From Bacteroidetes bacterium OLB12 (GTDB taxonomy: Bacteria; Bacteroidota; Bacteroidia; Cytophagales; Cyclobacteriaceae): DNA of 64,000 bases. This document shows positions 1-64,000 of this stretch, one piece after another. Each line of letters begins with the position of its first letter. Within the stretch, counting starts at the first letter, position 1. Made by a program: the position numbers and the translations under genes. The DNA lies in the NCBI GenBank assembly GCA_001567185.1, contig LNFR01000048.1, forward strand, positions 1 to 64,000, read 5' to 3'. The notes beneath the pieces were generated by a model, which saw nothing but the letters and a program-made list of their open reading frames with translations, made no database searches and was not told the DNA's origin.

Positions 1-1
1 A

Positions 2-958
2 ACGATAAACGGAGAAGGGAGATTCATGCCCGATAGTGAAATGATCGGCTACCTCTGTGATGCCTTAAGTGTGCGTCCGGATTACTTTTTCCGAAAGGAA
101 GAAGTACAACTTGAAAAAATTGAATTTCGCAAATATAACAAGTTCTCAGTGAAGGGTAAAAGTAGTCTGATTGAAAAGACCAGGGATATGTTGGCTCGTT
201 ATCTCGAGTTGGAAGAAATTCTGAACGTACCAACCAATTTCAGTATCAAGTTCCCGCACGAACCCATTCGCTCGAATGAACAAGTAGAAGAGTTTGTAAC
301 TAAACTTAGAGGACAGCTTAACCTGGGGCTTGATCCTATTTTCAATCTGATTGAACTTCTGGAAGACAATCACATCAAGGTAATGGAGATTGGATCGGAA
401 GATGGCTTTGATGGTTTGTCGGCATGGGCAAACAACAAACAAGTTCCTGTAATCGTCTTAAACAGTAGCAAACTAAAATCTCTAGACAGAAAGCGCTTCA
501 CTGCATTGCATGAGCTTGGTCACTTGGTTCTAAACCTGGAAGGGCTAACCGATAAAGAAAAGGAAAAGTATTGCAACTACTTTGCAGGTGCCATGTTATT
601 ACCAGAAGAAACCCTTTATAAAGAGGTGGGCAGAAAGCGTCATAAAGTTCTTATTCCTGAATTAGGTGCAATAAAAAAACAGTATGGTATTTCTATTCAG
701 GCTATTGCTTATCGAATGAAAGACTTGGAAATAATTTCTGAATCGTACTTCAAACAATTCATGTTTTTTATCAGTCAGATGGGATACAAAACCGAGGAAC
801 CCATTGAGTTTGACTATAAAGGACAAGAAGAGTCCTACCGGTTTAATCAATTGCTTCTGCGTGCGTTAGCCGAAGAGCATATTTCCATGAGCAAAGCCGC
901 TTCGCTCACTAATATGAAGCTGGCAGAATTCCGTGAAAAGAATCTCGTCATTGGCTAA
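2..958 (+). CDS. ImmA/IrrE-family zinc peptidase, N-terminal part cut by window edge
   Basis: The reading frame is open to the window edge and the residues before the Met at base 26 (TINGEGRF) look like the tail of an XRE helix-turn-helix, so the true start lies outside. Counting from that Met, the visible part has 310 residues. A zinc-peptidase motif HELGH sits at residues 162-166, followed by the family-typical segment NYFAGAMLLPEE. Proteins with HTH plus this domain (COG2856) act as regulators that cleave or bind repressors and as antitoxin-like partners. Its stop overlaps the start of the PIN-like gene by one base (TAATG), so the two are translationally coupled. Family assignment is firm; an antitoxin role is inferred from the pairing. 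Confidence 0.85.
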   Translation, partial: TINGEGRFMPDSEMIGYLCDALSVRPDYFFRKEEVQLEKIEFRKYNKFSVKGKSSLIEKTRDMLARYLELEEILNVPTNFSIKFPHEPIRSNEQVEEFVTKLRGQLNLGLDPIFNLIELLEDNHIKVMEIGSEDGFDGLSAWANNKQVPVIVLNSSKLKSLDRKRFTALHELGHLVLNLEGLTDKEKEKYCNYFAGAMLLPEETLYKEVGRKRHKVLIPELGAIKKQYGISIQAIAYRMKDLEIISESYFKQFMFFISQMGYKTEEPIEFDYKGQEESYRFNQLLLRALAEEHISMSKAASLTNMKLAEFREKNLVIG

Positions 959-1470
959 TGAAAATCGTTGTAACGGATGCATGCATCTTTATAGATGTCA
1001 TTACGCTTAATCTCACGGCCAAGTTTTTTGGTCTTGATTTAGACATCCATACCACAGCAGAAGTAATCAATGAACTCTTTATCTCACAACAACAGATTCT
1101 GGAAGGATACAAAACCAGTAACAAGCTAACAGTACATGTACTTACAGGAGATGAGCAACTGGCATTGATGACAGGAGCTTATCCTAAGGCACTCACACCG
1201 GAGGATCGCTCTGTAGTATTCATTGCACAAAAGCTTGGAGATGCAACTGTATTAAGCAGTGATAAGCCACTGCGGAACTACGCAAAGAAGCTTTCCATTG
1301 AATACCATGGAATGCTTTGGATAATGGATCAACTGGTAGCTCAAGAAGTGATTGCCAAACTAGAAGCTATCGCAAAGCTTAAAGCTTGGGTCAACGGAAA
1401 TCTGATCTACAAAAACAACTCAGAAATTCAGGCCGAGGTTGATAACCGAGAAAAAGCCTGGTCAAAATAA
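958..1470 (+). CDS. PIN-like nuclease domain protein, probable toxin partner
   Basis: 170 residues. The N-terminal TDACIFIDV carries the first conserved acidic residue of a PIN fold, TAEVINEL supplies a conserved Glu, and PEDRSVVFIA with LSSDKPLRNYA resemble the later acidic motifs. This suggests a small metal-dependent RNase of the VapC type, though divergent. The gene starts on the last base of the upstream ImmA/IrrE stop codon, the arrangement expected of a toxin-antitoxin pair in which the peptidase/HTH protein regulates or neutralises the nuclease. Toxicity is inferred from fold and context, not shown. Confidence 0.65.
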   Translation: MKIVVTDACIFIDVITLNLTAKFFGLDLDIHTTAEVINELFISQQQILEGYKTSNKLTVHVLTGDEQLALMTGAYPKALTPEDRSVVFIAQKLGDATVLSSDKPLRNYAKKLSIEYHGMLWIMDQLVAQEVIAKLEAIAKLKAWVNGNLIYKNNSEIQAEVDNREKAWSK

Positions 1471-1624
1471 TCATTAGGTTATAACTTATAAATCTCCTGA
1501 AAACATCAGGACATAGCCTGATAAATCATTCTTAAATTTTCTTCACTAATTAGCATTTGATGTTTATATATAGATTTTCAGAATTGAATCAGAAGTAAAT
1601 TCATGTTGTAAAACCCACTCAATT

Positions 1625-1751
1625 ATGTCTAAAAAGAAACCCGGCCCAAAAGACAAAGATTATGTCAACAAATCCCAGAAATACGAGGTTGACTACGAAC
1701 CTAAGAGAAAAAACGCCAGCTAAGAAATGGGGTAAAGGTAAATCCAAATAA
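1625..1751 (+). pseudogene. Small lysine-rich ORF, frame broken in a run of six A
   Basis: An ATG at 1625 opens a 32-residue frame starting MSKKKPGPKDKDYVNKSQKY and ending at TAA 1721-1723. Removing one A from the run at 1708-1713 lets it continue as KRKTPAKKWGKGKSK to TAA 1749-1751, giving 41 residues of uniform lysine-rich composition. The segment VNKSQKYEVDYE loosely recalls the start of DUF3606-like small proteins. I do not recognise a function. The break is of the same kind as many others in this window, so a sequencing indel in an intact small gene is the likelier reading. Confidence 0.4.
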
Positions 1752-1829
1752 CCAACCGCACATCCCCCCGCGGGTTATAAGGTGTTCGTCATTCCTTGCC
1801 GCAAAAGGTCACGCCAGCACTTAAAGTCC

Positions 1830-1868
1830 GTGCTGTTGCTAAGGCACAACCATCCGCACAAACAGCAC
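1830..1868. repeat. Inverted repeat, 8-bp arms
   Basis: GTGCTGTT at 1830-1837 is the perfect reverse complement of AACAGCAC at 1861-1868, with a 23-base loop. An overlapping smaller pair AGCAC/GTGCT lies just upstream. No T-tract follows, so it is not an obvious terminator. It may be part of a degraded mobile or recombination element. Confidence 0.45.
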
Positions 1869-1897
1869 CAACTTTTCGCTAAAGCCATTCATGTAAA
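1866..1897. repeat. Diverged copy of a stretch near 60961-61014
   Basis: The order CACCAACT, TTTTC, GCTAAAG-CATTC found here recurs, with an insertion between blocks, at 60961-61014. Both copies lie in intergenic DNA next to hairpins. The match is short and interrupted, so common origin is plausible but not proven. Confidence 0.3.
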
Positions 1898-1903
1898 TTC
1901 TCC

Positions 1904-1936
1904 ACAGCAACGCTGAGCGAAGTCGAAGTGTGCTGT
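1904..1936. repeat. Inverted repeat around a CGCTGAGCGAAGTCGAAG core
   Basis: ACAGCA at 1904-1909 pairs with TGCTGT at 1931-1936. Between them lies CGCTGAGCGAAGTCGAAG, a phrase I know as a dispersed intergenic repeat in Bacteroidota genomes. Only one copy is seen here, so the repeat status rests on general knowledge rather than on this window. Confidence 0.4.
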
Positions 1937-2184
1937 CATGCATTTTGCTTTGGCTGCGTCATTCCTCACGGCAGCTCCTGTGTCCTGCATCCCGCTTCGT
2001 TCAGTCGGCCTCCATCAAGGAAAAAGTACTCACCAGATTTCTTTGTTGTAAGGCACGCGTTAAGTCAGCCTACCTTTGCTTACTGTTTTGATAAGGGAAA
2101 TAAAAAATGCCCGGCTACGATGCAGGTCAAAGCGGGACGTGAAGGTTGAATATACTGCGGGAATTCTTTGCGTACGGGCACTGA

Positions 2185-3120
2185 CTATGAGTCCTGCCTT
2201 AATACCGCACAACGGTTGGTCAGTATTTCTTTATACTTAACCTTGAATTCATCTGACAAAAAACTTTTGTCGACAAAATCCAACAGGAGTTTTTCCCTGC
2301 GCAGGATGTCATCGAACGCATTTCGTATTTGCACATCGGTGAGTTGATAAGACCGGGCGAGCTGAACGAAGTCCTGTTTCTTCAATCTTCTCTTTTTACC
2401 GGCAATGGTCAGCGCACTTTCATCGTTATCTTTTTCGTTGACCAGGTTAACATTCAATAAATCATACGCAGGCGCCAGTTGCCATACACCATCACGATCA
2501 ATCAGGCTAAAGTTCTTCAGGTGCATATCGCTGTTGCCTGTGATGTAGTTGAACAGGGTCAACTCAAACAAGTTGAAAAGATTCAGTCCTGGAAATGAAC
2601 TAAGCTCACCGACTAATTTCCCCACCCGCTCCATGCTGGATTTGTATTTGTCTTCTGTCAAGAGTTCAGACAGCTGGCAAAAATCCTCCATGTGAATCTT
2701 CTTGTCACCCAACCGGTCGATTCGTCTGGTGATATAGGCAAGTTCACCGGTTGCCAAGGGGATCAATGCATGGGGCACCGTTTCGATTTTGCACTGCTCC
2801 GCCAGGTGCATGGTCAGGTCTTCGGTCTCGGACATCTGCTCGTAATATTCGCTGGGTGGTTTCAATATGAATTCACCCATCATCAGGGTAAGCCTACCTT
2901 TCTTCTGCTTCGTTTTTTCAAGCCCCAATGAAATCTTAGGTTGTACACCGGTCATGATACCCTGACTTCTGACGATTCTTTTTGCCAGTTCCTTCATTTC
3001 GGAGAGGCTATACTGCAACTCCGGAGGCTCGGGTGTACCAAACATCTGTACCGAGCATTCAGGATGGTAGTATGAACCATCAGGAAGATCATCTTTATAA
3101 CAAACCAGGCATCTGGACAT
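2185..3120 (-). CDS. hipT: HipT-like serine/threonine kinase toxin (HipA C-terminal domain)
   Basis: 311 residues. This is the kinase half of HipA as a stand-alone protein. The N-terminus carries a small Cys/His cluster (C4, C7, C22). TGVQPKISL at 57-65 is the glycine-rich nucleotide loop. GNSDMHLKN at 195-203 is the catalytic loop and APAYD at 216-220 supplies the metal-binding Asp. HipA-type kinases phosphorylate aminoacyl-tRNA synthetases and halt growth. The length and the separate N-terminal-domain gene just upstream (1-base gap) fit the tripartite HipBST arrangement in which HipT is the toxin. The substrate cannot be told from sequence. Confidence 0.85.
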   Translation of the reverse strand: MSRCLVCYKDDLPDGSYYHPECSVQMFGTPEPPELQYSLSEMKELAKRIVRSQGIMTGVQPKISLGLEKTKQKKGRLTLMMGEFILKPPSEYYEQMSETEDLTMHLAEQCKIETVPHALIPLATGELAYITRRIDRLGDKKIHMEDFCQLSELLTEDKYKSSMERVGKLVGELSSFPGLNLFNLFELTLFNYITGNSDMHLKNFSLIDRDGVWQLAPAYDLLNVNLVNEKDNDESALTIAGKKRRLKKQDFVQLARSYQLTDVQIRNAFDDILRREKLLLDFVDKSFLSDEFKVKYKEILTNRCAVLRQDS

Positions 3121-3121
3121 A

Positions 3122-3436
3122 CTATTCTGCTTTGATCACTTTTACCGCACCGATGCAATCCCGGCACACGGTCAATAGCAGGGTCATCCTGTCCCGGGGG
3201 TTTATTTTCCACGTCTCAACAGCAACGTCCAATAACCACCCTTCCGGAATCAGTCCATCAAAAAACGGGAACATGGTTTTGCTGGTGTAAGCCTCCGTTT
3301 TGAAAGGCAACGTTTGGCTTACGGGTTTTGCGCCTGGAGCAGCCATATACTGCGGATCGTACCCGAACCGGTATCCCTCATCTGTTTGCTCGATGATTCC
3401 AGCCTTTTCTTCATTATAGTATACGATGCCTTTCAT
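3122..3436 (-). CDS. hipS: HipS-like protein (stand-alone HipA N-terminal subdomain)
   Basis: 104 residues matching the N-terminal subdomain of HipA: a short beta-rich protein with LPFKTEAYTSKTMFPFFDGL and EGWLLD motifs. In HipBST systems such a protein (about 100 residues) is encoded between hipB and hipT and neutralises the kinase. Here the order hipB-hipS-hipT is the same, with 30 bases to hipB and 1 base to hipT. The separation from HipT is by an ordinary stop codon (TAG at 3122-3124) and the lengths match the family, so I read it as natural and not as one of the indel artefacts common in this window. Confidence 0.8.
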   Translation of the reverse strand: MKGIVYYNEEKAGIIEQTDEGYRFGYDPQYMAAPGAKPVSQTLPFKTEAYTSKTMFPFFDGLIPEGWLLDVAVETWKINPRDRMTLLLTVCRDCIGAVKVIKAE

Positions 3437-3466
3437 TATCTTTTAATCATGCGCGTGGCGTTAACC

Positions 3467-3667
3467 TTATTTCAACTTGATCACACCCAGTTTTGCACCA
3501 AACAATTGGAGCAACTGGTTTACTTTATCCATCCGCAGGGATTTTTTCCCTTGTTCCAGGTCGCGCAGGAACATGAGCCCCACACCGGCCTTCCGTGCAC
3601 ACTCGACCTGCGTGAGGTTATGCTGCTTACGCATTTGTTTCACGAAATGTATGAGGTCTTGCTCCAT
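3467..3667 (-). CDS. hipB: HipB-like XRE-family DNA-binding protein
   Basis: 66 residues forming a single helix-turn-helix: VKQMRKQHNLTQVECARKAG then FLRDLEQGKKSL, the classic XRE/HipB layout. It is first in the hipBST operon and probably represses its own promoter through the AT-rich palindromes just upstream. In HipBST systems HipB mainly acts as DNA-binding partner while HipS is the antitoxin. Start chosen at the ATG at 3667, which leaves a complete HTH. Confidence 0.85.
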   Translation of the reverse strand: MEQDLIHFVKQMRKQHNLTQVECARKAGVGLMFLRDLEQGKKSLRMDKVNQLLQLFGAKLGVIKLK

Positions 3668-3670
3668 AAA

Positions 3671-3774
3671 TTATAGTAGATATAATACACTAAACCCATA
3701 ATTCCGCTAAATTATATCATTTATAATTATAATTTATACACAATATTCAAATTTATATTATATATAATATAAAT
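3671..3774 (-). promoter_or_regulatory. hipBST promoter/operator region with three palindromes
   Basis: Directly upstream of hipB lie three inverted repeats: TTATA-N5-TATAA at 3671-3685, TTATAATTATAA at 3721-3732, and a perfect 24-bp palindrome at 3751-3774 made of alternating A/T. HipB proteins bind palindromic operators as dimers, so these are natural candidates. The strong AT richness also means chance palindromes are easier to get, which tempers confidence. Confidence 0.5.
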
Positions 3775-4160
3775 ATTGGATCCATGATCTTGAAGGAATG
3801 GAGGCGTAAAAGGGCAAAAGAGAAAAACACGTTGCATCTTTAGTAAGTCTCCACGCTGCGTATTGATTTAGGCAACTGCGCTTATGGCAAACTTCGAGAC
3901 GGTTCTGATTGGTTTAAACACCCCACAAGGGATCAAACGCTTGGTTTGATTTTCGTTTGACATACCCCTCTTAAGGGATCAGCGCAGCTAATCTCTCCTC
4001 TAAAAATATCGTTAACCGAACCAACCGCCTCGTTTGTGTGAGGAATTGGCGCGAACAAAAATGAGGGTTAGCGAATAAGGTGATAAACGCTTTACCTGCA
4101 TATCGCTGTCGATGTGATGAAAAGTAAGAATAATGGAGGCAAAAGTGCTGCCATCAGATA
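3775..4160. other. Gap between hipBST promoter and sulfur island
   Basis: No convincing gene. Open frames are short and unlike known families. A pair AAGGGATCAAACG (3938) and AAGGGATCAGCGC (3972) forms a weak direct repeat. With the corrected end of the neighbouring gene at 4161, bases 4012-4160 are non-coding and not the 50-residue tail that the raw frame suggests. Confidence 0.4.
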
Positions 4161-5565
4161 CTACGCAGTTACTACCGGATTTCCCGGTATTCACCCATTC
4201 ATTAATGCCCCCCGAGTAGTTTTTGATATTCTTAAAACCATGTTTAGCCAGGAGTGAATATCCAATGGATGCCCTATCGCCACCCTGGCAATGAATTATT
4301 ACCTGCTGGTCCTTTTTAATTTTATCCAGGTTTGTTTCCAACGTGCCAATAAAAACGTGATCGGTTCCTTTAATATGTCCCGATTTGTATTCAGAGGATC
4401 CGCGCAAGTCAACAATCTGTGTATGGTTGGTTTTGATTATGTTCTTAAACTCATCCAGCGAAATCATATTCACTTTTTCAAGCGTTCCGCCCTGAGCTGC
4501 CCAACTCTGTACATCGGGCACATATCCATAAATATTATCCAACCCAATGCGCATGAGTTTGCGTACCAGGTCATCGTGTTTGCTTTCTTCGGCAATCAGA
4601 ATAAACGGTTCTTCGTAAGTAAGGAACCAGCCCATCCAGGTGGCAAATGAATTATTTCCCTGTATGTTGATGGAGCCCGGAATAAAGCCGGCTGCAAAAT
4701 CCTGCTTCAAACGGGTGTCAATTACCTTTATACCTTTATCCATTGCTGCTTTCAAATCCTGTACTGATAATTTTTTCAGCTTTGGAACTTCCGTTAATAA
4801 AGGCCTGTCCACTTTATTCAACTTCTTCATCATGGCAAAATATTTAGGCGGCTCGGGTTGGCCATCCAATAAATATTTTACAAAACCTTGTTCATCGTTT
4901 TCATATTGCAAGGCCCAGTTGCGCACCTTCTCATACCCTACGGTAGTGCTGGGTACATCGCCCAGGGCTTTACCACAGGCAGAACCTGCTCCATGGCCCG
5001 GCCACACCTGAATGTAATCGGCCAAATCGCGGAAGCGTTCAATTGATTTAAACATTTGTTGAGCACCAACTACTTTGGTACCTTTTATACCGGCCGCTTC
5101 TTCTAACAAATCGGGGCGGCCAATATCGCCAACAAATACAAAATCACCGGTAAACATCATTACGGGCTTATCGCTGGCAGGTGTATCGGTTAACAAAAAG
5201 CTGATACTTTCCGGAGTGTGGCCCGGAGTATGCAACACTTCCAGTTTTAGATTACCCACTTTAAATACACTGCCATCTTTTAGTCCTTCGTGGGGAAATT
5301 CATACAGCCAGCCCTCTCCGCCTTCGTCCGACAAATACATTTTTGCTCCGGTTAGTGCGGCCAACTCGCGCGCGCCCGAAAGAAAATCGGCATGAATATG
5401 TGTTTCTGCGATGTGGGTAATCTTCATGTTGTTCTGCCTGGCAATTTCCAGGTAAGTATCCACATCGCGCTTGGGGTCTATTACCAATGCTACTCCTTCT
5501 TTCTGGCAGCCAATAAAATAACTTGCCTGGGCTAAGGTTTTGTCGTAAACGTGCTGAAAGTACAT
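4161..5565 (-). CDS. Metallo-beta-lactamase fold / double rhodanese fusion protein
   Basis: Reconstructed as 467 residues. Residues 1-230 are a metallo-beta-lactamase domain of the persulfide dioxygenase/ETHE1 type, with THIHADF at 55-61 (the fourth position is Phe where many relatives have His), HTPGHTPES and the metal-binding Asp in FTGDFVFVGDIGRPDL. Two rhodanese domains follow. The first lacks the catalytic Cys (LIAEES); the second has HCQGGDRAS with the Cys. Relatives oxidise glutathione or protein persulfides and move sulfane sulfur. The raw frame runs on to 4012, but dropping one base at about 4179 restores the ending TGKPVVTA and a stop at 4161. It closes the sulfur island, 157 bases after the SoxB-like gene. 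Confidence 0.85.
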
Positions 5566-5628
5566 ATGCGTATTGTTTTTTATTTATCAATTAATGATGC
5601 AAATGTGCGAAGGATATTGATGTTTATC

Positions 5629-5644
5629 CGTAACACCTGTTACA
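5629..5644 (-). promoter_or_regulatory. Crp/Fnr-type site upstream of the MBL/rhodanese gene
   Basis: CGTAACACCTGTTACA matches the TGTGA-N6-TCACA pattern with a 6-base spacer and near-symmetric GTAAC/GTTAC arms. It lies about 65 bases before the start at 5565. Two related sites occur near 11.1 kb. The regulator is not encoded in this window. Confidence 0.45.
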
Positions 5645-5722
5645 TAGCTGTTTTTTTAATTCTGTATTGTATTGGTGCAAATTTCCACTTTTTTAACAAT
5701 ATGAAGGCATAGAAAGTTTGCG

Positions 5723-7528
5723 TTACCGAAACTCATAACCAACCCCCATTAATTGGGTAAGCAAGGTGGGGGGCGCATCGGTGGCGGTAATCCGGTTTTC
5801 GAGTTTTGGTGCGATGGGCGAGTGCTTAGCCAGATATTCTTGTATTAGGGTATGCAAGGTTGCCCCCATTCGTTTCGGTGCAGCCACATTATCTACGCGG
5901 CAAATAGTCGTGTCCGGATCGCCCTCGCGTTCGCAGGCTACAAAGGTATAGGACTTGGCCCGGTCCACCGGAACTCCTTTCACCTTTATCCAGTTTATTC
6001 GCTTGCCGGCTTCGTTGGCAATGGTAAAATTCACCTCCATACCTTTAAAGCGAACTACCCAGCCGCCAAATCGTTTGGCCGGATCTGCAAACGCATTGTG
6101 TAGCTCCGCCTCTAACCAATCCCACAGTTGCTGGCCGGTAATGGTTCCCTGTTTGGCTTCGCTATCAACGGGCAACATGCTCCAGAGATAATCCATCGTT
6201 ATTTCAGCAACGCCTGTTTTTGCATCGGGTACCAAAGGCGGACAAAATCTAAATCCGTTACTAAGCGCTATATCAGGATTATATTTCCACATGATGGCAT
6301 CGGTAATGAAATTGTCCATGGGAGTTTCAATTACATAATAGCGAACGAGTGGTGTTTTGGTTTTGCCAATAATACGATCTAATTCTTTGGCAAACGGTTT
6401 ACGCGCTGTTTCTACCAGGGCCTTCATTTCTTTGTCTTCCGGATACAACTCCGGATCAACATCCAATAACTGGTACGACTGATCTTTGATCTGTCCTTTC
6501 TCAATCACCAAATCAAGTTTGGCAATGAACGAACCAAACGCCCCCGGTTCTGTTACTTTCGCATACAACCCGGATATTGGTTGGCGTACGCGCTCGTGCG
6601 TATCGGCACCCAGTATATAATCCACACCCTTTACAAAGGGCATGTTAGCCAATCCTATCTGTTGGGCTAGTCCCATGTGTGTTAAGAGTATTACCAGGCT
6701 ACAGCCCTCATACTCGCGAAGCACTTTAATATAGCGAGCTACATTTTTTTCAGGATGCGTAAACCGGATTCCTTCGCTGTAAGCTGGCGACTGCCGCCTG
6801 GGTGTAAGCGGATCGTTGTAACCAATAAATCCGATTTTTATTCCACCTATCATTTTAACATAGTAGGGCGGAAAGATCAACTCTCCATTAAAGGCATCGT
6901 TGGTTTGATGATACATGTTGGCGCATATTTTCGCACTATTGTATGCAAACATGTCTTTCATCATCATCTCTTTACCATATACTACTTCCCAATTGCCTGG
7001 CAGGATCAAGTCGTAGCCAATATTATTCATTAGCGGCACAATGGCCTGGCCTTCGCTTAGTGCAGCCACCCCTCCACCCTGAAAACAATCCCCACCATCA
7101 ATCAGCATGGTATTTTCCGGGTTTTGGGATCGCAGGTGCTGAATCATTGATTTTAGTACTGCATACCCGCCTCGTTTTTTTATAAACCGGTTTACCTGCT
7201 TCAATAAAAAATTCATCGTGCGTAAGCAATTGAGCATGGATGTCGGCCGTGTGCAGCAAGGTTATTGTATTTTAGCTTTGTCCTGCTTTACGGCACCATT
7301 GGCAACCATTTCTTTATGCTTCATCGCACCTTCATGGGTATTCAGGGCCGATGCCGAAACCGGAATCAGTCCCCCGCCTACACCTAAGGCCAGCCCCAGG
7401 CTACCGGCTCTCTTTAAAAATTCTCTTCGGCTATTCTCCGAAATCTGCACATGCAGTTCTTTCTCTTTATCAGAGATTGTTTCGCAACACTTACAAGCGC
7501 AGGTTGAGCTATGCCGATTCATGAACAA
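5723..7528 (-). CDS. soxB: SoxB-like thiosulfohydrolase / Tat-exported metallophosphoesterase, frame broken twice
   Basis: The N-terminus has a twin-arginine signal (SRREFLKRAGSLGLALGVGG). The body is a 5'-nucleotidase-type metallophosphoesterase: DGGDCFQG, GNWEVV, LLTHMG and GADTHER supply metal ligands, with a C-terminal 5'-nucleotidase domain. The Trp in GNWE resembles SoxB. SoxB hydrolyses sulfate from the SoxY-bound intermediate in periplasmic thiosulfate oxidation, using dimanganese. The frame breaks near 7256-7262 and at the T-run 7175-7181. The piece between, in another frame, reads ITLLHTADIHAQLLTHDEFF and contains the essential D-x-H metal motif. The two indels cancel, so both outer parts share one frame. 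No soxYZ is visible, so a nucleotidase is the alternative. Confidence 0.7.
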
Positions 7529-7550
7529 AAAGTATGTATTGGGTATTTTC

Positions 7551-7946
7551 TTATTTGGTTACCGGCTTGCCTGCAGCCTGCCACGATTGTATTCCACCCT
7601 TTAATTCAAACACTTGCGTAAACCCTTCCTGCCGCATAATCTTAGCTGCTTTATTGCTTCGTACACCAGCCGCACAATACACATAAACCGGTTTGTCCTT
7701 TTGTAACGTGCTGAGTTGTTGTTTGAAATTTCCGTCATTCACATTCATCAGTTTTGCATCGGGCAGATGGCCGCGGTTGTATTCATCGGGCGTGCGCACA
7801 TCCAACACCACTTTTTCCTTTGCGGCTGCAACTTGTTTTTCGAAATCGGCTACAGGTAATATTGAATCTTGCTGGGCTTGTGTACAGGCAACGCTTGCCA
7901 GTAGCAGGGTAAAAGCTAAAGAACTTAATCGTTTCATAGTTGTCAT
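7551..7946 (-). CDS. Exported single-domain rhodanese
   Basis: 131 residues with an N-terminal signal peptide (KRLSSLAFTLLLASVACTQA), so exported to the periplasm; the Cys may even be lipidated though the lipobox is not ideal. The rhodanese domain has LDVRTPDEYNRGHLPDA and the active-site loop YCAAGVRS with catalytic Cys. It transfers sulfane sulfur between donor and acceptor. It sits 22 bases upstream of the SoxB-like gene and downstream of the cytochrome, in the same operon, so it probably handles sulfur released or carried during thiosulfate oxidation. Confidence 0.88.
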   Translation of the reverse strand: MTTMKRLSSLAFTLLLASVACTQAQQDSILPVADFEKQVAAAKEKVVLDVRTPDEYNRGHLPDAKLMNVNDGNFKQQLSTLQKDKPVYVYCAAGVRSNKAAKIMRQEGFTQVFELKGGIQSWQAAGKPVTK

Positions 7947-8017
7947 TTTAAGGTTATTCTATTTCTATTTTTTTGTGCGCCATTTCATAATACGAATTCC
8001 AACGCTTATAACACATT

Positions 8018-9058
8018 TTATCCCTTCTTGGTTTTTCGTGCCTCAACAATTGGCGCAAACGGGCCATACTTATGTTGTTTTTCATCAAAGCCATCGGTAT
8101 AGGGGCCAAACGGATGATCGATCGGCTTCCTGGAAATATCGGGCCAATCGTTGGCAATATCTTTTTTAGGGCGCGGCAAGGAGTTAACATAGGCGGCAAT
8201 GTTCCAGGCTTCCTCATCGCTTAGCTGTGGTTTTTCATACGTAGCGCCCAGCGGCATGTTTGCTTTTATGTACCCCGCAAATAGCGATAGGCGCAATAAG
8301 CCGGCTCCATCATTATAACTATCTTTTCCCCACAACGGTGGATACGTCCATGAGGCAGCATCCGTACTTTTAGTGCCTTCGCCATTTTTTCCATGGCATT
8401 GTACGCACTGTGCTTCATAGGCTATTTTCCCTTTGGCGGGATCAGCAGGGTAATCCAGGTAATCCAGTTGAACCAAACCAACCCCGGGAGGTCTTACCCC
8501 TTTTGGAACATCCTGTCCAAGCCATTTCATATAGCTAATAATCGCTCGCATTTCACGCGAGTCATTCGCAAGTGCTTTCCCGTTTAAACTTCGTTCGAGG
8601 CAATCGTTAATTCGCTTTTCAATTGTTTCTTCCAGGCCAGAGCGGGCCCTGAATTTAGGATAGGTGGAGGCTACCGCACTGTAATTGTTACCAAATGGTT
8701 TTGTGCCTGCTTCCAAATGACAATTTTGGCAATTCATTCCATTGCTGATTGCCATTACCGTTCCTTTTGGACCTAAGTAGCTGGCTGTATTCGCAATTAG
8801 GTTTTTACCATACCGAATTTCTTCTCCGGAGGAATCCGTTGGTATAGTGGTTTCAGCAGGCGCCTGCCAGAGGGTTTCCACCGGCTCGGTTTTTTTGGTA
8901 GTTGCAAGCGGGGTTTTGCGTTTTACCAATTGTGTCGCATCAATAACCCATGCCGCTACAACAATCACGATCGAAAAAATAACAATCCACCACAAGCCTT
9001 TTAATCGGAAGCCTCTCTTTAAAGAATCGCTATTTCGTTTTACCTGGAGGTGGCTCAT
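8018..9058 (-). CDS. TsdA-like diheme cytochrome c (thiosulfate dehydrogenase family)
   Basis: 346 residues with one N-terminal membrane anchor (about 22-41) and two heme c sites: CQNCH at 110-114 and CVQCH at 218-222. The surroundings (RYGKNLIANTASYLGPKG, GMNCQNCHLEAGTKPFG, ANMPLGATYEKPQLSDEEAW, GPYTDGF) follow the TsdA pattern. TsdA couples two thiosulfates into tetrathionate, or the reverse, in the periplasm. Here it lies between sulfur-uptake genes and a SoxB-like enzyme, so it may supply or accept electrons for that pathway. Exact reaction is inferred. Confidence 0.8.
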   Translation of the reverse strand: MSHLQVKRNSDSLKRGFRLKGLWWIVIFSIVIVVAAWVIDATQLVKRKTPLATTKKTEPVETLWQAPAETTIPTDSSGEEIRYGKNLIANTASYLGPKGTVMAISNGMNCQNCHLEAGTKPFGNNYSAVASTYPKFRARSGLEETIEKRINDCLERSLNGKALANDSREMRAIISYMKWLGQDVPKGVRPPGVGLVQLDYLDYPADPAKGKIAYEAQCVQCHGKNGEGTKSTDAASWTYPPLWGKDSYNDGAGLLRLSLFAGYIKANMPLGATYEKPQLSDEEAWNIAAYVNSLPRPKKDIANDWPDISRKPIDHPFGPYTDGFDEKQHKYGPFAPIVEARKTKKG

Positions 9059-9093
9059 TCCCTTACATGAACATTTTCCTATTGCTCCTTCAA

Positions 9094-9605
9094 TTAATGA
9101 GGAAGTTTATTCTGTAACAATCCATAAAGCCACGTGCCGGCTACTGCGCTAAGTAAAGTTACAATTACCACCAAAAACCCGCTGCCTATTTGTGCAAATA
9201 AAGGGCCGGGGCAAGCACCGGTTATGGCCCAGCCCAAACCGAACAGAAAACCGCCTATAACATTTCCCCAATGAAATTGCCGCTTGTGAAACACAACGGT
9301 TTCGCCTTGCATGGTTTTGATTTTAAATTTTTTGATGAGCCAAACCGATAGCATCCCTACTCCTACTGCGGTGCCAATTACGCCATACATGTGAAATGAA
9401 TGTAAGCGAAACATCTCCTGGATGCGGTACCACGAAATGATTTCTGCCTTAACAAATACAATTCCGAAAAGCACTCCAACAACTGCATATTTGATGTTCG
9501 ACCCGATTAATGATTCTTTCGCGATTTGATCATTCGGAGCTTCGCATTCAACCGGGTGTTCAATTACAACCGGGGTTGTTTCAAAATCATGATTTATTTT
9601 TGCAT
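9094..9605 (-). CDS. YeeE/YedE-family membrane protein, second half transporter
   Basis: A sulfur-transport (YeeE/YedE) protein with FHWGNVIGGFLFGLGWAITG and GACPGPLFAQIGSG, the conserved Cys-Pro-Gly signature. The raw frame starts only at about 9474, but adding one base in the T-run 9597-9601 joins it to an ATG at 9603-9605 preceded by GGAGTAAA, giving MQKINHDFE at the N-terminus and about 170 residues. Such half-size proteins occur in pairs and are thought to pass thiosulfate or sulfide through the inner membrane. Its partner ends 20 bases upstream; the cytochrome follows after 35 bases. Confidence 0.8.
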
Positions 9606-9624
9606 TGTTGTAAAGGAGTAAAAT

Positions 9625-10191
9625 TTATAACACCCGCATTAACCACGGAAAAACAAGATGTACCATAACAAAACCGCCAGCCATAAAACAACAGGTTGCC
9701 ACCAACGATGGCCACTGTAGTGTGGACAAACCCATGATGGAGTGGCCCGAGGTGCAACCACCCGCATAGCGGGTTCCAAAGCCCACCAGGAATCCACCCA
9801 AAACAAAAAACACCAACCCCTTAAGCGAGAATAGATTTTCAAAAGAAAATATGGATGCAGGCATCAACTCATTATCGGTGGTGATGTGAAGTGCCTGCAA
9901 TGCGTGTGCTGTTTTTTCTGAAACCTGAATTGGATTTGGGTTGTTTAAAAATTGTGTGGCAACCAAACCACCAAGCAACACTCCGCCCACAAAAAACAGA
10001 TTCCAGCGTTCTCGTTTCCAATCATATTTAAAAAACGAAATATTTGCCGGAATACACGCAGCACAGATATGCCTGAACGCGGATGAAATACCAAAGTGCT
10101 TATTTCCCAGAAGTAACAGAGCCGGAACAGTAAGACCAATTAACACCCCTGCCACATACCAGGGCCATGGTTTTTGAATTATTTCAAGCAT
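9625..10191 (-). CDS. YeeE/YedE-family membrane protein, first half transporter
   Basis: 188 residues with about five membrane segments. LVGFGTRYAGGCTSGHSIMG is the signature of the family, with the Cys thought to guide thiosulfate or sulfide by S-H-S hydrogen bonds. A second conserved patch lies around NISFF and GGVLLGG. It is the first gene of a tight minus-strand run (YeeE, YeeE, cytochrome, rhodanese, SoxB-like), so the operon promoter should lie in 10192-10289. Substrate is inferred from family and neighbours. Confidence 0.87.
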   Translation of the reverse strand: MLEIIQKPWPWYVAGVLIGLTVPALLLLGNKHFGISSAFRHICAACIPANISFFKYDWKRERWNLFFVGGVLLGGLVATQFLNNPNPIQVSEKTAHALQALHITTDNELMPASIFSFENLFSLKGLVFFVLGGFLVGFGTRYAGGCTSGHSIMGLSTLQWPSLVATCCFMAGGFVMVHLVFPWLMRVL

Positions 10192-10289
10192 GTAAAACGG
10201 ATTGATGATTTACTTTTATCAATATACAACAAAAGTAAAAACATGATACGGATGTATTCATACCTGTTAAGCTCAATTTTTGGACGTAT

Positions 10290-11090
10290 TTAAAAGAAGA
10301 GTTCGTTGCCCAGAATATAGAAGCCCATTGCCAATACAAGCCAACCGAAAGCTGGTTTTAGTTTTTCGTTAGGAACAAATCGTGCGAAGTAACTTCCGGC
10401 CAGAATGCCCGCTACGGCAAACGCAGAAAAGGTGAACATAAATTTGTAATCGATCGGCTGGCTTCCACTCAGGTCTCCGGTAAATCCAATCAATGATTTA
10501 AGCGCTATTATTAACAGCGATGTGCCCACAGCTTGTTTCATTGGTAAGCCCGCCAGTAATACCAATGCGGGAATAATTAAAAAACCACCACCCGCACCCA
10601 CTAAACCGGTAATACCCCCTACCAGCAATCCTTCCACAAAAATGAGCGGGTAATGGTAGTTCATTTCTTCCGATTTTTCATTGGACACACCCGGTTTCCG
10701 AATCATGGAGATGGAGGCCACCAACATGAGCAGGGCAAACAAAACCATTACCGCCAGTGATTTAGTAAGCGTAAATGATCCAACCGAAAAGATTGAATCG
10801 GGTATAGCAGGAAGAATAAACTTGCGTGTAATATAAACGGCAGGTATGGATGGCAGGCCAAACACCAGGGCAGTTTTTAAATGCACATTGCCAGCTTTAA
10901 AATGACTGTAAGAGCCAACCAGGCTTGTAAGTCCCACCACAAATAAAGAATACGCGGTAGATTGCACCGGATCTACATCAAACAAGTAAACTAAAATTGG
11001 AACCGTTAGGATGGAACCTCCACCACCCACCAGCCCAAGCGATAAACCCATAATTACCGATGCCAGAAATCCAACGAGTTCCACTTTCAA
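10290..11090 (-). CDS. TauE/SafE-family sulfite or sulfonate exporter
   Basis: 266 residues, about eight membrane segments in two repeats, each with a glycine-rich motif (GLSLGLVGGGGSILTVP and GGITGLVGAGGGFLIIPALV). These are hallmarks of the TauE/SafE/YfcA family, which exports sulfite, sulfoacetate or similar anions. It lies about 100 bases upstream of the YeeE pair and in the same direction, so it fits export of sulfite produced by persulfide or thiosulfate oxidation. Two Crp/Fnr-like sites lie 42-90 bases before its start. Confidence 0.9.
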   Translation of the reverse strand: MKVELVGFLASVIMGLSLGLVGGGGSILTVPILVYLFDVDPVQSTAYSLFVVGLTSLVGSYSHFKAGNVHLKTALVFGLPSIPAVYITRKFILPAIPDSIFSVGSFTLTKSLAVMVLFALLMLVASISMIRKPGVSNEKSEEMNYHYPLIFVEGLLVGGITGLVGAGGGFLIIPALVLLAGLPMKQAVGTSLLIIALKSLIGFTGDLSGSQPIDYKFMFTFSAFAVAGILAGSYFARFVPNEKLKPAFGWLVLAMGFYILGNELFF

Positions 11091-11131
11091 AAAATTTGTG
11101 CAAACTTAGTGCAGACGCCCCGCCCTAAATC

Positions 11132-11147
11132 AGTAACCTGTATCACA
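11132..11147 (-). promoter_or_regulatory. Crp/Fnr-type site, proximal of two
   Basis: AGTAACCTGTATCACA fits TGTGA-N6-TCACA with one well-kept half (TCACA). It lies between the tauE-like gene and the divergent LysE gene. A near copy starts 33 bases away, about three helical turns. Confidence 0.45.
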
Positions 11148-11164
11148 CAACCAATCTATTCCTG

Positions 11165-11180
11165 CGTAACCTGCATCACA
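11165..11180 (-). promoter_or_regulatory. Crp/Fnr-type site, second of two
   Basis: CGTAACCTGCATCACA repeats the site at 11132 with two changes and the same 6-base spacer. The shared GTAACCTG-ATCACA and the 33-bp spacing suggest cooperative binding, serving the tauE-like gene, the divergent LysE gene, or both. Confidence 0.45.
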
Positions 11181-11229
11181 TAGATTCTTTATATTGTTTG
11201 TTAGATTTGCCCCCTAAAATTCATAGCGT

Positions 11230-11847
11230 TTGATATTACAGGTTTTTATTATTGGGCTTGTGGCCAGTTTTATCGGGTCTATCCCACCCGGCACACTGAA
11301 TATTCTGGTGTTGCAAATGGGCCTCGAAAACAAACTGCGCGTAGCTATTCGGTTTATCCTGGCGGTTGCAATTATTGAATATCCGTATGCATGGATTGCA
11401 GTAGAATTTGAACACCTGATTACTTCCTCACCTTTGGTACAACAAAATTTCAAACTGCTGGCCGCTGTGGTAATGCTTTCGCTTGGTATTTTGGGTTTAT
11501 GGTCGGTGCGCAAACCTTCGCCCTTAACGGTAAAACTTCAGGAAAGTGGTTTCAGAAAAGGATTGGTATTAAGTATTCTGAATCCGCAGGCTATACCGTG
11601 GTGGATCGGAATGACAGCTTACCTCAAAGCGCAGGGGTGGATTGTGCTAGACACCCCGTGGCGCCTGCACAGTTATGTATTCGGCACATCAGTAGGTGTG
11701 TTGCTTTTGTTATTGTTGCTGGCCTTTATGGCACAGAAGCTGGCCTCCATCATGAAGCACAACCGCATAGTAGCGCTTTTGCCCAGTATAATTCTTCTTG
11801 TGTTGGGATTAATTGCCCTGGTTTCATACCTCACCACCGAGGTGTAA
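11230..11847 (+). CDS. LysE-family amino-acid or metabolite exporter
   Basis: 205 residues with about six membrane helices. The N-terminus IGLVASFIGSIPPGTLN carries the PPGP-like motif of LysE/RhtB exporters and LSILNPQAIPWWIG matches the second conserved NPxA region. The start is a TTG at 11230, because no in-frame ATG precedes the conserved motif. It is divergent from the sulfur island and shares its control region, but its substrate is unknown. It could export a sulfur amino acid, which is only a guess. Confidence 0.75.
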   Translation: MILQVFIIGLVASFIGSIPPGTLNILVLQMGLENKLRVAIRFILAVAIIEYPYAWIAVEFEHLITSSPLVQQNFKLLAAVVMLSLGILGLWSVRKPSPLTVKLQESGFRKGLVLSILNPQAIPWWIGMTAYLKAQGWIVLDTPWRLHSYVFGTSVGVLLLLLLLAFMAQKLASIMKHNRIVALLPSIILLVLGLIALVSYLTTEV

Positions 11848-11882
11848 CCTTTTGCCAGAAAGGGTTGGCGCTAAAGCACTAT

Positions 11883-12866
11883 TCAGCGCTTTGCTTTTTC
11901 GGCCAGACTCATTTTTTCTTTTACGCTTTCCAGTTTTTGCCCATAGTGCAAGCTTGCATTTATTTCGTATCCAAAAAGCAAAACCATGGTGATGAGTTGT
12001 ATCCAAATCATTAATGCAATAAGCGCCCCGATGGATCCGTACACTTTATTGTAACTTCCAAAGTTGGTAATGTAATACGAAAACCCATATGAAACTGCCA
12101 GCGTGCCGAGGGTGGCCAGGAATGATCCAATCGAAAAAAAAACGCCAGTTGTAATGCACTGCCGGCCCGAAGTAATAGATAAACGAAATTCCAATGAAGA
12201 ATACAAGGAAGATTACAACAAAACGCACCAGAAACAGCAGCTTAATGTTGCTGAGGTCCACATGACTAAATTCTGAGAGATGCGCCATCATGTAGTCGAG
12301 CAATAACTGGCCGCCAATCAGTAACACAACGGCCAGCAGTAAACTCATGGCCAGCATAAAGGTAAGGCCGGTGGCTGTCAATCGCATGCGTAACACATTT
12401 CTTCTTTCTACGGTGCGATAACAAGCATTGAAGGCGCGCATCAGGGCCATCATACCATTGGTGGCCAGGTATAGGGCAAAGAAAAACCGATGGTTAAAAG
12501 TCCACCCCGTTGGTTGCTTACAATATCCAACACGGTAGATGAGATAACCTCATTCATACTGGGGGGCAGGTATTCGCCCATAAATGTAATGATGGCATCT
12601 CTGTTGATAGCTGGAAAAAACCGGGTGATATATGGAATGAGTGTGAACAAAAAGATGATTGCCGGAAACGTAGCCAAAATAAAATTATACGCCACCCCGT
12701 TGCTGCGATCCATTATTTCATCTTCAGAAATATTATGAAAGAATATCTTCAGAAATTTATATAGCGACAGGTTTCCAAATCGCTTAAAGCGGATGCGCTT
12801 TAACCAATTACGGCTGGTACGGGCCGTATTAAATTGTAATATTCGTTTGCGTGTAACATACTTCAT
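11883..12866 (-). CDS. YihY/BrkB-family inner-membrane protein, frame broken twice
   Basis: Three raw frames together form one YihY (UPF0761) protein of about 327 residues with six membrane helices, for example GVAYNFILATFPAIIFLFTL, LMALMRAFNACYRTVERR and IGALIALMIWIQLITMVLL. Adding one base in the run 12482-12486 and removing one from the nine A at 12134-12142 restores it. The start at 12866 (MKYVTRKRI) overlaps the stop of the thioesterase gene as ATGA, showing coupling. Function of the family is unsettled (once called RNase BN). Both breaks are in homopolymers, pointing to sequence error. Confidence 0.8.
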
Positions 12867-13270
12867 GTAAAATAAGGTGTTAACAACTCCGAAAAAACCT
12901 GCGGAGGCCGGCAAGGTTTTCCGGTAGCCTTATCAACAAAAACGAGCAGCGTTTCGCCCTGGTTAATTAATTTCTCCGCTTCGTTAAATATATCGTATTC
13001 AAACCGAATGCGCACACCCGGCTTTTCCCGTATCGTTGTAATAATCTTCAGGTTGTCATCGTAGCGGGCAGCTGCAAGATAGCGAGAATGATTTTCAAGC
13101 ACGGGCATCATCACACCCATGTCTTCCAGTTCTTTATAGGTTAGTCCCAGTTTGCGCAAACTTTCTACACGTGCCACTTCATAATACATGGCATAGTTGC
13201 CATAATACACATAGCCCATCTGGTCGGTTTCACCATAGCGCACTCTGATATAGGTTTCTGATACGTACAT
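12863..13270 (-). CDS. YbgC-type acyl-CoA thioesterase (hotdog fold)
   Basis: 135 residues. RVRYGETDQMGYVYYGNY is the active-site signature of the 4-hydroxybenzoyl-CoA/YbgC thioesterase family, with the catalytic Asp in ETDQMG. Such enzymes hydrolyse short or medium acyl-CoA thioesters in the cytoplasm. The start overlaps the mltG stop by one base (TAATG) and its stop overlaps the YihY start (ATGA), so all three are translationally coupled. Confidence 0.9.
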   Translation of the reverse strand: MYVSETYIRVRYGETDQMGYVYYGNYAMYYEVARVESLRKLGLTYKELEDMGVMMPVLENHSRYLAAARYDDNLKIITTIREKPGVRIRFEYDIFNEAEKLINQGETLLVFVDKATGKPCRPPQVFSELLTPYFT

Positions 13271-14328
13271 TATTTTTCGCCCCGCAGTGCCTTACCTTTG
13301 GCTATTTCTTTACTAAGTGCTTTTTGATATTTAGCTGCATTGCGGTTATGTTCCTGCAAGGTAACAGCAAAATTATGAAAGCCGGAAAAATCTTCGCGGG
13401 CACACATATATATATAATTGTGTTGCTGATAATTCAGAACGGCATCCAACGTGGCCAGTTGAGGCATATTGATAGGCCCGGGAGGCAAGCCTGTTCTTTT
13501 ATATGTGTTATAGGGTGAGTCTATTTCCTTATGCACGTTTAACACACGCTTCAGCGTGAAATCGCCCGATGCAAATACCAGAGTTGGATCGGCCTGCAGG
13601 GGTATATTCTTTTTTAACCGGTTAATATAAAGCCCGGCAATAATGGGTGCTTCATCCGGCTTAATACTTTCGGCCTGCACAATGGAAGCCAGCGTGGACA
13701 CTTCCAGGGGGGTTAATCCTAATTGATCGGCCTTGGCTTTGCGCGCATCGTTCCAGAATTTTTCATATTCATTATGGAGGCGCTCGATCAGCTCATCGGG
13801 CAACACATTATAATATACCTCGTAGGTATTAGGCAAAAACATACTCAATACATTCTGCTCATTAAAGCCTTCGGTATTGGTAGCTATAAACTTGTCGAGC
13901 GCAGCATTAAATTCTGCTACCGTAACACCGGTATTTTTTGTGATCTTTTCCGCCAACTCGCTTTTCAGGCGCACATTGGTAAAGGTAACCTGTACTGTTT
14001 CACGGGCGCCTGCCTGCAACAAGGCAATAGCCTGGGCATTTGTCATGTTTGATTTGAGCAGGAACCGCCCCGACTTAATATTTTTATCATAACCCTTCAG
14101 GCGGGCCAAAAAGCTGAATGATACCATATCGTTCACAAACTTTCCGTTGCCTAATTCTTCCTGCACCTTTCGAAAGGTATAGCCATTGCGGATTACAAAC
14201 ATTTTATTTTCACGATCGACCAGAATATTGGGGGTGAAATAAATCTGATACCCATAAAACGCAAACGTGATAAGTAAAGTAGAAACAACCAGAAAAAACG
14301 CAAGCTTCTTTTTTGATACTTCGGCCAT
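13270..14328 (-). CDS. mltG: Endolytic murein transglycosylase MltG
   Basis: 352 residues from the ATG at 14328 (MAEVSKKKLAFF). The longer open frame upstream adds 27 residues without family similarity. One N-terminal membrane helix is followed by a LysM-like region and the YceG domain. TLASIVQAESIKPDEAPIIA holds the catalytic Glu, and GLPPGPINMP is the conserved C-terminal motif. MltG cuts nascent glycan strands and sets their length. It leads a coupled minus-strand operon and is divergent from the Sua5-like gene. Confidence 0.92.
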   Translation of the reverse strand: MAEVSKKKLAFFLVVSTLLITFAFYGYQIYFTPNILVDRENKMFVIRNGYTFRKVQEELGNGKFVNDMVSFSFLARLKGYDKNIKSGRFLLKSNMTNAQAIALLQAGARETVQVTFTNVRLKSELAEKITKNTGVTVAEFNAALDKFIATNTEGFNEQNVLSMFLPNTYEVYYNVLPDELIERLHNEYEKFWNDARKAKADQLGLTPLEVSTLASIVQAESIKPDEAPIIAGLYINRLKKNIPLQADPTLVFASGDFTLKRVLNVHKEIDSPYNTYKRTGLPPGPINMPQLATLDAVLNYQQHNYIYMCAREDFSGFHNFAVTLQEHNRNAAKYQKALSKEIAKGKALRGEK

Positions 14329-14408
14329 AGAATATTTCAAAGTGGGAACAAAGTTACTAAAATCGCGGTTGGAAGTTAACCCAACCGGTTTTGTTAACTT
14401 GCCACGCA

Positions 14409-15032
14409 ATGGCTGCTGAATTTCTATCTATCCACCCGCTTAATCCCGAACCACGCAAAGTGAATCGGGTAATAGAAATTTTACATCAGGGCGGTGTGGT
14501 TGTTTACCCGACTGATACGATTTACGGTATTGGGTGCGATTTGCTAAACAAAAGAGCCGTAGAGCGTTTATGCCACATTACAGCAGTAAAGCCACAGAAA
14601 TTAAACCTCTCCTTTATCTGTAACGACCTCAGTCACATTTCAGAATATGTTAAACGCCTGGATACGCCCCAATTCAAAATTTTAAAAAAACTTTTACCGG
14701 GACCTTTTACATTTATTTTCGAATCCAGTAGCCGTGTTCCAAAAATTCTGGATGTAAACAAAAAAACGGTGGGTATTCGTATCCCTGCCCATGCCATTCC
14801 CCTGGCTATTGTGCGGCAACTTACCAACCCGCTCATCACTTCATCTATTAAAGATGACGACATCATTAAAGAATATACCACCGACCCGGAAGAAATTTAC
14901 GAGGACTTTAAACACCAGGTGGATCTGGTAATTGATGGAGGTGCCGGAGGTAACATTCCTTCAACTGTTGTGGATTTTACATCGGGCGAACCGGTTGTAA
15001 CACGGCAGGGTTTGGGAGAATTTAGTTTTTGA
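14409..15032 (+). CDS. Sua5/YciO/YrdC-family threonylcarbamoyl-AMP synthase-like protein
   Basis: 207 residues. [15 protein letters not shown] and [15 protein letters not shown] mark the YrdC fold, with the KPxxxP-like nucleotide-binding segment and SSIKDDD later. TsaC/Sua5 enzymes make threonylcarbamoyl-AMP for the t6A37 tRNA modification. YciO paralogues share the fold and have uncertain roles, and the length fits either. The ATG at 14409 is chosen because [14 protein letters not shown] is the usual beginning. Confidence 0.82.
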
Positions 15033-15159
15033 ATTTTTTCGTTTCTCCCCAAACCCAAAATCAACACTTACCTATCACAAACAAAAAATTAAAAATTTTA
15101 GGCTATTGACTTGATGAATGATTTCCGATCTGTGCGTAGCGATTTAATATCTTTGGGTA

Positions 15160-15801
15160 TTGATTTCTAATGCCTTGCATCTTCTCATCGACTTACAGTA
15201 TCTACCCAGCCTGGAATATTTTTCGGTGCTTCAGCAATTCCAATCTGTTGAGTTGGAACAACATGAGCATTATGTAAAACAAAGTTACCGCAACCGGTGC
15301 TTTATTAATACCGCGCAAGGCATACAAATGCTGGTGGTGCCCGTTACCCACAAATCGGGTAAAACACTTTTGAAAGATGTGCGGTTGGAAGATACTGTTC
15401 GGTGGAAAAACAATCATTGGCGCACGCTCGAATCGGCCTATCGCAAAGCCCCGTATTACGAACACTATGCCGATGATTTGAAAGAACTATTATACCAGCC
15501 CTGCTCATTTTTGTTCGACCTGAATCTTAAACTGCTGTCATTCTGTCTGAAAAGTATAAGGCACAAGCCCGATTTGGCGGTAACTCAAACCTACCAGCAA
15601 ACGGCTGCGGGTGCTTGTCAAGACATGCGATCGGCCATTCAGGCTAAAATTCCATATACCGCGCGTAAGTATTACCGGCCCGTACCGTACTACCAGATTT
15701 TTGGCAATCAATTTGTTCCCAACCTTAGCGTGGTTGATTTATTGTTTTGTGCCGGCCCCGGGGCAGGTTCCATTTTGGCCGCCTCCCAGTATAAAGAATG
15801 A
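15160..15801 (+). CDS. WbqC-family protein
   Basis: 213 residues. LLIDLQYLPSLEYFSVL, YRNRCFINTAQGIQMLVVPV and LKDVRLEDTVRWKNNHWRTL are the conserved blocks of the WbqC-like family, found in O-antigen and polysaccharide gene sets and also alone in Bacteroidota. The start is a TTG at 15160; no ATG precedes the conserved core. The biochemical role is unknown; in Cytophagales it usually lies near housekeeping genes, as here. Confidence 0.85.
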   Translation: MISNALHLLIDLQYLPSLEYFSVLQQFQSVELEQHEHYVKQSYRNRCFINTAQGIQMLVVPVTHKSGKTLLKDVRLEDTVRWKNNHWRTLESAYRKAPYYEHYADDLKELLYQPCSFLFDLNLKLLSFCLKSIRHKPDLAVTQTYQQTAAGACQDMRSAIQAKIPYTARKYYRPVPYYQIFGNQFVPNLSVVDLLFCAGPGAGSILAASQYKE

Positions 15802-15836
15802 ACAAATAATTTCGGCTCCGCGTTTTAAAATTGCGG

Positions 15837-15956
15837 ATGGGTGTATTTCTAAAAAGTATTGATCCTCCCCTTCCTGAAAAACGTTGTGCAGAAATCGCTA
15901 CCCAAATCCAGCAGTACAAAAACGGGCTTGGAAGCAAATTTGAATATTTTGAATAA
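15837..15956 (+). CDS. Small hypothetical ORF between wbqC-like gene and clpC
   Basis: 39 residues (MGVFLKSIDPPLPEKRCAEI at the start, ending FEYFE), 35 bases after the WbqC stop and 37 before clpC. No family recognised. The composition (charged, Leu/Ile) is protein-like, but no clear ribosome-binding site is seen. It could be a real micro-protein or chance. Confidence 0.3.
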   Translation: MGVFLKSIDPPLPEKRCAEIATQIQQYKNGLGSKFEYFE

Positions 15957-15993
15957 TCACCCTTAAAACTTTACATTTACATAATTCATTATT

Positions 15994-18543
15994 ATGCCAA
16001 ATATGGAAGCAAAATTTTCTAACCGGGTTAAAGAAGTAATATCCTTAAGCCGGGAAGAAGCGTTGAGATTAGGACACGATTACATTGGCACCGAGCACCT
16101 GTTGCTCGGGATGATTCGCGAAGGTGAAGGAGTAGCCGTAGCCGTGCTTAAGAAATTAGGTGTACCGCTGGACGACCTACGGGGCGAGATTGAAAAGGTA
16201 TCGAAAGGTACCGCCACACACGAAATCAAAAATCTGGCAAACATTCCGCTTACCCGGGCTTCAGAAAAAGTGCTGAAGATCACGTACCTGGAAGCCAAAA
16301 TCTTTAAAGCACAACTGATTGGAACCGAGCACCTGTTGCTCTCCATCCTGCGCGACCCTGACAACCTGGGCACACAAATTCTTAACAAGTTTGATGTAGC
16401 CTATGATGTAGTGAAAGAAATGTTGGAGTATCAGCACGACCAGCCAACGGCCGCCTCCGATACGGACGACCCGGATGATGACTCCTCCAAAATGTTTGGT
16501 AGTGGCGCAAACCCTGGCAGCAAAGAGAAAAAAGGAACGGAAAAATCGCGCACACCCGTGCTCGATAACTTTGGCCGCGACCTGACAAAACTGGCTGAAG
16601 ACAACAAACTAGATCCGATCGTAGGGCGTGAAAAAGAAATTGAACGCGTGGCTCAGATTCTGAGCCGCAGAAAAAAGAATAACCCCATTCTGATTGGAGA
16701 GCCGGGCGTTGGTAAAACCGCTATTGCCGAAGGTCTTGCCTTGCGCATCATTCAAAAGAAAGTATCGCGCGTGCTTTTTGGCAAGCGTGTGGTTACGCTC
16801 GATCTGGCTTCGCTGGTGGCCGGCACCAAATACCGCGGCCAGTTTGAAGAGCGCATGAAAGCCGTGATGAACGAACTGGAAAAATCACAAGATGTAATTC
16901 TGTTTATTGATGAACTCCACACCATTGTGGGTGCGGGTGGCGCATCCGGCTCGCTGGATGCAAGCAACATGTTTAAGCCTGCGCTTGCCCGTGGCGAAAT
17001 TCAATGCATTGGTGCCACCACGCTGGATGAATACAGACAGTACATCGAAAAAGATGGCGCATTGGCCCGCAGGTTCCAGATGGTAATGGTTGACTCTACA
17101 TCCGTGGATGAAACCATTCAGATATTGGAAAACATCAAAGAAAAATACGAAGATCATCATCACGTAAACTATACACGCGAAGCACTGGAAGCATGTGTGA
17201 AACTTTCTGACCGTTACATCAGCGATCGTTTCCTGCCCGATAAGGCCATTGACGTAATGGACGAAGCCGGAGCGCGCGTACACATCAACAACATTCACGT
17301 GCCGGAAGAAATAGTGAAGTTTGAAGAGGCAATTGAAGATGTGAAGAAAGAAAAGAACCGCGTGGTGAAGAGCCAGAAGTACGAAGAAGCTGCCCAACTG
17401 CGCGACAAAGAGAAAAAACTGATTGAACAATTGGAGCTTGCCAAAGCCCGCTGGGAAGAAAAAACCCGCACCGAAAAATACACCGTTACGGAGGACAACG
17501 TGGCCGATGTAATTGGTATGATGACGGGTATTCCTGCCAACCGCATTGCTCAGAAAGAGAGCAACAAGTTGCTGGGCATGGGCGATCAGCTAAACGGAAA
17601 AGTGATTGGCCAGGATGAAGCAATCAAGAAATTGACAAAAGCTATTCAACGTACGCGCGTTGGATTAAAAGATCCGAAGAAACCAATCGGTTCGTTCATC
17701 TTTTTAGGCCCAACCGGTGTAGGTAAAACCGAATTGGCGAAAGTATTGGCCACCTACCTGTTCGATAAGGAAGACGCGCTGGTGCGGATTGATATGAGCG
17801 AGTACATGGAGAAATTCTCTGTATCGCGCTTAGTGGGCGCGCCTCCCGGCTACGTAGGTTACGAAGAAGGCGGCCAGCTTACTGAAAAGGTAAGACGCAA
17901 ACCATACTCGGTAGTGTTGCTGGATGAAATTGAAAAAGCACACCCCGATGTGTTTAATATTTTGCTGCAGGTATTGGATGATGGTATTCTTACCGATGGC
18001 TTAGGCCGTAGGGTTGATTTCCGCAATACGATCATCATCATGACCTCTAACATTGGTGTGCGCGACTTGAAAGATTTTGGTGCCGGTATTGGTTTTGCCA
18101 CCGCTGCCAAACGCGAAAATGAAGAAGAGCACATGAAGAGCACCATACAAAGTGCACTAAAACGTGCCTTCAGCCCGGAGTTTTTAAATCGTTTGGATGA
18201 CGTGATTGTATTTAACTCGTTGCAACGCGAACACATCCATAAGATTATTGACATTACGCTGGGTAAGTTGTTTGCCCGAATTATTACGTTGGGCTACCAT
18301 GTTGAATTAACTGAAAAAGCAAAAGACTTTTTAGCCGAAAAAGGGTACGATCCGCAGTTTGGTGCGCGCCCGCTTAACCGTGCAATTCAAAAATACCTGG
18401 AAGATCCGGTGGCCGAAGAAATTCTAAAAGGGGAGATACCGGAAGGAGGAACGATTATTGCCGATTACGAAGGCACCGGTGAAGCGCTTACGATAAAAGG
18501 GAAAAAACCGAAAGCACCCTCTAAAGAGAAAAAAAGCGAATAA
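15994..18543 (+). CDS. clpC: ATP-dependent Clp protease ATPase subunit ClpC
   Basis: 849 residues. Two Clp_N repeats ([16 protein letters not shown] and [20 protein letters not shown]), first AAA+ module with Walker [10 protein letters not shown] near residue 236, a middle region with the UVR motif [14 protein letters not shown] near 460 that marks ClpC, second AAA+ with GPTGVGKTE near 572, and the ClpP-docking loop GIGF near 698. It unfolds substrates for ClpP. It stands alone and is followed by a strong terminator. Confidence 0.96.
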
Positions 18544-18566
18544 GGCTTACGCTATAAACTGTTTAG

Positions 18567-18595
18567 AAAAGGACGAATAAACTTCGTCCTTTTTT
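18567..18595. terminator. Rho-independent terminator after clpC, bidirectional
   Basis: GGACGAA at 18571-18577 pairs with TTCGTCC at 18583-18589 across a 5-base loop, preceded by four A and followed by six T. With A/T extension the stem is 11 bp. The next gene is convergent, so the A/T flanks can serve both strands. Confidence 0.9.
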
Positions 18596-18659
18596 GTTCT
18601 TACCCTTGCTGTTGACCGGAATTGGCAAGTGTTCAAATTCAATTGGTTACTCCCTGGGC

Positions 18660-20738
18660 TCAATAACCACCCAAATACTTTCGTGTAAACCATTCCGCAC
18701 TGATCAGGGCAAGCAACAAAAAGAAAACCCACTTCAGGTTAATGAGTTGGTTAAAGGTCTCATCGGTGTGGATTAAACTGGTTGCTTTTACTTGTTGCAG
18801 ATCGGTTGCCAGTTGATTGATCTGCTCTGCATTGTAAAACGTACCACCGGTTTGTTGTGCCAGGGTGCGCAGCAACCCAAAGTCGGCCGTCAGGTTTTGC
18901 GCTTCCAGATTTTGGGCACGTACCAGAAACTGGCCGCTCACTGTTTCGGTTTTATCATTCACAACAGTAGAAGCGGTAAACCGGTACACACCTTCTTTTA
19001 ATCCGCCAATGCGATAGCGCGCACCTCCGGGGCTGATTACATAGCTGTAATTAGAAACCCCTCCGCTATCATCGCGAACGTCCAGCTTAACCGTGTTACC
19101 GTACACCAACTCGAACAAATCATTATATACCTGGCTTTCAATCACCACCGGTTCCGCATCTGAAAATTCATTCTGCAACGGGAAACTCCGGAACTTCCGC
19201 TTATCGTCCAGTGTGCTCAGGTACTGCACAAGTTTTGAGAACAGTTCATCGAAGGCTACCGTATTTCCGGTATCGGCAAATTCGTTCATGCGCCACCGCC
19301 AAATGCCCTCGCCAATCAGCACGGCAAGCTTCCGGTTGTTATCCGGCCAGGTCAACAACAGAGGGCGGTCGGTAGTTACACTACCAATGCGTTGATACAA
19401 CAACACATTTGCTGAAGCAGGCCATGAAAATTTTCCGAAAGGCACATCGGCCGGAGGATAGCGGGCAAAAATTCCGTTGGTGTTTTCTGAAAACCCAAAA
19501 TCGCGAAACCCTGAATTTACGACAGGGGTAACATCATCCCATTGGCCACCCAACGATTCGAACTGAATTGGAATTTGATAAGCAGCCAACTGGCGCAGGT
19601 TACTATTGCCCCCAATCATCAACAATACCGAAGCATTATTTTTATACAATGTCTGAAACAGTGCCGTGGTTTTACCGGCCAGGTCTATTACCTGGTGAAA
19701 AATAAAAAGTTCAGCCGCACCGGGTTTTAATAATGCGGCATCCGTTTCCTCCACACCCGGAATATGCACTACAAACTCATAGTTTGAATTTTTTTCAACT
19801 ACCGTTTTCAGTGCTTTAATATCGGGGTGGGGTGCTGGGGCAATCATTACAATTTTCTTCTTCCCCTCCACAACTTCAATAAAAATACTGGTGGCATTGT
19901 TGCGCAGGTTGGTTTCATCTGTCAGTCCTTTTACCAATACATCAAACCGTTGCATGCCTTTTTGGTTGGCGTCCAACTGAAAATCAAATTCTAAAAATGA
20001 TTTGCTTTGTGAGTCTTTGCTAAGTGTAGCTACAACCTTGCCTTCTTTTAAAATGGAAACAGTTACGTTTTGATTGCTGATACCTTGCAGCAATACCTGC
20101 GCCCGCACCGGAAACTTGTTACCCTCGTACGCCACTTTGTTAAATGCCACATTCTTTAGTACCAGGTCAACCCGGGCGGTGGTGTCGCCCACACCCAATG
20201 TGTAAACCGGAACCCGAACAGGCGCATACACGGGCGATGCTCCCGAATTATAGATGCCATCCGACAATAAAACAATGCCGGCCAGGTTGCGACCTTCAAA
20301 CTGATTCACCACATGTTGAATGCCCCGGTTAAGATCGGATGCAGGTGCATTAAAAACAGGTTTGTTAATTTCGTTACCGGAAAGATCATACAATATCGTT
20401 TCATAACCCTGTTCCTGAATTGCTTTGCGCGAGATGTTTACCGCCTGAACCAGCTTTTCACGATCAAGTGAATCCAACACCTCGCTGAGGGATGACGATG
20501 AATCTACCAGGTAAACCCAGGTGGGTTTTTCGTATTGATTGGTGATAAGCTTTAAGACCGGTCCAAGCAGCAATACCGCCAGAAAAAATACCAACACGGC
20601 CCTTAACGCAAACAAAATCCTGTTAACAGTTTTACTCCACGTGTGTCGGGCTTTATATAATAAATATGCATAACCAAACCCCGCTACAGCACAGAGGAAA
20701 ATAAAAAGCGGAGATGATTCGAACAATAAACGCTGCAT
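18660..20738 (-). CDS. BatA-like membrane protein with von Willebrand A-type domain
   Basis: 692 residues from the ATG at 20738 (MQRLLFESSPLFIF). Two N-terminal membrane helices flank a short loop, one C-terminal helix (LKWVFFLLLALISAEWF) anchors it, and the large part between is periplasmic. A vWA-like segment holds VYLVDSSSSLSEV, a partial MIDAS (D-S-S-S-S), then VLLSDGIYNSG. A glutamine-amidotransferase-like region follows (VEETDAALLKPGAAELFIF). Such proteins are widespread in Bacteroidota and resemble BatA/BatB relatives of aerotolerance operons, but function is unknown. Confidence 0.75.
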   Translation of the reverse strand: MQRLLFESSPLFIFLCAVAGFGYAYLLYKARHTWSKTVNRILFALRAVLVFFLAVLLLGPVLKLITNQYEKPTWVYLVDSSSSLSEVLDSLDREKLVQAVNISRKAIQEQGYETILYDLSGNEINKPVFNAPASDLNRGIQHVVNQFEGRNLAGIVLLSDGIYNSGASPVYAPVRVPVYTLGVGDTTARVDLVLKNVAFNKVAYEGNKFPVRAQVLLQGISNQNVTVSILKEGKVVATLSKDSQSKSFLEFDFQLDANQKGMQRFDVLVKGLTDETNLRNNATSIFIEVVEGKKKIVMIAPAPHPDIKALKTVVEKNSNYEFVVHIPGVEETDAALLKPGAAELFIFHQVIDLAGKTTALFQTLYKNNASVLLMIGGNSNLRQLAAYQIPIQFESLGGQWDDVTPVVNSGFRDFGFSENTNGIFARYPPADVPFGKFSWPASANVLLYQRIGSVTTDRPLLLTWPDNNRKLAVLIGEGIWRWRMNEFADTGNTVAFDELFSKLVQYLSTLDDKRKFRSFPLQNEFSDAEPVVIESQVYNDLFELVYGNTVKLDVRDDSGGVSNYSYVISPGGARYRIGGLKEGVYRFTASTVVNDKTETVSGQFLVRAQNLEAQNLTADFGLLRTLAQQTGGTFYNAEQINQLATDLQQVKATSLIHTDETFNQLINLKWVFFLLLALISAEWFTRKYLGGY

Positions 20739-20816
20739 GTACTCTTTCTTACTTGTTACGTTGACCACTAAACCATATTGCCAATAGGTTGTTGTTCAAC
20801 TGTCAATTCATTTCTT

Positions 20817-22082
20817 TCAATAACCATACTTCTTATCCCACAATTTTTTCAAATAATTCCGTAATTCTTCTTCGCGCGGGTTTTTTCCTGGCTCGTAGAA
20901 TTTCGTTCCGCTTAATGCATCGGGTAAAAACTCCATGGTTACAAAGTTATTACGAAAGTTGTGGGCGTATTGGTATCCTTTTCCGTAATCAAGGTCTTTC
21001 ATCAGTTTGGTTGGTGCATTTCGAATGGCCAGCGGCACGGGTAAGTCGCCTGTCTTTTGCACCGAGCTGAGGGCCTCCTCGATTGCCATATAACTTGCAT
21101 TGCTTTTGGGTGAGGTAGCCAAGTAAATGGCGCACTGCGAAAGGATGATACGCGCCTCCGGGTAACCAATCACATTTACCGCCTGAAAGGCAGCATTCGC
21201 GAGCACCAACGCAGTTGGGTTAGCATTCCCAATATCTTCCGATGCCAGTATTAACATTCTACGGGCAATAAATTTTACATCTTCGCCCCCTTCAATCATG
21301 CGTGCCAGGTAATAAACCGCAGCATTAGGGTCGCTTCCGCGGATGGATTTGATAAATGCAGAAATGATGTCGTAATGCTGTTCGCCACTTTTATCGTAAA
21401 TGGCAATATGCTTTTGTGCCACTTGCATCACCAACTCATTTGTGATTGCAATTTCGCCCGCCACCGATTCACTGATTAGTTCCACTAAATTTAAGAGCTT
21501 GCGTGCATCACCACCACTTATGTTAATCAGCGCCTGGTATTCCTTAACCAAGATTTTCCGGTTTTTCAGTTCTGTGTCTTTTGCGAGCGCCTGCTCAACC
21601 AGTTTAACCAAATACCCTTCATCCAACGCCTTGAGTGTATATACCTGGCATCGCGAAAGCAGAGCCGAGTTTACTTCGAAAGAAGGATTTTCGGTAGTGG
21701 CTCCAATTAAGGTAATGGTTCCTTTTTCTACCGCTCCCAGCAAGGCGTCCTGCTGCGATTTATTAAACCGATGGATTTCATCGATAAACAAAATCATCCT
21801 GCTTGATCTTTTTGCCTGATCAATTACATCGCGAATATCTTTTACCCCCGCACTAATTGCACTTAACATTTGAAACGGGCGCTTTACTTCATTGGCGATG
21901 ATGTTGGCAATGGTAGTTTTGCCCACTCCGGGCGGGCCCCATAAAATCATAGAAGGCACATTGCCACTTTGTATTGCTTTGCGGATAATTCCATTCGGGC
22001 CAACCAAATGTTCTTGTCCAATCAGGTCTTCCAGTTTGGAAGGCCGCATGCGTTCTGCCAATGGTGTTTTGGATTGCAACAT
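20817..22082 (-). CDS. rarA: Replication-associated recombination protein A (RarA/MgsA)
   Basis: 421 residues. AAA+ ATPase with Walker A GPPGVGKTT at 49-57, Walker B LFIDEIHRFNKSQQDALL, sensor IGATTENPSFEVNSALLSR, and a C-terminal MgsA domain (SDPNAAVYYLARMIEGGED, RRMLILASEDIGNANP). RarA tetramers act at stalled forks and on single-stranded DNA ends. It lies 12 bases after threonine aldolase and probably shares its transcript. Confidence 0.95.
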   Translation of the reverse strand: MLQSKTPLAERMRPSKLEDLIGQEHLVGPNGIIRKAIQSGNVPSMILWGPPGVGKTTIANIIANEVKRPFQMLSAISAGVKDIRDVIDQAKRSSRMILFIDEIHRFNKSQQDALLGAVEKGTITLIGATTENPSFEVNSALLSRCQVYTLKALDEGYLVKLVEQALAKDTELKNRKILVKEYQALINISGGDARKLLNLVELISESVAGEIAITNELVMQVAQKHIAIYDKSGEQHYDIISAFIKSIRGSDPNAAVYYLARMIEGGEDVKFIARRMLILASEDIGNANPTALVLANAAFQAVNVIGYPEARIILSQCAIYLATSPKSNASYMAIEEALSSVQKTGDLPVPLAIRNAPTKLMKDLDYGKGYQYAHNFRNNFVTMEFLPDALSGTKFYEPGKNPREEELRNYLKKLWDKKYGY

Positions 22083-22093
22083 CCTATGTGCGG

Positions 22094-23120
22094 TTAACCT
22101 GAAATCTTCTTCAGCACCTCAATTGTTTTATCGAGCATGGTATCATCAAAATCCAGGTGGGTTACCAACCGGATTTCCTGTGGCCCAAACTTGAGCGCTT
22201 TTACCTGGTGTTCGTTTAGTTGTGCCAGTATCTTTTCAGGTGTAGTTGTATCTACAACTGAAAAAATTACAATGTTCGTATCTACCGGCATTACTGATTT
22301 TACCCAGCGTGTGCCGGCCAGTACATTCCCCAATGCACGCGCACGTGTATGGTCTTCTTTTAATCTGTTAATGTGATGATCGAGCGCGTAACTTGCCGCT
22401 GCTGCCAGAAATCCTGCCTGCCGCATACCACCACCAAACGCCTTTCGCATTCTGCGGGCTTTTGATTCGAGCTCTTTCCTGCAAACCAGTACAGAGCCCA
22501 CCGGGGCACCCAATCCTTTCGACAGGCAAATGGAAATCGTATCGAAATACTTTCCATATTCTTTTGCTTCATCATTTGTTTCTACCAGCGCATTGAATAA
22601 CCGCGCCCCATCTAAATGCATCTTTAAACCTTTGCTTTTTGCAAATGTGCTGATGGATTTAATCTGATCGAGTGTATAGTAGCTTCCCGCCTCGCGCACA
22701 ACTGTATTCTCTAACGATACGACTGAGGTAACAGGCAGGTGTGCATCGTTTATATTGTTGATGTTCTGTTCTATTTCCTTAACAGAAATTCTGCCACGAT
22801 CGCCATCCAGTAATCGTACACTGGCCAAACTATTTCCGGCTACACCGCCCCCTTCGTATTTATAAATGTGCGAACCTTTGTAACAGATTACCTCCTCGTA
22901 AGGCTGGGTGTTAATTTTTATTCCGATCTGGTTCGTCATGGTGCCCGATGGGCAGAACACGGCAGCCTCCATTCCCAATAAGGAAGCGCATTTTTTTTTC
23001 AAGACTAATTATACTGGGGTCTTCGCCAAAAACATCATCACCCACTTCGGCCTGCATCATAGCCTGAAGCATAGCCGGTGTGGGTTTGGTAACCGTGTCG
23101 CTTCGTAAGTCAATCATCAT
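22094..23120 (-). CDS. ltaE: Low-specificity L-threonine aldolase, frame broken once
   Basis: Reconstructed as 341 residues. MIDLRSDTVTKPTPAMLQAM is the family start, with GDDVFGEDPSI nearby; HLDGARLFNALVE and ICLSKGLGAPVGSVL (PLP lysine) follow. The enzyme cleaves L-threonine and L-allo-threonine to glycine and acetaldehyde. The T-run 22992-23000 has one base too many: removing it joins ISLEKK to CASLLGMEAAVFCPSG. The start may be 23120 or 23117. Confidence 0.88.
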
Positions 23121-23309
23121 GTACAGAAAAAACCCAAGGTACAAAAAGACAGTCACAGCCTTTCTCAAATACTGAAAGTTTATCAGCCATTCTGAGGATA
23201 TTTTCTTCAATAACAACTTTGGCAATAGCGCAAAACTGACTCAATACTTTTGCGGAGGGGGTGGGATTTGAAACATCATTAGGACCAGGCACTACTGAAA
23301 TTTACACCC

Positions 23310-23347
23310 AAGTGAAAATCACCAAACTTCGCTAATCAAAATATTTT
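23310..23347. repeat. Direct repeat copy 1 downstream of vapC
   Basis: About 31 of 38 bases match the copy at 23986-24023. It begins 24 bases beyond the vapC stop. Both copies sit at the 3' end of a PIN-toxin gene, and the shared core is AAAATCACCAA-N7-TAATCAAAA. Confidence 0.5.
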
Positions 23348-23371
23348 GAGGAACGAGACAGCGCACAGGTT

Positions 23372-23743
23372 CTATGCTATATCGAGCAATAAAATATTTA
23401 CCTCTTTGATTTTCGTAAACGCAACATCGGCAGTAATAAGGGGCAGGTCGTACTGCCAGGCTGAGGCCGCAATAATGGCATCGGGGACTTTGATGCCGTA
23501 CCGCTGTCGCAACGAAATGGCTTTCTCATTTATGGAATCGGTATGCACAAGTTTTTTGGCAACAGAAAGTAACTCGCGCACGCGCTTAAGTTCACCGGGC
23601 CCAATGCGCGGTTTGCCTAGTAATTCTATTTCTGTTATAAAGGAAAAAAACCAGTCGCTGTTGAGCAAAGAAACTACAACAGGTCTTTTTTGCAGTAAGT
23701 ATATAAACGCATTGGTATCGGCCAGGTATTGCTTACCACTCAT
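23372..23743 (-). CDS. vapC: VapC-type PIN-domain ribonuclease toxin
   Basis: 123 residues, full PIN domain: YLADTNAFIYLL (first Asp), TEIELLGKP (Glu), VPDAIIAASAWQYDLPLITADVAF (remaining acids). VapC toxins cut tRNA or rRNA in a metal-dependent way. Its start overlaps the reconstructed antitoxin gene by 11 bases, the typical antitoxin-first arrangement. The catalytic residues are intact, so the toxin should be active if made. Confidence 0.9.
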   Translation of the reverse strand: MSGKQYLADTNAFIYLLQKRPVVVSLLNSDWFFSFITEIELLGKPRIGPGELKRVRELLSVAKKLVHTDSINEKAISLRQRYGIKVPDAIIAASAWQYDLPLITADVAFTKIKEVNILLLDIA

Positions 23744-23914
23744 CGCGCAACTGCTTTTGATAGGTCAGGCCATCGCCATACGTGCTGGGCAGAGCGCCAT
23801 AAAATCGGCTATCGTTTTTTTGTTTCCGGCAGCTCGCTTGCCCGCCATTTTGCGGAGCGCTTTCTGAATGGTTTCGGGCTTGGTCTTTCGCGTCACCTTT
23901 ACAATGATAGCCAT
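23733..23914 (-). CDS. VapB-like antitoxin, frame broken once
   Basis: Reconstructed as 60 residues starting MAIIVKVTRKTKPETIQKAL and ending TYGDGLTYQKQLRDEW. The tail with GDGL-YQK-RDEW is typical of Bacteroidota antitoxins paired with PIN toxins. The raw frame ends early (ADFMALCPARMAMA) because the A-run at 23811-23814 is one base short. A real loss of the antitoxin with an intact toxin would be harmful to the cell, so a sequencing indel is the likelier reading. Confidence 0.7.
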
Positions 23915-23985
23915 GACTTTTTCTTTATGGATTATAACTTAAATCAAAAATACTAAAATATTGCAAAAAGGGATTGGACAAGAAC

Positions 23986-24023
23986 AAGTCAAAATCACCA
24001 AGTTCCGTTAATCAAAACATTTC
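23986..24023. repeat. Direct repeat copy 2 at the end of the deleted PIN toxin
   Basis: Counterpart of 23310-23347. It overlaps the last codons and stop of the truncated PIN gene (stop near 24012). The pair may mark a past duplication or gene-cassette exchange. Confidence 0.45.
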
Positions 24024-24197
24024 CAGAAAAGTGGAAGCAGTAACAATAGGTATGGTGCGGAAGGGGTGGAGGGCGAGCAGGGAATTTGTCGCCCTAACAA
24101 GGACTTTTCTTAGTGCCTTGTCATTGACCGAGCCTGAAATCAAGTGTGCGCTTACAAACGCGTTTGTATCGAATACAAAAACCCGCTCACTTTTCAT
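24012..24197 (-). pseudogene. PIN toxin (COG1569 type) with internal in-frame deletion
   Basis: 61 residues. It begins like a COG1569 PIN toxin (RVFVFDTNAFVSAHLISGSV) and ends like the same family's C-terminus (LLALHPFRTIPIVTASTFLE), but the roughly 80 residues normally between, with most catalytic acids, are missing. The frame stays open across the junction, near residue 37. Start and antitoxin overlap are kept. It should be inactive as a nuclease, though it might still bind the antitoxin. Confidence 0.7.
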
Positions 24198-24414
24198 TCA
24201 AGATATCATTCAGAACATCTTCCGTAAGCCCGCGGCTGCGCATGTTGCTTTGCAGTTCGTCAAGAAAACGGAGGTATTCTGCCTTCGAGTTCTGCAAAAG
24301 TTCGCGGGCAACACGCACGTTAATTTCGTTGCTGATGGCTCGTTTCCGGTCGGCAGAGCTTTTACGCCAAGCTTTAGCTACTTCTTTGTCTACTTCAATA
24401 ACAATCCGCTCCAT
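24187..24414 (-). CDS. Antitoxin of the deleted PIN toxin
   Basis: 75 residues: MERIVIEVDKEVAKAWRKSS then a helical, charged C-terminus ending GLTEDVLNDILNEK. This is the common Bacteroidota antitoxin family (ribbon-helix-helix-like N-terminus, toxin-binding tail) that precedes COG1569 PIN toxins. It overlaps the toxin remnant by 11 bases, and the frame is intact. With the toxin deleted it is an orphan antitoxin. Confidence 0.75.
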   Translation of the reverse strand: MERIVIEVDKEVAKAWRKSSADRKRAISNEINVRVARELLQNSKAEYLRFLDELQSNMRSRGLTEDVLNDILNEK

Positions 24415-24548
24415 AAGTCAATCTGTTTAATGTCAATACCTTGTGCAAGATAAAAATAAAATGTGGTTTTTATGCATGCTAGCAGTAGCGGCCGCTGACA
24501 GTATAACAGCTCGGCATAAAATTGAGTTCTACAGTTTTTATCCGGTAA

Positions 24549-24791
24549 GTGGCGCGCAATCGAGTAATGCCACTCACAAATTGTTTTCGGTTATTGGCCA
24601 ACCCATTGCCGGAAAGCATTCACCCTTTTGCGAAACAGTTTATTGAAGCCCTGCAATCAAGAGGAGGAAATGATGGTATCCTTACACTCAGCGAAGTGAT
24701 GACTTTTATTGAAAAATTAAAAACTGCGCCTCAATCCGGTAGGTTTGGCTCCGATAAGCAAGGCAGTGAATTTGTATTTGTTGTTAAATAA
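24549..24791 (+). pseudogene. Remnant of a caspase-like (peptidase C14) protein C-terminus
   Basis: The frame from a GTG at 24549 reads ...HPFAKQFIEALQSRGGNDGI then LTLSEVMTFIEKLKTAPQ and ends GSEFVFVVK. This resembles the small-subunit end of bacterial caspase-like proteins (FAKAFLEAL, LTTSEL, QTPQYG, GGDFVF). Upstream, a related piece (GKHSPFC) lies in another frame and no p20 catalytic His/Cys domain is present. So only a tail survives. Assignment rests on short patterns. Confidence 0.35.
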
Positions 24792-24816
24792 TCCTCCTAT
24801 TCATAAAGCAATCAGG

Positions 24817-25665
24817 TCATAATCCGTTAAGGATATTTTCCAAAAGCTGAATAAATGGTTTTTGCTGCCAGGCGGTGGCATCGTGCCCCAACGAGGTATA
24901 GAATGTTTTACCTTTACCTGTTGTTTTGTACCAGGCTACCGGATGCTCTTTGCCCATACCAAAATTCTTACTCTTTACCCACAGAATGTTTCCGCTGGGA
25001 TCAATCTTTTCACCATCAATTGAATAAAGTATTGTAAAGCCATACTTTCGCGGACTTTCAAAAAACACATACCATTCATCGGCATGTGTCCACTGGGCCG
25101 GCAGATTAATTGTCAGGGTACTATCAGCTTCAGAATGAAGGCTAATTACCGCTTCCTCAAATTGCTGGCTAATAGCGTGATGAGAAAAATCTGAACCTGT
25201 TAAATTTTTTACATACCAATCCCAATGGTGCGAGTTATCGCCTGCCCCATGTATGCCCAACAGATTCCCACCGTTTTCAACATAGGCTTCCAGGTTTTTC
25301 TGTTGGTCTTCATTTAACAGCCTGCCGGTGGAGTTATTGAAAATTACCAGATCAAATTTTGCCAATTGTTCGGCATTAAACACTCCGCCCTCCTCGGTAC
25401 TATACAGAAACCAGTTGTTCTTTTCTGCCAACGCTGCAAAAGCTTTCTTTCCGGCTTCAATAGACTCGCCATGGCGAAAGCCGGTTGACTTGGAGAATAA
25501 CAGCACGGCTTTTTTACCCTCCGGAAATGAAATCTGGGGTACTTCGGTCTCATAGAATACCGGAAATCCATTTTGCACTTTGTACACGAAGCCGGCAATC
25601 AACAGGCCCAGCAGCACGATCAGTCCAAGTACTGACCATAAAAAGAATTTCAAAAATTTCTTCAT
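24817..25665 (-). CDS. ThuA-like (trehalose utilization) domain protein, membrane anchored
   Basis: 282 residues with an N-terminal membrane helix (FFLWSVLGLIVLLGLLIAGF), then a ThuA fold: LLFSKSTGFRHGESIEAG, FDLVIFNNSTGRLL, GNLLGIHGAGDNSH, VAWYKTTGKGKTFYTSLGH. ThuA domains are glutamine-amidotransferase-like without a catalytic triad and are found with sugar oxidation genes. It lies 2 bases after the ThuA/dehydrogenase fusion, so they form an operon, probably for periplasmic sugar oxidation or 3-keto sugar handling. Confidence 0.85.
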   Translation of the reverse strand: MKKFLKFFLWSVLGLIVLLGLLIAGFVYKVQNGFPVFYETEVPQISFPEGKKAVLLFSKSTGFRHGESIEAGKKAFAALAEKNNWFLYSTEEGGVFNAEQLAKFDLVIFNNSTGRLLNEDQQKNLEAYVENGGNLLGIHGAGDNSHHWDWYVKNLTGSDFSHHAISQQFEEAVISLHSEADSTLTINLPAQWTHADEWYVFFESPRKYGFTILYSIDGEKIDPSGNILWVKSKNFGMGKEHPVAWYKTTGKGKTFYTSLGHDATAWQQKPFIQLLENILNGL

Positions 25666-25667
25666 AG

Positions 25668-28600
25668 CTATTTCCTTTTTATAAACTCCAGGGTAGCAAT
25701 ACCGCCAAACATCTTACTCGGATCGGTACAGTTCACTTTAACAATCAGGTCGTGGCTACCTGTTACCTCGCTGATAGGAATTGGTAATTCCTTAAATCCA
25801 AGATCGGTAAGCCCTATTGACAACACGCCCGAACCAATCTTTTTTCCGTTTTCGTCATCAATAAAAATATCGATGGTTCCGCCCGAGAAATAGTTGGGGG
25901 CAACGGCTGCGCCAATTTTAATCTGGCCTACGCTGGTCAGGTCAATGTCTTTGTAACGCATTAACCCTTCGTGATTTGGTAAGACAATCGTCATCTCTTT
26001 TTCAACTGCCGGAAAAATATCTTTGGTTACTTTAAACGTCTGTGCTTTCTTCTTTTCCGAAAACTGATCGGCACCAATAAGCGGGTAGGACAATGCTATT
26101 ACTTTGGTAGCCGTTAACGGCTTTATCCCATTCGCGCCTTTATCGGTGTAAGAGGCCGTAAAGATGTAAGTACCTTCCTTTTCGGTGGGCTTGTGCTTGT
26201 TTAACGTGTACGATCCCTGGTAAGGCAACCCGGCCTGCACCCCTTTGCTATTCATCGACAACATGTACCGAATCATTTTCTCAGTATCATCCGTACTTAA
26301 TTGCGGATGCGGTGACATCATTAAATCGCCCCACACACCCGATCCACCTTTAATTACTTTTTCAATCAGCACTTTTACAGCCGCTTCGTTGCCTGCATAT
26401 TTATCGGCAATTTGTTTGATTGAAGGGCCTACTGATTTTTCAGTAGCATGGTGGCAGGATTTACAATCTGAATTTTCATAGAGTGTTTTGCCAACCAGGT
26501 TAGCCGAAGCTTCCATGTTGGCCTGGTGTCCTTGTATCACTTCGGTTACATCTTTACCACGGGCCAGGTAATCGGCTGTAAAGGTGATGGCTTTCGGATC
26601 GATGCCATTACCCATACTGCCATCTTCGCTGTCGCGAACCTGTACCGAATAATCGAACTTCATGTTATCCCAATAGAATTTACGATTTCCGGTAAAGTTG
26701 ATTTCAAGTTCAGGTAAATCGTTACCTGCAATTACCAACAATTCTTTCGAGGCTTTTTCGCCCGATGGATCGGATACGGAGAAACTCACTTTATACTCGC
26801 CCGGTTTTTTGTATTCATGCACAGGGTTCTTTTCAGCCGATGTTTCACCATCACCAAAGTTCCATTCATATTTTAAATCATCTCCATCCGGATCAACCGT
26901 AGCATCGCCATTAAACTTTACAGTAAGTGGTGTTTTGCCAATGGTTTTATCGGCATGGGCCGATGCTACCGGAACCCGGTTGGCCGATGAATAGGTGAGG
27001 TGTATTAACCGGGCATCCATGTTCTGGCTAAACCAGTTTGTTCCATATTCCAACGCATAGATATCGCCCGCAGGACTAAATACAACATCAACCAGGTTGT
27101 TGAACATCATGCTGGGTAAGAACCGCTCCATGCGCACGTAATCTCCCTTGTCATCCAGGGTAACCGCCATTACCCAGCCGCGCATCCAATCGTAGGTAAA
27201 AAGTTTTTTATCATAATAATCCGGAAAGCGCCTGGTTGATTCCGGAAAGCGGTCTTTATAAAATACCGGACCCGCCATGGCGTTGCGCCCTCCTTCGCCA
27301 ACCAATGGAAATTCTGACGAGGGAGTGTATGGATAGTAATAAAGCGGTGGCATGGCTTCGGGTAATTCTTTTGCGCCCGTATTGTTGGGCGAATTGTTTA
27401 CCGGTTTTTTAGGATCGTACAAGGGCCCCGACTTATTGGTGGCATAATCGTAATCGTTGTATGGAAAATTGTTTCCAATAAAGTAAGGCCAGCCATAATT
27501 GCCCGCCTTCTTGGCCTGATTTAATTCATCATACCCTTTGGATCCAAAACCCACACTGTCTTTACCCGCATCGGGGCCAACATCACCCCAATAAAGAAAC
27601 CCTGTTTTCTGATCAATAGAAATGCGGAATGGGTTGCGGGCTCCCATCACATAAATTTCCGGGCGACCTTGTTTTGCATCGGTAAACAAATTGCCTTGCG
27701 GGATTGAATAGGTGCCATCATCTTCTGGTTTTATGCGCAGGATTTTTCCACGCAAGTCATTTGTATTGGCCGAAGATTTTTGCGCATCCCAGGGCGATTT
27801 ACCCGGCCGTTCATCCATGGGGCCATAACCGGTTTCGCGCGGACTGGTATTATCGCCCACCGAAAGATATAATAACCGATCGGGACCAAACTCTACCGAA
27901 CCTCCTGAATGGCAGCACTGCTCGCGTTGCGTATTTACCGTAAGTACAATTTTTTCGCTGGCGCGCTCTAACGAATCGCCTCTGAAAACAAATCGCGAAA
28001 GTCGTTGAACTGCTTCATTGCCAACCGGTGAGTAACTACAGGTAAATCCAATTATTTTTTCATAGTCCGGGTCAACAGCCAATCCAAGCAAGCCATCTTC
28101 CAAATCGCTGAACACCGGAAATTTTGTAACCAGCTTTACTTTGTTCTCTGCTTTTTTATAAAGTTTAATATCGCCCCTGCGTTCAACAAACAATACATCT
28201 TCGCCCGGCAGCATGTCCAGTTCCATTGGCTCATTCAAATTAAACTCAAGCACTACTTTCTGAAACCTGTTTTCTTCGGGCGCTACGCGCGAATTGTTAT
28301 AGTCCACCGGCACTCCGGGCCCGGCTGCATATTCAATACCGCCCCACAGCAGTTGAATAAATTCCGGATCGGAATACATTTCATTCGTATGGCCTAACCC
28401 GGTGTACCAGGTTCTTCCGCCATCAAAATCGCGGTACCAGGCTATGGGGTGGTTGTCACCATTGGTTCCACCTTCATAGGATTTTTCATCGAGGTTTAAC
28501 AATACGTTTATCTCCGGGCGAATGTCTTTGTAGTTATACCATTCATCGGTGCGTTTCCATTCGGCAGGGAGGTGTTTGGTGGATCCATGATTCTTATCCA

Positions 28601-29054
28601 CCACCTTCACAACGGCATCGCGCACGTTGGGATCGTTTGGATGACCATTGAAATAAGCGCCAACCAACTCGCCATACCAGGGCCATTCGTATTCGGTATC
28701 CGCTGCTGCGTGAATACCTACAAAACCACCACCGGCCTGCACCCACCGATTCATCTCCAGTTGCTGGGCATCGTCCAGTACATTACCCGTTGTGTTGAGG
28801 AATACGATCACATTATACTTGCGAAGCGACTTTTCATTGAAGACTTCACTATTCTCTGTGGTGTCAACCGAAAACCCGTGTTGTTTACCCAGCGCTAAGA
28901 TGGCAGCCTTACCAGCAGCAATTGATTCGTGCCGGAAAGCGGCTGTCTTGGAAAATACCAATACGTTGATTTCGCGTGTATCGCGCGTAAACCAAAAGTA
29001 AGCTGCTGCGAGTAATACCACCAGGGTAAGGAGAATGATGTAACGCTTTTTCAT
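25668..29054 (-). CDS. ThuA / PQQ-type sugar dehydrogenase / PKD / cytochrome c / CBM fusion protein
   Basis: 1128 residues from the ATG at 29054, exported (signal helix IILLTLVVLLAAAYFWF). Domains in order: ThuA (NVLVFSKTAAFRHESI, VGIHAAADTEYEWPWY); a glucose/sorbosone dehydrogenase beta-propeller (LAVDPDYEKIIGFTCSYS, HSGGSVEFGPDRLLYLSVGD, GARNPFRISIDQKTG); a PKD repeat (YEWNFGDGETSAEKNPVHEY); a cytochrome c with CKSCH and the distal Met in DLMMSPHP; and a C-terminal carbohydrate-binding module with IDIFID. It should oxidise a sugar in the periplasm and pass electrons to its own heme. Intact, about 3.4 kb. Confidence 0.9.
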   Translation of the reverse strand: MKKRYIILLTLVVLLAAAYFWFTRDTREINVLVFSKTAAFRHESIAAGKAAILALGKQHGFSVDTTENSEVFNEKSLRKYNVIVFLNTTGNVLDDAQQLEMNRWVQAGGGFVGIHAAADTEYEWPWYGELVGAYFNGHPNDPNVRDAVVKVVDKNHGSTKHLPAEWKRTDEWYNYKDIRPEINVLLNLDEKSYEGGTNGDNHPIAWYRDFDGGRTWYTGLGHTNEMYSDPEFIQLLWGGIEYAAGPGVPVDYNNSRVAPEENRFQKVVLEFNLNEPMELDMLPGEDVLFVERRGDIKLYKKAENKVKLVTKFPVFSDLEDGLLGLAVDPDYEKIIGFTCSYSPVGNEAVQRLSRFVFRGDSLERASEKIVLTVNTQREQCCHSGGSVEFGPDRLLYLSVGDNTSPRETGYGPMDERPGKSPWDAQKSSANTNDLRGKILRIKPEDDGTYSIPQGNLFTDAKQGRPEIYVMGARNPFRISIDQKTGFLYWGDVGPDAGKDSVGFGSKGYDELNQAKKAGNYGWPYFIGNNFPYNDYDYATNKSGPLYDPKKPVNNSPNNTGAKELPEAMPPLYYYPYTPSSEFPLVGEGGRNAMAGPVFYKDRFPESTRRFPDYYDKKLFTYDWMRGWVMAVTLDDKGDYVRMERFLPSMMFNNLVDVVFSPAGDIYALEYGTNWFSQNMDARLIHLTYSSANRVPVASAHADKTIGKTPLTVKFNGDATVDPDGDDLKYEWNFGDGETSAEKNPVHEYKKPGEYKVSFSVSDPSGEKASKELLVIAGNDLPELEINFTGNRKFYWDNMKFDYSVQVRDSEDGSMGNGIDPKAITFTADYLARGKDVTEVIQGHQANMEASANLVGKTLYENSDCKSCHHATEKSVGPSIKQIADKYAGNEAAVKVLIEKVIKGGSGVWGDLMMSPHPQLSTDDTEKMIRYMLSMNSKGVQAGLPYQGSYTLNKHKPTEKEGTYIFTASYTDKGANGIKPLTATKVIALSYPLIGADQFSEKKKAQTFKVTKDIFPAVEKEMTIVLPNHEGLMRYKDIDLTSVGQIKIGAAVAPNYFSGGTIDIFIDDENGKKIGSGVLSIGLTDLGFKELPIPISEVTGSHDLIVKVNCTDPSKMFGGIATLEFIKRK

Positions 29055-29145
29055 TTGAATAAAATAGAGAAGGAAAAGTTTTTTTTGAGTCAATATGACT
29101 CAAAATTAATTTAATTTTACAACCTTACAAGAATTTGATTGTGCA

Positions 29146-29917
29146 ATGATTGAAAAAATAAAGAGATACTTTCAAACCATAGAAAAAAAGGCCATTCCGC
29201 AACTTTCGGTTAACTGCGTGATTTTCGGTTTTCATGAAAAACCCTTCAACGGTAATTGTGAACAGGATTTCAATCGAAAAATCAGACTTTGTGGTTTTGC
29301 CGGGCGGTTATGTTAACCAAAACGAAGATGTTGAAGCTGCCATGGAGCGAATTGTATCGGAAAGTACAGGCCTGGAAAAAATTCTTTTTAAACAGTTTGC
29401 CGTGTTTGGAGGTGCTAACCGGTCGTTCGGTAATAACCTTGTCCATCACAAAGTTTTTAAAACAGCATCAGAAAAAGCTATGCTCAAATGGCTATCGAAG
29501 CGTTTTGTTTCTATTTGTTACCTGGCACTGGTGGATTATTCAAAAATAAAATTGAAGCCCACCCAGTTTATGGACACCGCAGCGTGGTTGCCGATAAACC
29601 AGGTTAAAAAATTGGCTATGGATCATGCGGATATTGTAAAAAGTGCGCACGATTCGTTGCTGAAAGAAATGCCGTACGCTCCTATTGCCTCTAACTTGTT
29701 ACCGGCAAGGTTTACGTTGCCCGAGCTTCAGGCTTTGGTTGAATCGATTTTGAACCGGACGATTGACCGCCCCAATTTCAGGCGAAAAATTTTAAGTACC
29801 GGAATGATTGCCAAGGTGGGGGTTGATTCTTCGAACAAACGGAGGCCCGCAGACCTGTATTCTTTCAAACATGGCCGTAATACCAGTTTGATTGATGAAT
29901 ATAAGTTTGGATTCTAA
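29146..29917 (+). CDS. NrtR/AraR-type regulator: Nudix domain plus winged helix, frame broken once
   Basis: Reconstructed as 256 residues starting MIEKIKRYFQTIEKKAIPQL. The Nudix box is degenerate (GGYVNQNEDVEAAMERIVSE: Arg-Ile in place of Arg-Glu), as in NrtR and AraR-type regulators that bind a ligand without hydrolysing it. The C-terminal half (FTLPELQALVESILNRTID, NFRRKIL, RRPADLYSFK) is the winged-helix DNA-binding part. One base too many around 29237-29244 separates the first 30 residues. Divergent from the dehydrogenase/ThuA operon, it probably controls it in response to a sugar derivative. Confidence 0.8.
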
Positions 29918-29954
29918 ATTCGATGTAATTCACCCGGATTAAATGCTGGTAATA

Positions 29955-29986
29955 TTTGCTTTTTCCTGATTACAGGCCTACTTTTG
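29955..29986 (+). promoter_or_regulatory. Bacteroidota-type promoter of the initiator tRNA gene
   Basis: TTTG at 29955-29958 and TACTTTTG at 29979-29986, 20 bases apart, match the -33 TTTG and -7 TANNTTTG consensus of the Bacteroidota sigma factor. The tRNA begins 12 bases later. Confidence 0.75.
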
Positions 29987-29997
29987 TCGTCCCAAAT

Positions 29998-30071
<74 letters not shown>

Positions 30072-30079
30072 CTAAAGAG

Positions 30080-30108
30080 AAAGCGACCTGTACAGGTCGC
30101 TTTTTTTT
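30080..30108 (+). terminator. Terminator of the initiator tRNA gene
   Basis: A perfect palindrome, AGCGACCTGTACAGGTCGCT at 30082-30101, with A flank before and eight T from 30101 on. Textbook intrinsic terminator. Confidence 0.92.
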
Positions 30109-30152
30109 ATGCGCTTTTTCTGTTTACGTCCCTACTCTGCAAGCCATAATAA

Positions 30153-30266
30153 ATCTATTTTAGATTCACCTCCGGTTTAGAAAAGCGATTGGCATCGCAC
30201 AACCAGCTTGCCACCAAGGGCTGGGAAAAGGAGTTGAAGATATTTATCAGGCTAGCGTCTTTATGA
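30153..30266 (+). pseudogene. Remnant of a GIY-YIG endonuclease-like gene
   Basis: One frame reads FTSGLEKRLASHNQLATKGW, which closely follows the usual GIY-YIG pattern (FTS-LEKRLxSHNxLATKGW), then diverges into EKELKIFIRLASL and a stop. No start codon, no GIY or YIG tyrosines and no C-terminal part are visible, so this is a decayed piece lying just after the tRNA gene. The match is short but specific. Confidence 0.5.
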
Positions 30267-30301
30267 AAAACTTAAAAAAGCTTGATTAATTTTTGCGTTT
30301 T

Positions 30302-31694
30302 CTATTCCGTAAAATAGACTTTTAATGTGTTCGTTTTTCTAAGATTGTACAAAGCAAACATTCCAGTATTGCCTGCCAGATATCCTTTCAACTCAGGAGG
30401 AGTTTTTACTCCAAAATTCTTTATTTCAAATTCATCAATTTTCTTCATTGGAAGGATTACATTTTGAGCAGTAGTAACCGTGTTATTCAAATCAAGATTC
30501 AGGTAAACATACTGGTAAGTAAATTTCTCGGAGCCAATTTCATAAACAACCGCCTGTAAAAATGCGGAAGCCAATAAAGCGCCAAGGCCGAAAACACCCA
30601 CCAAAGGTGTTCGAGGTTTATATTCATATTCACCACCCATAACAAGCGTATATTTTCCAAGAGAATCAGACATGATATAGCCTATTGCAGACCCCGATCT
30701 AAAAAATGGTTTAGTGATAACCCCCTTTTCAATTTTGTTATCCATATGCCGGATAACATTATCTGTTTCAGGAAAATCTGACTTATTAGTGAAGGTACTG
30801 CTAAAAACTTTCTGCGATGTAGCTATGTCAAATACTTCCAATGTAGTGGCATTGTATTCGAAATCGGAATAGATTCGAAAAAGTTTATCCTCAAAGATGC
30901 GTGTTGAAAAATACCCAGAGCGCTTTTCAACAAAACTTCTAACTACACTTTTATCCGCGTCACTCAGATCGATTTTTATTACCGTAGTTCTATACATGGC
31001 TCCAGGTGGTGGTTCGGAATGAGGATAGGCTAAATTTTTGGGCTCATCAACAGTAATCCAAAGTACATCCTTATCCAGAATCAACTTGATTGGACTGAAT
31101 GCCCTCGCTGGATTAAAAGTTTCATTGGCATTTGTAAATTTTGCTTGCTCGGTTTTATAACTTCCCAAATCAAAAGTTAATTTATATTCCTTTTTTGAAT
31201 CTACCTCAAGCCCTTTAATACACAGCAATTGCAGCGCGTAGCTTTTCTTTTCAGCTAATATCAAATAGACCCGGCCGTCTTTAACATAGCTTCCATAAAT
31301 TGTTCCTGGAACTTCAACTTCCTGGGTTCCTTCTCTAAACTCAGAGGTTTTCTTATTCAGAATCATTGCTCGTAAGAAAACTCGTTTCCCAATTTCTACC
31401 GGATAATAGTAATACTCCTCATCAGCAGTATAGCCAATGGCGTAAATGGAATAGTCCTTATTTAAGTTAAGGGGTAATGTCCGCACATTTCCATTTGTCT
31501 TAACCCAATAGAAACTTCTCTTCAGTCCGGTTACTGTTCGTAACCCTTCTATTGTTAAGAATAAACTATCATTAAGAACGGTTCCCTTTAACCGTTCAAT
31601 GGACTGATTTTCGAAATCAATTTCAGCAATTGGATCCTGGGCCGCTGATTCGCGACCAAGCAAAAAATAAGGTAATAACAATCAGCTTTTTCAT
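30302..31694 (-). CDS. Exported hypothetical protein, frame broken in the signal peptide
   Basis: Reconstructed as 463 residues starting MKKLIVITLFLLGRESAAQ, a signal peptide, from the ATG at 31694. The raw frame lacks this start because the run at 31672-31677 has one base too many. The mature part is beta-rich, with repeated short strands (ILDKDVLWITV, YVYLNLDLNNTV) and a possible six- or seven-bladed propeller layout, but no known motif. Its location is periplasm or outer membrane. No functional link to its neighbours, tRNA and era, is evident. Confidence 0.7.
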
Positions 31695-31772
31695 TTACAA
31701 AGTTTATTGGACTATAATATAAAACATCGAAAAGATTTTCTAAGAACTTTCTAAAGGAATATTTACAAAGGC

Positions 31773-31780
31773 TACTTTTG
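31773..31780 (+). promoter_or_regulatory. -7 element of the era promoter, very close to the start codon
   Basis: TACTTTTG fits TANNTTTG. The era ATG is at 31785, only 4 bases beyond, so transcription would begin at or within a few bases of the start codon. The -33 element (TTTC at 31749-31752) is weak. Confidence 0.5.
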
Positions 31781-31784
31781 CCTT

Positions 31785-32660
31785 ATGCACCAATCCGGCT
31801 TCGTTAGCATTGTGGGCAAACCCAACGTGGGTAAAAGTAGTTTGATGAACAAACTGGTGGGCGAAAACCTGTCCATTATTACCGCCAAAGCCCAAACCAC
31901 ACGCCATCGCATTATGGGTATTTTAAATGGCGATGACTTTCAGATTGTATATTCCGATACCCCCGGCCTGCTGGAGCCTAAATACGAACTACAACAAGCC
32001 ATGATGAGCTATGTAAAGGTTTCGCTGGAAGATGCCGATGTAATTTTGCTGATTGTAGAACTGGAAGAAAAATATGACGAACAACTCTTTGCCTTCCTTA
32101 AAAAAATTCAAACACCCCTTGTGTTGGTGATAAATAAAATCGACCTGGCCAAAGGCTCGCAGGTAGAAGATAAAATTGAATATTGGAAAAAACTCATTCC
32201 GGCAAAAGAGATTGTTCCTGTTTCGGCCAAAGCCGGAACCAACCTGGATAAACTCTTGCCCCTTCTTAAAAAGTATTTACCCGAACATCCGGGCTACTAT
32301 CCAAAAGAAGATCTGACCGACCGCAGCGAGCGCTTCTTCGCATCGGAAATCATTCGCGAAAAAATTTTTCTAAACTACGAGCAGGAAATCCCCTACAGCA
32401 GCGAAGTAGGCATTGAAAGCTTTAAAGACGAAGCGGAGATAATCCGCATCCGCGCCACGATCTACGTGGAGCGCGACTCGCAAAAAGGCATTCTGATTGG
32501 CAAGGGCGGCAGCTCGCTTAAAAAAGTTGGAACCGAAGCCCGCAAATCGCTGGAGGCCTTCTTCGGCAAAAAAGTTTTTTTAGAAACCCATGTAAAAGTG
32601 GCCGACAACTGGCGCAAACAAAAACTCAAATTGAAACAGTTCGGGTATTCTAACGAGTAG
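31785..32660 (+). CDS. era: GTPase Era
   Basis: 291 residues. G1 GKPNVGKSS at 11-19, DTPG (G3), NKID (G4) and a C-terminal KH domain with GILIGKGGSSLKKVG. Era binds 16S rRNA near the anti-Shine-Dalgarno and checks 30S maturation. It is followed by the related GTPase Der. The start is at 31785, chosen by the family start and by the promoter position just before it. Confidence 0.97.
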   Translation: MHQSGFVSIVGKPNVGKSSLMNKLVGENLSIITAKAQTTRHRIMGILNGDDFQIVYSDTPGLLEPKYELQQAMMSYVKVSLEDADVILLIVELEEKYDEQLFAFLKKIQTPLVLVINKIDLAKGSQVEDKIEYWKKLIPAKEIVPVSAKAGTNLDKLLPLLKKYLPEHPGYYPKEDLTDRSERFFASEIIREKIFLNYEQEIPYSSEVGIESFKDEAEIIRIRATIYVERDSQKGILIGKGGSSLKKVGTEARKSLEAFFGKKVFLETHVKVADNWRKQKLKLKQFGYSNE

Positions 32661-32692
32661 CTTTAAAATCCACGCACCAAAATCGAATTGCT

Positions 32693-32700
32693 TACCTTTG
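32693..32700 (+). promoter_or_regulatory. -7-like element upstream of der
   Basis: TACCTTTG matches TANNTTTG, 27 bases before the der start at 32728. No good -33 TTTG is seen at the expected spacing, so support is partial. Confidence 0.4.
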
Positions 32701-32727
32701 CGCATCTTTTTTTGAACCGACCGGCAA

Positions 32728-34035
32728 ATGGCAAATATTGTTGCAATAGTAGGCAGACCCAACGTAGGCAAATCCACCTTTTTTAACAGGCTGGTAGAGC
32801 AGCGGCAGGCTATTATGGACGATATGCCGGGCGTTACGCGCGACCGGCACTATGGCTATGCCGAGTGGACGGGCAAGTACTTTACCGTAATTGATACGGG
32901 TGGTTATGTTATTGGCTCGGACGATAAGTTTGAATCGCAGATCAGGCAACAGGTAGAACTGGCCCTGGATGAATGCACGGCTGTAATCTTTATGGTTGAT
33001 TGCCAGACCGGCCTTACAGGTTACGATAAAGAGTTTGCGAAAATAATCCGCATGTCTAAAAAGCCGGTGTTTATTGCTGCCAACAAAGCCGACACACCCA
33101 ATAAAGCCGTTGAAGCCAGCGAGTTTTACGAGTTAGGGATGGGCGAAGTGTTTCCCATCTCGGCTGAGAATGGCTCCGGAACAGGCGAGTTGCTGGATGA
33201 ATTGATAAAGGTATTTCCCAGCGAAGGGGTGGAAGATCCGGAAGCAGGCATTCCAAAAATTGCCATCCTGGGCCGCCCCAACGTGGGCAAGTCTTCTTTT
33301 CTGAATGTATTGTTGGGCACAGAGCGCAGCATTGTTACCGATGAAGCCGGCACCACACGCGATGCCATTCACAGCCGCTACAAAATGTATGGCAATGATT
33401 TTATTCTGATTGATACAGCCGGTATTCGCAAGAAGAGCAAGGTGCATCAGGATGTTGAGTTTTATTCGGTATTACGATCGCTGCGGGCATTAGAAGAAAG
33501 CGATGTTTGTATTGTAGTAATTGATGCCGAGCGTGGCCTCGAATCGCAGGATGTAAACATCATTGTGCTGGCCCATAAACAGAGCAAAGGAATTGTGATT
33601 ATGGTGAACAAGTGGGATCTGGTAGAGAAGGATACCAAGACTGCTGATACCTTCCGGAAAGATATACTGGAAAAGCTTGCTCCTATCGATTACATCCCCA
33701 TTGTGTTTGCATCGGTACTTACCAAGCAGCGCATTTTCCAGGTAATTGAAAAAGCGGTAAACGTATTCAACAACAAAACCAAAAAAATTGCAACCTCGGC
33801 CCTTAACGATGCACTTTTACCCGAGATTGCCCACTACCCGCCCCCGGCAATTAAAGGCAAACTTATTCAGATCAAGTACATTACCCAGATCAAGGCAAAG
33901 TCGCCCGCATTTGCCTTTTTCTGCAATTTGCCCCAGTATATTCAGCCTTCTTATACGCGGTTTCTGGAGAACCGCCTGCGCGAAAACTTCGATTTTGAGG
34001 GCGTTCCGGTACGGTTGTTTTTCCGGAAAAAATAA
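32728..34035 (+). CDS. der: Ribosome-associated GTPase Der (EngA)
   Basis: 435 residues with two GTPase domains: GRPNVGKST at 8-16 and GRPNVGKSS near 186, DTGGY and DTAGIRKK switch motifs, NKAD and NKWD, then a C-terminal KH-like domain. Der acts in 50S assembly. Intact, ordinary length. Confidence 0.97.
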   Translation: MANIVAIVGRPNVGKSTFFNRLVEQRQAIMDDMPGVTRDRHYGYAEWTGKYFTVIDTGGYVIGSDDKFESQIRQQVELALDECTAVIFMVDCQTGLTGYDKEFAKIIRMSKKPVFIAANKADTPNKAVEASEFYELGMGEVFPISAENGSGTGELLDELIKVFPSEGVEDPEAGIPKIAILGRPNVGKSSFLNVLLGTERSIVTDEAGTTRDAIHSRYKMYGNDFILIDTAGIRKKSKVHQDVEFYSVLRSLRALEESDVCIVVIDAERGLESQDVNIIVLAHKQSKGIVIMVNKWDLVEKDTKTADTFRKDILEKLAPIDYIPIVFASVLTKQRIFQVIEKAVNVFNNKTKKIATSALNDALLPEIAHYPPPAIKGKLIQIKYITQIKAKSPAFAFFCNLPQYIQPSYTRFLENRLRENFDFEGVPVRLFFRKK

Positions 34036-34139
34036 TCAGCAAACGGTTGCTGTAGGATTGGTGTAGGATTATCCGCAAAAATCTCTAATAATTTTCTAAT
34101 ATTTTCAGGCTGGGTTAGTGAATAAACAGGCCAGCCCAG

Positions 34140-34147
34140 TATCTTTG
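34140..34147 (+). promoter_or_regulatory. Promoter -7 element for the small lipoprotein
   Basis: TATCTTTG fits TANNTTTG, 29 bases before the ATG at 34177, the usual distance. It suggests an independent transcript ending at the terminator at 34395. Confidence 0.55.
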
Positions 34148-34176
34148 CGCCCAAATTCAAAACAAACCTGGAAACT

Positions 34177-34372
34177 ATGAAAAAAAATTGTTGCATCTCT
34201 TATCGTTTGCGGCTTTGCAGTGGCAATGGTTGCTTGCGGTGCTAAGAAAGAAGAAGCTGCTGCGGCTATCGACTCCGTAGCAACTGACGTACAGGAAGTT
34301 GTTGATTCAGCTGCTACCGTAGTTGATTCAGCTGCTGCCGTGGTTGACTCTGCTGCCGCTGCAGTAAAGTAA
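34177..34372 (+). CDS. Small alanine-rich lipoprotein with VDSAA repeats, frame broken once
   Basis: Reconstructed as 64 residues: MKKIVASLIVCGFAVAMVAC then GAKKEEAAAAID, a lipoprotein signal with MVAC lipobox, and then VVDSAATVVDSAAAVVDSAA, a short repeat likely forming an amphipathic helix. The A-run 34180-34187 has eight A where seven give this frame. It is monocistronic, with promoter and terminator, so it may be abundant and structural, as small Lpp-like lipoproteins are. No family identified. Confidence 0.7.
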
Positions 34373-34394
34373 TCCAATCGAAAGATTGGTCTTG

Positions 34395-34427
34395 AAAGGC
34401 TTTAGAACATCTAAAGCCTTTTTTTTA
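34395..34427 (+). terminator. Terminator of the small lipoprotein gene
   Basis: AAAGGCTTTAG at 34395-34405 pairs perfectly with CTAAAGCCTTT at 34411-34421 over a 5-base loop, followed by more T. It lies between the lipoprotein and the SprT-like gene. Confidence 0.88.
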
Positions 34428-34448
34428 TTTTTCGCTTTTCAAGCGCCT

Positions 34449-35067
34449 GTGACCATACGCGAACAATTACAACCCTACCTGCCCACTGCCACCCTTGACT
34501 ATTGCACCCAACTCTGGCAACAAAACCCATTTCAGTTTCACCTCAGCAAAAAGCGTGTTTCCAAATCGGGCGATTTTACATGCCGGCATGGCCACACCCC
34601 GCGCATAACCGTTAACCGCGACCTTACTCCGCTTGAGTTTTTAATTACCTACGTACACGAGGTGGCACACCTGCACGTGCACAACGTTTATGGCTTTAAA
34701 GCCGAAGCTCATGGCGAGGAGTGGAAACAAAAATTTCGGGAATTGATGGCCCCCCTACTTTTCGAAACCATTTTCCCCGAACCCATTCTGGGTTGCCTGC
34801 AACAACACATGCAAAACCCAAAAGCCTCTACCTATTCCGATGCTGAACTTACGCGCTTGTTGCACCAGGGCCATCCGCGCACAGCCAAGCTCGTTTACCT
34901 GGCCGATTTACCCGAAGGAAGTGTATTTGACCTGAACGGCCGGTGGTTTAAAAAAAGGCAAATTGAAGCGTACACGCATATTATGTACCGAAGTAAAATC
35001 TAAGAGACAATTTTTGGTACCGGCCGATGCCCCGGTGGGCCATGCGCAGCTTACGCTGTGGGGGTAG
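34449..35067 (+). CDS. SprT-like zinc metalloprotease-fold protein, frame broken near its end
   Basis: Reconstructed as 205 residues from a GTG at 34449 (TIREQLQPYLP), chosen because the longer frame runs back through the terminator. YVHEVAHLHVH is the SprT zinc motif HExxH, followed by GFKAEAHGEEWKQKF, with the downstream conserved His. SprT/Spartan-like proteins may cut DNA-protein crosslinks; bacterial members are little studied. An extra A in 34995-34998 changes the ending: removing it gives SKRQFLVPADAPVGHAQLTL and a TAG at 35065. Confidence 0.82.
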
Positions 35068-35178
35068 CAGTAGATCTTTCATTAATTCAGATTTGGGATA
35101 GATTCTATTCTTAGTCCAGCATACAAAATTTACCTTGACTATAAGAATCCACACTCCATTAGAAACCACAAACCATAG

Positions 35179-35751
35179 CTAACTCAACCTCCGCACTATC
35201 AACGTATCCACCAACTCACAAAACCTTGCGGGATGTACCGTACGCCAGTTATCGATTTGCAACGTGCCACCCATGTTGATGTAGCGATCTAATTTATGGC
35301 GGATCATTTCCTGCTGAATAAAATCCGGAAAGCATACGGCTGCAATCCAACCTCCGGCATCCTCCACTTCATCAAACCATTCTTCGTAGTACAAATCATC
35401 CGAACCGTGAAAGTTGAAGATGTTTTCGCCAATCAGAATAAATTTAGTAATGCCTTTATACATCAATTGCTCCAACACATCGCGCTTCAGCGTCATAATG
35501 TCGTTATGCAAGGTGTCGTTCCATTCGCCTATAAACTCCAGTACCCCATACCCACGTTCATAATCGGCATACAAGGTTTTCAGGTACAATGTTTCTGAGC
35601 CAAAGTTATCCCAGGCCGGGTCGATGTAATAGCCGTAAATGGTTTCGGTGTACAGGTCGTAGTTGTATTCTTTTTCAAAAAAAGGTGAGTTTTCATCTTG
35701 CGATGAATCGTAATACTGCAGCCAGTTAGAGAAGGGTTCGATTTGATGCAT
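35179..35751 (-). CDS. Conserved hypothetical protein of Bacteroidota
   Basis: 190 residues from the ATG at 35751 (MHQIEPFSNWLQYYDSSQDE). Rich in acidic and aromatic residues, no signal peptide or membrane segment, no recognised motif. A compact cytoplasmic protein conserved in Cytophagales as far as I recall. It lies downstream of the BadF-type kinase and separated from it by a hairpin. Confidence 0.6.
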   Translation of the reverse strand: MHQIEPFSNWLQYYDSSQDENSPFFEKEYNYDLYTETIYGYYIDPAWDNFGSETLYLKTLYADYERGYGVLEFIGEWNDTLHNDIMTLKRDVLEQLMYKGITKFILIGENIFNFHGSDDLYYEEWFDEVEDAGGWIAAVCFPDFIQQEMIRHKLDRYINMGGTLQIDNWRTVHPARFCELVDTLIVRRLS

Positions 35752-35775
35752 GAAAATCAATCAATTAACAATATG

Positions 35776-35810
35776 CAATTGACAATGAGTGATAAAATTA
35801 TTGTCAATTG
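35776..35810. repeat. Hairpin with 11-bp perfect arms (CAATTGACAAT)
   Basis: CAATTGACAAT at 35776-35786 and ATTGTCAATTG at 35800-35810 with a 13-base loop. Weaker copies (CAATTAACAATA, TATTGTCAACTG) flank it. The core CAATTGTCA recurs in a hairpin at 62679-62718. Confidence 0.6.
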
Positions 35811-35832
35811 CCTATTGTCAACTGTTACCTTA

Positions 35833-36675
35833 TTAAAGATCCTTCTGATGATAGAGTGTAAGCCCGGCAATGGGGCCTTCCAGAATATTTTTTACGGTAA
35901 TGCCTTTATCGTTTGCTACCTGCCGCAGAATGTCGCTGTAATAAAACGCAACTGAACCGGTAAAGTGCACTTTGGTGTTCTGATAGTTCTCGTACTTCAT
36001 CACGTTGTTCTCGTAAAAGTCGGCCAGGCTATCATAAACCAGTTTGTAACAATACGGATCTTTTAAATGTTGAAAGATGAATTTTGAAAAACTGGCCAGA
36101 AACGCACCGGGTCTTTCGTCCTGATATACTTTTTCCAAAACTTCTTCGCGTGTAAACGGAAACCGGGCTTTGAATTGCTCGGCCAAAGCAGCGGGCATTT
36201 CGTTGCGAAAGTAATCGAAGATAAATTTTTTACCGATGTACGTGCCCGAACCTTCATCGGCCAGTATCCAGCCCAGGTTGGCCACATTGTCGATAATCTT
36301 CTCACCATCGTATAAACAGGAGTTAGAACCTGTGCCTAAAATACAGGCAATGCCGCGTTCGCGTCCGCAAAGTGCGCGGGCAGCTGCTAACAAATCCCAC
36401 CCGATTTCTATATAAGCACCGGGCCAGTATTGCGCAAAAGCCTGCTTCACGATCTCCTGGTTCTTTTCAGACGAAACTCCCGTACCGTAATAGAAAATTT
36501 TAGACACCGGTTCTTTTACCTGTGGCACCAGGCTTTCTTTGATGATACTGTGTAAATGTTCTAAGGGTTGGTAGTATGGGTTAAAGCCGGGGCTGTGCGC
36601 CTGGCCAATGCTGCCATCTTTGTGTAAGAATCTCCAATCAATTTTAGATCCTCCGCTATCGGCTACGAGTATCAT
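35833..36675 (-). CDS. BadF/N-acetylglucosamine kinase-like ATPase
   Basis: 280 residues. ADSGGSKIDWRF is the phosphate-1 motif of the ASKHA superfamily, FYYGTGVSS and ACILGTGSNSCLYDG follow, with WILADEGSG. This is the BadF/BcrA-type family that includes eukaryotic N-acetylglucosamine kinase; in Bacteroidota it is thought to phosphorylate amino sugars. No partner for anaerobic aromatic degradation is present, so a sugar kinase is favoured. Confidence 0.8.
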   Translation of the reverse strand: MILVADSGGSKIDWRFLHKDGSIGQAHSPGFNPYYQPLEHLHSIIKESLVPQVKEPVSKIFYYGTGVSSEKNQEIVKQAFAQYWPGAYIEIGWDLLAAARALCGRERGIACILGTGSNSCLYDGEKIIDNVANLGWILADEGSGTYIGKKFIFDYFRNEMPAALAEQFKARFPFTREEVLEKVYQDERPGAFLASFSKFIFQHLKDPYCYKLVYDSLADFYENNVMKYENYQNTKVHFTGSVAFYYSDILRQVANDKGITVKNILEGPIAGLTLYHQKDL

Positions 36676-36723
36676 AGGGTGTGAATTGACTGCAAATTAA
36701 CAGAAATACAAATACGATGGCAG

Positions 36724-36969
36724 CTATTGTATAGCCGGCAGCACTCCCACTTGCGTTAGTTTTTCAAAAACCTGGCTGGTGTGTGGTGCGTCTTTTAGCT
36801 CGTCCGTCAGGTCTTGTCCGGCCCAATGCTCGTAGTGCTTCCCGTTTCGCCACAGGCGCGAGTGGGTTACATCATACACCTTGCCCTGGTAGGCAATCCA
36901 GATTTCGGGTTTATCCTGGCCGTTGCGCAAAGCCAATTGCTGCTGAGTTATAACCGGCAAATCACTCAT
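36724..36969 (-). CDS. Cytochrome b5-like heme-binding protein
   Basis: 81 residues. VITQQQLALRNGQDKPEIWI and YQGKVYDVTHSRLWRNGKHY follow the cytochrome b5 fold with possible axial His (H-W in KHYEHWAG). It is a predicted small heme/steroid-binding protein. It overlaps the RDD gene stop by 4 bases (ATGA), so the two are made together. Confidence 0.82.
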   Translation of the reverse strand: MSDLPVITQQQLALRNGQDKPEIWIAYQGKVYDVTHSRLWRNGKHYEHWAGQDLTDELKDAPHTSQVFEKLTQVGVLPAIQ

Positions 36970-37676
36970 CGCGAAGTGAGGTGATTAAAATCTTTGATCA
37001 GTGTGTATAAAAATTTTACCGGTGGTAAATCGGTTTGAATACTCAATTGGGTTTTCAGTTTTTCGGTTACGGCCAGCATGGGCGAGCCATTGCCCGTATC
37101 GCGGTTTACTTCCAGTGCCCGTTGTATCAATTCTATATCGCGCTCGCTTAATTGGATAGCCTGGGTAAACACAGGTTGGTATTCAGTTTCGGCTGTAACA
37201 AAAATTTGCTCGGCCGTTATTTCCTCCTGTTCAATCAATTTAATAACGGTGGTTCCGGCCACCAGGTCGCCCAGGCGCTGGCCTTTGCCCCCTACGGCCA
37301 CCAATATCAACGCAATAGCACCGCCTAAAATCCCAAAATCAATAATGGCAAATACCCAGCGCAGTACATAATCGCCAATGGAAGCCGGGGTTCCGTTCAA
37401 TCGGATAACCCGGATTTTCAACGCATACTTTCCCAGCGTTTGGCCATTCATAAAAATCTCGAAGATGACCGAATAGAACAGGTACGGAAATCCCAGTATC
37501 AGAATCCAGAGCCATTCGCTTGTTACATCGGAATAATACAACAATGTACCCACCGCCACCATAAAGGCAATTACAATAACCCGATCGAACAGGTAGGCCA
37601 GAATCCGATCGCCCACACTGGCAAGGGGATAATGGATAAACACATTTTGGGTTGTACGAACCTGGATTGTTTGCAT
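36966..37676 (-). CDS. RDD-family membrane protein
   Basis: 236 residues. The RDD domain occupies the N-terminal half: ASVGDRILAYLFDRVIVIAF with the conserved Arg and Asp residues, three membrane helices, then GKGQRLGDLVAGTTVI. The C-terminal 90 residues are soluble. RDD proteins may be ion antiporters or assembly factors. Divergent from the dipeptidase. In many Bacteroidota the RDD gene adjoins the SpoIIM-DUF4129-MoxR-DUF58 operon, as it does here. Confidence 0.88.
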   Translation of the reverse strand: MQTIQVRTTQNVFIHYPLASVGDRILAYLFDRVIVIAFMVAVGTLLYYSDVTSEWLWILILGFPYLFYSVIFEIFMNGQTLGKYALKIRVIRLNGTPASIGDYVLRWVFAIIDFGILGGAIALILVAVGGKGQRLGDLVAGTTVIKLIEQEEITAEQIFVTAETEYQPVFTQAIQLSERDIELIQRALEVNRDTGNGSPMLAVTEKLKTQLSIQTDLPPVKFLYTLIKDFNHLTSR

Positions 37677-37774
37677 GGCCGCGATTCCTTAACATTTACA
37701 AACATCCAAAAAAACAAAAGAAAATGAATCTGCCTAATGCTATCTTTAATCCTTAAAATTTAACCCTATTCCTT

Positions 37775-39019
37775 ATGAAGTATCCTGCCCTGCTGCTCTT
37801 ATTGGTGTATATCTGTTTACAGAGTTGTTCTGAAAAGAAACCGGTTGACCGGATGACAGACGAACAACTGAAGGCTTATGCGAATGAGTTGGCGCACAAA
37901 TACATTATTGCAGATGGCCATGTTGATCTTCCTTATGCCCTGGTCGAAAAGAACTATTTTCCGACATCCGATAATATGGACACCATTATTCGTACCGGCA
38001 AAGGTAACTTTGATTACGAACGGGCCGTGCAAGGTGGGCTTACTGCGCCATTCATGTCTATCTACATTCCGTCTGCTCGCCAGTTGCTGCCCGATATGGG
38101 TAAAAGTCTTGCCGATTCGCTGATTGATATTGTGCATGGTATTGCGCAGCATCTTCCGGATAAGTTTGCCTTAGCCAACACCCCAGCCGAAGTAGAAGCA
38201 AATTTTAAGCAAGGCAAAATTTCATTACCCATGGGCATGGAAAACGGAGCCCCTATCGGTAACGATATCAGCAACGTAAAATACTTCTACGATCGGGGCA
38301 TTCGGTACATCACGCTATCACATAGCGTAAATAATCAGATCTGCGATTCATCGGGCGATACAGCCCCCCGTTGGAATGGACTAAGTCCTTTCGGGAAGGA
38401 AGTAGTGGCTGAAATGAATCGGGTGGGCATCATGGTCGATATCTCGCATGTAGATGACAGCACCTTTTACCAGGTTGTTAAGTTGAGCAAAGCACCTGTA
38501 ATTGCTTCGCACTCTTCCTGCCGGGCATTTTCACCAAATGCAAAGCGCGATATGACGGATGATATGATTAAAAAATTAGGTGAGCAGGGCGGAGTAATGC
38601 AAATTAACTTTTATACAGCTTTTCTCGACTCTGCTGTTGATAATAACAACGTAAAAAACCGTGTAGCCCTGAAGAAACTGCTCGATGAAAAAGGACTCAC
38701 CCCGGATGATCCGGAAGCAAAGCCGGTTATCGAACAATTTGAAATTGATCATCCCTGGAAAACCACACCCATTGAAACGGTTGCCAACCACATCGATCAT
38801 GTTGTAAAAATTGCAGGCATTGATCACGTAGCTTTTGGTTCAGACTATGATGGCGTGGACAACCACCTGCCCGTTGGCCTGGAGGATGTTTCCACATTTC
38901 CTAACCTGATTTACGTGTTGCTGAAACGCGGCTATACCGAAGAGGACATTGCCAAAATCTGTTATAAAAACATGTGGCGTGTGTGGAATGCGGTGGAAAA
39001 AACTGCCGGCCGCGGGTAA
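37775..39019 (+). CDS. Membrane dipeptidase (peptidase family M19), lipoprotein
   Basis: 414 residues with a lipoprotein signal (LLLLVYICLQSCS). IIADGHVDLPYAL carries the metal H-x-D, IRYITLSHSVNNQ and VDISHVDD follow, then SHSSCRAFSPNAKRDM and DHVAFGSDYDG supply further ligands. Renal-type dipeptidases hydrolyse dipeptides with a dinuclear zinc site. Exported, tethered to a membrane. A hairpin follows the stop. Confidence 0.92.
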   Translation: MKYPALLLLLVYICLQSCSEKKPVDRMTDEQLKAYANELAHKYIIADGHVDLPYALVEKNYFPTSDNMDTIIRTGKGNFDYERAVQGGLTAPFMSIYIPSARQLLPDMGKSLADSLIDIVHGIAQHLPDKFALANTPAEVEANFKQGKISLPMGMENGAPIGNDISNVKYFYDRGIRYITLSHSVNNQICDSSGDTAPRWNGLSPFGKEVVAEMNRVGIMVDISHVDDSTFYQVVKLSKAPVIASHSSCRAFSPNAKRDMTDDMIKKLGEQGGVMQINFYTAFLDSAVDNNNVKNRVALKKLLDEKGLTPDDPEAKPVIEQFEIDHPWKTTPIETVANHIDHVVKIAGIDHVAFGSDYDGVDNHLPVGLEDVSTFPNLIYVLLKRGYTEEDIAKICYKNMWRVWNAVEKTAGRG

Positions 39020-39047
39020 AATGTAAGAATAATCAAATCTCCTTACC

Positions 39048-39096
39048 TCAGGTTGGACGAAACGGGCATTTGCCCTATCTTCCAACCTGATTTTTT
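39048..39096 (+). terminator. Terminator-like hairpin abutting the SpoIIM start codon
   Basis: TCAGGTTGGA at 39048-39057 pairs perfectly with TCCAACCTGA at 39081-39090, with an inner pair GGGCA/TGCCC in the loop, and six T at 39091-39096. The next gene's ATG begins at 39097, right after the T-tract. Confidence 0.75.
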
Positions 39097-40055
39097 ATGC
39101 GCGAAGCTTCCTTTGTAAGTCGTAATAAAACCCGTTGGCAGGAGTTCGAAAAGGCTCTTCATAACCCACAACAAACCCCACCGGACAAACTGGCTGAATT
39201 ATTTATTCAGATTACAGACGATCTCTCTTTTGCGCGCACAAAATATCCGCAAAGCCGAACCACCCAATACCTTAACTCGCTGGCCAGTAAAATTCATGGC
39301 GAGATTTATAAAAATAAAAAGAAGAGAAAACCGGTTTATTCTTTTCTGGAAAGAAGAGCTGCCGGCCGTCATGATTACCGCACACAAACAATTGTTGTAT
39401 GCGTTTGTAATTTTTGTTGTGGCTGGAATTATAGGCGCGGTTTCAGTTGCTTATGACGACACCTTTGTGCGTTTGATCCTGAGCGATGGGTATGTAAACA
39501 TGACACTCGAAAACATAAAGAAGGGCAACCCTACCGAAGTCTATTCTTCATCGGGTGAAATGGATATGTTTTTTATGATTACCCTTAACAACATCATGGT
39601 TTCCATCCGGGTGTTTGTTCTTGGTGTAATGGCCTCGTTGGGCACCGGGCTAATGCTATTTTACAACGCAGTCATGGTAGGTACTTTTATGATGTTCTTT
39701 TACCAGGAAAGTCAGCTTAGCCAAGCCTTGCCTGTTATTATGTTGCATGGCACGATTGAACTTACTTCCATCGTAATTGCCGCGGCCGCAGGATTTATCA
39801 TGGGTAACAGCATTTTATTTCCAGGCACGTATTCGCGCCTGGCGTCATTCAAAATGGGTGCTATAAAAGGGTTAAAGATTGTTATGGGCCTGGTTCCATT
39901 TTTTTATTCTCGCTGGCTTTATCGAATCATTTATAACCCGCTATGCATTTATGCACTGGAGTATCAAGGCTGCCATCATTGGGCTCTCCGCATTTCTTAT
40001 GATTTATTATTTTATCATTTATCCAATTCAGTTAAAACGCAATGGAAGAATTTAA
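39097..40055 (+). CDS. SpoIIM-family (stage II sporulation protein M-like) membrane protein, frame broken twice
   Basis: Reconstructed as about 318 residues: a soluble N-terminal part (MREASFVSRNKTRWQEFEKA) then five or so membrane helices (LLYAFVIFVVAGIIGAVSVA, VLGVMASLGTGLMLFYNAVM, MLHGTIELTSIVIAAAAGF). Removing one A in 39310-39330 and one T from the seven at 39899-39905 gives the ending LVPFFILAGFIESFI... QLKRNGRI. SpoIIM homologues outside spore formers belong to the MoxR-linked membrane operon. Its end overlaps the next gene by 14 bases. Confidence 0.82.
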
Positions 40056-41034
40056 ACTTATAGAATTTCAGCAGACACGCGATTTCAGCCGAAAAATTAA
40101 CACCACGTTTGAATTTCTGCGTCAGAATTTTAAAGCCCTGATGAAGTCTATCCTCTACATTGCGGGGCCACCGGTGTTAGTGGGCAGTTTGCTGCTGGGC
40201 TCATTCATTGGAGATTTTTTTTCGCTTCTTCAGGGGGCGCAAACCGGTAGCAACCCCGAGCTGGCCGCTGATTATTTTCTTTCTGTAAGTTTCTGGCTGC
40301 AGCTTAGTTTAATGATCCTGCTTTTGTTTATCAGCTACATTATTACCATTGCAACCATAAATTCATACATCATTTTGTACCAAGAAAAGCAAACCAACAA
40401 ACTTGAGGTAAGCGAGGTTTGGAATAAAACCCGCCAGTTATTCTGGCCCTACCTGGGTACAACCGTTCTTTTCTTTCTGGTTTTCCTGGTTGTCTACATT
40501 GTTTTGCTGATTCCTGTTTTTATTCTGGGCGATATGTCCAGCCTGTTGCTGTTATTTATTGGATTTCCGGTGCTTATATGCGGTGTGATTTATTTAATGA
40601 TCAGCGCTTCCTTAACCTATTTTGTACAAGCCTACGAAAAAAAGAATTTCTTTGACTCCATTGCCCGCTCTTTTCGTTTGGTTAACAATGGCAAGTGGTG
40701 GAGTACTTTTGGTTTGCTTTTTATTCTACAAATGATTGTTGGTACAATTTCATACATCTTTCTTATTCCGTATTACATTATTGTATTCACTGCCTCGCTT
40801 CATTCCGCGCAAAGCGGAGCGCCTTTTGAGTTATCCGAAACAATGGGGCTCATCATTCTGGTGTGCTTTACCTTGTACTACATGGCTCAGATGCTGCTGT
40901 ATTCATTACCCCACCTGGGCGTTGCATTTCAATACTTCAACCTGGTAGAGTTAAAAGAAGCCCGCGGCCTCATGTCGCAAATTGAAACGCTGGGCAAGCC
41001 GGATGCCGGTCCACGGCCAGAAGAAAATTTCTAA
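40042..41034 (+). CDS. Hypothetical multi-pass membrane protein of the MoxR operon
   Basis: 330 residues with six membrane helices (for example ILYIAGPPVLVGSLLLGSFI and LFWPYLGTTVLFFLVFLVVY). It starts within the end of the SpoIIM gene, so it is coupled. The family (DUF4013/GPDPase-membrane-like by shape) is regularly found between SpoIIM and DUF4129 genes in Bacteroidota. No catalytic motif. Function unknown. Confidence 0.75.
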   Translation: MEEFKLIEFQQTRDFSRKINTTFEFLRQNFKALMKSILYIAGPPVLVGSLLLGSFIGDFFSLLQGAQTGSNPELAADYFLSVSFWLQLSLMILLLFISYIITIATINSYIILYQEKQTNKLEVSEVWNKTRQLFWPYLGTTVLFFLVFLVVYIVLLIPVFILGDMSSLLLLFIGFPVLICGVIYLMISASLTYFVQAYEKKNFFDSIARSFRLVNNGKWWSTFGLLFILQMIVGTISYIFLIPYYIIVFTASLHSAQSGAPFELSETMGLIILVCFTLYYMAQMLLYSLPHLGVAFQYFNLVELKEARGLMSQIETLGKPDAGPRPEENF

Positions 41035-41045
41035 CAGAAAATACC

Positions 41046-41837
41046 TTGAAGCTAACCGGTTTTATCATTTGTTATGCGTTTACACTCGCTGCATGGGCAC
41101 AACCCCCTGCTATGCCCGATAGTACACTCGTAACTCCGGATAGCACTTATTCTGACTCTTTAAACATTAAATACTTTGATGATGAGCAAGAGCCTGATTT
41201 TGCAGGCCCGGCTGATACGGTAGCGGTTAGCGCGCAACAATTTTCATCGCAAAAAATAGATAGCCTGAAAGCAGACGAAGAACTTAAATACACACAACCT
41301 CCAACCGTAGCAGAGTCAATCTGGCAACGAATTAAGCGATGGCTATCCTGGCTCTTTCGATCGCTGTTTGAAAAAACCACCACCACCGACCTGGGTCGGT
41401 TTATTATGTACTCCATCATTATTGTGGCTATTGTCATTATTGTGATGACGCTGCTGCGCGTAAATGCATTCCGCGTGTTTTACTCGGGAGCCGATACAAC
41501 CAAACCGGCTTATTCCGTTTTTCATGAAAACATCCACGAAATGAATTTTGATCTGCTTATTCAGGAAGCTGTCGATAAAAAAGAATTTCGCCTGGCCACC
41601 CGGTTAATTTTTTTGCAGGCCCTGAAGTTACTATCCGATAAACACCTGATTGACTTTACCCCCGGAAAAACCAACCATGATTACGTGGAAGAACTTAAAT
41701 CCGGTGAAGTAAAAACCGGACTAAACGAATTGAGTTTTTATTTTGAGTATGCCTGGTACGGAAACTTTTCAATTACCGAAGGTCAGTTTCAACAGGTTAA
41801 ACAAACGTTCTCGTTCTGGAAAGAAAAGGTGCAATGA
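41046..41837 (+). CDS. DUF4129-domain membrane protein
   Basis: 263 residues from a TTG at 41046 (signal MKLTGFIICYAFTLAAWAQP). A long periplasmic linker is followed by one helix (FIMYSIIIVAIVIIVMTLLR) and a cytoplasmic DUF4129 domain ending FYFEYAWYGNFSITEGQFQQ. In related operons this protein belongs to a MoxR-DUF58 membrane complex. It ends ATGA into the next gene. Confidence 0.85.
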   Translation: MKLTGFIICYAFTLAAWAQPPAMPDSTLVTPDSTYSDSLNIKYFDDEQEPDFAGPADTVAVSAQQFSSQKIDSLKADEELKYTQPPTVAESIWQRIKRWLSWLFRSLFEKTTTTDLGRFIMYSIIIVAIVIIVMTLLRVNAFRVFYSGADTTKPAYSVFHENIHEMNFDLLIQEAVDKKEFRLATRLIFLQALKLLSDKHLIDFTPGKTNHDYVEELKSGEVKTGLNELSFYFEYAWYGNFSITEGQFQQVKQTFSFWKEKVQ

Positions 41838-43018
41838 AAGACTGGAAATACATCACATACCTTGCGCTATTGGGTGGCCTTCTGGCTTTGTTGCTGCTCA
41901 CCAAAAACAAACAATACGACTGGACGGTTACGTTTTCGCACGAAGATAAAAATCCGTATGGCGGTTTTGCATTTAATGAATTGTTACCAACCCTGCATAA
42001 CAAACCCGTTAAAAACTCTTACCAGACTTTATACGAATTGCAGGATTCCCTCGATCAAAATCAAAACCTCATCATCATCGGCAGCAGATTTGCCCCTGGC
42101 AAAGCCGATACCGAAGCCTTGTTGAAGTATGTGAACCAGGGTGGCACAGCCTTCATTTCGGCCAACTACTTTTTCGGAAGTTTTGCCGATACCCTTGGCC
42201 TTGAGGTGTACGATGTACTGTTTAAGAACACGCAAAAGGTATTCAACAATACAGACACCGCCTCTCTGCATTTTGTAACCCCGGTAATGGATTCTGTTTT
42301 TGAATTCCGCTATAAGCAAGGCAACATCCATAACTACATCAGCCGGGCAGACTCCATACCGGCTACCACCCTGATCAAAAATAATTACCACCAGCCGGTA
42401 GCTATCAAAACCCAATGGGGTAAAGGAACCTTACTGATAAACAGCACGCCCATGATTTTTACCAACATTCATTTGTTGGATTCTAACAATCATACATTAG
42501 CTGCCGGGTTACTTTCTTACTTACCACCGCGCGAAACCATCTGGACAGAATTTTACCACCTGGGCCGTTTTGAATCTACCTCGCCCCTGCGCTTCGTTTT
42601 ATCATCCGAACCTTTACGCTGGGCCTATTACCTTACCATTCTTTCCATTTTGCTTTTCATGATTTTTGAAGCAAAACGAAAACAACGAACCATTCCTATA
42701 CTAAAACCGCTGGCCAATACCTCACTTGAGTTTATTGGTACGATTGGCAACCTCTATTATCAGAATGGCGATCATAAAAATATTGCCGAAAAGAAAATTC
42801 AGTTTTTCTTTGAACAGGTACGCATGCATCAAAACATAAACCTGCAACATACAGATGAGGCTACCCTGCAGTTCCTTATCCGGAAGTCGGGCGTATCGGA
42901 AAAAACCGTACGGGCACTGATATCCTGTATTCAATCCATCCGTTCGAAAGAACAAATTTCAGCAGACGAACTGCGCAACCTGAATCAACTAATCGAAAAT
43001 TTTCATAACAAGATATAA
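41834..43018 (+). CDS. DUF4350-domain membrane protein
   Basis: 394 residues: one N-terminal helix (YITYLALLGGLLALLLLTK), a DUF4350 amidotransferase-like domain (LIIIGSRFAPGKADTEALL, GGTAFISANYF), a second helix (WAYYLTILSILLFMIFEA) and a cytoplasmic end. Overlaps the DUF4129 stop by 4 bases and is followed 12 bases later by MoxR. Confidence 0.85.
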   Translation: MKDWKYITYLALLGGLLALLLLTKNKQYDWTVTFSHEDKNPYGGFAFNELLPTLHNKPVKNSYQTLYELQDSLDQNQNLIIIGSRFAPGKADTEALLKYVNQGGTAFISANYFFGSFADTLGLEVYDVLFKNTQKVFNNTDTASLHFVTPVMDSVFEFRYKQGNIHNYISRADSIPATTLIKNNYHQPVAIKTQWGKGTLLINSTPMIFTNIHLLDSNNHTLAAGLLSYLPPRETIWTEFYHLGRFESTSPLRFVLSSEPLRWAYYLTILSILLFMIFEAKRKQRTIPILKPLANTSLEFIGTIGNLYYQNGDHKNIAEKKIQFFFEQVRMHQNINLQHTDEATLQFLIRKSGVSEKTVRALISCIQSIRSKEQISADELRNLNQLIENFHNKI

Positions 43019-43030
43019 CAAGAAATACAT

Positions 43031-44008
43031 ATGGAATCTAATCCTTTTCAAAGTCGTGTAGATTTAACAGCACTAAACGCACGCGTATCCGAAATTAAAA
43101 GCGAAATCGGAAAAGTAATTGTTGGCCAGGAGCAAATGATTGATCTGCTGCTTACCGCCATTCTGGCCGATGGACATGTGCTGATTGAAGGTGTGCCCGG
43201 TATTGCCAAAACGCTTACGGCAAAATTATTGTCTAAAATTATTTCGGTTGATTTTGCCCGCGTGCAGTTTACTCCCGATCTGATGCCTTCCGATATTCTG
43301 GGGACATCGGTATATAATTTAAAAACTTCCGAATTTGAATTTAAAGCCGGCCCCATATTTACCAACATCGTGTTGATTGATGAAATTAACCGTGCCCCGG
43401 CCAAAACCCAGGCCGCGTTGTTTGAAGTAATGGAAGAACGCCAGGTAACTATTGATGGTCATACTCATAAAATGCGTTTGCCTTACATGGTACTGGCTAC
43501 CCAAAACCCGATTGAGCAGGAAGGAACTTACCGCTTGCCGGAAGCACAACTTGATCGTTTCCTGTTTAAGATTACAGTTACCTATCCTTCGCACGAGCAG
43601 GAAATAGAAATATTAACACGCCACCACGAGCGCAAAGGAGTTCAACCCATTTCAGAAATAACTCCTTTACTGAAGGCCGAAGAAATTGAACTGTTCAGGA
43701 AATTTGCCCAGCAGGTACACATCGAAAAAAATCTACTCACGTACATTGCACAAATCATTCAGGAAACACGAAACAATCCCATGATATTTTTAGGCGCTTC
43801 GCCCCGGGCCTCCTTAGCTATTTTAACAGGTGCCAAAGCATTTGCCATGCTAAGTGGCCGCGACTTTGTAAACCCGGAAGATATCAAGTTCATAGCTGCG
43901 CCCGTACTGCGCCATCGCATTGTGTTGAGCCCTGAAAAAGAAATGGAAGGCATTAATGCCGATGAAGTAATTACCCAGATTGTAAACAAAATAGAAGTAC
44001 CACGCTAA
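43031..44008 (+). CDS. MoxR-family AAA+ ATPase
   Basis: 325 residues. Walker A region is GVPGIAKTLTA (Gly-Ile-Ala-Lys in place of the usual Gly-x-Gly-Lys), Walker B IVLIDEINRAPAKTQAALFE, sensor ATQNPIEQEGTYRLPEAQLD, arginine finger region LDRFLFK. MoxR proteins act as chaperones that insert cofactors or assemble complexes with vWA partners; DUF58 next door is the partner. Confidence 0.94.
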   Translation: MESNPFQSRVDLTALNARVSEIKSEIGKVIVGQEQMIDLLLTAILADGHVLIEGVPGIAKTLTAKLLSKIISVDFARVQFTPDLMPSDILGTSVYNLKTSEFEFKAGPIFTNIVLIDEINRAPAKTQAALFEVMEERQVTIDGHTHKMRLPYMVLATQNPIEQEGTYRLPEAQLDRFLFKITVTYPSHEQEIEILTRHHERKGVQPISEITPLLKAEEIELFRKFAQQVHIEKNLLTYIAQIIQETRNNPMIFLGASPRASLAILTGAKAFAMLSGRDFVNPEDIKFIAAPVLRHRIVLSPEKEMEGINADEVITQIVNKIEVPR

Positions 44009-44009
44009 G

Positions 44010-45340
44010 GTGAAGTTAATTCGTGCATTATATCTGGGCAATCGCCTCTTTGCGCTAACCGCAGCCATTGTGGGGATTTTTATTCTCACATTCGTTCTGG
44101 GCAGAGGTACAATCATTCCAAAAATTTTATTGCTGCTCTTGGTGGCAACGGTACTCACCGATTTGCTCTTGTTGTTCAGGGTAAAAAAAGGGTTGCGGGG
44201 CGAGCGTTTAGTTGCTGAAAAACTTTCGAATGGCGATGAAAACGAAATTGCCATTTACCTCGAAAGCTTTTATTCATTTCCGGTTTCATTGCGCATCTTC
44301 GATGAAATTCCACATCAGTTTCAGCGCAGAGATCTGGAGTTTAACCTGGTAATGGAGCCGGGCTCAAACAAAGTGGTGAAATATTTTTTACGACCTGTAA
44401 AGCGCGGTGTTTATTCTTTCGGATCTGTAAACGTGTTAGCCCAAACCAAACTCAAATTAGTAGCGCGCAGGTTTAAGTTCTCGAACGATAAAGAAGTACC
44501 TGTATATCCCTCGTACATTCAAATGCGCAAGTACGAGTTGCTGGCCATCCATAACCGGCTTACCATGTCGGGCATAAAAAAAATCAGACGCATTGGCCAC
44601 AACCAGGAGTTTGAGTTGATTAAAGAATACGTAAGTGGTGATGATTTTCGCACCATCAACTGGAAAGCTACCGCGCGTAAATCGCGGTTAATGGTTAATC
44701 AGTTTCAGGATGAACGCTCGCAACAGGTGTATTCACTCATCGATAAAGGGCGTGTAATGCAAATGCCCTTTGCGGGAATGAGTTTGCTGGACTATGCCAT
44801 TAATGCCACGCTGGTTATTTCAAACATTGCCATTAAAAAATCAGACAAAGCGGGGCTTATTACTTTTCAGGATAAAATCGGGAACATTATAAAAGCGGCC
44901 CGGCTCAACAACCAGATGGCTACTATTCAGGAAGTATTGTACAATCAGAAAACCGCTTTTTTGGAAACGGACTATTCGGTGCTTTACAGCACAATTCGCA
45001 GAACCATCAATCAGCGCAGCTGCTTTTTGTTGTTTACCAACTTCGAAAGCATTCATGGTTTGCATCGGCAACTGCCCTACCTGCTTAGCCTAAACAAAAT
45101 GCACCTGCTGATTGTGATCTTTTTGAAAATACCGAACTGAAAACCCTTACCGAAAACCCGGCCGAAAATCTGAAAGAAATTTATTACAAGGCCATAGCCG
45201 AACGATTTAGCTTTGAAAAAAGGTTAATCGTTAAAGAACTTCAGAAACACGGCATCCAATCTATTCTTACAACCCCCGAAAATCTTACCCTTAACACCAT
45301 TAACAAATACCTGGAACTAAAGGCCAGAAATTTGATTTAG
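44010..45340 (+). CDS. DUF58-domain vWA-like protein, frame broken near its end
   Basis: Reconstructed as 443 residues from a GTG at 44010, 1 base after the MoxR stop. Two helices at the N-terminus, then the DUF58 core (EFELIKEYVSGDDFRTINWK, RKSRLMVNQFQDERSQQVYS) and a vWA-like part starting SLIDKGRVMQ. One T is missing in the run 45120-45124; adding it gives IVIFFENTELKTLTENPAEN and a stop at 45338-45340. Partner of MoxR in a putative membrane-complex assembly system. Confidence 0.85.
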
Positions 45341-45431
45341 TCGTTTTCACATTAATTTACCTTCCCTTCGCTGGTTTCTGCCTCAGAAACACGCAACAAG
45401 TCTGTTTCTTTATTATTTTTAATATTCTAAA

Positions 45432-48400
45432 ATGGTTTTTATGCGTTACGGAATCGTGTTGCTAATGTGTTTGCTGGTTGGGGTAGCACAGGCTCAATGG
45501 AAAAGTGAGTTGCCAGCTATGGAAATAAAGAAAGGGCAAGGGGGTACCATTTGCTACCATAAGCCTGAAGATGCAAACCTCATCATTCCGCCACCGGCCG
45601 CTTACGAAGCCTGGAAACGAAATCCGGCAACAAGAACTTCGGCAACTACATTTGAAGTTGAATATGTTAACTTTTCAGAAGAAGCTAAGCAGGCATTCCA
45701 AAAAGCGGTTGACATTTGGTCGGGGTTGATTGAAAGCCCGGTGCCCATTAGAATCTTAGCCGTGTGGCAACCCTTAAGCGGAAGTGTTTTGGGTGGGGCA
45801 GCACCCGGAACCTATATTCGTGATTTTGACGGGCCCCAAAAATACGCACCTGGTATCCGGTTGCACTGGCCGAAAAAATTGCCGGACGAGAATTTAACGC
45901 GGCCGATTCCCCGGATATTTTTGCTCAGTTTAACAGCTCGTTTGGTGATTGGTCTTTCCGAACAGATGGTGTTCCTGTATCCCAAAAAACAGACCTGGTT
46001 TCGGTAGTACTGCACGAAATAGGTCATGGGCTAGGCATTATAAAGGGTTACGATGTAAGCGGATCCGAAGGTGTGATCTCCGACTTCTTTTCAAACTTTC
46101 ATGTTCCATACGATTATTTTCTTGAAAACACGAGTGATCTGAATTTAGTACAAGGCTTTACACCACCCTCTGCCTCCTTGCGTGCAGAACTTACCAGTAA
46201 TGCGTTGCTTTTCAGATCTCCCTTGCTTTCAAAAACACCTATTGATAACAGGGTGAAAATCTACGCTCCCAGTACATTTGCAAGCGGCTCCAGCATTGCG
46301 CACTTAGATGAAACAACTTATAACAACACACCAAACGCTTTAATGACTCCGTCTATCGGCAATGCGGAAGTAATGCACAACCCGGGAAATCTGGTAATGC
46401 GCATGCTGGCCGATATGGGTTGGGTAAACACCCGCATAGTTCATACCCGCTTACCCAATACTGAAAATGTTTCAACTCCATACCAGGTGGTTGCTACCCT
46501 GGAAGCAGATACTAAAAACCAGGATGGAGGCGCATATACGTATAATGCAAGCGAAGTAAAATTGAATTACACAACCAATGGTACAACCTTTACGGAAGTA
46601 CTCATGACGGCCACCGGGCAACCCAATCAATTTGAAGCTACTATCCCTTCCACCGGAAGTGCCATTACCTACGGCTATTTTATTTCAGTAAAAGATAATC
46701 TAGACCGAACGTTAACAAAGCCTGGAGTTTATACTGCGGATGGTGCCGCGCCTATTCAGGGATTCTATGATTTTACAGCCGGCCCCGATACAAATGCTCC
46801 GGAAATTGTTCACTCGCAAAAAGCATTTATTCTTGCAAGTGCCACCGAATTAACGTTAGAAGCAACCATTACCGATAATATCGGGATTCTTCAAGCTACC
46901 CTGGAGTATCAAATTAATGATGGAGGTTTATTAACGGCACCCTTCACCCTGGTAACTGGCACAACCGATCAATACACTACAACCATATCGCTTCCTGCTT
47001 TAGTGCAGGGCGATATGTTAAAGTACCGGATTAAAGCCACGGATAATTCTGTTGCACAAAATGTTGGCGCTGCCCCTTCGGTGTCTTCTTTTTATGAAGC
47101 AAATGTGGTAAGCCTGGCCGAAACCCAGAATTCCTATTTCAATGATTTTAATTCAACCTCTTCTGATTTTTTTGGTGATAATGTTTTCAATATATCTACG
47201 CCTGCAGGCTTTACAAATGGGGCTATTCACACCAGCCACCCATACCCGGTGGGCACCGGAGATGGTTTTGTCAGCAACTTTGTTTACCAGTTGCGGGTTC
47301 CCATCAAACTTAAATCAACGGATGCAACCCTGAAGTTTGATGAAATTGTATTGGTAGAACCCGGAGAATCGGGCTCCGTTTTTGGCGATGACGATTTTTG
47401 GGATTATGTAGTAGTGGAAGGCTCGAAGGATGGCGGTATTACCTGGATGCCAATGGCCGATGGCTATGACTCCCGTGCGCAAACCGCATGGCTGAATAAA
47501 TACAATAGTGCGTCCGATAATAATAATCCCCCCAACTCCTCTGCTTTGGGTGATCCTTCTCTTTATGTAACCCGAACCATTAACATGCTGGGGACTGGAA
47601 ATTTTGCCGCCAACGATGAAGTAGTTATCCGTTTTCGATTAAAAACCGACCAACTGGTGGTAGGCTGGGGTTGGGCAATCGATAATCTTAAAATTCAGAT
47701 TGATGATACACCACCCACAATACTGCATAACCATATCGACTATGTAGTTGGCCCCGCTGATGAAATTCTGGTAACACTACAACCTTCTGATGCCTCGGGC
47801 CTCGACAAAATTTATGTCGATTTGAAATTTAACGATGGAGAAATCCAAACCGAAGAAATTATTGCAGAAGAACTTGTAAGCGAATACACGTTCCCCGTTA
47901 CTGTTGATGGTAGTTTTTTTGACGTTGGCGATAAATTAGAATACCGCATTCGGGTTACTGATCTGATTGGCAATGAAGCAACGCTTCCTGCCTCCGGATT
48001 TTTCCAGGTGCCCATCATCAATTTTGGTACACCGGTAACGCAATACGTTACAGACTTTAACACTGCCAATGCCGATTTTGCAGGTAACTTTTTTACCACT
48101 ACCCAACCAACCGGATTTACCAGTAATGCTATGCACACGGTACATCCATATCCAAATGGTTTTGGTTTAACAAATAGCACCTCTTCCTATGCACTTACTT
48201 TACTGAAACCAATTACAGTTAGTGCCACTAATTCGTACATTCAGTTTAGTGAAATTGCGCTGGTAGAATACCTCGGAACCGCCCACAAGGATTTTGTTGT
48301 GGTTGAAGGATCAAAGGATGAAGGCGAAACCTGGCACCAATTAGTTGATGCCTACTCTGCCCGGTCGGTTACCGTCTGGAAAAATGCTTTTGATGGAAAA

Positions 48401-48850
48401 GTGGCAGGAACAGCCGTCCTTTTTAAGAACAGATTAATTGACATAACCAGTGCAGGCGATTTTGATGCAGGCGATAACGTATTGATCCGCTTCCGCCTTT
48501 CGGCTGATGGTGCGGGCAATGGCTGGGGGTGGGCTATGGATAACCTTAGCATTCAGGGGCCCGTTACCGGTATAAAAGAATTGGCAGATCTGCTTGTGTC
48601 TGTATATCCTAATCCTACCCAAGGCGAAGTGTTTACGCTGGAAGTAAAAGGACTGCCGGCCCAAGTTGGACAAGTGCAGATTACAAATCTGCAAGGGCAA
48701 CCATTGATTGCCGATGCGTTATCAATTTCAGGAAGTACCCGCAAAGAATACAGTACAGTCGGTTGGGCCGATGGTATCTATATCGTACGGCTTAGCCTGG
48801 AAGATGGAAGCACGGTAACTAAAAAACTGGTTAAGCAGGCTTACCGATAA
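45432..48850 (+). CDS. Secreted HExxH metalloprotease-like protein with T9SS sorting domain, frame broken once
   Basis: Reconstructed as 1139 residues; signal peptide MRYGIVLLMCLLVGVAQAQ. The zinc motif HEIGHGLGI lies near residue 195; the third metzincin ligand position is Lys, not His. Two fibronectin-like spacers each precede a beta-sandwich module, and the modules resemble each other (YFNDFNSTSSDFFG and YVTDFNTANADFAG; EGSKDGGITW and EGSKDEGETW). The end SVYPNPTQGEVFTLEV ... DGSTVTKKLVKQ is a type A C-terminal domain for type IX secretion. A base is missing near 45831-45837. Its substrate is probably extracellular protein. Confidence 0.85.
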
Positions 48851-48859
48851 GCAAGGTGA

Positions 48860-49996
48860 TTATCGCAGCAACTCTCTTGAGATAACCATCTTCTGAATCT
48901 CCGTAGTACCTTCGTAGATCTGGGTGATCTTGGCATCGCGCATCAGGCGCTCTACATGAAATTCTTTTACATACCCATAACCACCATGAATCTGCACGGC
49001 CTCGGTTGTAACTTCCTGCGCAATCTGCGAAGCATATAATTTCGCCATTGCTGCGGCTTTCACAAAATCTTTCTTCTGATCCTTCAGGCTAGCTGCTTTC
49101 CAGATGAGCAAGCGGGCGGAGTCAATTTTAGTAGCCATATCCGCCAGTTTGAACTGAATAGCCTGGTGTTCGGAAAGATGTTTGCCAAACGCTTTTCTTT
49201 CTTTGGCGTATTTTACGGCAAGCTCATATGCGCCAGAAGCTATGCCTAAAGCTTGAGATGCTATTCCAATCCGCCCGCCATTCAGCGTAGTCATGGCGAA
49301 AGTAAATCCAAAGCCATCATCTCCAATACGATTGGCTTTTGGCACTTTTACATCGCTAAACATAAGGGAGTGTGTATCCGACCCACGAATGCCCATCTTA
49401 TCTTCTTTCTTGCCTACAACAAAACCCGGCATTCCTTTCTCAACAATCAATGCATTAATGCCTTTGTGTCGTTTGGTTGCATCGGTTTGAGCTATTACAA
49501 TATAGGTGCTGGCACTGTTGCCATTGGTAATCCAGTTTTTGGTTCCGTTCAGCAAATAGTAATCACCTTTATCTTCGGCTGTTGTGCGCTGGCTGGTGGC
49601 ATCGGAGCCTGCTTCTGGTTCTGAAAGGCAAAACGCACCTATACCATGCGCTGCCAGAGGCTTTAAGTATTTTTCTTTTTGTTCTTCCGATCCAAACCGC
49701 TCCAGCCCCCAACATACCAACGAGTTGTTTACCGACATACACACCGAAGCAGAAGCATCTACTTTGGAAATTTCTTCCATTGCCAACGTATAGGAAACGG
49801 TATCCATGCCTCCACCATTATACTTCGGATCCACCATCATACCCATAAAACCAAGTTCTCCCATTTTCTTGATTTGAGCAGCCGGAAACTTTTGTTCGGT
49901 ATCACGCTCAATCACTCCTGGTAATAATTCTGTTTGGGCAAAATCCCGGGCGGCAGCCTGCACGGCCAATTGTTCTTCGGTAAGATCGAAATTCAT
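48860..49996 (-). CDS. Acyl-CoA dehydrogenase
   Basis: 378 residues from the ATG at 49996 (MNFDLTEEQLAVQAAARDFA); a longer frame upstream runs into repeat DNA. FCLSEPEAGSDATSQRTTA is FAD-binding signature 1, QVTTEAVQIHGGYGYVKEFH signature 2, and YEGTTEIQKMVI includes the catalytic Glu. Short-chain (butyryl-type) family by length. It catalyses the first step of beta-oxidation, passing electrons to ETF. Confidence 0.94.
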   Translation of the reverse strand: MNFDLTEEQLAVQAAARDFAQTELLPGVIERDTEQKFPAAQIKKMGELGFMGMMVDPKYNGGGMDTVSYTLAMEEISKVDASASVCMSVNNSLVCWGLERFGSEEQKEKYLKPLAAHGIGAFCLSEPEAGSDATSQRTTAEDKGDYYLLNGTKNWITNGNSASTYIVIAQTDATKRHKGINALIVEKGMPGFVVGKKEDKMGIRGSDTHSLMFSDVKVPKANRIGDDGFGFTFAMTTLNGGRIGIASQALGIASGAYELAVKYAKERKAFGKHLSEHQAIQFKLADMATKIDSARLLIWKAASLKDQKKDFVKAAAMAKLYASQIAQEVTTEAVQIHGGYGYVKEFHVERLMRDAKITQIYEGTTEIQKMVISRELLR

Positions 49997-50036
49997 GGTA
50001 GTTTCGTTTGCACCTTCAAAGTAAATAAAAAAATAA

Positions 50037-50162
50037 GAGGCTGTCTCAAAAGTAGAAGTAAGAGTGTGTGTCATTCCGGCCTTGTGCCGGATACCATCGG
50101 GCATTAAGCATTGAGATCGCGGAATAAATCCGCGATGACAGAACGACTTTTGAGACAGCCTC
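50037..50162. mobile_element. 126-bp MITE-like element with 17-bp inverted termini
   Basis: GAGGCTGTCTCAAAAGT at 50037-50053 and its perfect reverse complement at 50146-50162 bound an element with two inner hairpins, CCGGCCTTGTGCCGG and TCGCGGAATAAATCCGCGA. Similar phrases are widespread intergenic repeats. No target-site duplication is evident and no coding capacity. It sits between rny (stop at 50190) and the acyl-CoA dehydrogenase gene. Confidence 0.65.
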
Positions 50163-50189
50163 TCGCTATGATTATGGTTGAGAATAAAG

Positions 50190-51785
50190 TTACTTAGCGT
50201 ACGCTACGCTTCGCATCTCGCGGATTACGGTAACCTTTATCTGGCCCGGGTACTGCATGTCTTTTTCTATCTTCTGAGAAATATCAAAGCTAAGCTGGGC
50301 GGCCCGTTCATCGGTGGCTTTCTCTGCATCAACCAACACGCGTAACTCGCGACCGGCCTGAATCGCGTAACATTTTTCAACCCCCTCAAAGCTTAAACCC
50401 ACTTGTTCAAGCTCCTTCAGGCGCTTGATATATTGTTCCATCACTTCACGCCTTGCACCGGGGCGCGCACCGGAAATCGCATCGCAGGCTTGTATGATTG
50501 GCGAAATGATGCTGGTCATTTCTATTTCATCGTGGTGGGCACCAATGGCGTTGCAGATAACCGGGTGCTCTTTGTACTTCTGGGCCAGTTCCATGCCCAC
50601 AATGGCGTGTGGTTTCTCCAATTCTTCCGGCCATACTTTTCCAATGTCGTGCAGCAGGCCTGCGCGTTTGGCTTGTTTTACATTCAACCCAAGTTCGGCA
50701 GCCATAATAGCGCACAGGTTGGCTACTTCACGCGAGTGTTGCAAGAGGTTTTGTCCGTATGAGGAGCGATACCGCATGCGCCCTACCATTTTTACAAGTT
50801 CGGGTGCAAGCCCGTGAATACCTAAGTCAATAACGGTGCGTTCGCCAATCTCTACAATTTCGTCTTCAATGTTCTTGGTGGTTTTGGTCACAATTTCTTC
50901 AATGCGGGCCGGGTGTATGCGGCCGTCCTGCACAAGGCGGTGCAACGATAAGCGGGCAATCTCTCTGCGCACGGGATCGAACCCCGAAATGATGATGGCT
51001 TCCGGGGTATCATCTACAATGATTTCGACACCGGTTGCCGCTTCCAACGCCCGGATGTTGCGCCCCTCACGTCCAATTATTTTTCCTTTAATATCATCGC
51101 TTTCGATGTTAAAGATAGACACGCAGTTTTCAACAGCATGTTCGGTGGCTGTGCGCTGAATGGTTTCTACTACAATCTTTTTGGCTTCTTTGGTTGCACT
51201 CAGTTTCGCCTGCTCCATAATGTCTTTGATGTAGGAACTGGCTTTTGTCTGGGCTTCTTCTTTAAGCGTTTCAATCAGTTGCTCACGGGCCTGGTCGGCC
51301 GTAAGCTTCGAGATGCCTTCCAGTAACGCCACTTTTTGAGCGTTGAACTTATCCAATTCTTCTTTGCGTTTTTTTACCAACTCATGCTGGTGTGCTAAAC
51401 TTTGCTTTTCCGCATCAACTTCCGACTCTTTGCGTTTCAGGGTTTCCAGTTCTTTCGCAAGTTGGCTTTCGCGTTGCTTGATTTTTTGCTCGTTGCTGAT
51501 AATCTGGTTCTTCTTGCGGTTGGCCTCTTCTTCAAACTCTTGTTTCATCTTAAAGAGTTTGTCTTTGGCTTCAATAATCTTGTCTTTCTTAATGTTCTCG
51601 GCCTGCAGTTCGGCTTCTTTGATGATCAGTTTTGCCTTTTCTTCAGCATCCAGTTGATTGCGTTTAATTTTGCGTTTGTAGAAAATGGTCCCCACAATCA
51701 CACCAATAATAATGGCAATCACCAGAAAAAATAATCCCATTACCAGCCATTCAGCTTCTCCGGGCATTCCTATTCTTAGTAACAT
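50190..51785 (-). CDS. rny: Ribonuclease Y
   Basis: 531 residues. N-terminal membrane anchor ([20 protein letters not shown]), long coiled coil, KH domain ([20 protein letters not shown]) and HD domain with LLHDIGKV. It initiates mRNA decay at the membrane. Ordinary length and start; 79 bases after zapA. Confidence 0.96.
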
Positions 51786-51864
51786 GTTAATTCAAGTTTA
51801 AGTGTAAAAAAACACCCGTAGGCTTATGGGCCACAACTGAAGGGAAGGAATTGTAAAGAAACGC

Positions 51865-52152
51865 TTAGAGTGCCTGGCTAACCAGTTGGTTTATGTGGTT
51901 TACCTTTTCAACCACCGTTTGGTCTATCTGTTGCAGGTTTTCTTCATCTGCCATTTTATCTACCAAACAATCGAAGGCCACCATGGCCAGCAGATCCTGT
52001 TTGTCATCAATGCCAAACTGTTCCCGGTAGTACTTTATTTTTTCGTTGATGAGCTTGCCGGCAGCACGCACTTTTTCTTCTTCTTTGCGCTTTACCTTCA
52101 TGGGGTATTCGCGGTCGGCAATTTTTATTTTTACGGATAATTCTTCCATCAA
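51865..52152 (-). CDS. zapA: Cell division protein ZapA
   Basis: 95 residues. VKIKIADREYPMKVKRKEEE is the N-terminal globular part and LLAMVAFDCLVDKMADEENL leads to a coiled coil. ZapA bundles FtsZ filaments. It lies 10 bases after a small coiled-coil gene and upstream of rny, a common Bacteroidota arrangement. Confidence 0.9.
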   Translation of the reverse strand: MMEELSVKIKIADREYPMKVKRKEEEKVRAAGKLINEKIKYYREQFGIDDKQDLLAMVAFDCLVDKMADEENLQQIDQTVVEKVNHINQLVSQAL

Positions 52153-52162
52153 CTTCTACCGG

Positions 52163-52459
52163 TTATCTGCTCAAGTGAGCAATACACTTATCGATTTCGC
52201 GGATATACTCGTCTACTTTCCTTTTCAAATCCGAAACACCTTCGTCTTCCGGGTTTATATGATCTACAATCTTAGTGATTTTAATCTGATTTTTAAAATG
52301 ATGGAGCTGCTCATCGCGCTTGCGCAGATCAGTCTTAAGCTCATGGTTCTCAAGTTTTAAGCCTTTTAGCTCATCTTTCAGCGATTTATGTTCATTCAAT
52401 AACACCAACACCTTCCGTTCCAGCCCATTCAAACTTGATTTAAGTGTTTCCTGATCCAT
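52163..52459 (-). CDS. Small coiled-coil protein upstream of ZapA
   Basis: 98 residues, almost wholly heptad-like (LNEHKSLKDELKGLKLENHE), no membrane segment. Reminiscent of ZapB in size and position, but no specific homology can be claimed. Fixed place between pheT and zapA suggests a division role. Confidence 0.75.
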   Translation of the reverse strand: MDQETLKSSLNGLERKVLVLLNEHKSLKDELKGLKLENHELKTDLRKRDEQLHHFKNQIKITKIVDHINPEDEGVSDLKRKVDEYIREIDKCIAHLSR

Positions 52460-52506
52460 CTGATATTTTTTATGGTGGGGGCAGCCTGGTGCCCAACGTT
52501 ATTTTT

Positions 52507-54937
52507 TTACTTTCTTATTACCGCTCCCATTTTTCCTTCAAAAGCACCCATTAACCCGCGCCATCACTTTTTCAATCTCTTCATCGGTAAGGGTTTTGGA
52601 TTCATCCAGCAAGGTAAAACCCAATGCATAGGCTTTTTTTCCTTCCGGGATCTTATCCCCTTCATACACATCAAACGCAATGATCTCTTTCACTATTTTT
52701 TTACCTGTATTTAATACAAGTGCCTTTATTTCATCAAAGGTTACTTGCTTATCCAATACCAGCGAAAGATCGCGCCTTACTTCAGGAAATTTGGGAACCT
52801 CCTGCACAACGAACTTAGGATTTGCCGATCTGAAAAGCAAGGATGTATTTAAGTCGGCATAAAAAATATCCTGCTTTATGCCAAAATCTTTGGTAAGCGC
52901 AGTTTTGATCTTACCCAGTTTGCCAATTTCTTTATTGCCCTTCAGCAACTTTATGCCGTATTCAAACAACGGGTCGCTTAATTTTTCTTGTTCGGGGTTT
53001 TCGAGATTTACTTTTTCTAACACCTGCATAACCTGTTGTGCCAGGTCGTAATAGGTTACGGCTTTGGTTTTGGTTTGCCAGTTTTCGGTTTCGGTATTGC
53101 CACTAATGTAAAGTGCCAGGCGCTCTTCTTCTGTGTATCGCCTGGTAACCTCTTCTCCTGCTTCATTTTTCCGATAAATTTTTCCAAACTCGAATAGCTT
53201 CAGGTCTTTTTGTTTGCGGTTAATGTTGTAGGCGCACACCTCCAGGCCGGTAAACAGCATGGTTTGCCTTAAAATGCCTTGTTCCTCACTAAGTTTATTC
53301 AGCATCTCTACAGGGGCACCGGCAAACGTAAGGTTATGCTTTTGCTGATAGGCTAAATTGGTAAGTGAATTGGTTAAAATTTCATAGAAACCATTCCCAA
53401 CCAATTGGCTGCTGAGGGTACGCTTAAATTTATTGCTGTCTTTTTCCGGAAACTCGGCCAAATAATCGGTACCGGCTATTTCTGTAAGTTCAATGTTATT
53501 GAATCCATAGATGCGCAGAATTTCTTCCACTACATCGGCTTCTTGTGTTACATCTACCCGGTAGGGTGGTACCGAAACAGTAAAGGCCTCTGCTTCTTTC
53601 TGAACAATGTTGATATCCAGATTTTGGAGAATGGCAAAAATTTCTTCGCGTGGAATGGCTTTGCCGATAAGCCGGGTAATGTGTTTATCCTTTACGGAGA
53701 TCAGCCGGTTTTCAATTTTCTCTGGATATATATCGGTTAAATCTGAAGAGATGGTTCCACCTGCAAGTTCTTTAATTAATAAGGCAGCGCGTTGCAGCGC
53801 ATATACAGTAAGATTCGGATCGGTTCCTCTTTCAAACCGGAATGAAGCATCGGTTTTTAATTGATGGTGCATGCCGGTTTTGCGCACGTAATTGGCCGAG
53901 AAACAAGCACTTTCCAAAAACAAATTTTTGGTTGTGGAGGTTATGCCCGATTTGATACCGCCAAACACACCGGCAATGCACATGGGTTCGTTTGCATCGC
54001 AAATCATCAGGTCGTTTTCGGTAAGGGTACGATCCTTGTTATCCAATGTCTTAAATACAGTACCCGCAGGCAATGTTTTTACGACTACCTTATTGCCAGC
54101 AATTTTATCCGCATCAAAGGCATGCAGCGGCTGGCCGGTTTCATGTAAAACAAAATTGGTAATATCAACCAGGTTGTTGATGGGGGATAGCCCAATAGAT
54201 TTTAAACGATTCTTCAGCCACGCAGGCGATTCTTTTACGGTTACCCCGGAAATGGTTACCGCAGAATACCGCGGGCATGCCGTTGTGTTTTCTACATGAA
54301 CCGATATGGGTAGATTATTATTTTCGGTTTTAAAGTTTGTTACATCCGGAAGTTTAAGTGTTCGCTGCCTGGCGGCTTTTATATCGCGGGCAACGCCTAT
54401 ATGCGATGCGGCATCGGCCCGGTTTGGGGTTAACCCAATTTCCAATACATAGTCGGTATCTACATTAAAATAATCGGCAGCGGGTGTTCCGTTGGGTGCA
54501 GTTGTATCCAGCACCATAATTCCTGCATGGCTTTCGCCCAACCCGATTTCGTCTTCGGCACAAATCATTCCCTCTGAAACTTCTCCTCTTATTTTGGTGG
54601 CCTTAATTGCAAAAGGTTCGCCTTTGGTTGGAAATACTGTTGAGCCAGGCAGGGCTACAACTACTTTTTGTCCGGCAGCTACATTGGAAGCTCCGCACAC
54701 AATGGGCAACACCTTGTCGCCTACATTAACTGTTGTAACCGAAAGTTTGTCGGCATTGGGGTGTTTGCTGCATGTTAGTACTTCGCCAATTACAAGTCCC
54801 TTTAATCCGCCTTTTATGGTTTCGAAGGGTTCTACACTTTCTACTTCCAGCCCAGTAGAGGTTAAAACTTTACCAATATCCCCGGCTGTTTCCGGAATAT
54901 CGATGTATTGCTTAAGCCAGTTATAGGAAATCTTCAT
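52507..54937 (-). CDS. pheT: Phenylalanyl-tRNA synthetase beta subunit, frame broken near its end
   Basis: Reconstructed as 809 residues. tRNA-binding domain near 40-150 (VIGEVLTCSKHPNADKLSV), B3/B4 editing domain, B5 (ITRLIGKAIPREEIFAIL), catalytic-like core and FDX-ACB anticodon-binding end (FPEVRRDLSLVLDKQVTFDE). One C too many at 52555-52557 truncates the tail; dropping it gives MARLMGAFEGKMGAVIRK and a stop at 52507. Essential, so the break is almost surely an error. Confidence 0.95.
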
Positions 54938-55025
54938 GGTGCGAAAAAATCAGAACCCCAAAAGTACGGGTTTAAGGGGTTATTTCTAAGGGGCGAATCA
55001 GGAATGCACCGGGGAAATTGCCGGG

Positions 55026-55651
55026 TTATGGATGATAACTCATTTCACCCGCACGGATGGCCACCTTTAATAAATTTTCTTTCGGAGGAAAGGGGCAGGA
55101 ATATTTATCGTTGTAGGCGCAATAAGGGTTGTAGGCCAGGTTAAAATCCAGTTCAACTGTTTTTGCAGCCGGTACTTTCTTAACATCGAGGTAACGCCCG
55201 GCACCATACGTTTCGCGGCCACTGGTTTCGTCTGAAAATGCCAGAAAAAGTTTACCACGCTGAGGGCCTGTTTCCATTACTTCCAGAATCAGCAATTGAT
55301 TTTGTACACCATCCAATTCAAATTCGGCAAACGCATATTCCAAATATTTCTGTTCCTTGCCATCGCTGGTGGAAAGGATAACCACTTTTTTTCCTTCAAT
55401 GGGTTTTAGTTTTGCTTTTATGCGGTATCGGATGTCGGCCGGAAAAAATTTCAGGCTATCAAACGAAAGGGTGTCTTGCAGAAAAGGAGATCCAGCACCA
55501 CGCTTCATGAAAGTTTCCATCTCGCTGCGCTCCTTTTGGATATACGCTACATACCCCTCGTCTGATGATTCCGGGTTTGGGCGCATAAAAAAATAATCAG
55601 CGCAAGCACAGCCACTACCAGAATTACAGGAATTGCCTTCGAACTTTTCAT
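55026..55651 (-). CDS. DUF1684 protein, frame broken near its start
   Basis: Reconstructed as 208 residues starting MKSSKAIPVILVVAVLALII, a signal anchor, from the ATG at 55651. The A-run 55587-55593 is one base short, so the raw frame runs on into the neighbouring gene. DUF1684 signature: ERSEMETFMKRGAGSPF, DETSGRETYGAGRYLDV, DFNLAYNPYCAYNDKYSCPF. Function unknown. Its start overlaps the upstream stop as ATGA. Confidence 0.85.
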
Positions 55652-56973
55652 TGGTGTGCGGTGGGTGGGGTAGGGTTGGTATGGCGTACAAATACCGGGT
55701 TTTGTTGATTGTACCAATACCTGATCGAATCTGACTTTTGTGAATACCGTTTAAAAAATTCGGGTACCGAAATATCTGCCAGGTTACCGGGCGAATTGGT
55801 GAGCACGCAAATCGCAATTTTATTTTTCTGATCGATGGCAACTTCGCTCCGGTATCCATTTACATACCCGCCATGATAGAGTAACTGGTCATTTTGAAAA
55901 TTTATTACCCGCCAACCCAATGCATAGTAAGATGAGCGTGGCCTTTTCCACCGGTTAAAGTTTCGGTTTTTGGAAATAGCCTTAACCTGGGGAGAAAATA
56001 TTTCTGTTAAGGTTGTATCGGCCATGATGGCCTCGCCCCCGGTAAGCAATGATTTTAACCACAAGGCCATATCTGCAATGCTGGCGTTTACTCCGCCTGC
56101 AGGCGAAACATTGTAATACGTATCGGAGATGGGTACGGGTACCCAATGTTTGCGCGCGAAGTAGTGGGGTTTGGCTACATTATCATTATTCATAATGGCC
56201 ATATAAGATGCCGAACTGTTGTACATACCCAGTGGCTTGAATACATTTTCAGTTAGTGCGCGTTCAAAGGTTTGGTGGGTAGCATTCTCTACCACTTTTT
56301 CAATCAGGCTATAGCCCACATTTTGGTAGCTGTAAATCTGGCCGGGCTCGCCAAAAAGTTTTACTGTTTTTAAACTTGCCAATAAGGTATCCAGCGGCAA
56401 ATGTTCTTCAATCATATTGGTGTACGCATGGTATGGTAAGCCGGTGGTGTGCGAAAGCACATGGCGGATGGTTACCTTGCTGGCATGCTCGGGCGAACTA
56501 AGTTGAAACTGCGGATAATATTTTAAGATGGGATCATCCCACCCGATGAGGTGATGACTTACCAGTGTACCGGCCAGTACCGATGCAAAGCATTTTGAAA
56601 CCGAGCCCAGCCTGAATACGGTATGCACATTGATAGAATCGGTGGTGCCGGATTGTTTTAAGCCAAAGCCTTTTAAAAAAACAACAGACGTATCGTAAAC
56701 AATGGCTACCGCAGCACCCGGGGCCATGCCACGGGCCATGGCGTTTTTAAAAAACTCCTGGTACGAGTTTAAGGCGTCTTGCAGATACGGGTTGGCAGTA
56801 GCCACAACCTCAACTGCTGTAACGGGTGCAGCGGGGGGTAGTGCGATAGAGTCTGTTACCTTATTTTCAGTTGTTGTAGTTGCTACAATGCGTTCTTCGT
56901 GCAGCGGCAAATACATAAACCCCACAAACAATATTAAAAGCACACCTACTAAAATGCTATACGCTATTTTCAT
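55648..56973 (-). CDS. Serine hydrolase of the beta-lactamase/DD-peptidase (class C) fold
   Basis: 441 residues, N-terminal helix (AYSILVGVLLILFVGFMYL). VFRLGSVSKCFA holds the SxxK catalytic Ser and Lys, YSYQNVGYSL gives the YxN motif, LLYHGGYVNGY the HxG motif. Such proteins are esterases or D-amino-acid peptidases in the periplasm; resistance is not implied. Operon with radC (start overlap ATGA) and the DUF1684 gene. Confidence 0.9.
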   Translation of the reverse strand: MKIAYSILVGVLLILFVGFMYLPLHEERIVATTTTENKVTDSIALPPAAPVTAVEVVATANPYLQDALNSYQEFFKNAMARGMAPGAAVAIVYDTSVVFLKGFGLKQSGTTDSINVHTVFRLGSVSKCFASVLAGTLVSHHLIGWDDPILKYYPQFQLSSPEHASKVTIRHVLSHTTGLPYHAYTNMIEEHLPLDTLLASLKTVKLFGEPGQIYSYQNVGYSLIEKVVENATHQTFERALTENVFKPLGMYNSSASYMAIMNNDNVAKPHYFARKHWVPVPISDTYYNVSPAGGVNASIADMALWLKSLLTGGEAIMADTTLTEIFSPQVKAISKNRNFNRWKRPRSSYYALGWRVINFQNDQLLYHGGYVNGYRSEVAIDQKNKIAICVLTNSPGNLADISVPEFFKRYSQKSDSIRYWYNQQNPVFVRHTNPTPPTAHQ

Positions 56974-57671
56974 ATCAGCCCTTCATCTGCAAAACTAAAA
57001 TAATTCCGGTTAGCGATGATCAGATGATCAAGTAGTTGTACCTCAAGAAACTTACCGGCCTCTTTGAGTTTGCGTGTTAAGTCAATATCGCTCTGGCTGG
57101 GCTTTAAATTGCCCGAAGGATGATTGTGTGCCACAATAACACCCGTTGCCAGGTTTTCCAATGCCAGTTTATAAATAATTTTCGGATCAGCCACGGTACC
57201 TGAAACGCCCCCTTCACTAATACGTTTCATTTTCACCACTTTATTCATCCGGTTAAGCAGCAATACCCAGAATTCTTCGTGGGGCAAATCCATTAAATCG
57301 CCCTGTAAAAGATTAAACGCATCCTGAGAGCTACTTATTTTGGGTTTCTCGTCCAGGTCTTGTGCTTTCCGTCTGCGGCCCAGTTCCAATGCGGCCACAA
57401 TGGTAATAGCTTTAGCTTCTCCAATGCCTTTAATTTTCATCAGGTCTTTTACACCCAAACGGGCCAATTCATTCAGGTTGTTATGGCTCAGCAGCAAAAC
57501 TTTTTTGGCTAATTCAACAGCCGAGGTCTTGGTGGTGCCCGAACCAATCAGGATTGCCACCAGTTCGGCTTCGCTTAATGCCGATGTGCCCTTGAGCAAA
57601 AGTTTTTCGCGGGGACGGTCTTCGGGCGACCACTCGCGGATGTTAAGCGGTTTGCTGTCTTCAATTTTCAC
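56970..57671 (-). CDS. radC: RadC-family JAB/MPN domain protein
   Basis: 233 residues. N-terminal HhH-like region (LARLGVKDLMKIKGIGEAKA) and a JAMM metalloprotease-like motif (VIVAHNHPSGNLKPSQSDID). Once linked to DNA repair, actual role unclear. First gene of a minus-strand operon with the serine hydrolase and the DUF1684 protein. Confidence 0.95.
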   Translation of the reverse strand: MKIEDSKPLNIREWSPEDRPREKLLLKGTSALSEAELVAILIGSGTTKTSAVELAKKVLLLSHNNLNELARLGVKDLMKIKGIGEAKAITIVAALELGRRRKAQDLDEKPKISSSQDAFNLLQGDLMDLPHEEFWVLLLNRMNKVVKMKRISEGGVSGTVADPKIIYKLALENLATGVIVAHNHPSGNLKPSQSDIDLTRKLKEAGKFLEVQLLDHLIIANRNYFSFADEGLI

Positions 57672-57718
57672 AACCTTGAAGGTACTTTATTATTATGCGT
57701 TTTAAAAAAGACATAAAA

Positions 57719-57752
57719 AAACCCTCCCCAACCGAAGTCAGGGAGGGAAAAA
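57719..57752 (-). terminator. Terminator of rpsT
   Basis: On the minus strand CCCTCCC at 57747-57741 pairs with GGGAGGG at 57728-57722 and is followed by a run of T. It lies just beyond the corrected rpsT stop at 57768. Confidence 0.85.
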
Positions 57753-57767
57753 TAATATTGGTAAAGG

Positions 57768-58023
57768 TTACGCTAACGCGTTTACCCGCTTGGTAAGCTG
57801 TGATTTCTGATTGGCAGCTTTTTTCCAATGAATGATATTCTTCTTAGCCAGTTTATCAATCATAGAAGACACTTCCTTCAAAAGGGCCTGCGCCTCATCT
57901 TTCTTGGTAGTGGCGTTCTAATTTCTTGATTTGGGTACGGGTGGTTTTGGCCTGATAGCGGTTTCTTACACGCTTGGTCTCATTTGCCCGGATTCTTTTC
58001 TCTGCTGATTTATGATTTGCCAT
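57768..58023 (-). CDS. rpsT: 30S ribosomal protein S20, frame broken once
   Basis: Reconstructed as 84 residues, the normal S20 length: MANHKSAEKRIRANETKRVR at the start and HWKKAANQKSQLTKRVNALA at the end. The raw frame ends after ERHYQER because of one extra base at about 57913-57922. S20 binds 16S rRNA. Monocistronic. A real truncation would be severely harmful, so the break is best read as error. Confidence 0.95.
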
Positions 58024-58115
58024 AATGCTTTTTTCAAAACGGACTGCAAAAATAAGCGCAATAATCGGAAATGCAAACGTGGCCTCTCCATTCACTTTGA
58101 ATATCTTTATAAGAT

Positions 58116-59084
58116 ATGCCAAAAAGGTGGTTTTTGTTGCTCTTTGGACTTTTTTGCCTGATTCCCATGGGGTTCAGATGGGGGTTTTTTGCGCACAAAA
58201 AAATTAACCGGTTGGCCGTATTTACCCTTCCGCCAGAAATGGCCGGATTCTTCAAGAAAAACATTGAATACCTGACCGAAGCTGCTGTAAACCCCGATCG
58301 CAGGCGGTATGCGGTGGCAGAGGAAGCTCCCAGGCACTACATCGATTTAGATGATTACGAAGACAGCGCGGTGTTCAAATTACCCCGATATTGGAATCAG
58401 GCCGTTGAAAAATATGGCGAGGACTCGTTACAGGCCAAAGGCATCCTTCCCTGGCACATTTACAGGGTTTACCTGCAGTTGAAAGAGGCGTTTCTGATTA
58501 ATGATCCGGATCGTATCCTTCGCCTTTCGGCTGATCTGGGTCATTATGTAGCCGATGCACACGTGCCTTTGCACACCACAAAAAACTACGATGGTCAATT
58601 AACCAACCAGGTGGGTATTCATGGTTTCTGGGAATCGCGGTTGCCGGAGTTGTTTTACGAACAGTATGACTTTTACGTGGGCCCGGCTACTTATTTGTCA
58701 AATGTTCAACAAACCGCATGGCAGATTGTGGCACAATCGCACCTGGCGGTAGATTCCGTACTCAGGTTTGAACAGCAAGTAGCGAAAGAAGCCGAGCGTT
58801 TTAGTTTTGAAACCAAAGGAAAACAAACAGTGAAAGTATATGGGCAGGAGTATTCGCAAAAGTATCATCGTGCGCTTAATGGCATGGTAGAGCGCCTGTT
58901 TCGCAATAGTATAAAGCAAACCGGCAATATCTGGTACACGGCCTGGGTGGATGCCGGCCAACCCGATCTGAAAAAACTGATTGAGTATAAACCAACCGAA
59001 GAAGAGATAGCGAAACGTAAACAAGAATTGCTACTTTGGCGTGAGCAAACTGTAAAAACCAGAAATCATGAATCTGAAAATTAA
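58116..59084 (+). CDS. Zinc-dependent phospholipase C / S1-P1 nuclease-fold protein
   Basis: 322 residues with a signal peptide (FLLLFGLFCLIPMGFRWGFF). WGFFAHKKINRLAV begins the mature protein with Trp and His zinc ligands, then HYIDLDDYED, LGHYVADAHVPLHTT and IHGFWESRLPEL follow the three-zinc phospholipase C/S1-P1 nuclease pattern. Acts in the periplasm on lipids or nucleic acids. Its stop overlaps the next gene by 17 bases. Confidence 0.82.
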   Translation: MPKRWFLLLFGLFCLIPMGFRWGFFAHKKINRLAVFTLPPEMAGFFKKNIEYLTEAAVNPDRRRYAVAEEAPRHYIDLDDYEDSAVFKLPRYWNQAVEKYGEDSLQAKGILPWHIYRVYLQLKEAFLINDPDRILRLSADLGHYVADAHVPLHTTKNYDGQLTNQVGIHGFWESRLPELFYEQYDFYVGPATYLSNVQQTAWQIVAQSHLAVDSVLRFEQQVAKEAERFSFETKGKQTVKVYGQEYSQKYHRALNGMVERLFRNSIKQTGNIWYTAWVDAGQPDLKKLIEYKPTEEEIAKRKQELLLWREQTVKTRNHESEN

Positions 59085-60414
59085 AATTCTGAGCATAGGT
59101 TGTGTTGTGTTATGCATGGCCGCTTGTTCTCAAAAACCTGCAGAAGTGGCAGAAGCCGACAACCGCATCAGCGATGATTCATTGTTTACGTTGGTGCAAT
59201 ACAAAACCTTTCAATATTTCTGGGATGGTGCCGAACCGGTTTCAGGTGGTGCGCGCGAACGGCTTCATGCCGACAACGTGTATCCTGAAAATGATAAACA
59301 CATAATAACCAGTGGCGGAACAGGCTTTGGTGTGATGGCGATTTTAGTTGGAATGGAACGCAACTTTATTACACGCCAGCAGGGTGTAGCACATCTTGAA
59401 AAGCTTACTACCTTTTTAGAAAAAGCCGATCGCTTTAAAGGTGTGTGGCCTCACTGGATGAATGGCGAAACCGGTGAAGTAAAACCCTTTAGCCCGAATG
59501 ACAATGGGGGTGATTTAGTTGAAACATCTTTTCTTATTCAGGGGTTGTTATGCGTGCGTCAATATTTTAAAGATGGTGATGAACGCGAAAAAGCGTTGGC
59601 AGCCCGTATTGATAAACTGTGGCGCGAAGTAGAATGGGATTGGTATAGAAGAGGCGGACAAAATGTAATCTACTGGCATTGGTCACCTGATAAGGAATGG
59701 AAAATGAATTTCCCGTTGGAAGGGTACAACGAATGTTTGATTACCTACGTGCTGGCAGCTTCCTCGCCTACCCATAAGGTTCCGGCCGTAGCCTATCACG
59801 AAGGGTGGGCGCGTAAAGGCGCAATAAAAAATGATCCGGCCCATCAGCAGTATGGATACCACCTCGATTTGAAACATAACGGAGCACCTCAGTTTGGTGG
59901 TCCGCTGTTCTGGTCGCATTATTCTTTTTTGGGATTGGATCCGCGTAAGCTTAAAGATCAGTATGCCGATTACTGGCAACATAACGTAAATCACACCTTA
60001 ATCAATTACCAATATTGTGTGGAAAACCCGAAAGGATTTAAAGGCTATGGTAAAGACAATTGGGGGCTAACAGCAAGCTACTCCGTAAAGGGTTATGCGG
60101 CTCATAGTCCTACCGAAGATCTGGGCGTGATATCGCCTACCGCGGCTCTCTCTTCATTCCCATATACGCCCGAACAAAGCATGGCCGCCATGAAACATTT
60201 TTACTTTGAATTGGGCGATAAAATTATGGGTAACTATGGTTTTTATGATGCCTTTAGCGAACAAGAGAATTGGTATCCAACACGCTACCTGGCTATTGAC
60301 CAGGGGCCTGCTGTGGTAATGATGGAAAACCACCGCACAGGTTTACTCTGGAATTTATTTATGAGTTGCCCCGAAGTGCAGGATGGTTTGAAGGAGTTGG
60401 GGTTTAGTTACTAA
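59068..60414 (+). CDS. GH144-like glucoamylase-family lipoprotein
   Basis: 448 residues. Lipoprotein signal MNLKIKILSIGCVVLCMAAC. The body follows the Glycoamylase (PF10091) family: QYKTFQYFWDGAEPVSGGAR, ITSGGTGFGVMAILVG, GGDLVETSFLIQGLL, YWHWSPDKEWKMN, EGYNECLITYVLAASSPTHK. In Bacteroidota many of these are endo-beta-1,2-glucanases (GH144). It would act outside the inner membrane on a glucan. Confidence 0.85.
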   Translation: MNLKIKILSIGCVVLCMAACSQKPAEVAEADNRISDDSLFTLVQYKTFQYFWDGAEPVSGGARERLHADNVYPENDKHIITSGGTGFGVMAILVGMERNFITRQQGVAHLEKLTTFLEKADRFKGVWPHWMNGETGEVKPFSPNDNGGDLVETSFLIQGLLCVRQYFKDGDEREKALAARIDKLWREVEWDWYRRGGQNVIYWHWSPDKEWKMNFPLEGYNECLITYVLAASSPTHKVPAVAYHEGWARKGAIKNDPAHQQYGYHLDLKHNGAPQFGGPLFWSHYSFLGLDPRKLKDQYADYWQHNVNHTLINYQYCVENPKGFKGYGKDNWGLTASYSVKGYAAHSPTEDLGVISPTAALSSFPYTPEQSMAAMKHFYFELGDKIMGNYGFYDAFSEQENWYPTRYLAIDQGPAVVMMENHRTGLLWNLFMSCPEVQDGLKELGFSY

Positions 60415-60468
60415 TGCTTTGTTTGCCGGAGACATTGTGGTTTGATTTAAGTGAATCACAAAGTCTCA

Positions 60469-60750
60469 CTAAGTATTCAAGAGTTCACGCACAATATCAT
60501 CCCACTCTTCCGTTAGTGGTTTTTTCGACATCTTACGGTTAGCGCGATGATACCAGTATTGGGCATTGCTGTTATCACCTTCTACCCGGTGTAAATAGGC
60601 GTGTATCCATGAACCATCTGTTGTATGCACATCTTGCGCAAGGGTATGGGCCATTTCCCAATCGCCTTTGGCTTCGTACCACATGGCTTGCAACAGAACA
60701 GCAACCGGTGGTGGCTGCTGTTGAGTAAGTGAGTTTTTAAATTCAGGCAA
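60469..60750 (-). CDS. Conserved hypothetical protein
   Basis: 93 residues from a TTG at 60750. AMWYEAKGDWEMAHTLAQDV, WIHAYLHRVEGDNSNAQYWY and RRANRKMS-like blocks are a pattern I know from uncharacterised bacterial proteins. Soluble, tetratricopeptide-like helices. A few more N-terminal residues may belong to it, but a stop precedes nearby and the start is uncertain. Confidence 0.65.
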   Translation of the reverse strand: MPEFKNSLTQQQPPPVAVLLQAMWYEAKGDWEMAHTLAQDVHTTDGSWIHAYLHRVEGDNSNAQYWYHRANRKMSKKPLTEEWDDIVRELLNT

Positions 60751-60859
60751 TGTGGTGATAAATAGTTGGTAGAATTTTACTCAAAACTTTTTTTGGTAAG
60801 CTCTATGGCTAAAAAAACTCTTTTTCATTAACCAATCAAACGTATTGTTATGAAGCCGA

Positions 60860-60942
60860 CAACTATTTGGTAGACACGAAAAAGTTTAGTGAAACACCTT
60901 TCACTAAACATCTAAAAACAAGGCGCAACTAACTGGTAGACA
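60860..60942. repeat. Hairpin flanked by direct repeats
   Basis: CAACTATTTGGTAGACA (60860-60876) and CAACTAACTGGTAGACA (60926-60942) differ at 2 of 17 bases. Between them GTTTAGTGAAA (60884-60894) pairs perfectly with TTTCACTAAAC (60899-60909) over a 4-base loop. The symmetric layout suggests a mobile or recombination element. Confidence 0.5.
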
Positions 60943-61015
60943 ATCCACAGAGCTAACAAGCACCAACTATTTTTCAGTAATATGCCTAAATTCAGCTAAA
61001 GTCATTCGTAAGCAA

Positions 61016-61049
61016 AGGCGTCTGTCGGCTTTGAGCCGTCTTGACGCCT
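61016..61049 (-). repeat. Nested hairpin downstream of the SRPBCC gene
   Basis: AGGCGTC (61016-61022) pairs with GACGCCT (61043-61049) and, inside, CGGCT with AGCCG over a TTG loop. It lies 8 bases past the SRPBCC stop at 61058, but no T-tract follows on the minus strand, so terminator function is doubtful. Confidence 0.45.
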
Positions 61050-61057
61050 GAAATCGA

Positions 61058-62060
61058 TTAGTTTTTCTTTATAGGATAATAAATTTCAGTTACCCACTTC
61101 GCAGTGTCTTTTTCCAACATCGGGTCGGTAACGTAAACTTCAATGGGCGCGCCATTCATAGTAAGTCCTTTGTATTGAAGGTACTGCTCAAGTTCCATGT
61201 GCAAGGCCATCAGGTTATTGTAATCGCCTTTGTAAATTCCTTTAATCGCGCTGCCGCCCGCAACAGTTTCCACTTTGTATTTGGCAGGTACCTTGGCATC
61301 GGCTGCAACCGGTAGGGCACAAATCATATCCATCGATTCTTCCGAGAAGGCTGGATACATGGCAAATGGATAGCCGGTTATTTCAACTTTGGATTTCTTC
61401 AATGCAGTTTCTAACTCGCCATACATTTTAGCCATTTGTGCATTAATGGCAACGGGATCTTTCGGACTCATGGTATGCATTAAACCTACATAGCTCATGG
61501 CAGGCAAAATTTCTTCTGTAATTGTATAAGTGAATTTTGGTTTTGCTTCCGCGATGTCTTTTATTTTTTTACAAGCATAATCAAACGACTTTTCAATCTC
61601 ACCTTTCATAAACACATTAATCCACCGACCAATCGGGTTCATGCCTGTGTCGTTGCTGAAGTTGAGCGTAAGTTTTGTGTTGTCACCATCGGGGTCTAGC
61701 GCATAAAGCCCGGAAGCTGGATTGCCTCCAAAATCCATCGATAGCGCTACCGATTTATTCGGAATACTTTCGGTGAGGGAAATAGTTCCGGTTTTTAGAA
61801 TGGGACTGTCCCAACTATAGGATGCCCCCCGTGCCGGATGTTTTGTCACCATAGGTGATTTTCATATTTGCCGTATCGAGTGTATTCCAGTACTGCCAGT
61901 TTTCCCACCGTTTCAGATCATTAATTTCTTCGAATACGGCATCTGCAGGAGCATTAATAGAAACACTCTTCGAAACTTCCAGTTTGCCCGGAAGCACAAA
62001 GCCCACTAATAGCAAGACTAAAATGAGTCCTGCTAATACTAAAAGAATCTTTTTAAGCAT
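61058..62060 (-). CDS. SRPBCC-fold plus GyrI-like effector-binding protein, frame broken once
   Basis: Reconstructed as 333 residues. N-terminal helix (MLKKILLVLAGLILVLLLVG), then a START/SRPBCC domain (VSINAPADAVFEEINDLKRW, ENWQYWNT), then a C-terminal GyrI-like domain (VEITGYPFAMYPAFSEESMD, VYVTDPMLEKDTAKWVTEIY). One C too many in 61825-61830; removing it joins TYGDKTSGTG to ASYSWDSPIL. The pairing is common in Bacteroidota. It binds a hydrophobic ligand presumably, with no known reaction. Confidence 0.82.
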
Positions 62061-62194
62061 AGGACGTTTGGGTTTGAGAGAGTTGAAGGTTGTTTTTAAG
62101 CCAGATCGAAGGTGTTCAAATAATATGGTATTTAAAAGATTGCTTATGTCTTAAAAAATTCAAATATTTATTTATTCCACTAACCCTTTTACCT

Positions 62195-62665
62195 ATGAGC
62201 CTATTCACAAATCCAAAGCGTATTCCCGAAAATTACGGGTTAAAAATTGCCGGTTGCCTGATTGCTTTTTTTCTATTAATGAAAGTTTTGGGGCTGGCCC
62301 ATATTTATGAACTCCGTTTTCTGAATGTTTTTTTTCAGGTGGGGGGTATTTATTTCGCTTTAAAGAAATTCAGAGAAACACATGACGAGCACCTGAATTA
62401 TTTCAGGGCGCTGGTTACTGGTGTGGCAACCGGAGCGGTATCGGCCGCAATTTTTGCGTTTTTCCTGTTCATCTACCTTACGGTTGATACGGGTTTTATG
62501 CAGGATATAATCAACAAGGAACCCATGGGGCAATACCTGAATCCTTACATTACTGCATTTATGGTTGCGCTGGAAGGACTCTTTTCAGGCTTTTTATTCA
62601 CCTTTATCATTATCAACTACGTGAATACCGATGATGTGAACGAACCACAAGGAGAGAGTAATTAA
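62195..62665 (+). CDS. DUF4199 membrane protein
   Basis: 156 residues from the ATG at 62195 (MSLFTNPKRIPENYGLKIAG). Four membrane helices; the pattern VGGIYFALKKFRETH and FRALVTGVATGAVSAAIFAF is DUF4199, common in Bacteroidota and of unknown function. Divergent from the SRPBCC gene, convergent with the fucosidase gene, from which a hairpin separates it. Confidence 0.85.
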   Translation: MSLFTNPKRIPENYGLKIAGCLIAFFLLMKVLGLAHIYELRFLNVFFQVGGIYFALKKFRETHDEHLNYFRALVTGVATGAVSAAIFAFFLFIYLTVDTGFMQDIINKEPMGQYLNPYITAFMVALEGLFSGFLFTFIIINYVNTDDVNEPQGESN

Positions 62666-62678
62666 GTTGACAACAACC

Positions 62679-62718
62679 AACTGACAATTGGCAACTAAAT
62701 AATTGTCAATTGTCAGTT
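62679..62718. terminator. 12-bp hairpin between convergent genes
   Basis: AACTGACAATTG (62679-62690) and CAATTGTCAGTT (62707-62718) are perfect arms with a 16-base loop. It lies 13-14 bases from both stops and could act as a weak bidirectional terminator, but lacks long T-tracts. Shares the core CAATTGTCA with the 35776 hairpin. Confidence 0.45.
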
Positions 62719-62731
62719 TGTGCATTGCTAA

Positions 62732-64000
62732 CTATTTCAACTCCAATTCAATCACCGTATCAATCTCATTCATCTTGTCTTTCGGTACTCTAATGCTTAG
62801 GCCGAAATCATTTTCCGTAAATTTTACAGGCGATTTATCAATAAAGAGTTTAGCGCTTACTACTTTCTTGCCCAACCTCGGCAGGGTAAGGGTTTCGTCT
62901 TGCCATTTAAGTATGTGAACATAAACTTTGTTACCCTTTTGGGTTGTAACGCCCCAATCGCGCGGGGTAAGCGGGCCTCCTCGGGTTCCATAAACCGTTT
63001 CGCCATACTGGCGCATCCATTCTCCCATTTGTTTTAACAACGCTACATGCTCGGGTTGAATTTTTCCGTTGGGCATGGGGCCTACATTTAACAGAAAGTT
63101 GGCATCGTAACCCGCGCCTTTCACTAAGTATTGAATCAGGTCTTTGATGCTTTTGTTTTTATCATCGCGCAGGTTAAAGCCCCAACTGTTGTTAATGGTT
63201 TCGCAAATTTCTTTGGGTAGGTCGCCTACTTTTTGTTCGGGTGCAAAACCGGTTGTGTTGTGGCCGGGCAAATCTTTTTCAAACATCTGAAAATCTTCTC
63301 CATCGTAAGGTGCCACATGGTGGTTGCTGCCCACCAGTGTGCCGGGTTGTAATTTATGAATGAGTGAATAGGTTTTGCCCAGGCGCCAATCATCATCTTT
63401 CTTATCCCACATACCATCAAACCAGATCCCGCCAATATCTCCATAGTTGGTGAGAAGTTCGGTAAGTTGTGCATCCATATAGTCCAGGTATTTGTTCATG
63501 TCACCTTTTTCTTCGCGGCCGGTGTAACTGCCACCGGTAAAGCCACGGGGAAAATAGTCGGGATGATGCCAGTCTAACTGCGAATGGTAAAAGAATAACT
63601 TAATGCCTTGTTTCCGGCATTCATCGGCCAGCATTTTTAATACATCTTTTCCATAAGGAGTTCGCTTCACAATGTTGTAATCCGAAACTTTGGAATCGTA
63701 CATCGCAAAGCCATCGTGGTGCTTGCTGGTAATGGTAATGTATTTCATGCCGGCATCTTTTGCCATTTGTACCCATTCGGCTGCATTAAATTGAGTGGGA
63801 TTAAAAAAAGCAGGAAGTTTTTCGTACGTCTTGATTGGGATTTGTTGTGTGTTCATAACCCATTCACCATCTCCCAGCACACTATACACACCCCAATGGA
63901 TAAACATCCCAAACTTGGCATCCTGAAACCAGGCCCGGTTCTTCAGATTTTCGGGTGTTGGCACATACTTTTCCTGGGCTTGTGGAAATGTGGTTACCAA
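62732..64000 (-). CDS. GH29 alpha-L-fucosidase, N-terminus cut by window edge
   Basis: 422 residues visible; the frame stays open to the edge, where residues TTFPQAQEKY look like the end of a signal peptide. AWFQDAKFGMFIHWGVYSVL, KYITITSKHHDGFAMYDSKV and DIGGIWFDGMWD (nucleophile Asp) are GH29 hallmarks; NFLLNVGPMPNGKIQ is the conserved end of the barrel. It removes alpha-L-fucose from glycans in the periplasm. Length fits a standard member lacking some 20-30 N-terminal residues. Confidence 0.93.
   Translation of the reverse strand: MVTTFPQAQEKYVPTPENLKNRAWFQDAKFGMFIHWGVYSVLGDGEWVMNTQQIPIKTYEKLPAFFNPTQFNAAEWVQMAKDAGMKYITITSKHHDGFAMYDSKVSDYNIVKRTPYGKDVLKMLADECRKQGIKLFFYHSQLDWHHPDYFPRGFTGGSYTGREEKGDMNKYLDYMDAQLTELLTNYGDIGGIWFDGMWDKKDDDWRLGKTYSLIHKLQPGTLVGSNHHVAPYDGEDFQMFEKDLPGHNTTGFAPEQKVGDLPKEICETINNSWGFNLRDDKNKSIKDLIQYLVKGAGYDANFLLNVGPMPNGKIQPEHVALLKQMGEWMRQYGETVYGTRGGPLTPRDWGVTTQKGNKVYVHILKWQDETLTLPRLGKKVVSAKLFIDKSPVKFTENDFGLSIRVPKDKMNEIDTVIELELK

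What the first reader, a model, noticed from the sequence alone, without database searches (positions are those of the whole stretch)
1708..61830. About 21 single-base indels split ordinary genes across the window
Reading frames break and resume in the correct family sequence at about 1708, 4179, 7175, 7258, 9597, 12134, 12482, 22992, 23811, 29237, 31672, 34180, 34995, 39310, 39899, 45120, 45831, 52555, 55587, 57915 and 61825. Most lie in runs of A, T, C or G, and each is repaired by one base. rpsT and pheT, both essential or nearly so, are among them. True decay would not hit that set, so uncorrected long-read error is the simplest cause. Gene counts and 'truncated' proteins from this sequence should not be trusted as they stand.
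Basis: partly seen in the sequence, partly recalled or inferred. Interest (0 to 1): 0.7.

Follow-up and report, generated by a model that had tools for sequence, protein, structure and literature searches.

The report
Sequencing errors copied between two genomes
The broken genes are sequencing mistakes in a draft genome, probably made on an Ion Torrent machine, and several of the same mistakes seem to have been written into a second public genome by software that repairs reading frames with database proteins.

Summary
The frame breaks are in the sequence and are artefacts, but the stated cause, uncorrected long-read error, is probably wrong. The assembly (G000) has 45 supported frameshifts in 166,600 nt of aligned coding sequence on three contigs; six relatives have 47 in 993,411 nt. 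Beyond the breaks substitutions still favour third codon positions (share 0.71-0.75; 0.76 in unbroken genes), so the genes are not decaying. G000 (3,596,296 bp, 118 contigs) matches bin BCD5 of Speth 2016 (118 contigs, 3.6 Mb): Ion Torrent PGM data, frameshift-corrected before deposit. Its nearest relative, CP058703.1, is a Nanopore chromosome repaired by MEGAN-LR, which inserts N guided by NCBI-nr; a chromosome from that data was binned to Bacteroidetes bacterium OLB12. At five sites inserted N's put CP058703.1 into G000's wrong frame, at four of them although its own bases were in frame. Two public genomes thus agree on errors that neither organism seems to have.

The parts
4012..5565 (-). 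Metallo-beta-lactamase-fold/rhodanese gene; break near 4179 makes the ORF run on about 50 residues beyond the end seen in 7 relatives; CP058703.1 carries an N that gives the same run-on
5723..7300 (-). 5'-nucleotidase-family gene with two breaks (about 7180 and 7265), each 4 of 4 relatives; not shared with CP058703.1
9094..9629 (-). Sulphur-transport (PF04143) gene, break beside its start at about 9600 (3 of 3 relatives)
11883..12914 (-). One BrkB-family membrane protein gene read as three ORFs; breaks at about 12140 and 12486, each 6 of 6 relatives; not shared with CP058703.1
22094..23225 (-). Beta-eliminating lyase gene in two ORFs, break at about 22996 (6 of 6); CP058703.1 has a different break here
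34386..35064 (+). SprT-like gene, break at 34951 (6 of 6); wrong-frame tail to 35003 repeated in CP058703.1 through an inserted NN
39097..40063 (+). SpoIIM-family gene, breaks at 39323 (shared with CP058703.1, no N) and 39900 (private), each 6 of 6
44010..46007 (+). DUF58 gene and the next gene, breaks at 45122 and 45833, each 6 of 6, both shared with CP058703.1 without N
52515..54937 (-). pheT, break at 52554 (6 of 6) altering about the last 13 codons; same altered end in CP058703.1 through an inserted N
55026..55859 (-). DUF1684 gene, break at about 55565-55592 (6 of 6)
57780..58020 (-). rpsT (ribosomal protein S20) read in two pieces, break at about 57911-57917 (4 of 4)
61058..62060 (-). 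GyrI-like-domain gene, break at about 61828 (5 of 5)

Best explanation
The breaks are base-count errors in the assembly, not mutations. The most likely source is Ion Torrent PGM sequencing, which miscounts homopolymers: the genome is probably bin BCD5 of Speth 2016 (taken here to be 'Bacteroidetes bacterium OLB12'), whose frameshifts were only partly removed before deposit. In a second step the broken OLB12 proteins, by then in NCBI-nr, guided the MEGAN-LR frame repair of a related Nanopore chromosome (CP058703.1). Where such a protein ran on in the wrong frame, the software inserted N or NN so that the Nanopore sequence followed it. Shown: the breaks, their excess over relatives, the continued selection on the genes, the N's that create G000's wrong frame, and the published methods. 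Inferred: the name of the window's genome, the sequencing platform, and that OLB12 proteins were the guides at these sites.
For: 45 supported frameshifts in 166,600 nt on three contigs against 47 in 993,411 nt in six relatives. Third-position share of substitutions beyond the break 0.75 (private breaks) and 0.71 (shared), 0.76 in genes without a break. Homopolymer of 5 or more within 8 nt at 61% of 38 events against 9% of random positions. 118 contigs and 3,596,296 bp against BCD5, 118 contigs, 3.6 Mb, IonTorrent PGM, frameshifts corrected by script and by hand. CP058703.1 was repaired with MEGAN-LR, which inserts N or NN after DIAMOND alignment to NCBI-nr; a 4.2-Mb chromosome of the same data was binned to OLB12 and aligned to GCA_001567185.1. 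Of 7 N-bearing wrong-frame sites of CP058703.1 in the mapped stretches, 4 lie at a G000 break with the same net frame; 1.28% expected per site, binomial 9e-7. At 52554, C70:21178 and C80:14167 its bases without the N are in the relatives' frame; the same holds at 4179, where leaving out that N gives the end and stop of the relatives.
Against: The platform rests on contig number and size, not on a sequence match to the named record. The Bragg abstract says PGM over-calls short and under-calls long homopolymers; several gains here are in long runs. 28 of 44 G000 breaks have no CP058703.1 break within 20 nt, and three read through in the same way (7180, 12140, 39900) were not copied. Of the 7 N-bearing wrong-frame sites, 2 lie at no G000 break and 1 at a G000 break of another net frame, so wrong N's also arise otherwise. 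The codon test says nothing at 52554 (13 codons, no substitution).
Confidence: 0.87

Rival explanations
1. Uncorrected long-read (Nanopore or PacBio) error in the window's own assembly.
For: Homopolymer indels at 2.7 per 10 kb of coding sequence; losses and gains of one base.
Against: Contig number and size match an Ion Torrent bin; signs are balanced, unlike the Nanopore relative with 70 losses and 10 gains among 109; the genome is in 118 contigs. Sequence alone does not exclude it.
Confidence: 0.1
2. Real frameshifts: recent decay, or lineage-specific indels shared by G000 and CP058703.1.
For: 16 of 44 G000 breaks lie within 20 nt of a CP058703.1 break where 1.10 is expected, 12 with the same net frame.
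Against: Selection on the relatives' frame continues beyond the breaks, shared ones included. CP058703.1's own bases are in the relatives' frame at 4 of the 5 N sites. rpsT is broken, but found whole in 16 of 18 other genomes, none found in 2.
Confidence: 0.03
3. Shared breaks arose independently because both platforms miscount the same homopolymers; no copying took place.
For: Five clean shared breaks carry no N (39323, 45122, 45833, C70:63, C70:15916), several at runs of about 5-6.
Against: It does not explain inserted N's that move an in-frame sequence into G000's wrong frame at 4179, 52554, C70:21178 and C80:14167. Four of 56 unrepaired single-base losses lie at same-frame G000 breaks; a Fisher test against repaired sites gives P = 0.001, but one cell of that table (1) was set by hand.
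Confidence: 0.1

Closest known systems
Ion Torrent PGM homopolymer indels (Bragg 2013, PMC3623719, abstract and outline seen; Speth 2016, PMC4821891, passages, one section and outline seen)
   Same: Indels mostly at homopolymers, persistent after assembly; the Speth passage names them as common in IonTorrent data
   Different: Several gains are in long runs, whereas the abstract describes over-calling of short and under-calling of long runs; effects of the authors' correction script are unknown
MEGAN-LR / DIAMOND frame-shift correction (PMC6469205 and PMC7966762, passages seen)
   Same: N and NN at frame changes; the 2021 discussion admits inappropriate or inadequate correction from false alignments or lack of close references
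   Different: Here the trouble comes from a close reference that is itself broken, so its errors appear to be copied; the passages I saw do not mention this

Membership tests
Sequencing artefact (not pseudogenes) | Frameshift rate well above that of related genomes measured in the same way | tested here: met
   45 in 166,600 nt against 47 in 993,411 nt
Sequencing artefact (not pseudogenes) | Selection on the intact reading frame continues beyond the break | tested here: met
   third-position share 0.71-0.75 against 0.76
Sequencing artefact (not pseudogenes) | Concentration at homopolymers | tested here: met
   61% of 38 against 9% of random coding positions
Sequencing artefact (not pseudogenes) | Absent from accurate reads of the same DNA | not testable with these tools
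   no reads held
Ion Torrent assembly (BCD5 / OLB12) | Size and contig number of the published bin | tested here: met
Ion Torrent assembly (BCD5 / OLB12) | Sequence identity with the deposited record | not testable with these tools
Ion Torrent assembly (BCD5 / OLB12) | Over-called short and under-called long homopolymers | tested here: inconclusive
   both gains and losses; several gains in long runs
Errors copied by protein-guided frame correction | Inserted N's move the target into the reference genome's wrong frame more often than chance | tested here: met
   4 of 7 N-bearing wrong-frame sites, binomial 9e-7; plus 4179
Errors copied by protein-guided frame correction | Target's own bases were in the right frame | tested here: met
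   4 of 5 sites (4179, 52554, C70:21178, C80:14167); at 34951 one base was missing and NN was inserted
Errors copied by protein-guided frame correction | The broken proteins were the guides used | not testable with these tools
   method, database and binning to OLB12 are in print; the alignment file was not seen

The most novel reading that the evidence does not exclude
Sequencing errors can pass from one public genome to another of independent origin through protein-guided frame correction: an Ion Torrent draft's wrong frames were written into a Nanopore chromosome, in places where its own bases were right, so that the two genomes falsely confirm each other.
Probability: 0.85. Interest if true: 0.5.

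Novelty: not a real feature. Interest (0 to 1): 0.38.

Why it matters
Both genomes stand as species representatives in the collections searched here. By simple scaling of three contigs G000 may hold several hundred false frame breaks (inference), enough to distort gene counts, completeness and presence/absence calls. The copied errors matter more widely: agreement between two assemblies is a usual argument that an odd gene end is real, and here that agreement seems to have been made by software. Genomes repaired against a protein database may carry errors of their nearest database relative, and N-marked sites make this testable.

Tried and rejected
Real decay: rejected by the codon-position test. 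Alternative genetic codes were not tested; the breaks are frame changes. Rfam and tRNA scans of the window gave one tRNA-Met and led nowhere. PMC7648391 (hybrid assembly of an anammox system; passages seen) was looked at as a possible source and set aside. A first, smaller run of the break caller on the window only (15 supported in 52,739 nt) was replaced by the larger one. For copying of errors by frame correction I ran two searches of the held open-access papers (at least 4 of the terms required): one unrelated paper and none. I claim no more than that.

Rows dropped: of 45 supported G000 events, 7 were left out of the 38 used for signs, homopolymers, the codon test and the N test because they lie at gene starts or show mixed signs or stops (C48 39091, 58113; C80 14615, 27592, 35838, 45717, 47786). 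The sharing count (16 of 44; 12 in the same net frame) keeps them except C80 45717, which has no counterpart; 3 of the 12 are in this group, so 9 are clean. A further 44 G000 clusters called by one relative or a minority are not counted. 4179 is in none of these counts.

Full report
What was checked. The window is contig C48 of a draft genome of 3,596,296 bp in 118 contigs, 92.5% complete. A PheT search put it among Cyclobacteriaceae MAGs, with a closed Nanopore chromosome, CP058703.1 (isolate SSA6, handle G029), as nearest relative. Over the mapped parts of three contigs the two are 94.4% identical. I fetched matching regions of G029 and of six other relatives, wrote a frameshift-aware protein-to-DNA aligner, and called breaks where at least two relatives and at least 60% of those spanning a site agree.

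The breaks are there. In the window 17 are supported in 51,917 aligned nt. Position 4179 is shown separately by gene ends, 3 have weaker support and 2 have no homologue in what I held. The other two supported calls, 39091 and 58113, lie just before gene starts and are probably false. Two further contigs give 9 in 50,654 and 19 in 64,029 nt. Six relatives give 47 in 993,411 nt, the background, which includes real pseudogenes and false calls. rpsT is read in two pieces here; of the 18 other genomes searched it is found in one piece in 16 and not found in 2.

They are not mutations. Comparing G000 with G029 in the frame of the other relatives, 0.76 of substitutions fall on third positions in genes without a break. 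Beyond a break, where a real shift would have ended selection, the share is 0.75 for breaks private to G000 and 0.71 for clean breaks shared with G029. Most breaks sit at homopolymers: 61% of 38 within 8 nt of a run of at least 5, against 9% of random coding positions.

Where they come from. Table 1 of Speth 2016 lists bin BCD5, Bacteroidetes, 118 contigs, 3.6 Mb, 90 of 111 markers and 3876 CDS, where BCD1 of equal size has 3000. [quoted passage not shown] The match in contig number and size is the ground for the identification; that BCD5 is the one named OLB12 is inference. The Bragg abstract names inaccurate flow-calls, over-calling short and under-calling long homopolymers, as the main PGM error; several gains here are in long runs, which does not fit neatly.

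The nearest relative is not independent. G029 has 109 supported breaks in 207,958 nt, 70 of them single-base losses, and is sprinkled with N: 681 runs in the stretches held. The 2021 paper lists it as PAO1-tig00026560, 4,262,704 bp, CP058703.1, repaired with MEGAN-LR. The 2019 paper says how: DIAMOND aligns to NCBI-nr and one or two N's are inserted at each frame change. It bins a 4.2-Mb chromosome of the same bioreactor data to Bacteroidetes bacterium OLB12 and aligns it to GCA_001567185.1. The 2021 paper names OLB8, OLB11 and OLB12 as the three members of this group in that data, and its table gives the other two to other contigs, so CP058703.1 is the OLB12-like one by elimination.

Copied errors. 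Of 44 G000 breaks with a counterpart, 16 lie within 20 nt of a G029 break where 1.10 is expected, 12 in the same net frame, 9 of these clean. Seven wrong-frame sites of G029 in the mapped stretches carry an N within 15 nt. Four lie at a G000 break with the same net frame, where 1.28% of positions would by chance (binomial 9e-7). At 52554 (PheT), C70:21178 and C80:14167 the Nanopore bases alone are in the frame of the relatives, and the inserted N or NN breaks it. At 34951 one base was missing and two N's were put in, which gives G000's frame and not the right one. Read with its N's, G029 repeats G000's wrong-frame residues: the tail and stop of the SprT-like protein and the altered end and stop of PheT. 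A fifth site, 4179, lay too close to the protein end to be counted: with its N, G029 follows G000's run-on; without that N it ends, with a stop, like all 7 relatives compared.

What does not fit. 28 of 44 G000 breaks have no G029 break within 20 nt, and three that I read through in the same way (7180, 12140, 39900) were not copied. Of the seven N-bearing wrong-frame sites, two lie at no G000 break and one at a G000 break of a different net frame. Five clean shared breaks carry no N. For these I suppose the same raw loss in both and no repair because the guide was broken too. Four are single-base losses, and a Fisher test on them gives P = 0.001, but one cell of that table was set by hand. I did not see the alignment file, so the guide proteins are inferred.

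Verdict. The frame breaks are artefacts and of no biological interest in themselves. The useful result is that some appear to have been passed to a second public genome by homology-guided repair, so that the two seem to confirm each other.

Noticed in passing
window 50025-50173: A palindromic dispersed element of about 148 bp with inverted ends (fold energy about -60 kcal/mol) sits at the breakpoint where synteny with CP058703.1 jumps from about 2.90 Mb to about 1.755 Mb; about 20 related places are listed in CP058703.1 and in G037. It looks like a miniature transposon (recalled, not tested); the join could be a rearrangement or a misassembly.
   Followed up: partly
L161 (G000:C70) 17868-18001: Another dispersed repeat of about 134 bp, again at a join in the alignment with CP058703.1, with a 94% copy elsewhere in C70 and a partial 98% copy (90 bases) at the very end of contig C15.
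   Followed up: partly
window 60746-60988: About 240 bp between genes with no counterpart in CP058703.1 or in the relatives aligned there, and no second copy in 469 kb of G000 held.
   Followed up: partly
window 1-3955: No DNA match in CP058703.1 beyond fragments of under 80 bases; holds a HipA-like and an IrrE/M78-like gene, so possibly a mobile or strain-specific stretch.
   Followed up: no
window 23372-23860: PIN-domain gene with what reads like a small partner gene broken at about 23811; probably a toxin-antitoxin pair (PIN by Pfam, the rest by reading).
   Followed up: no
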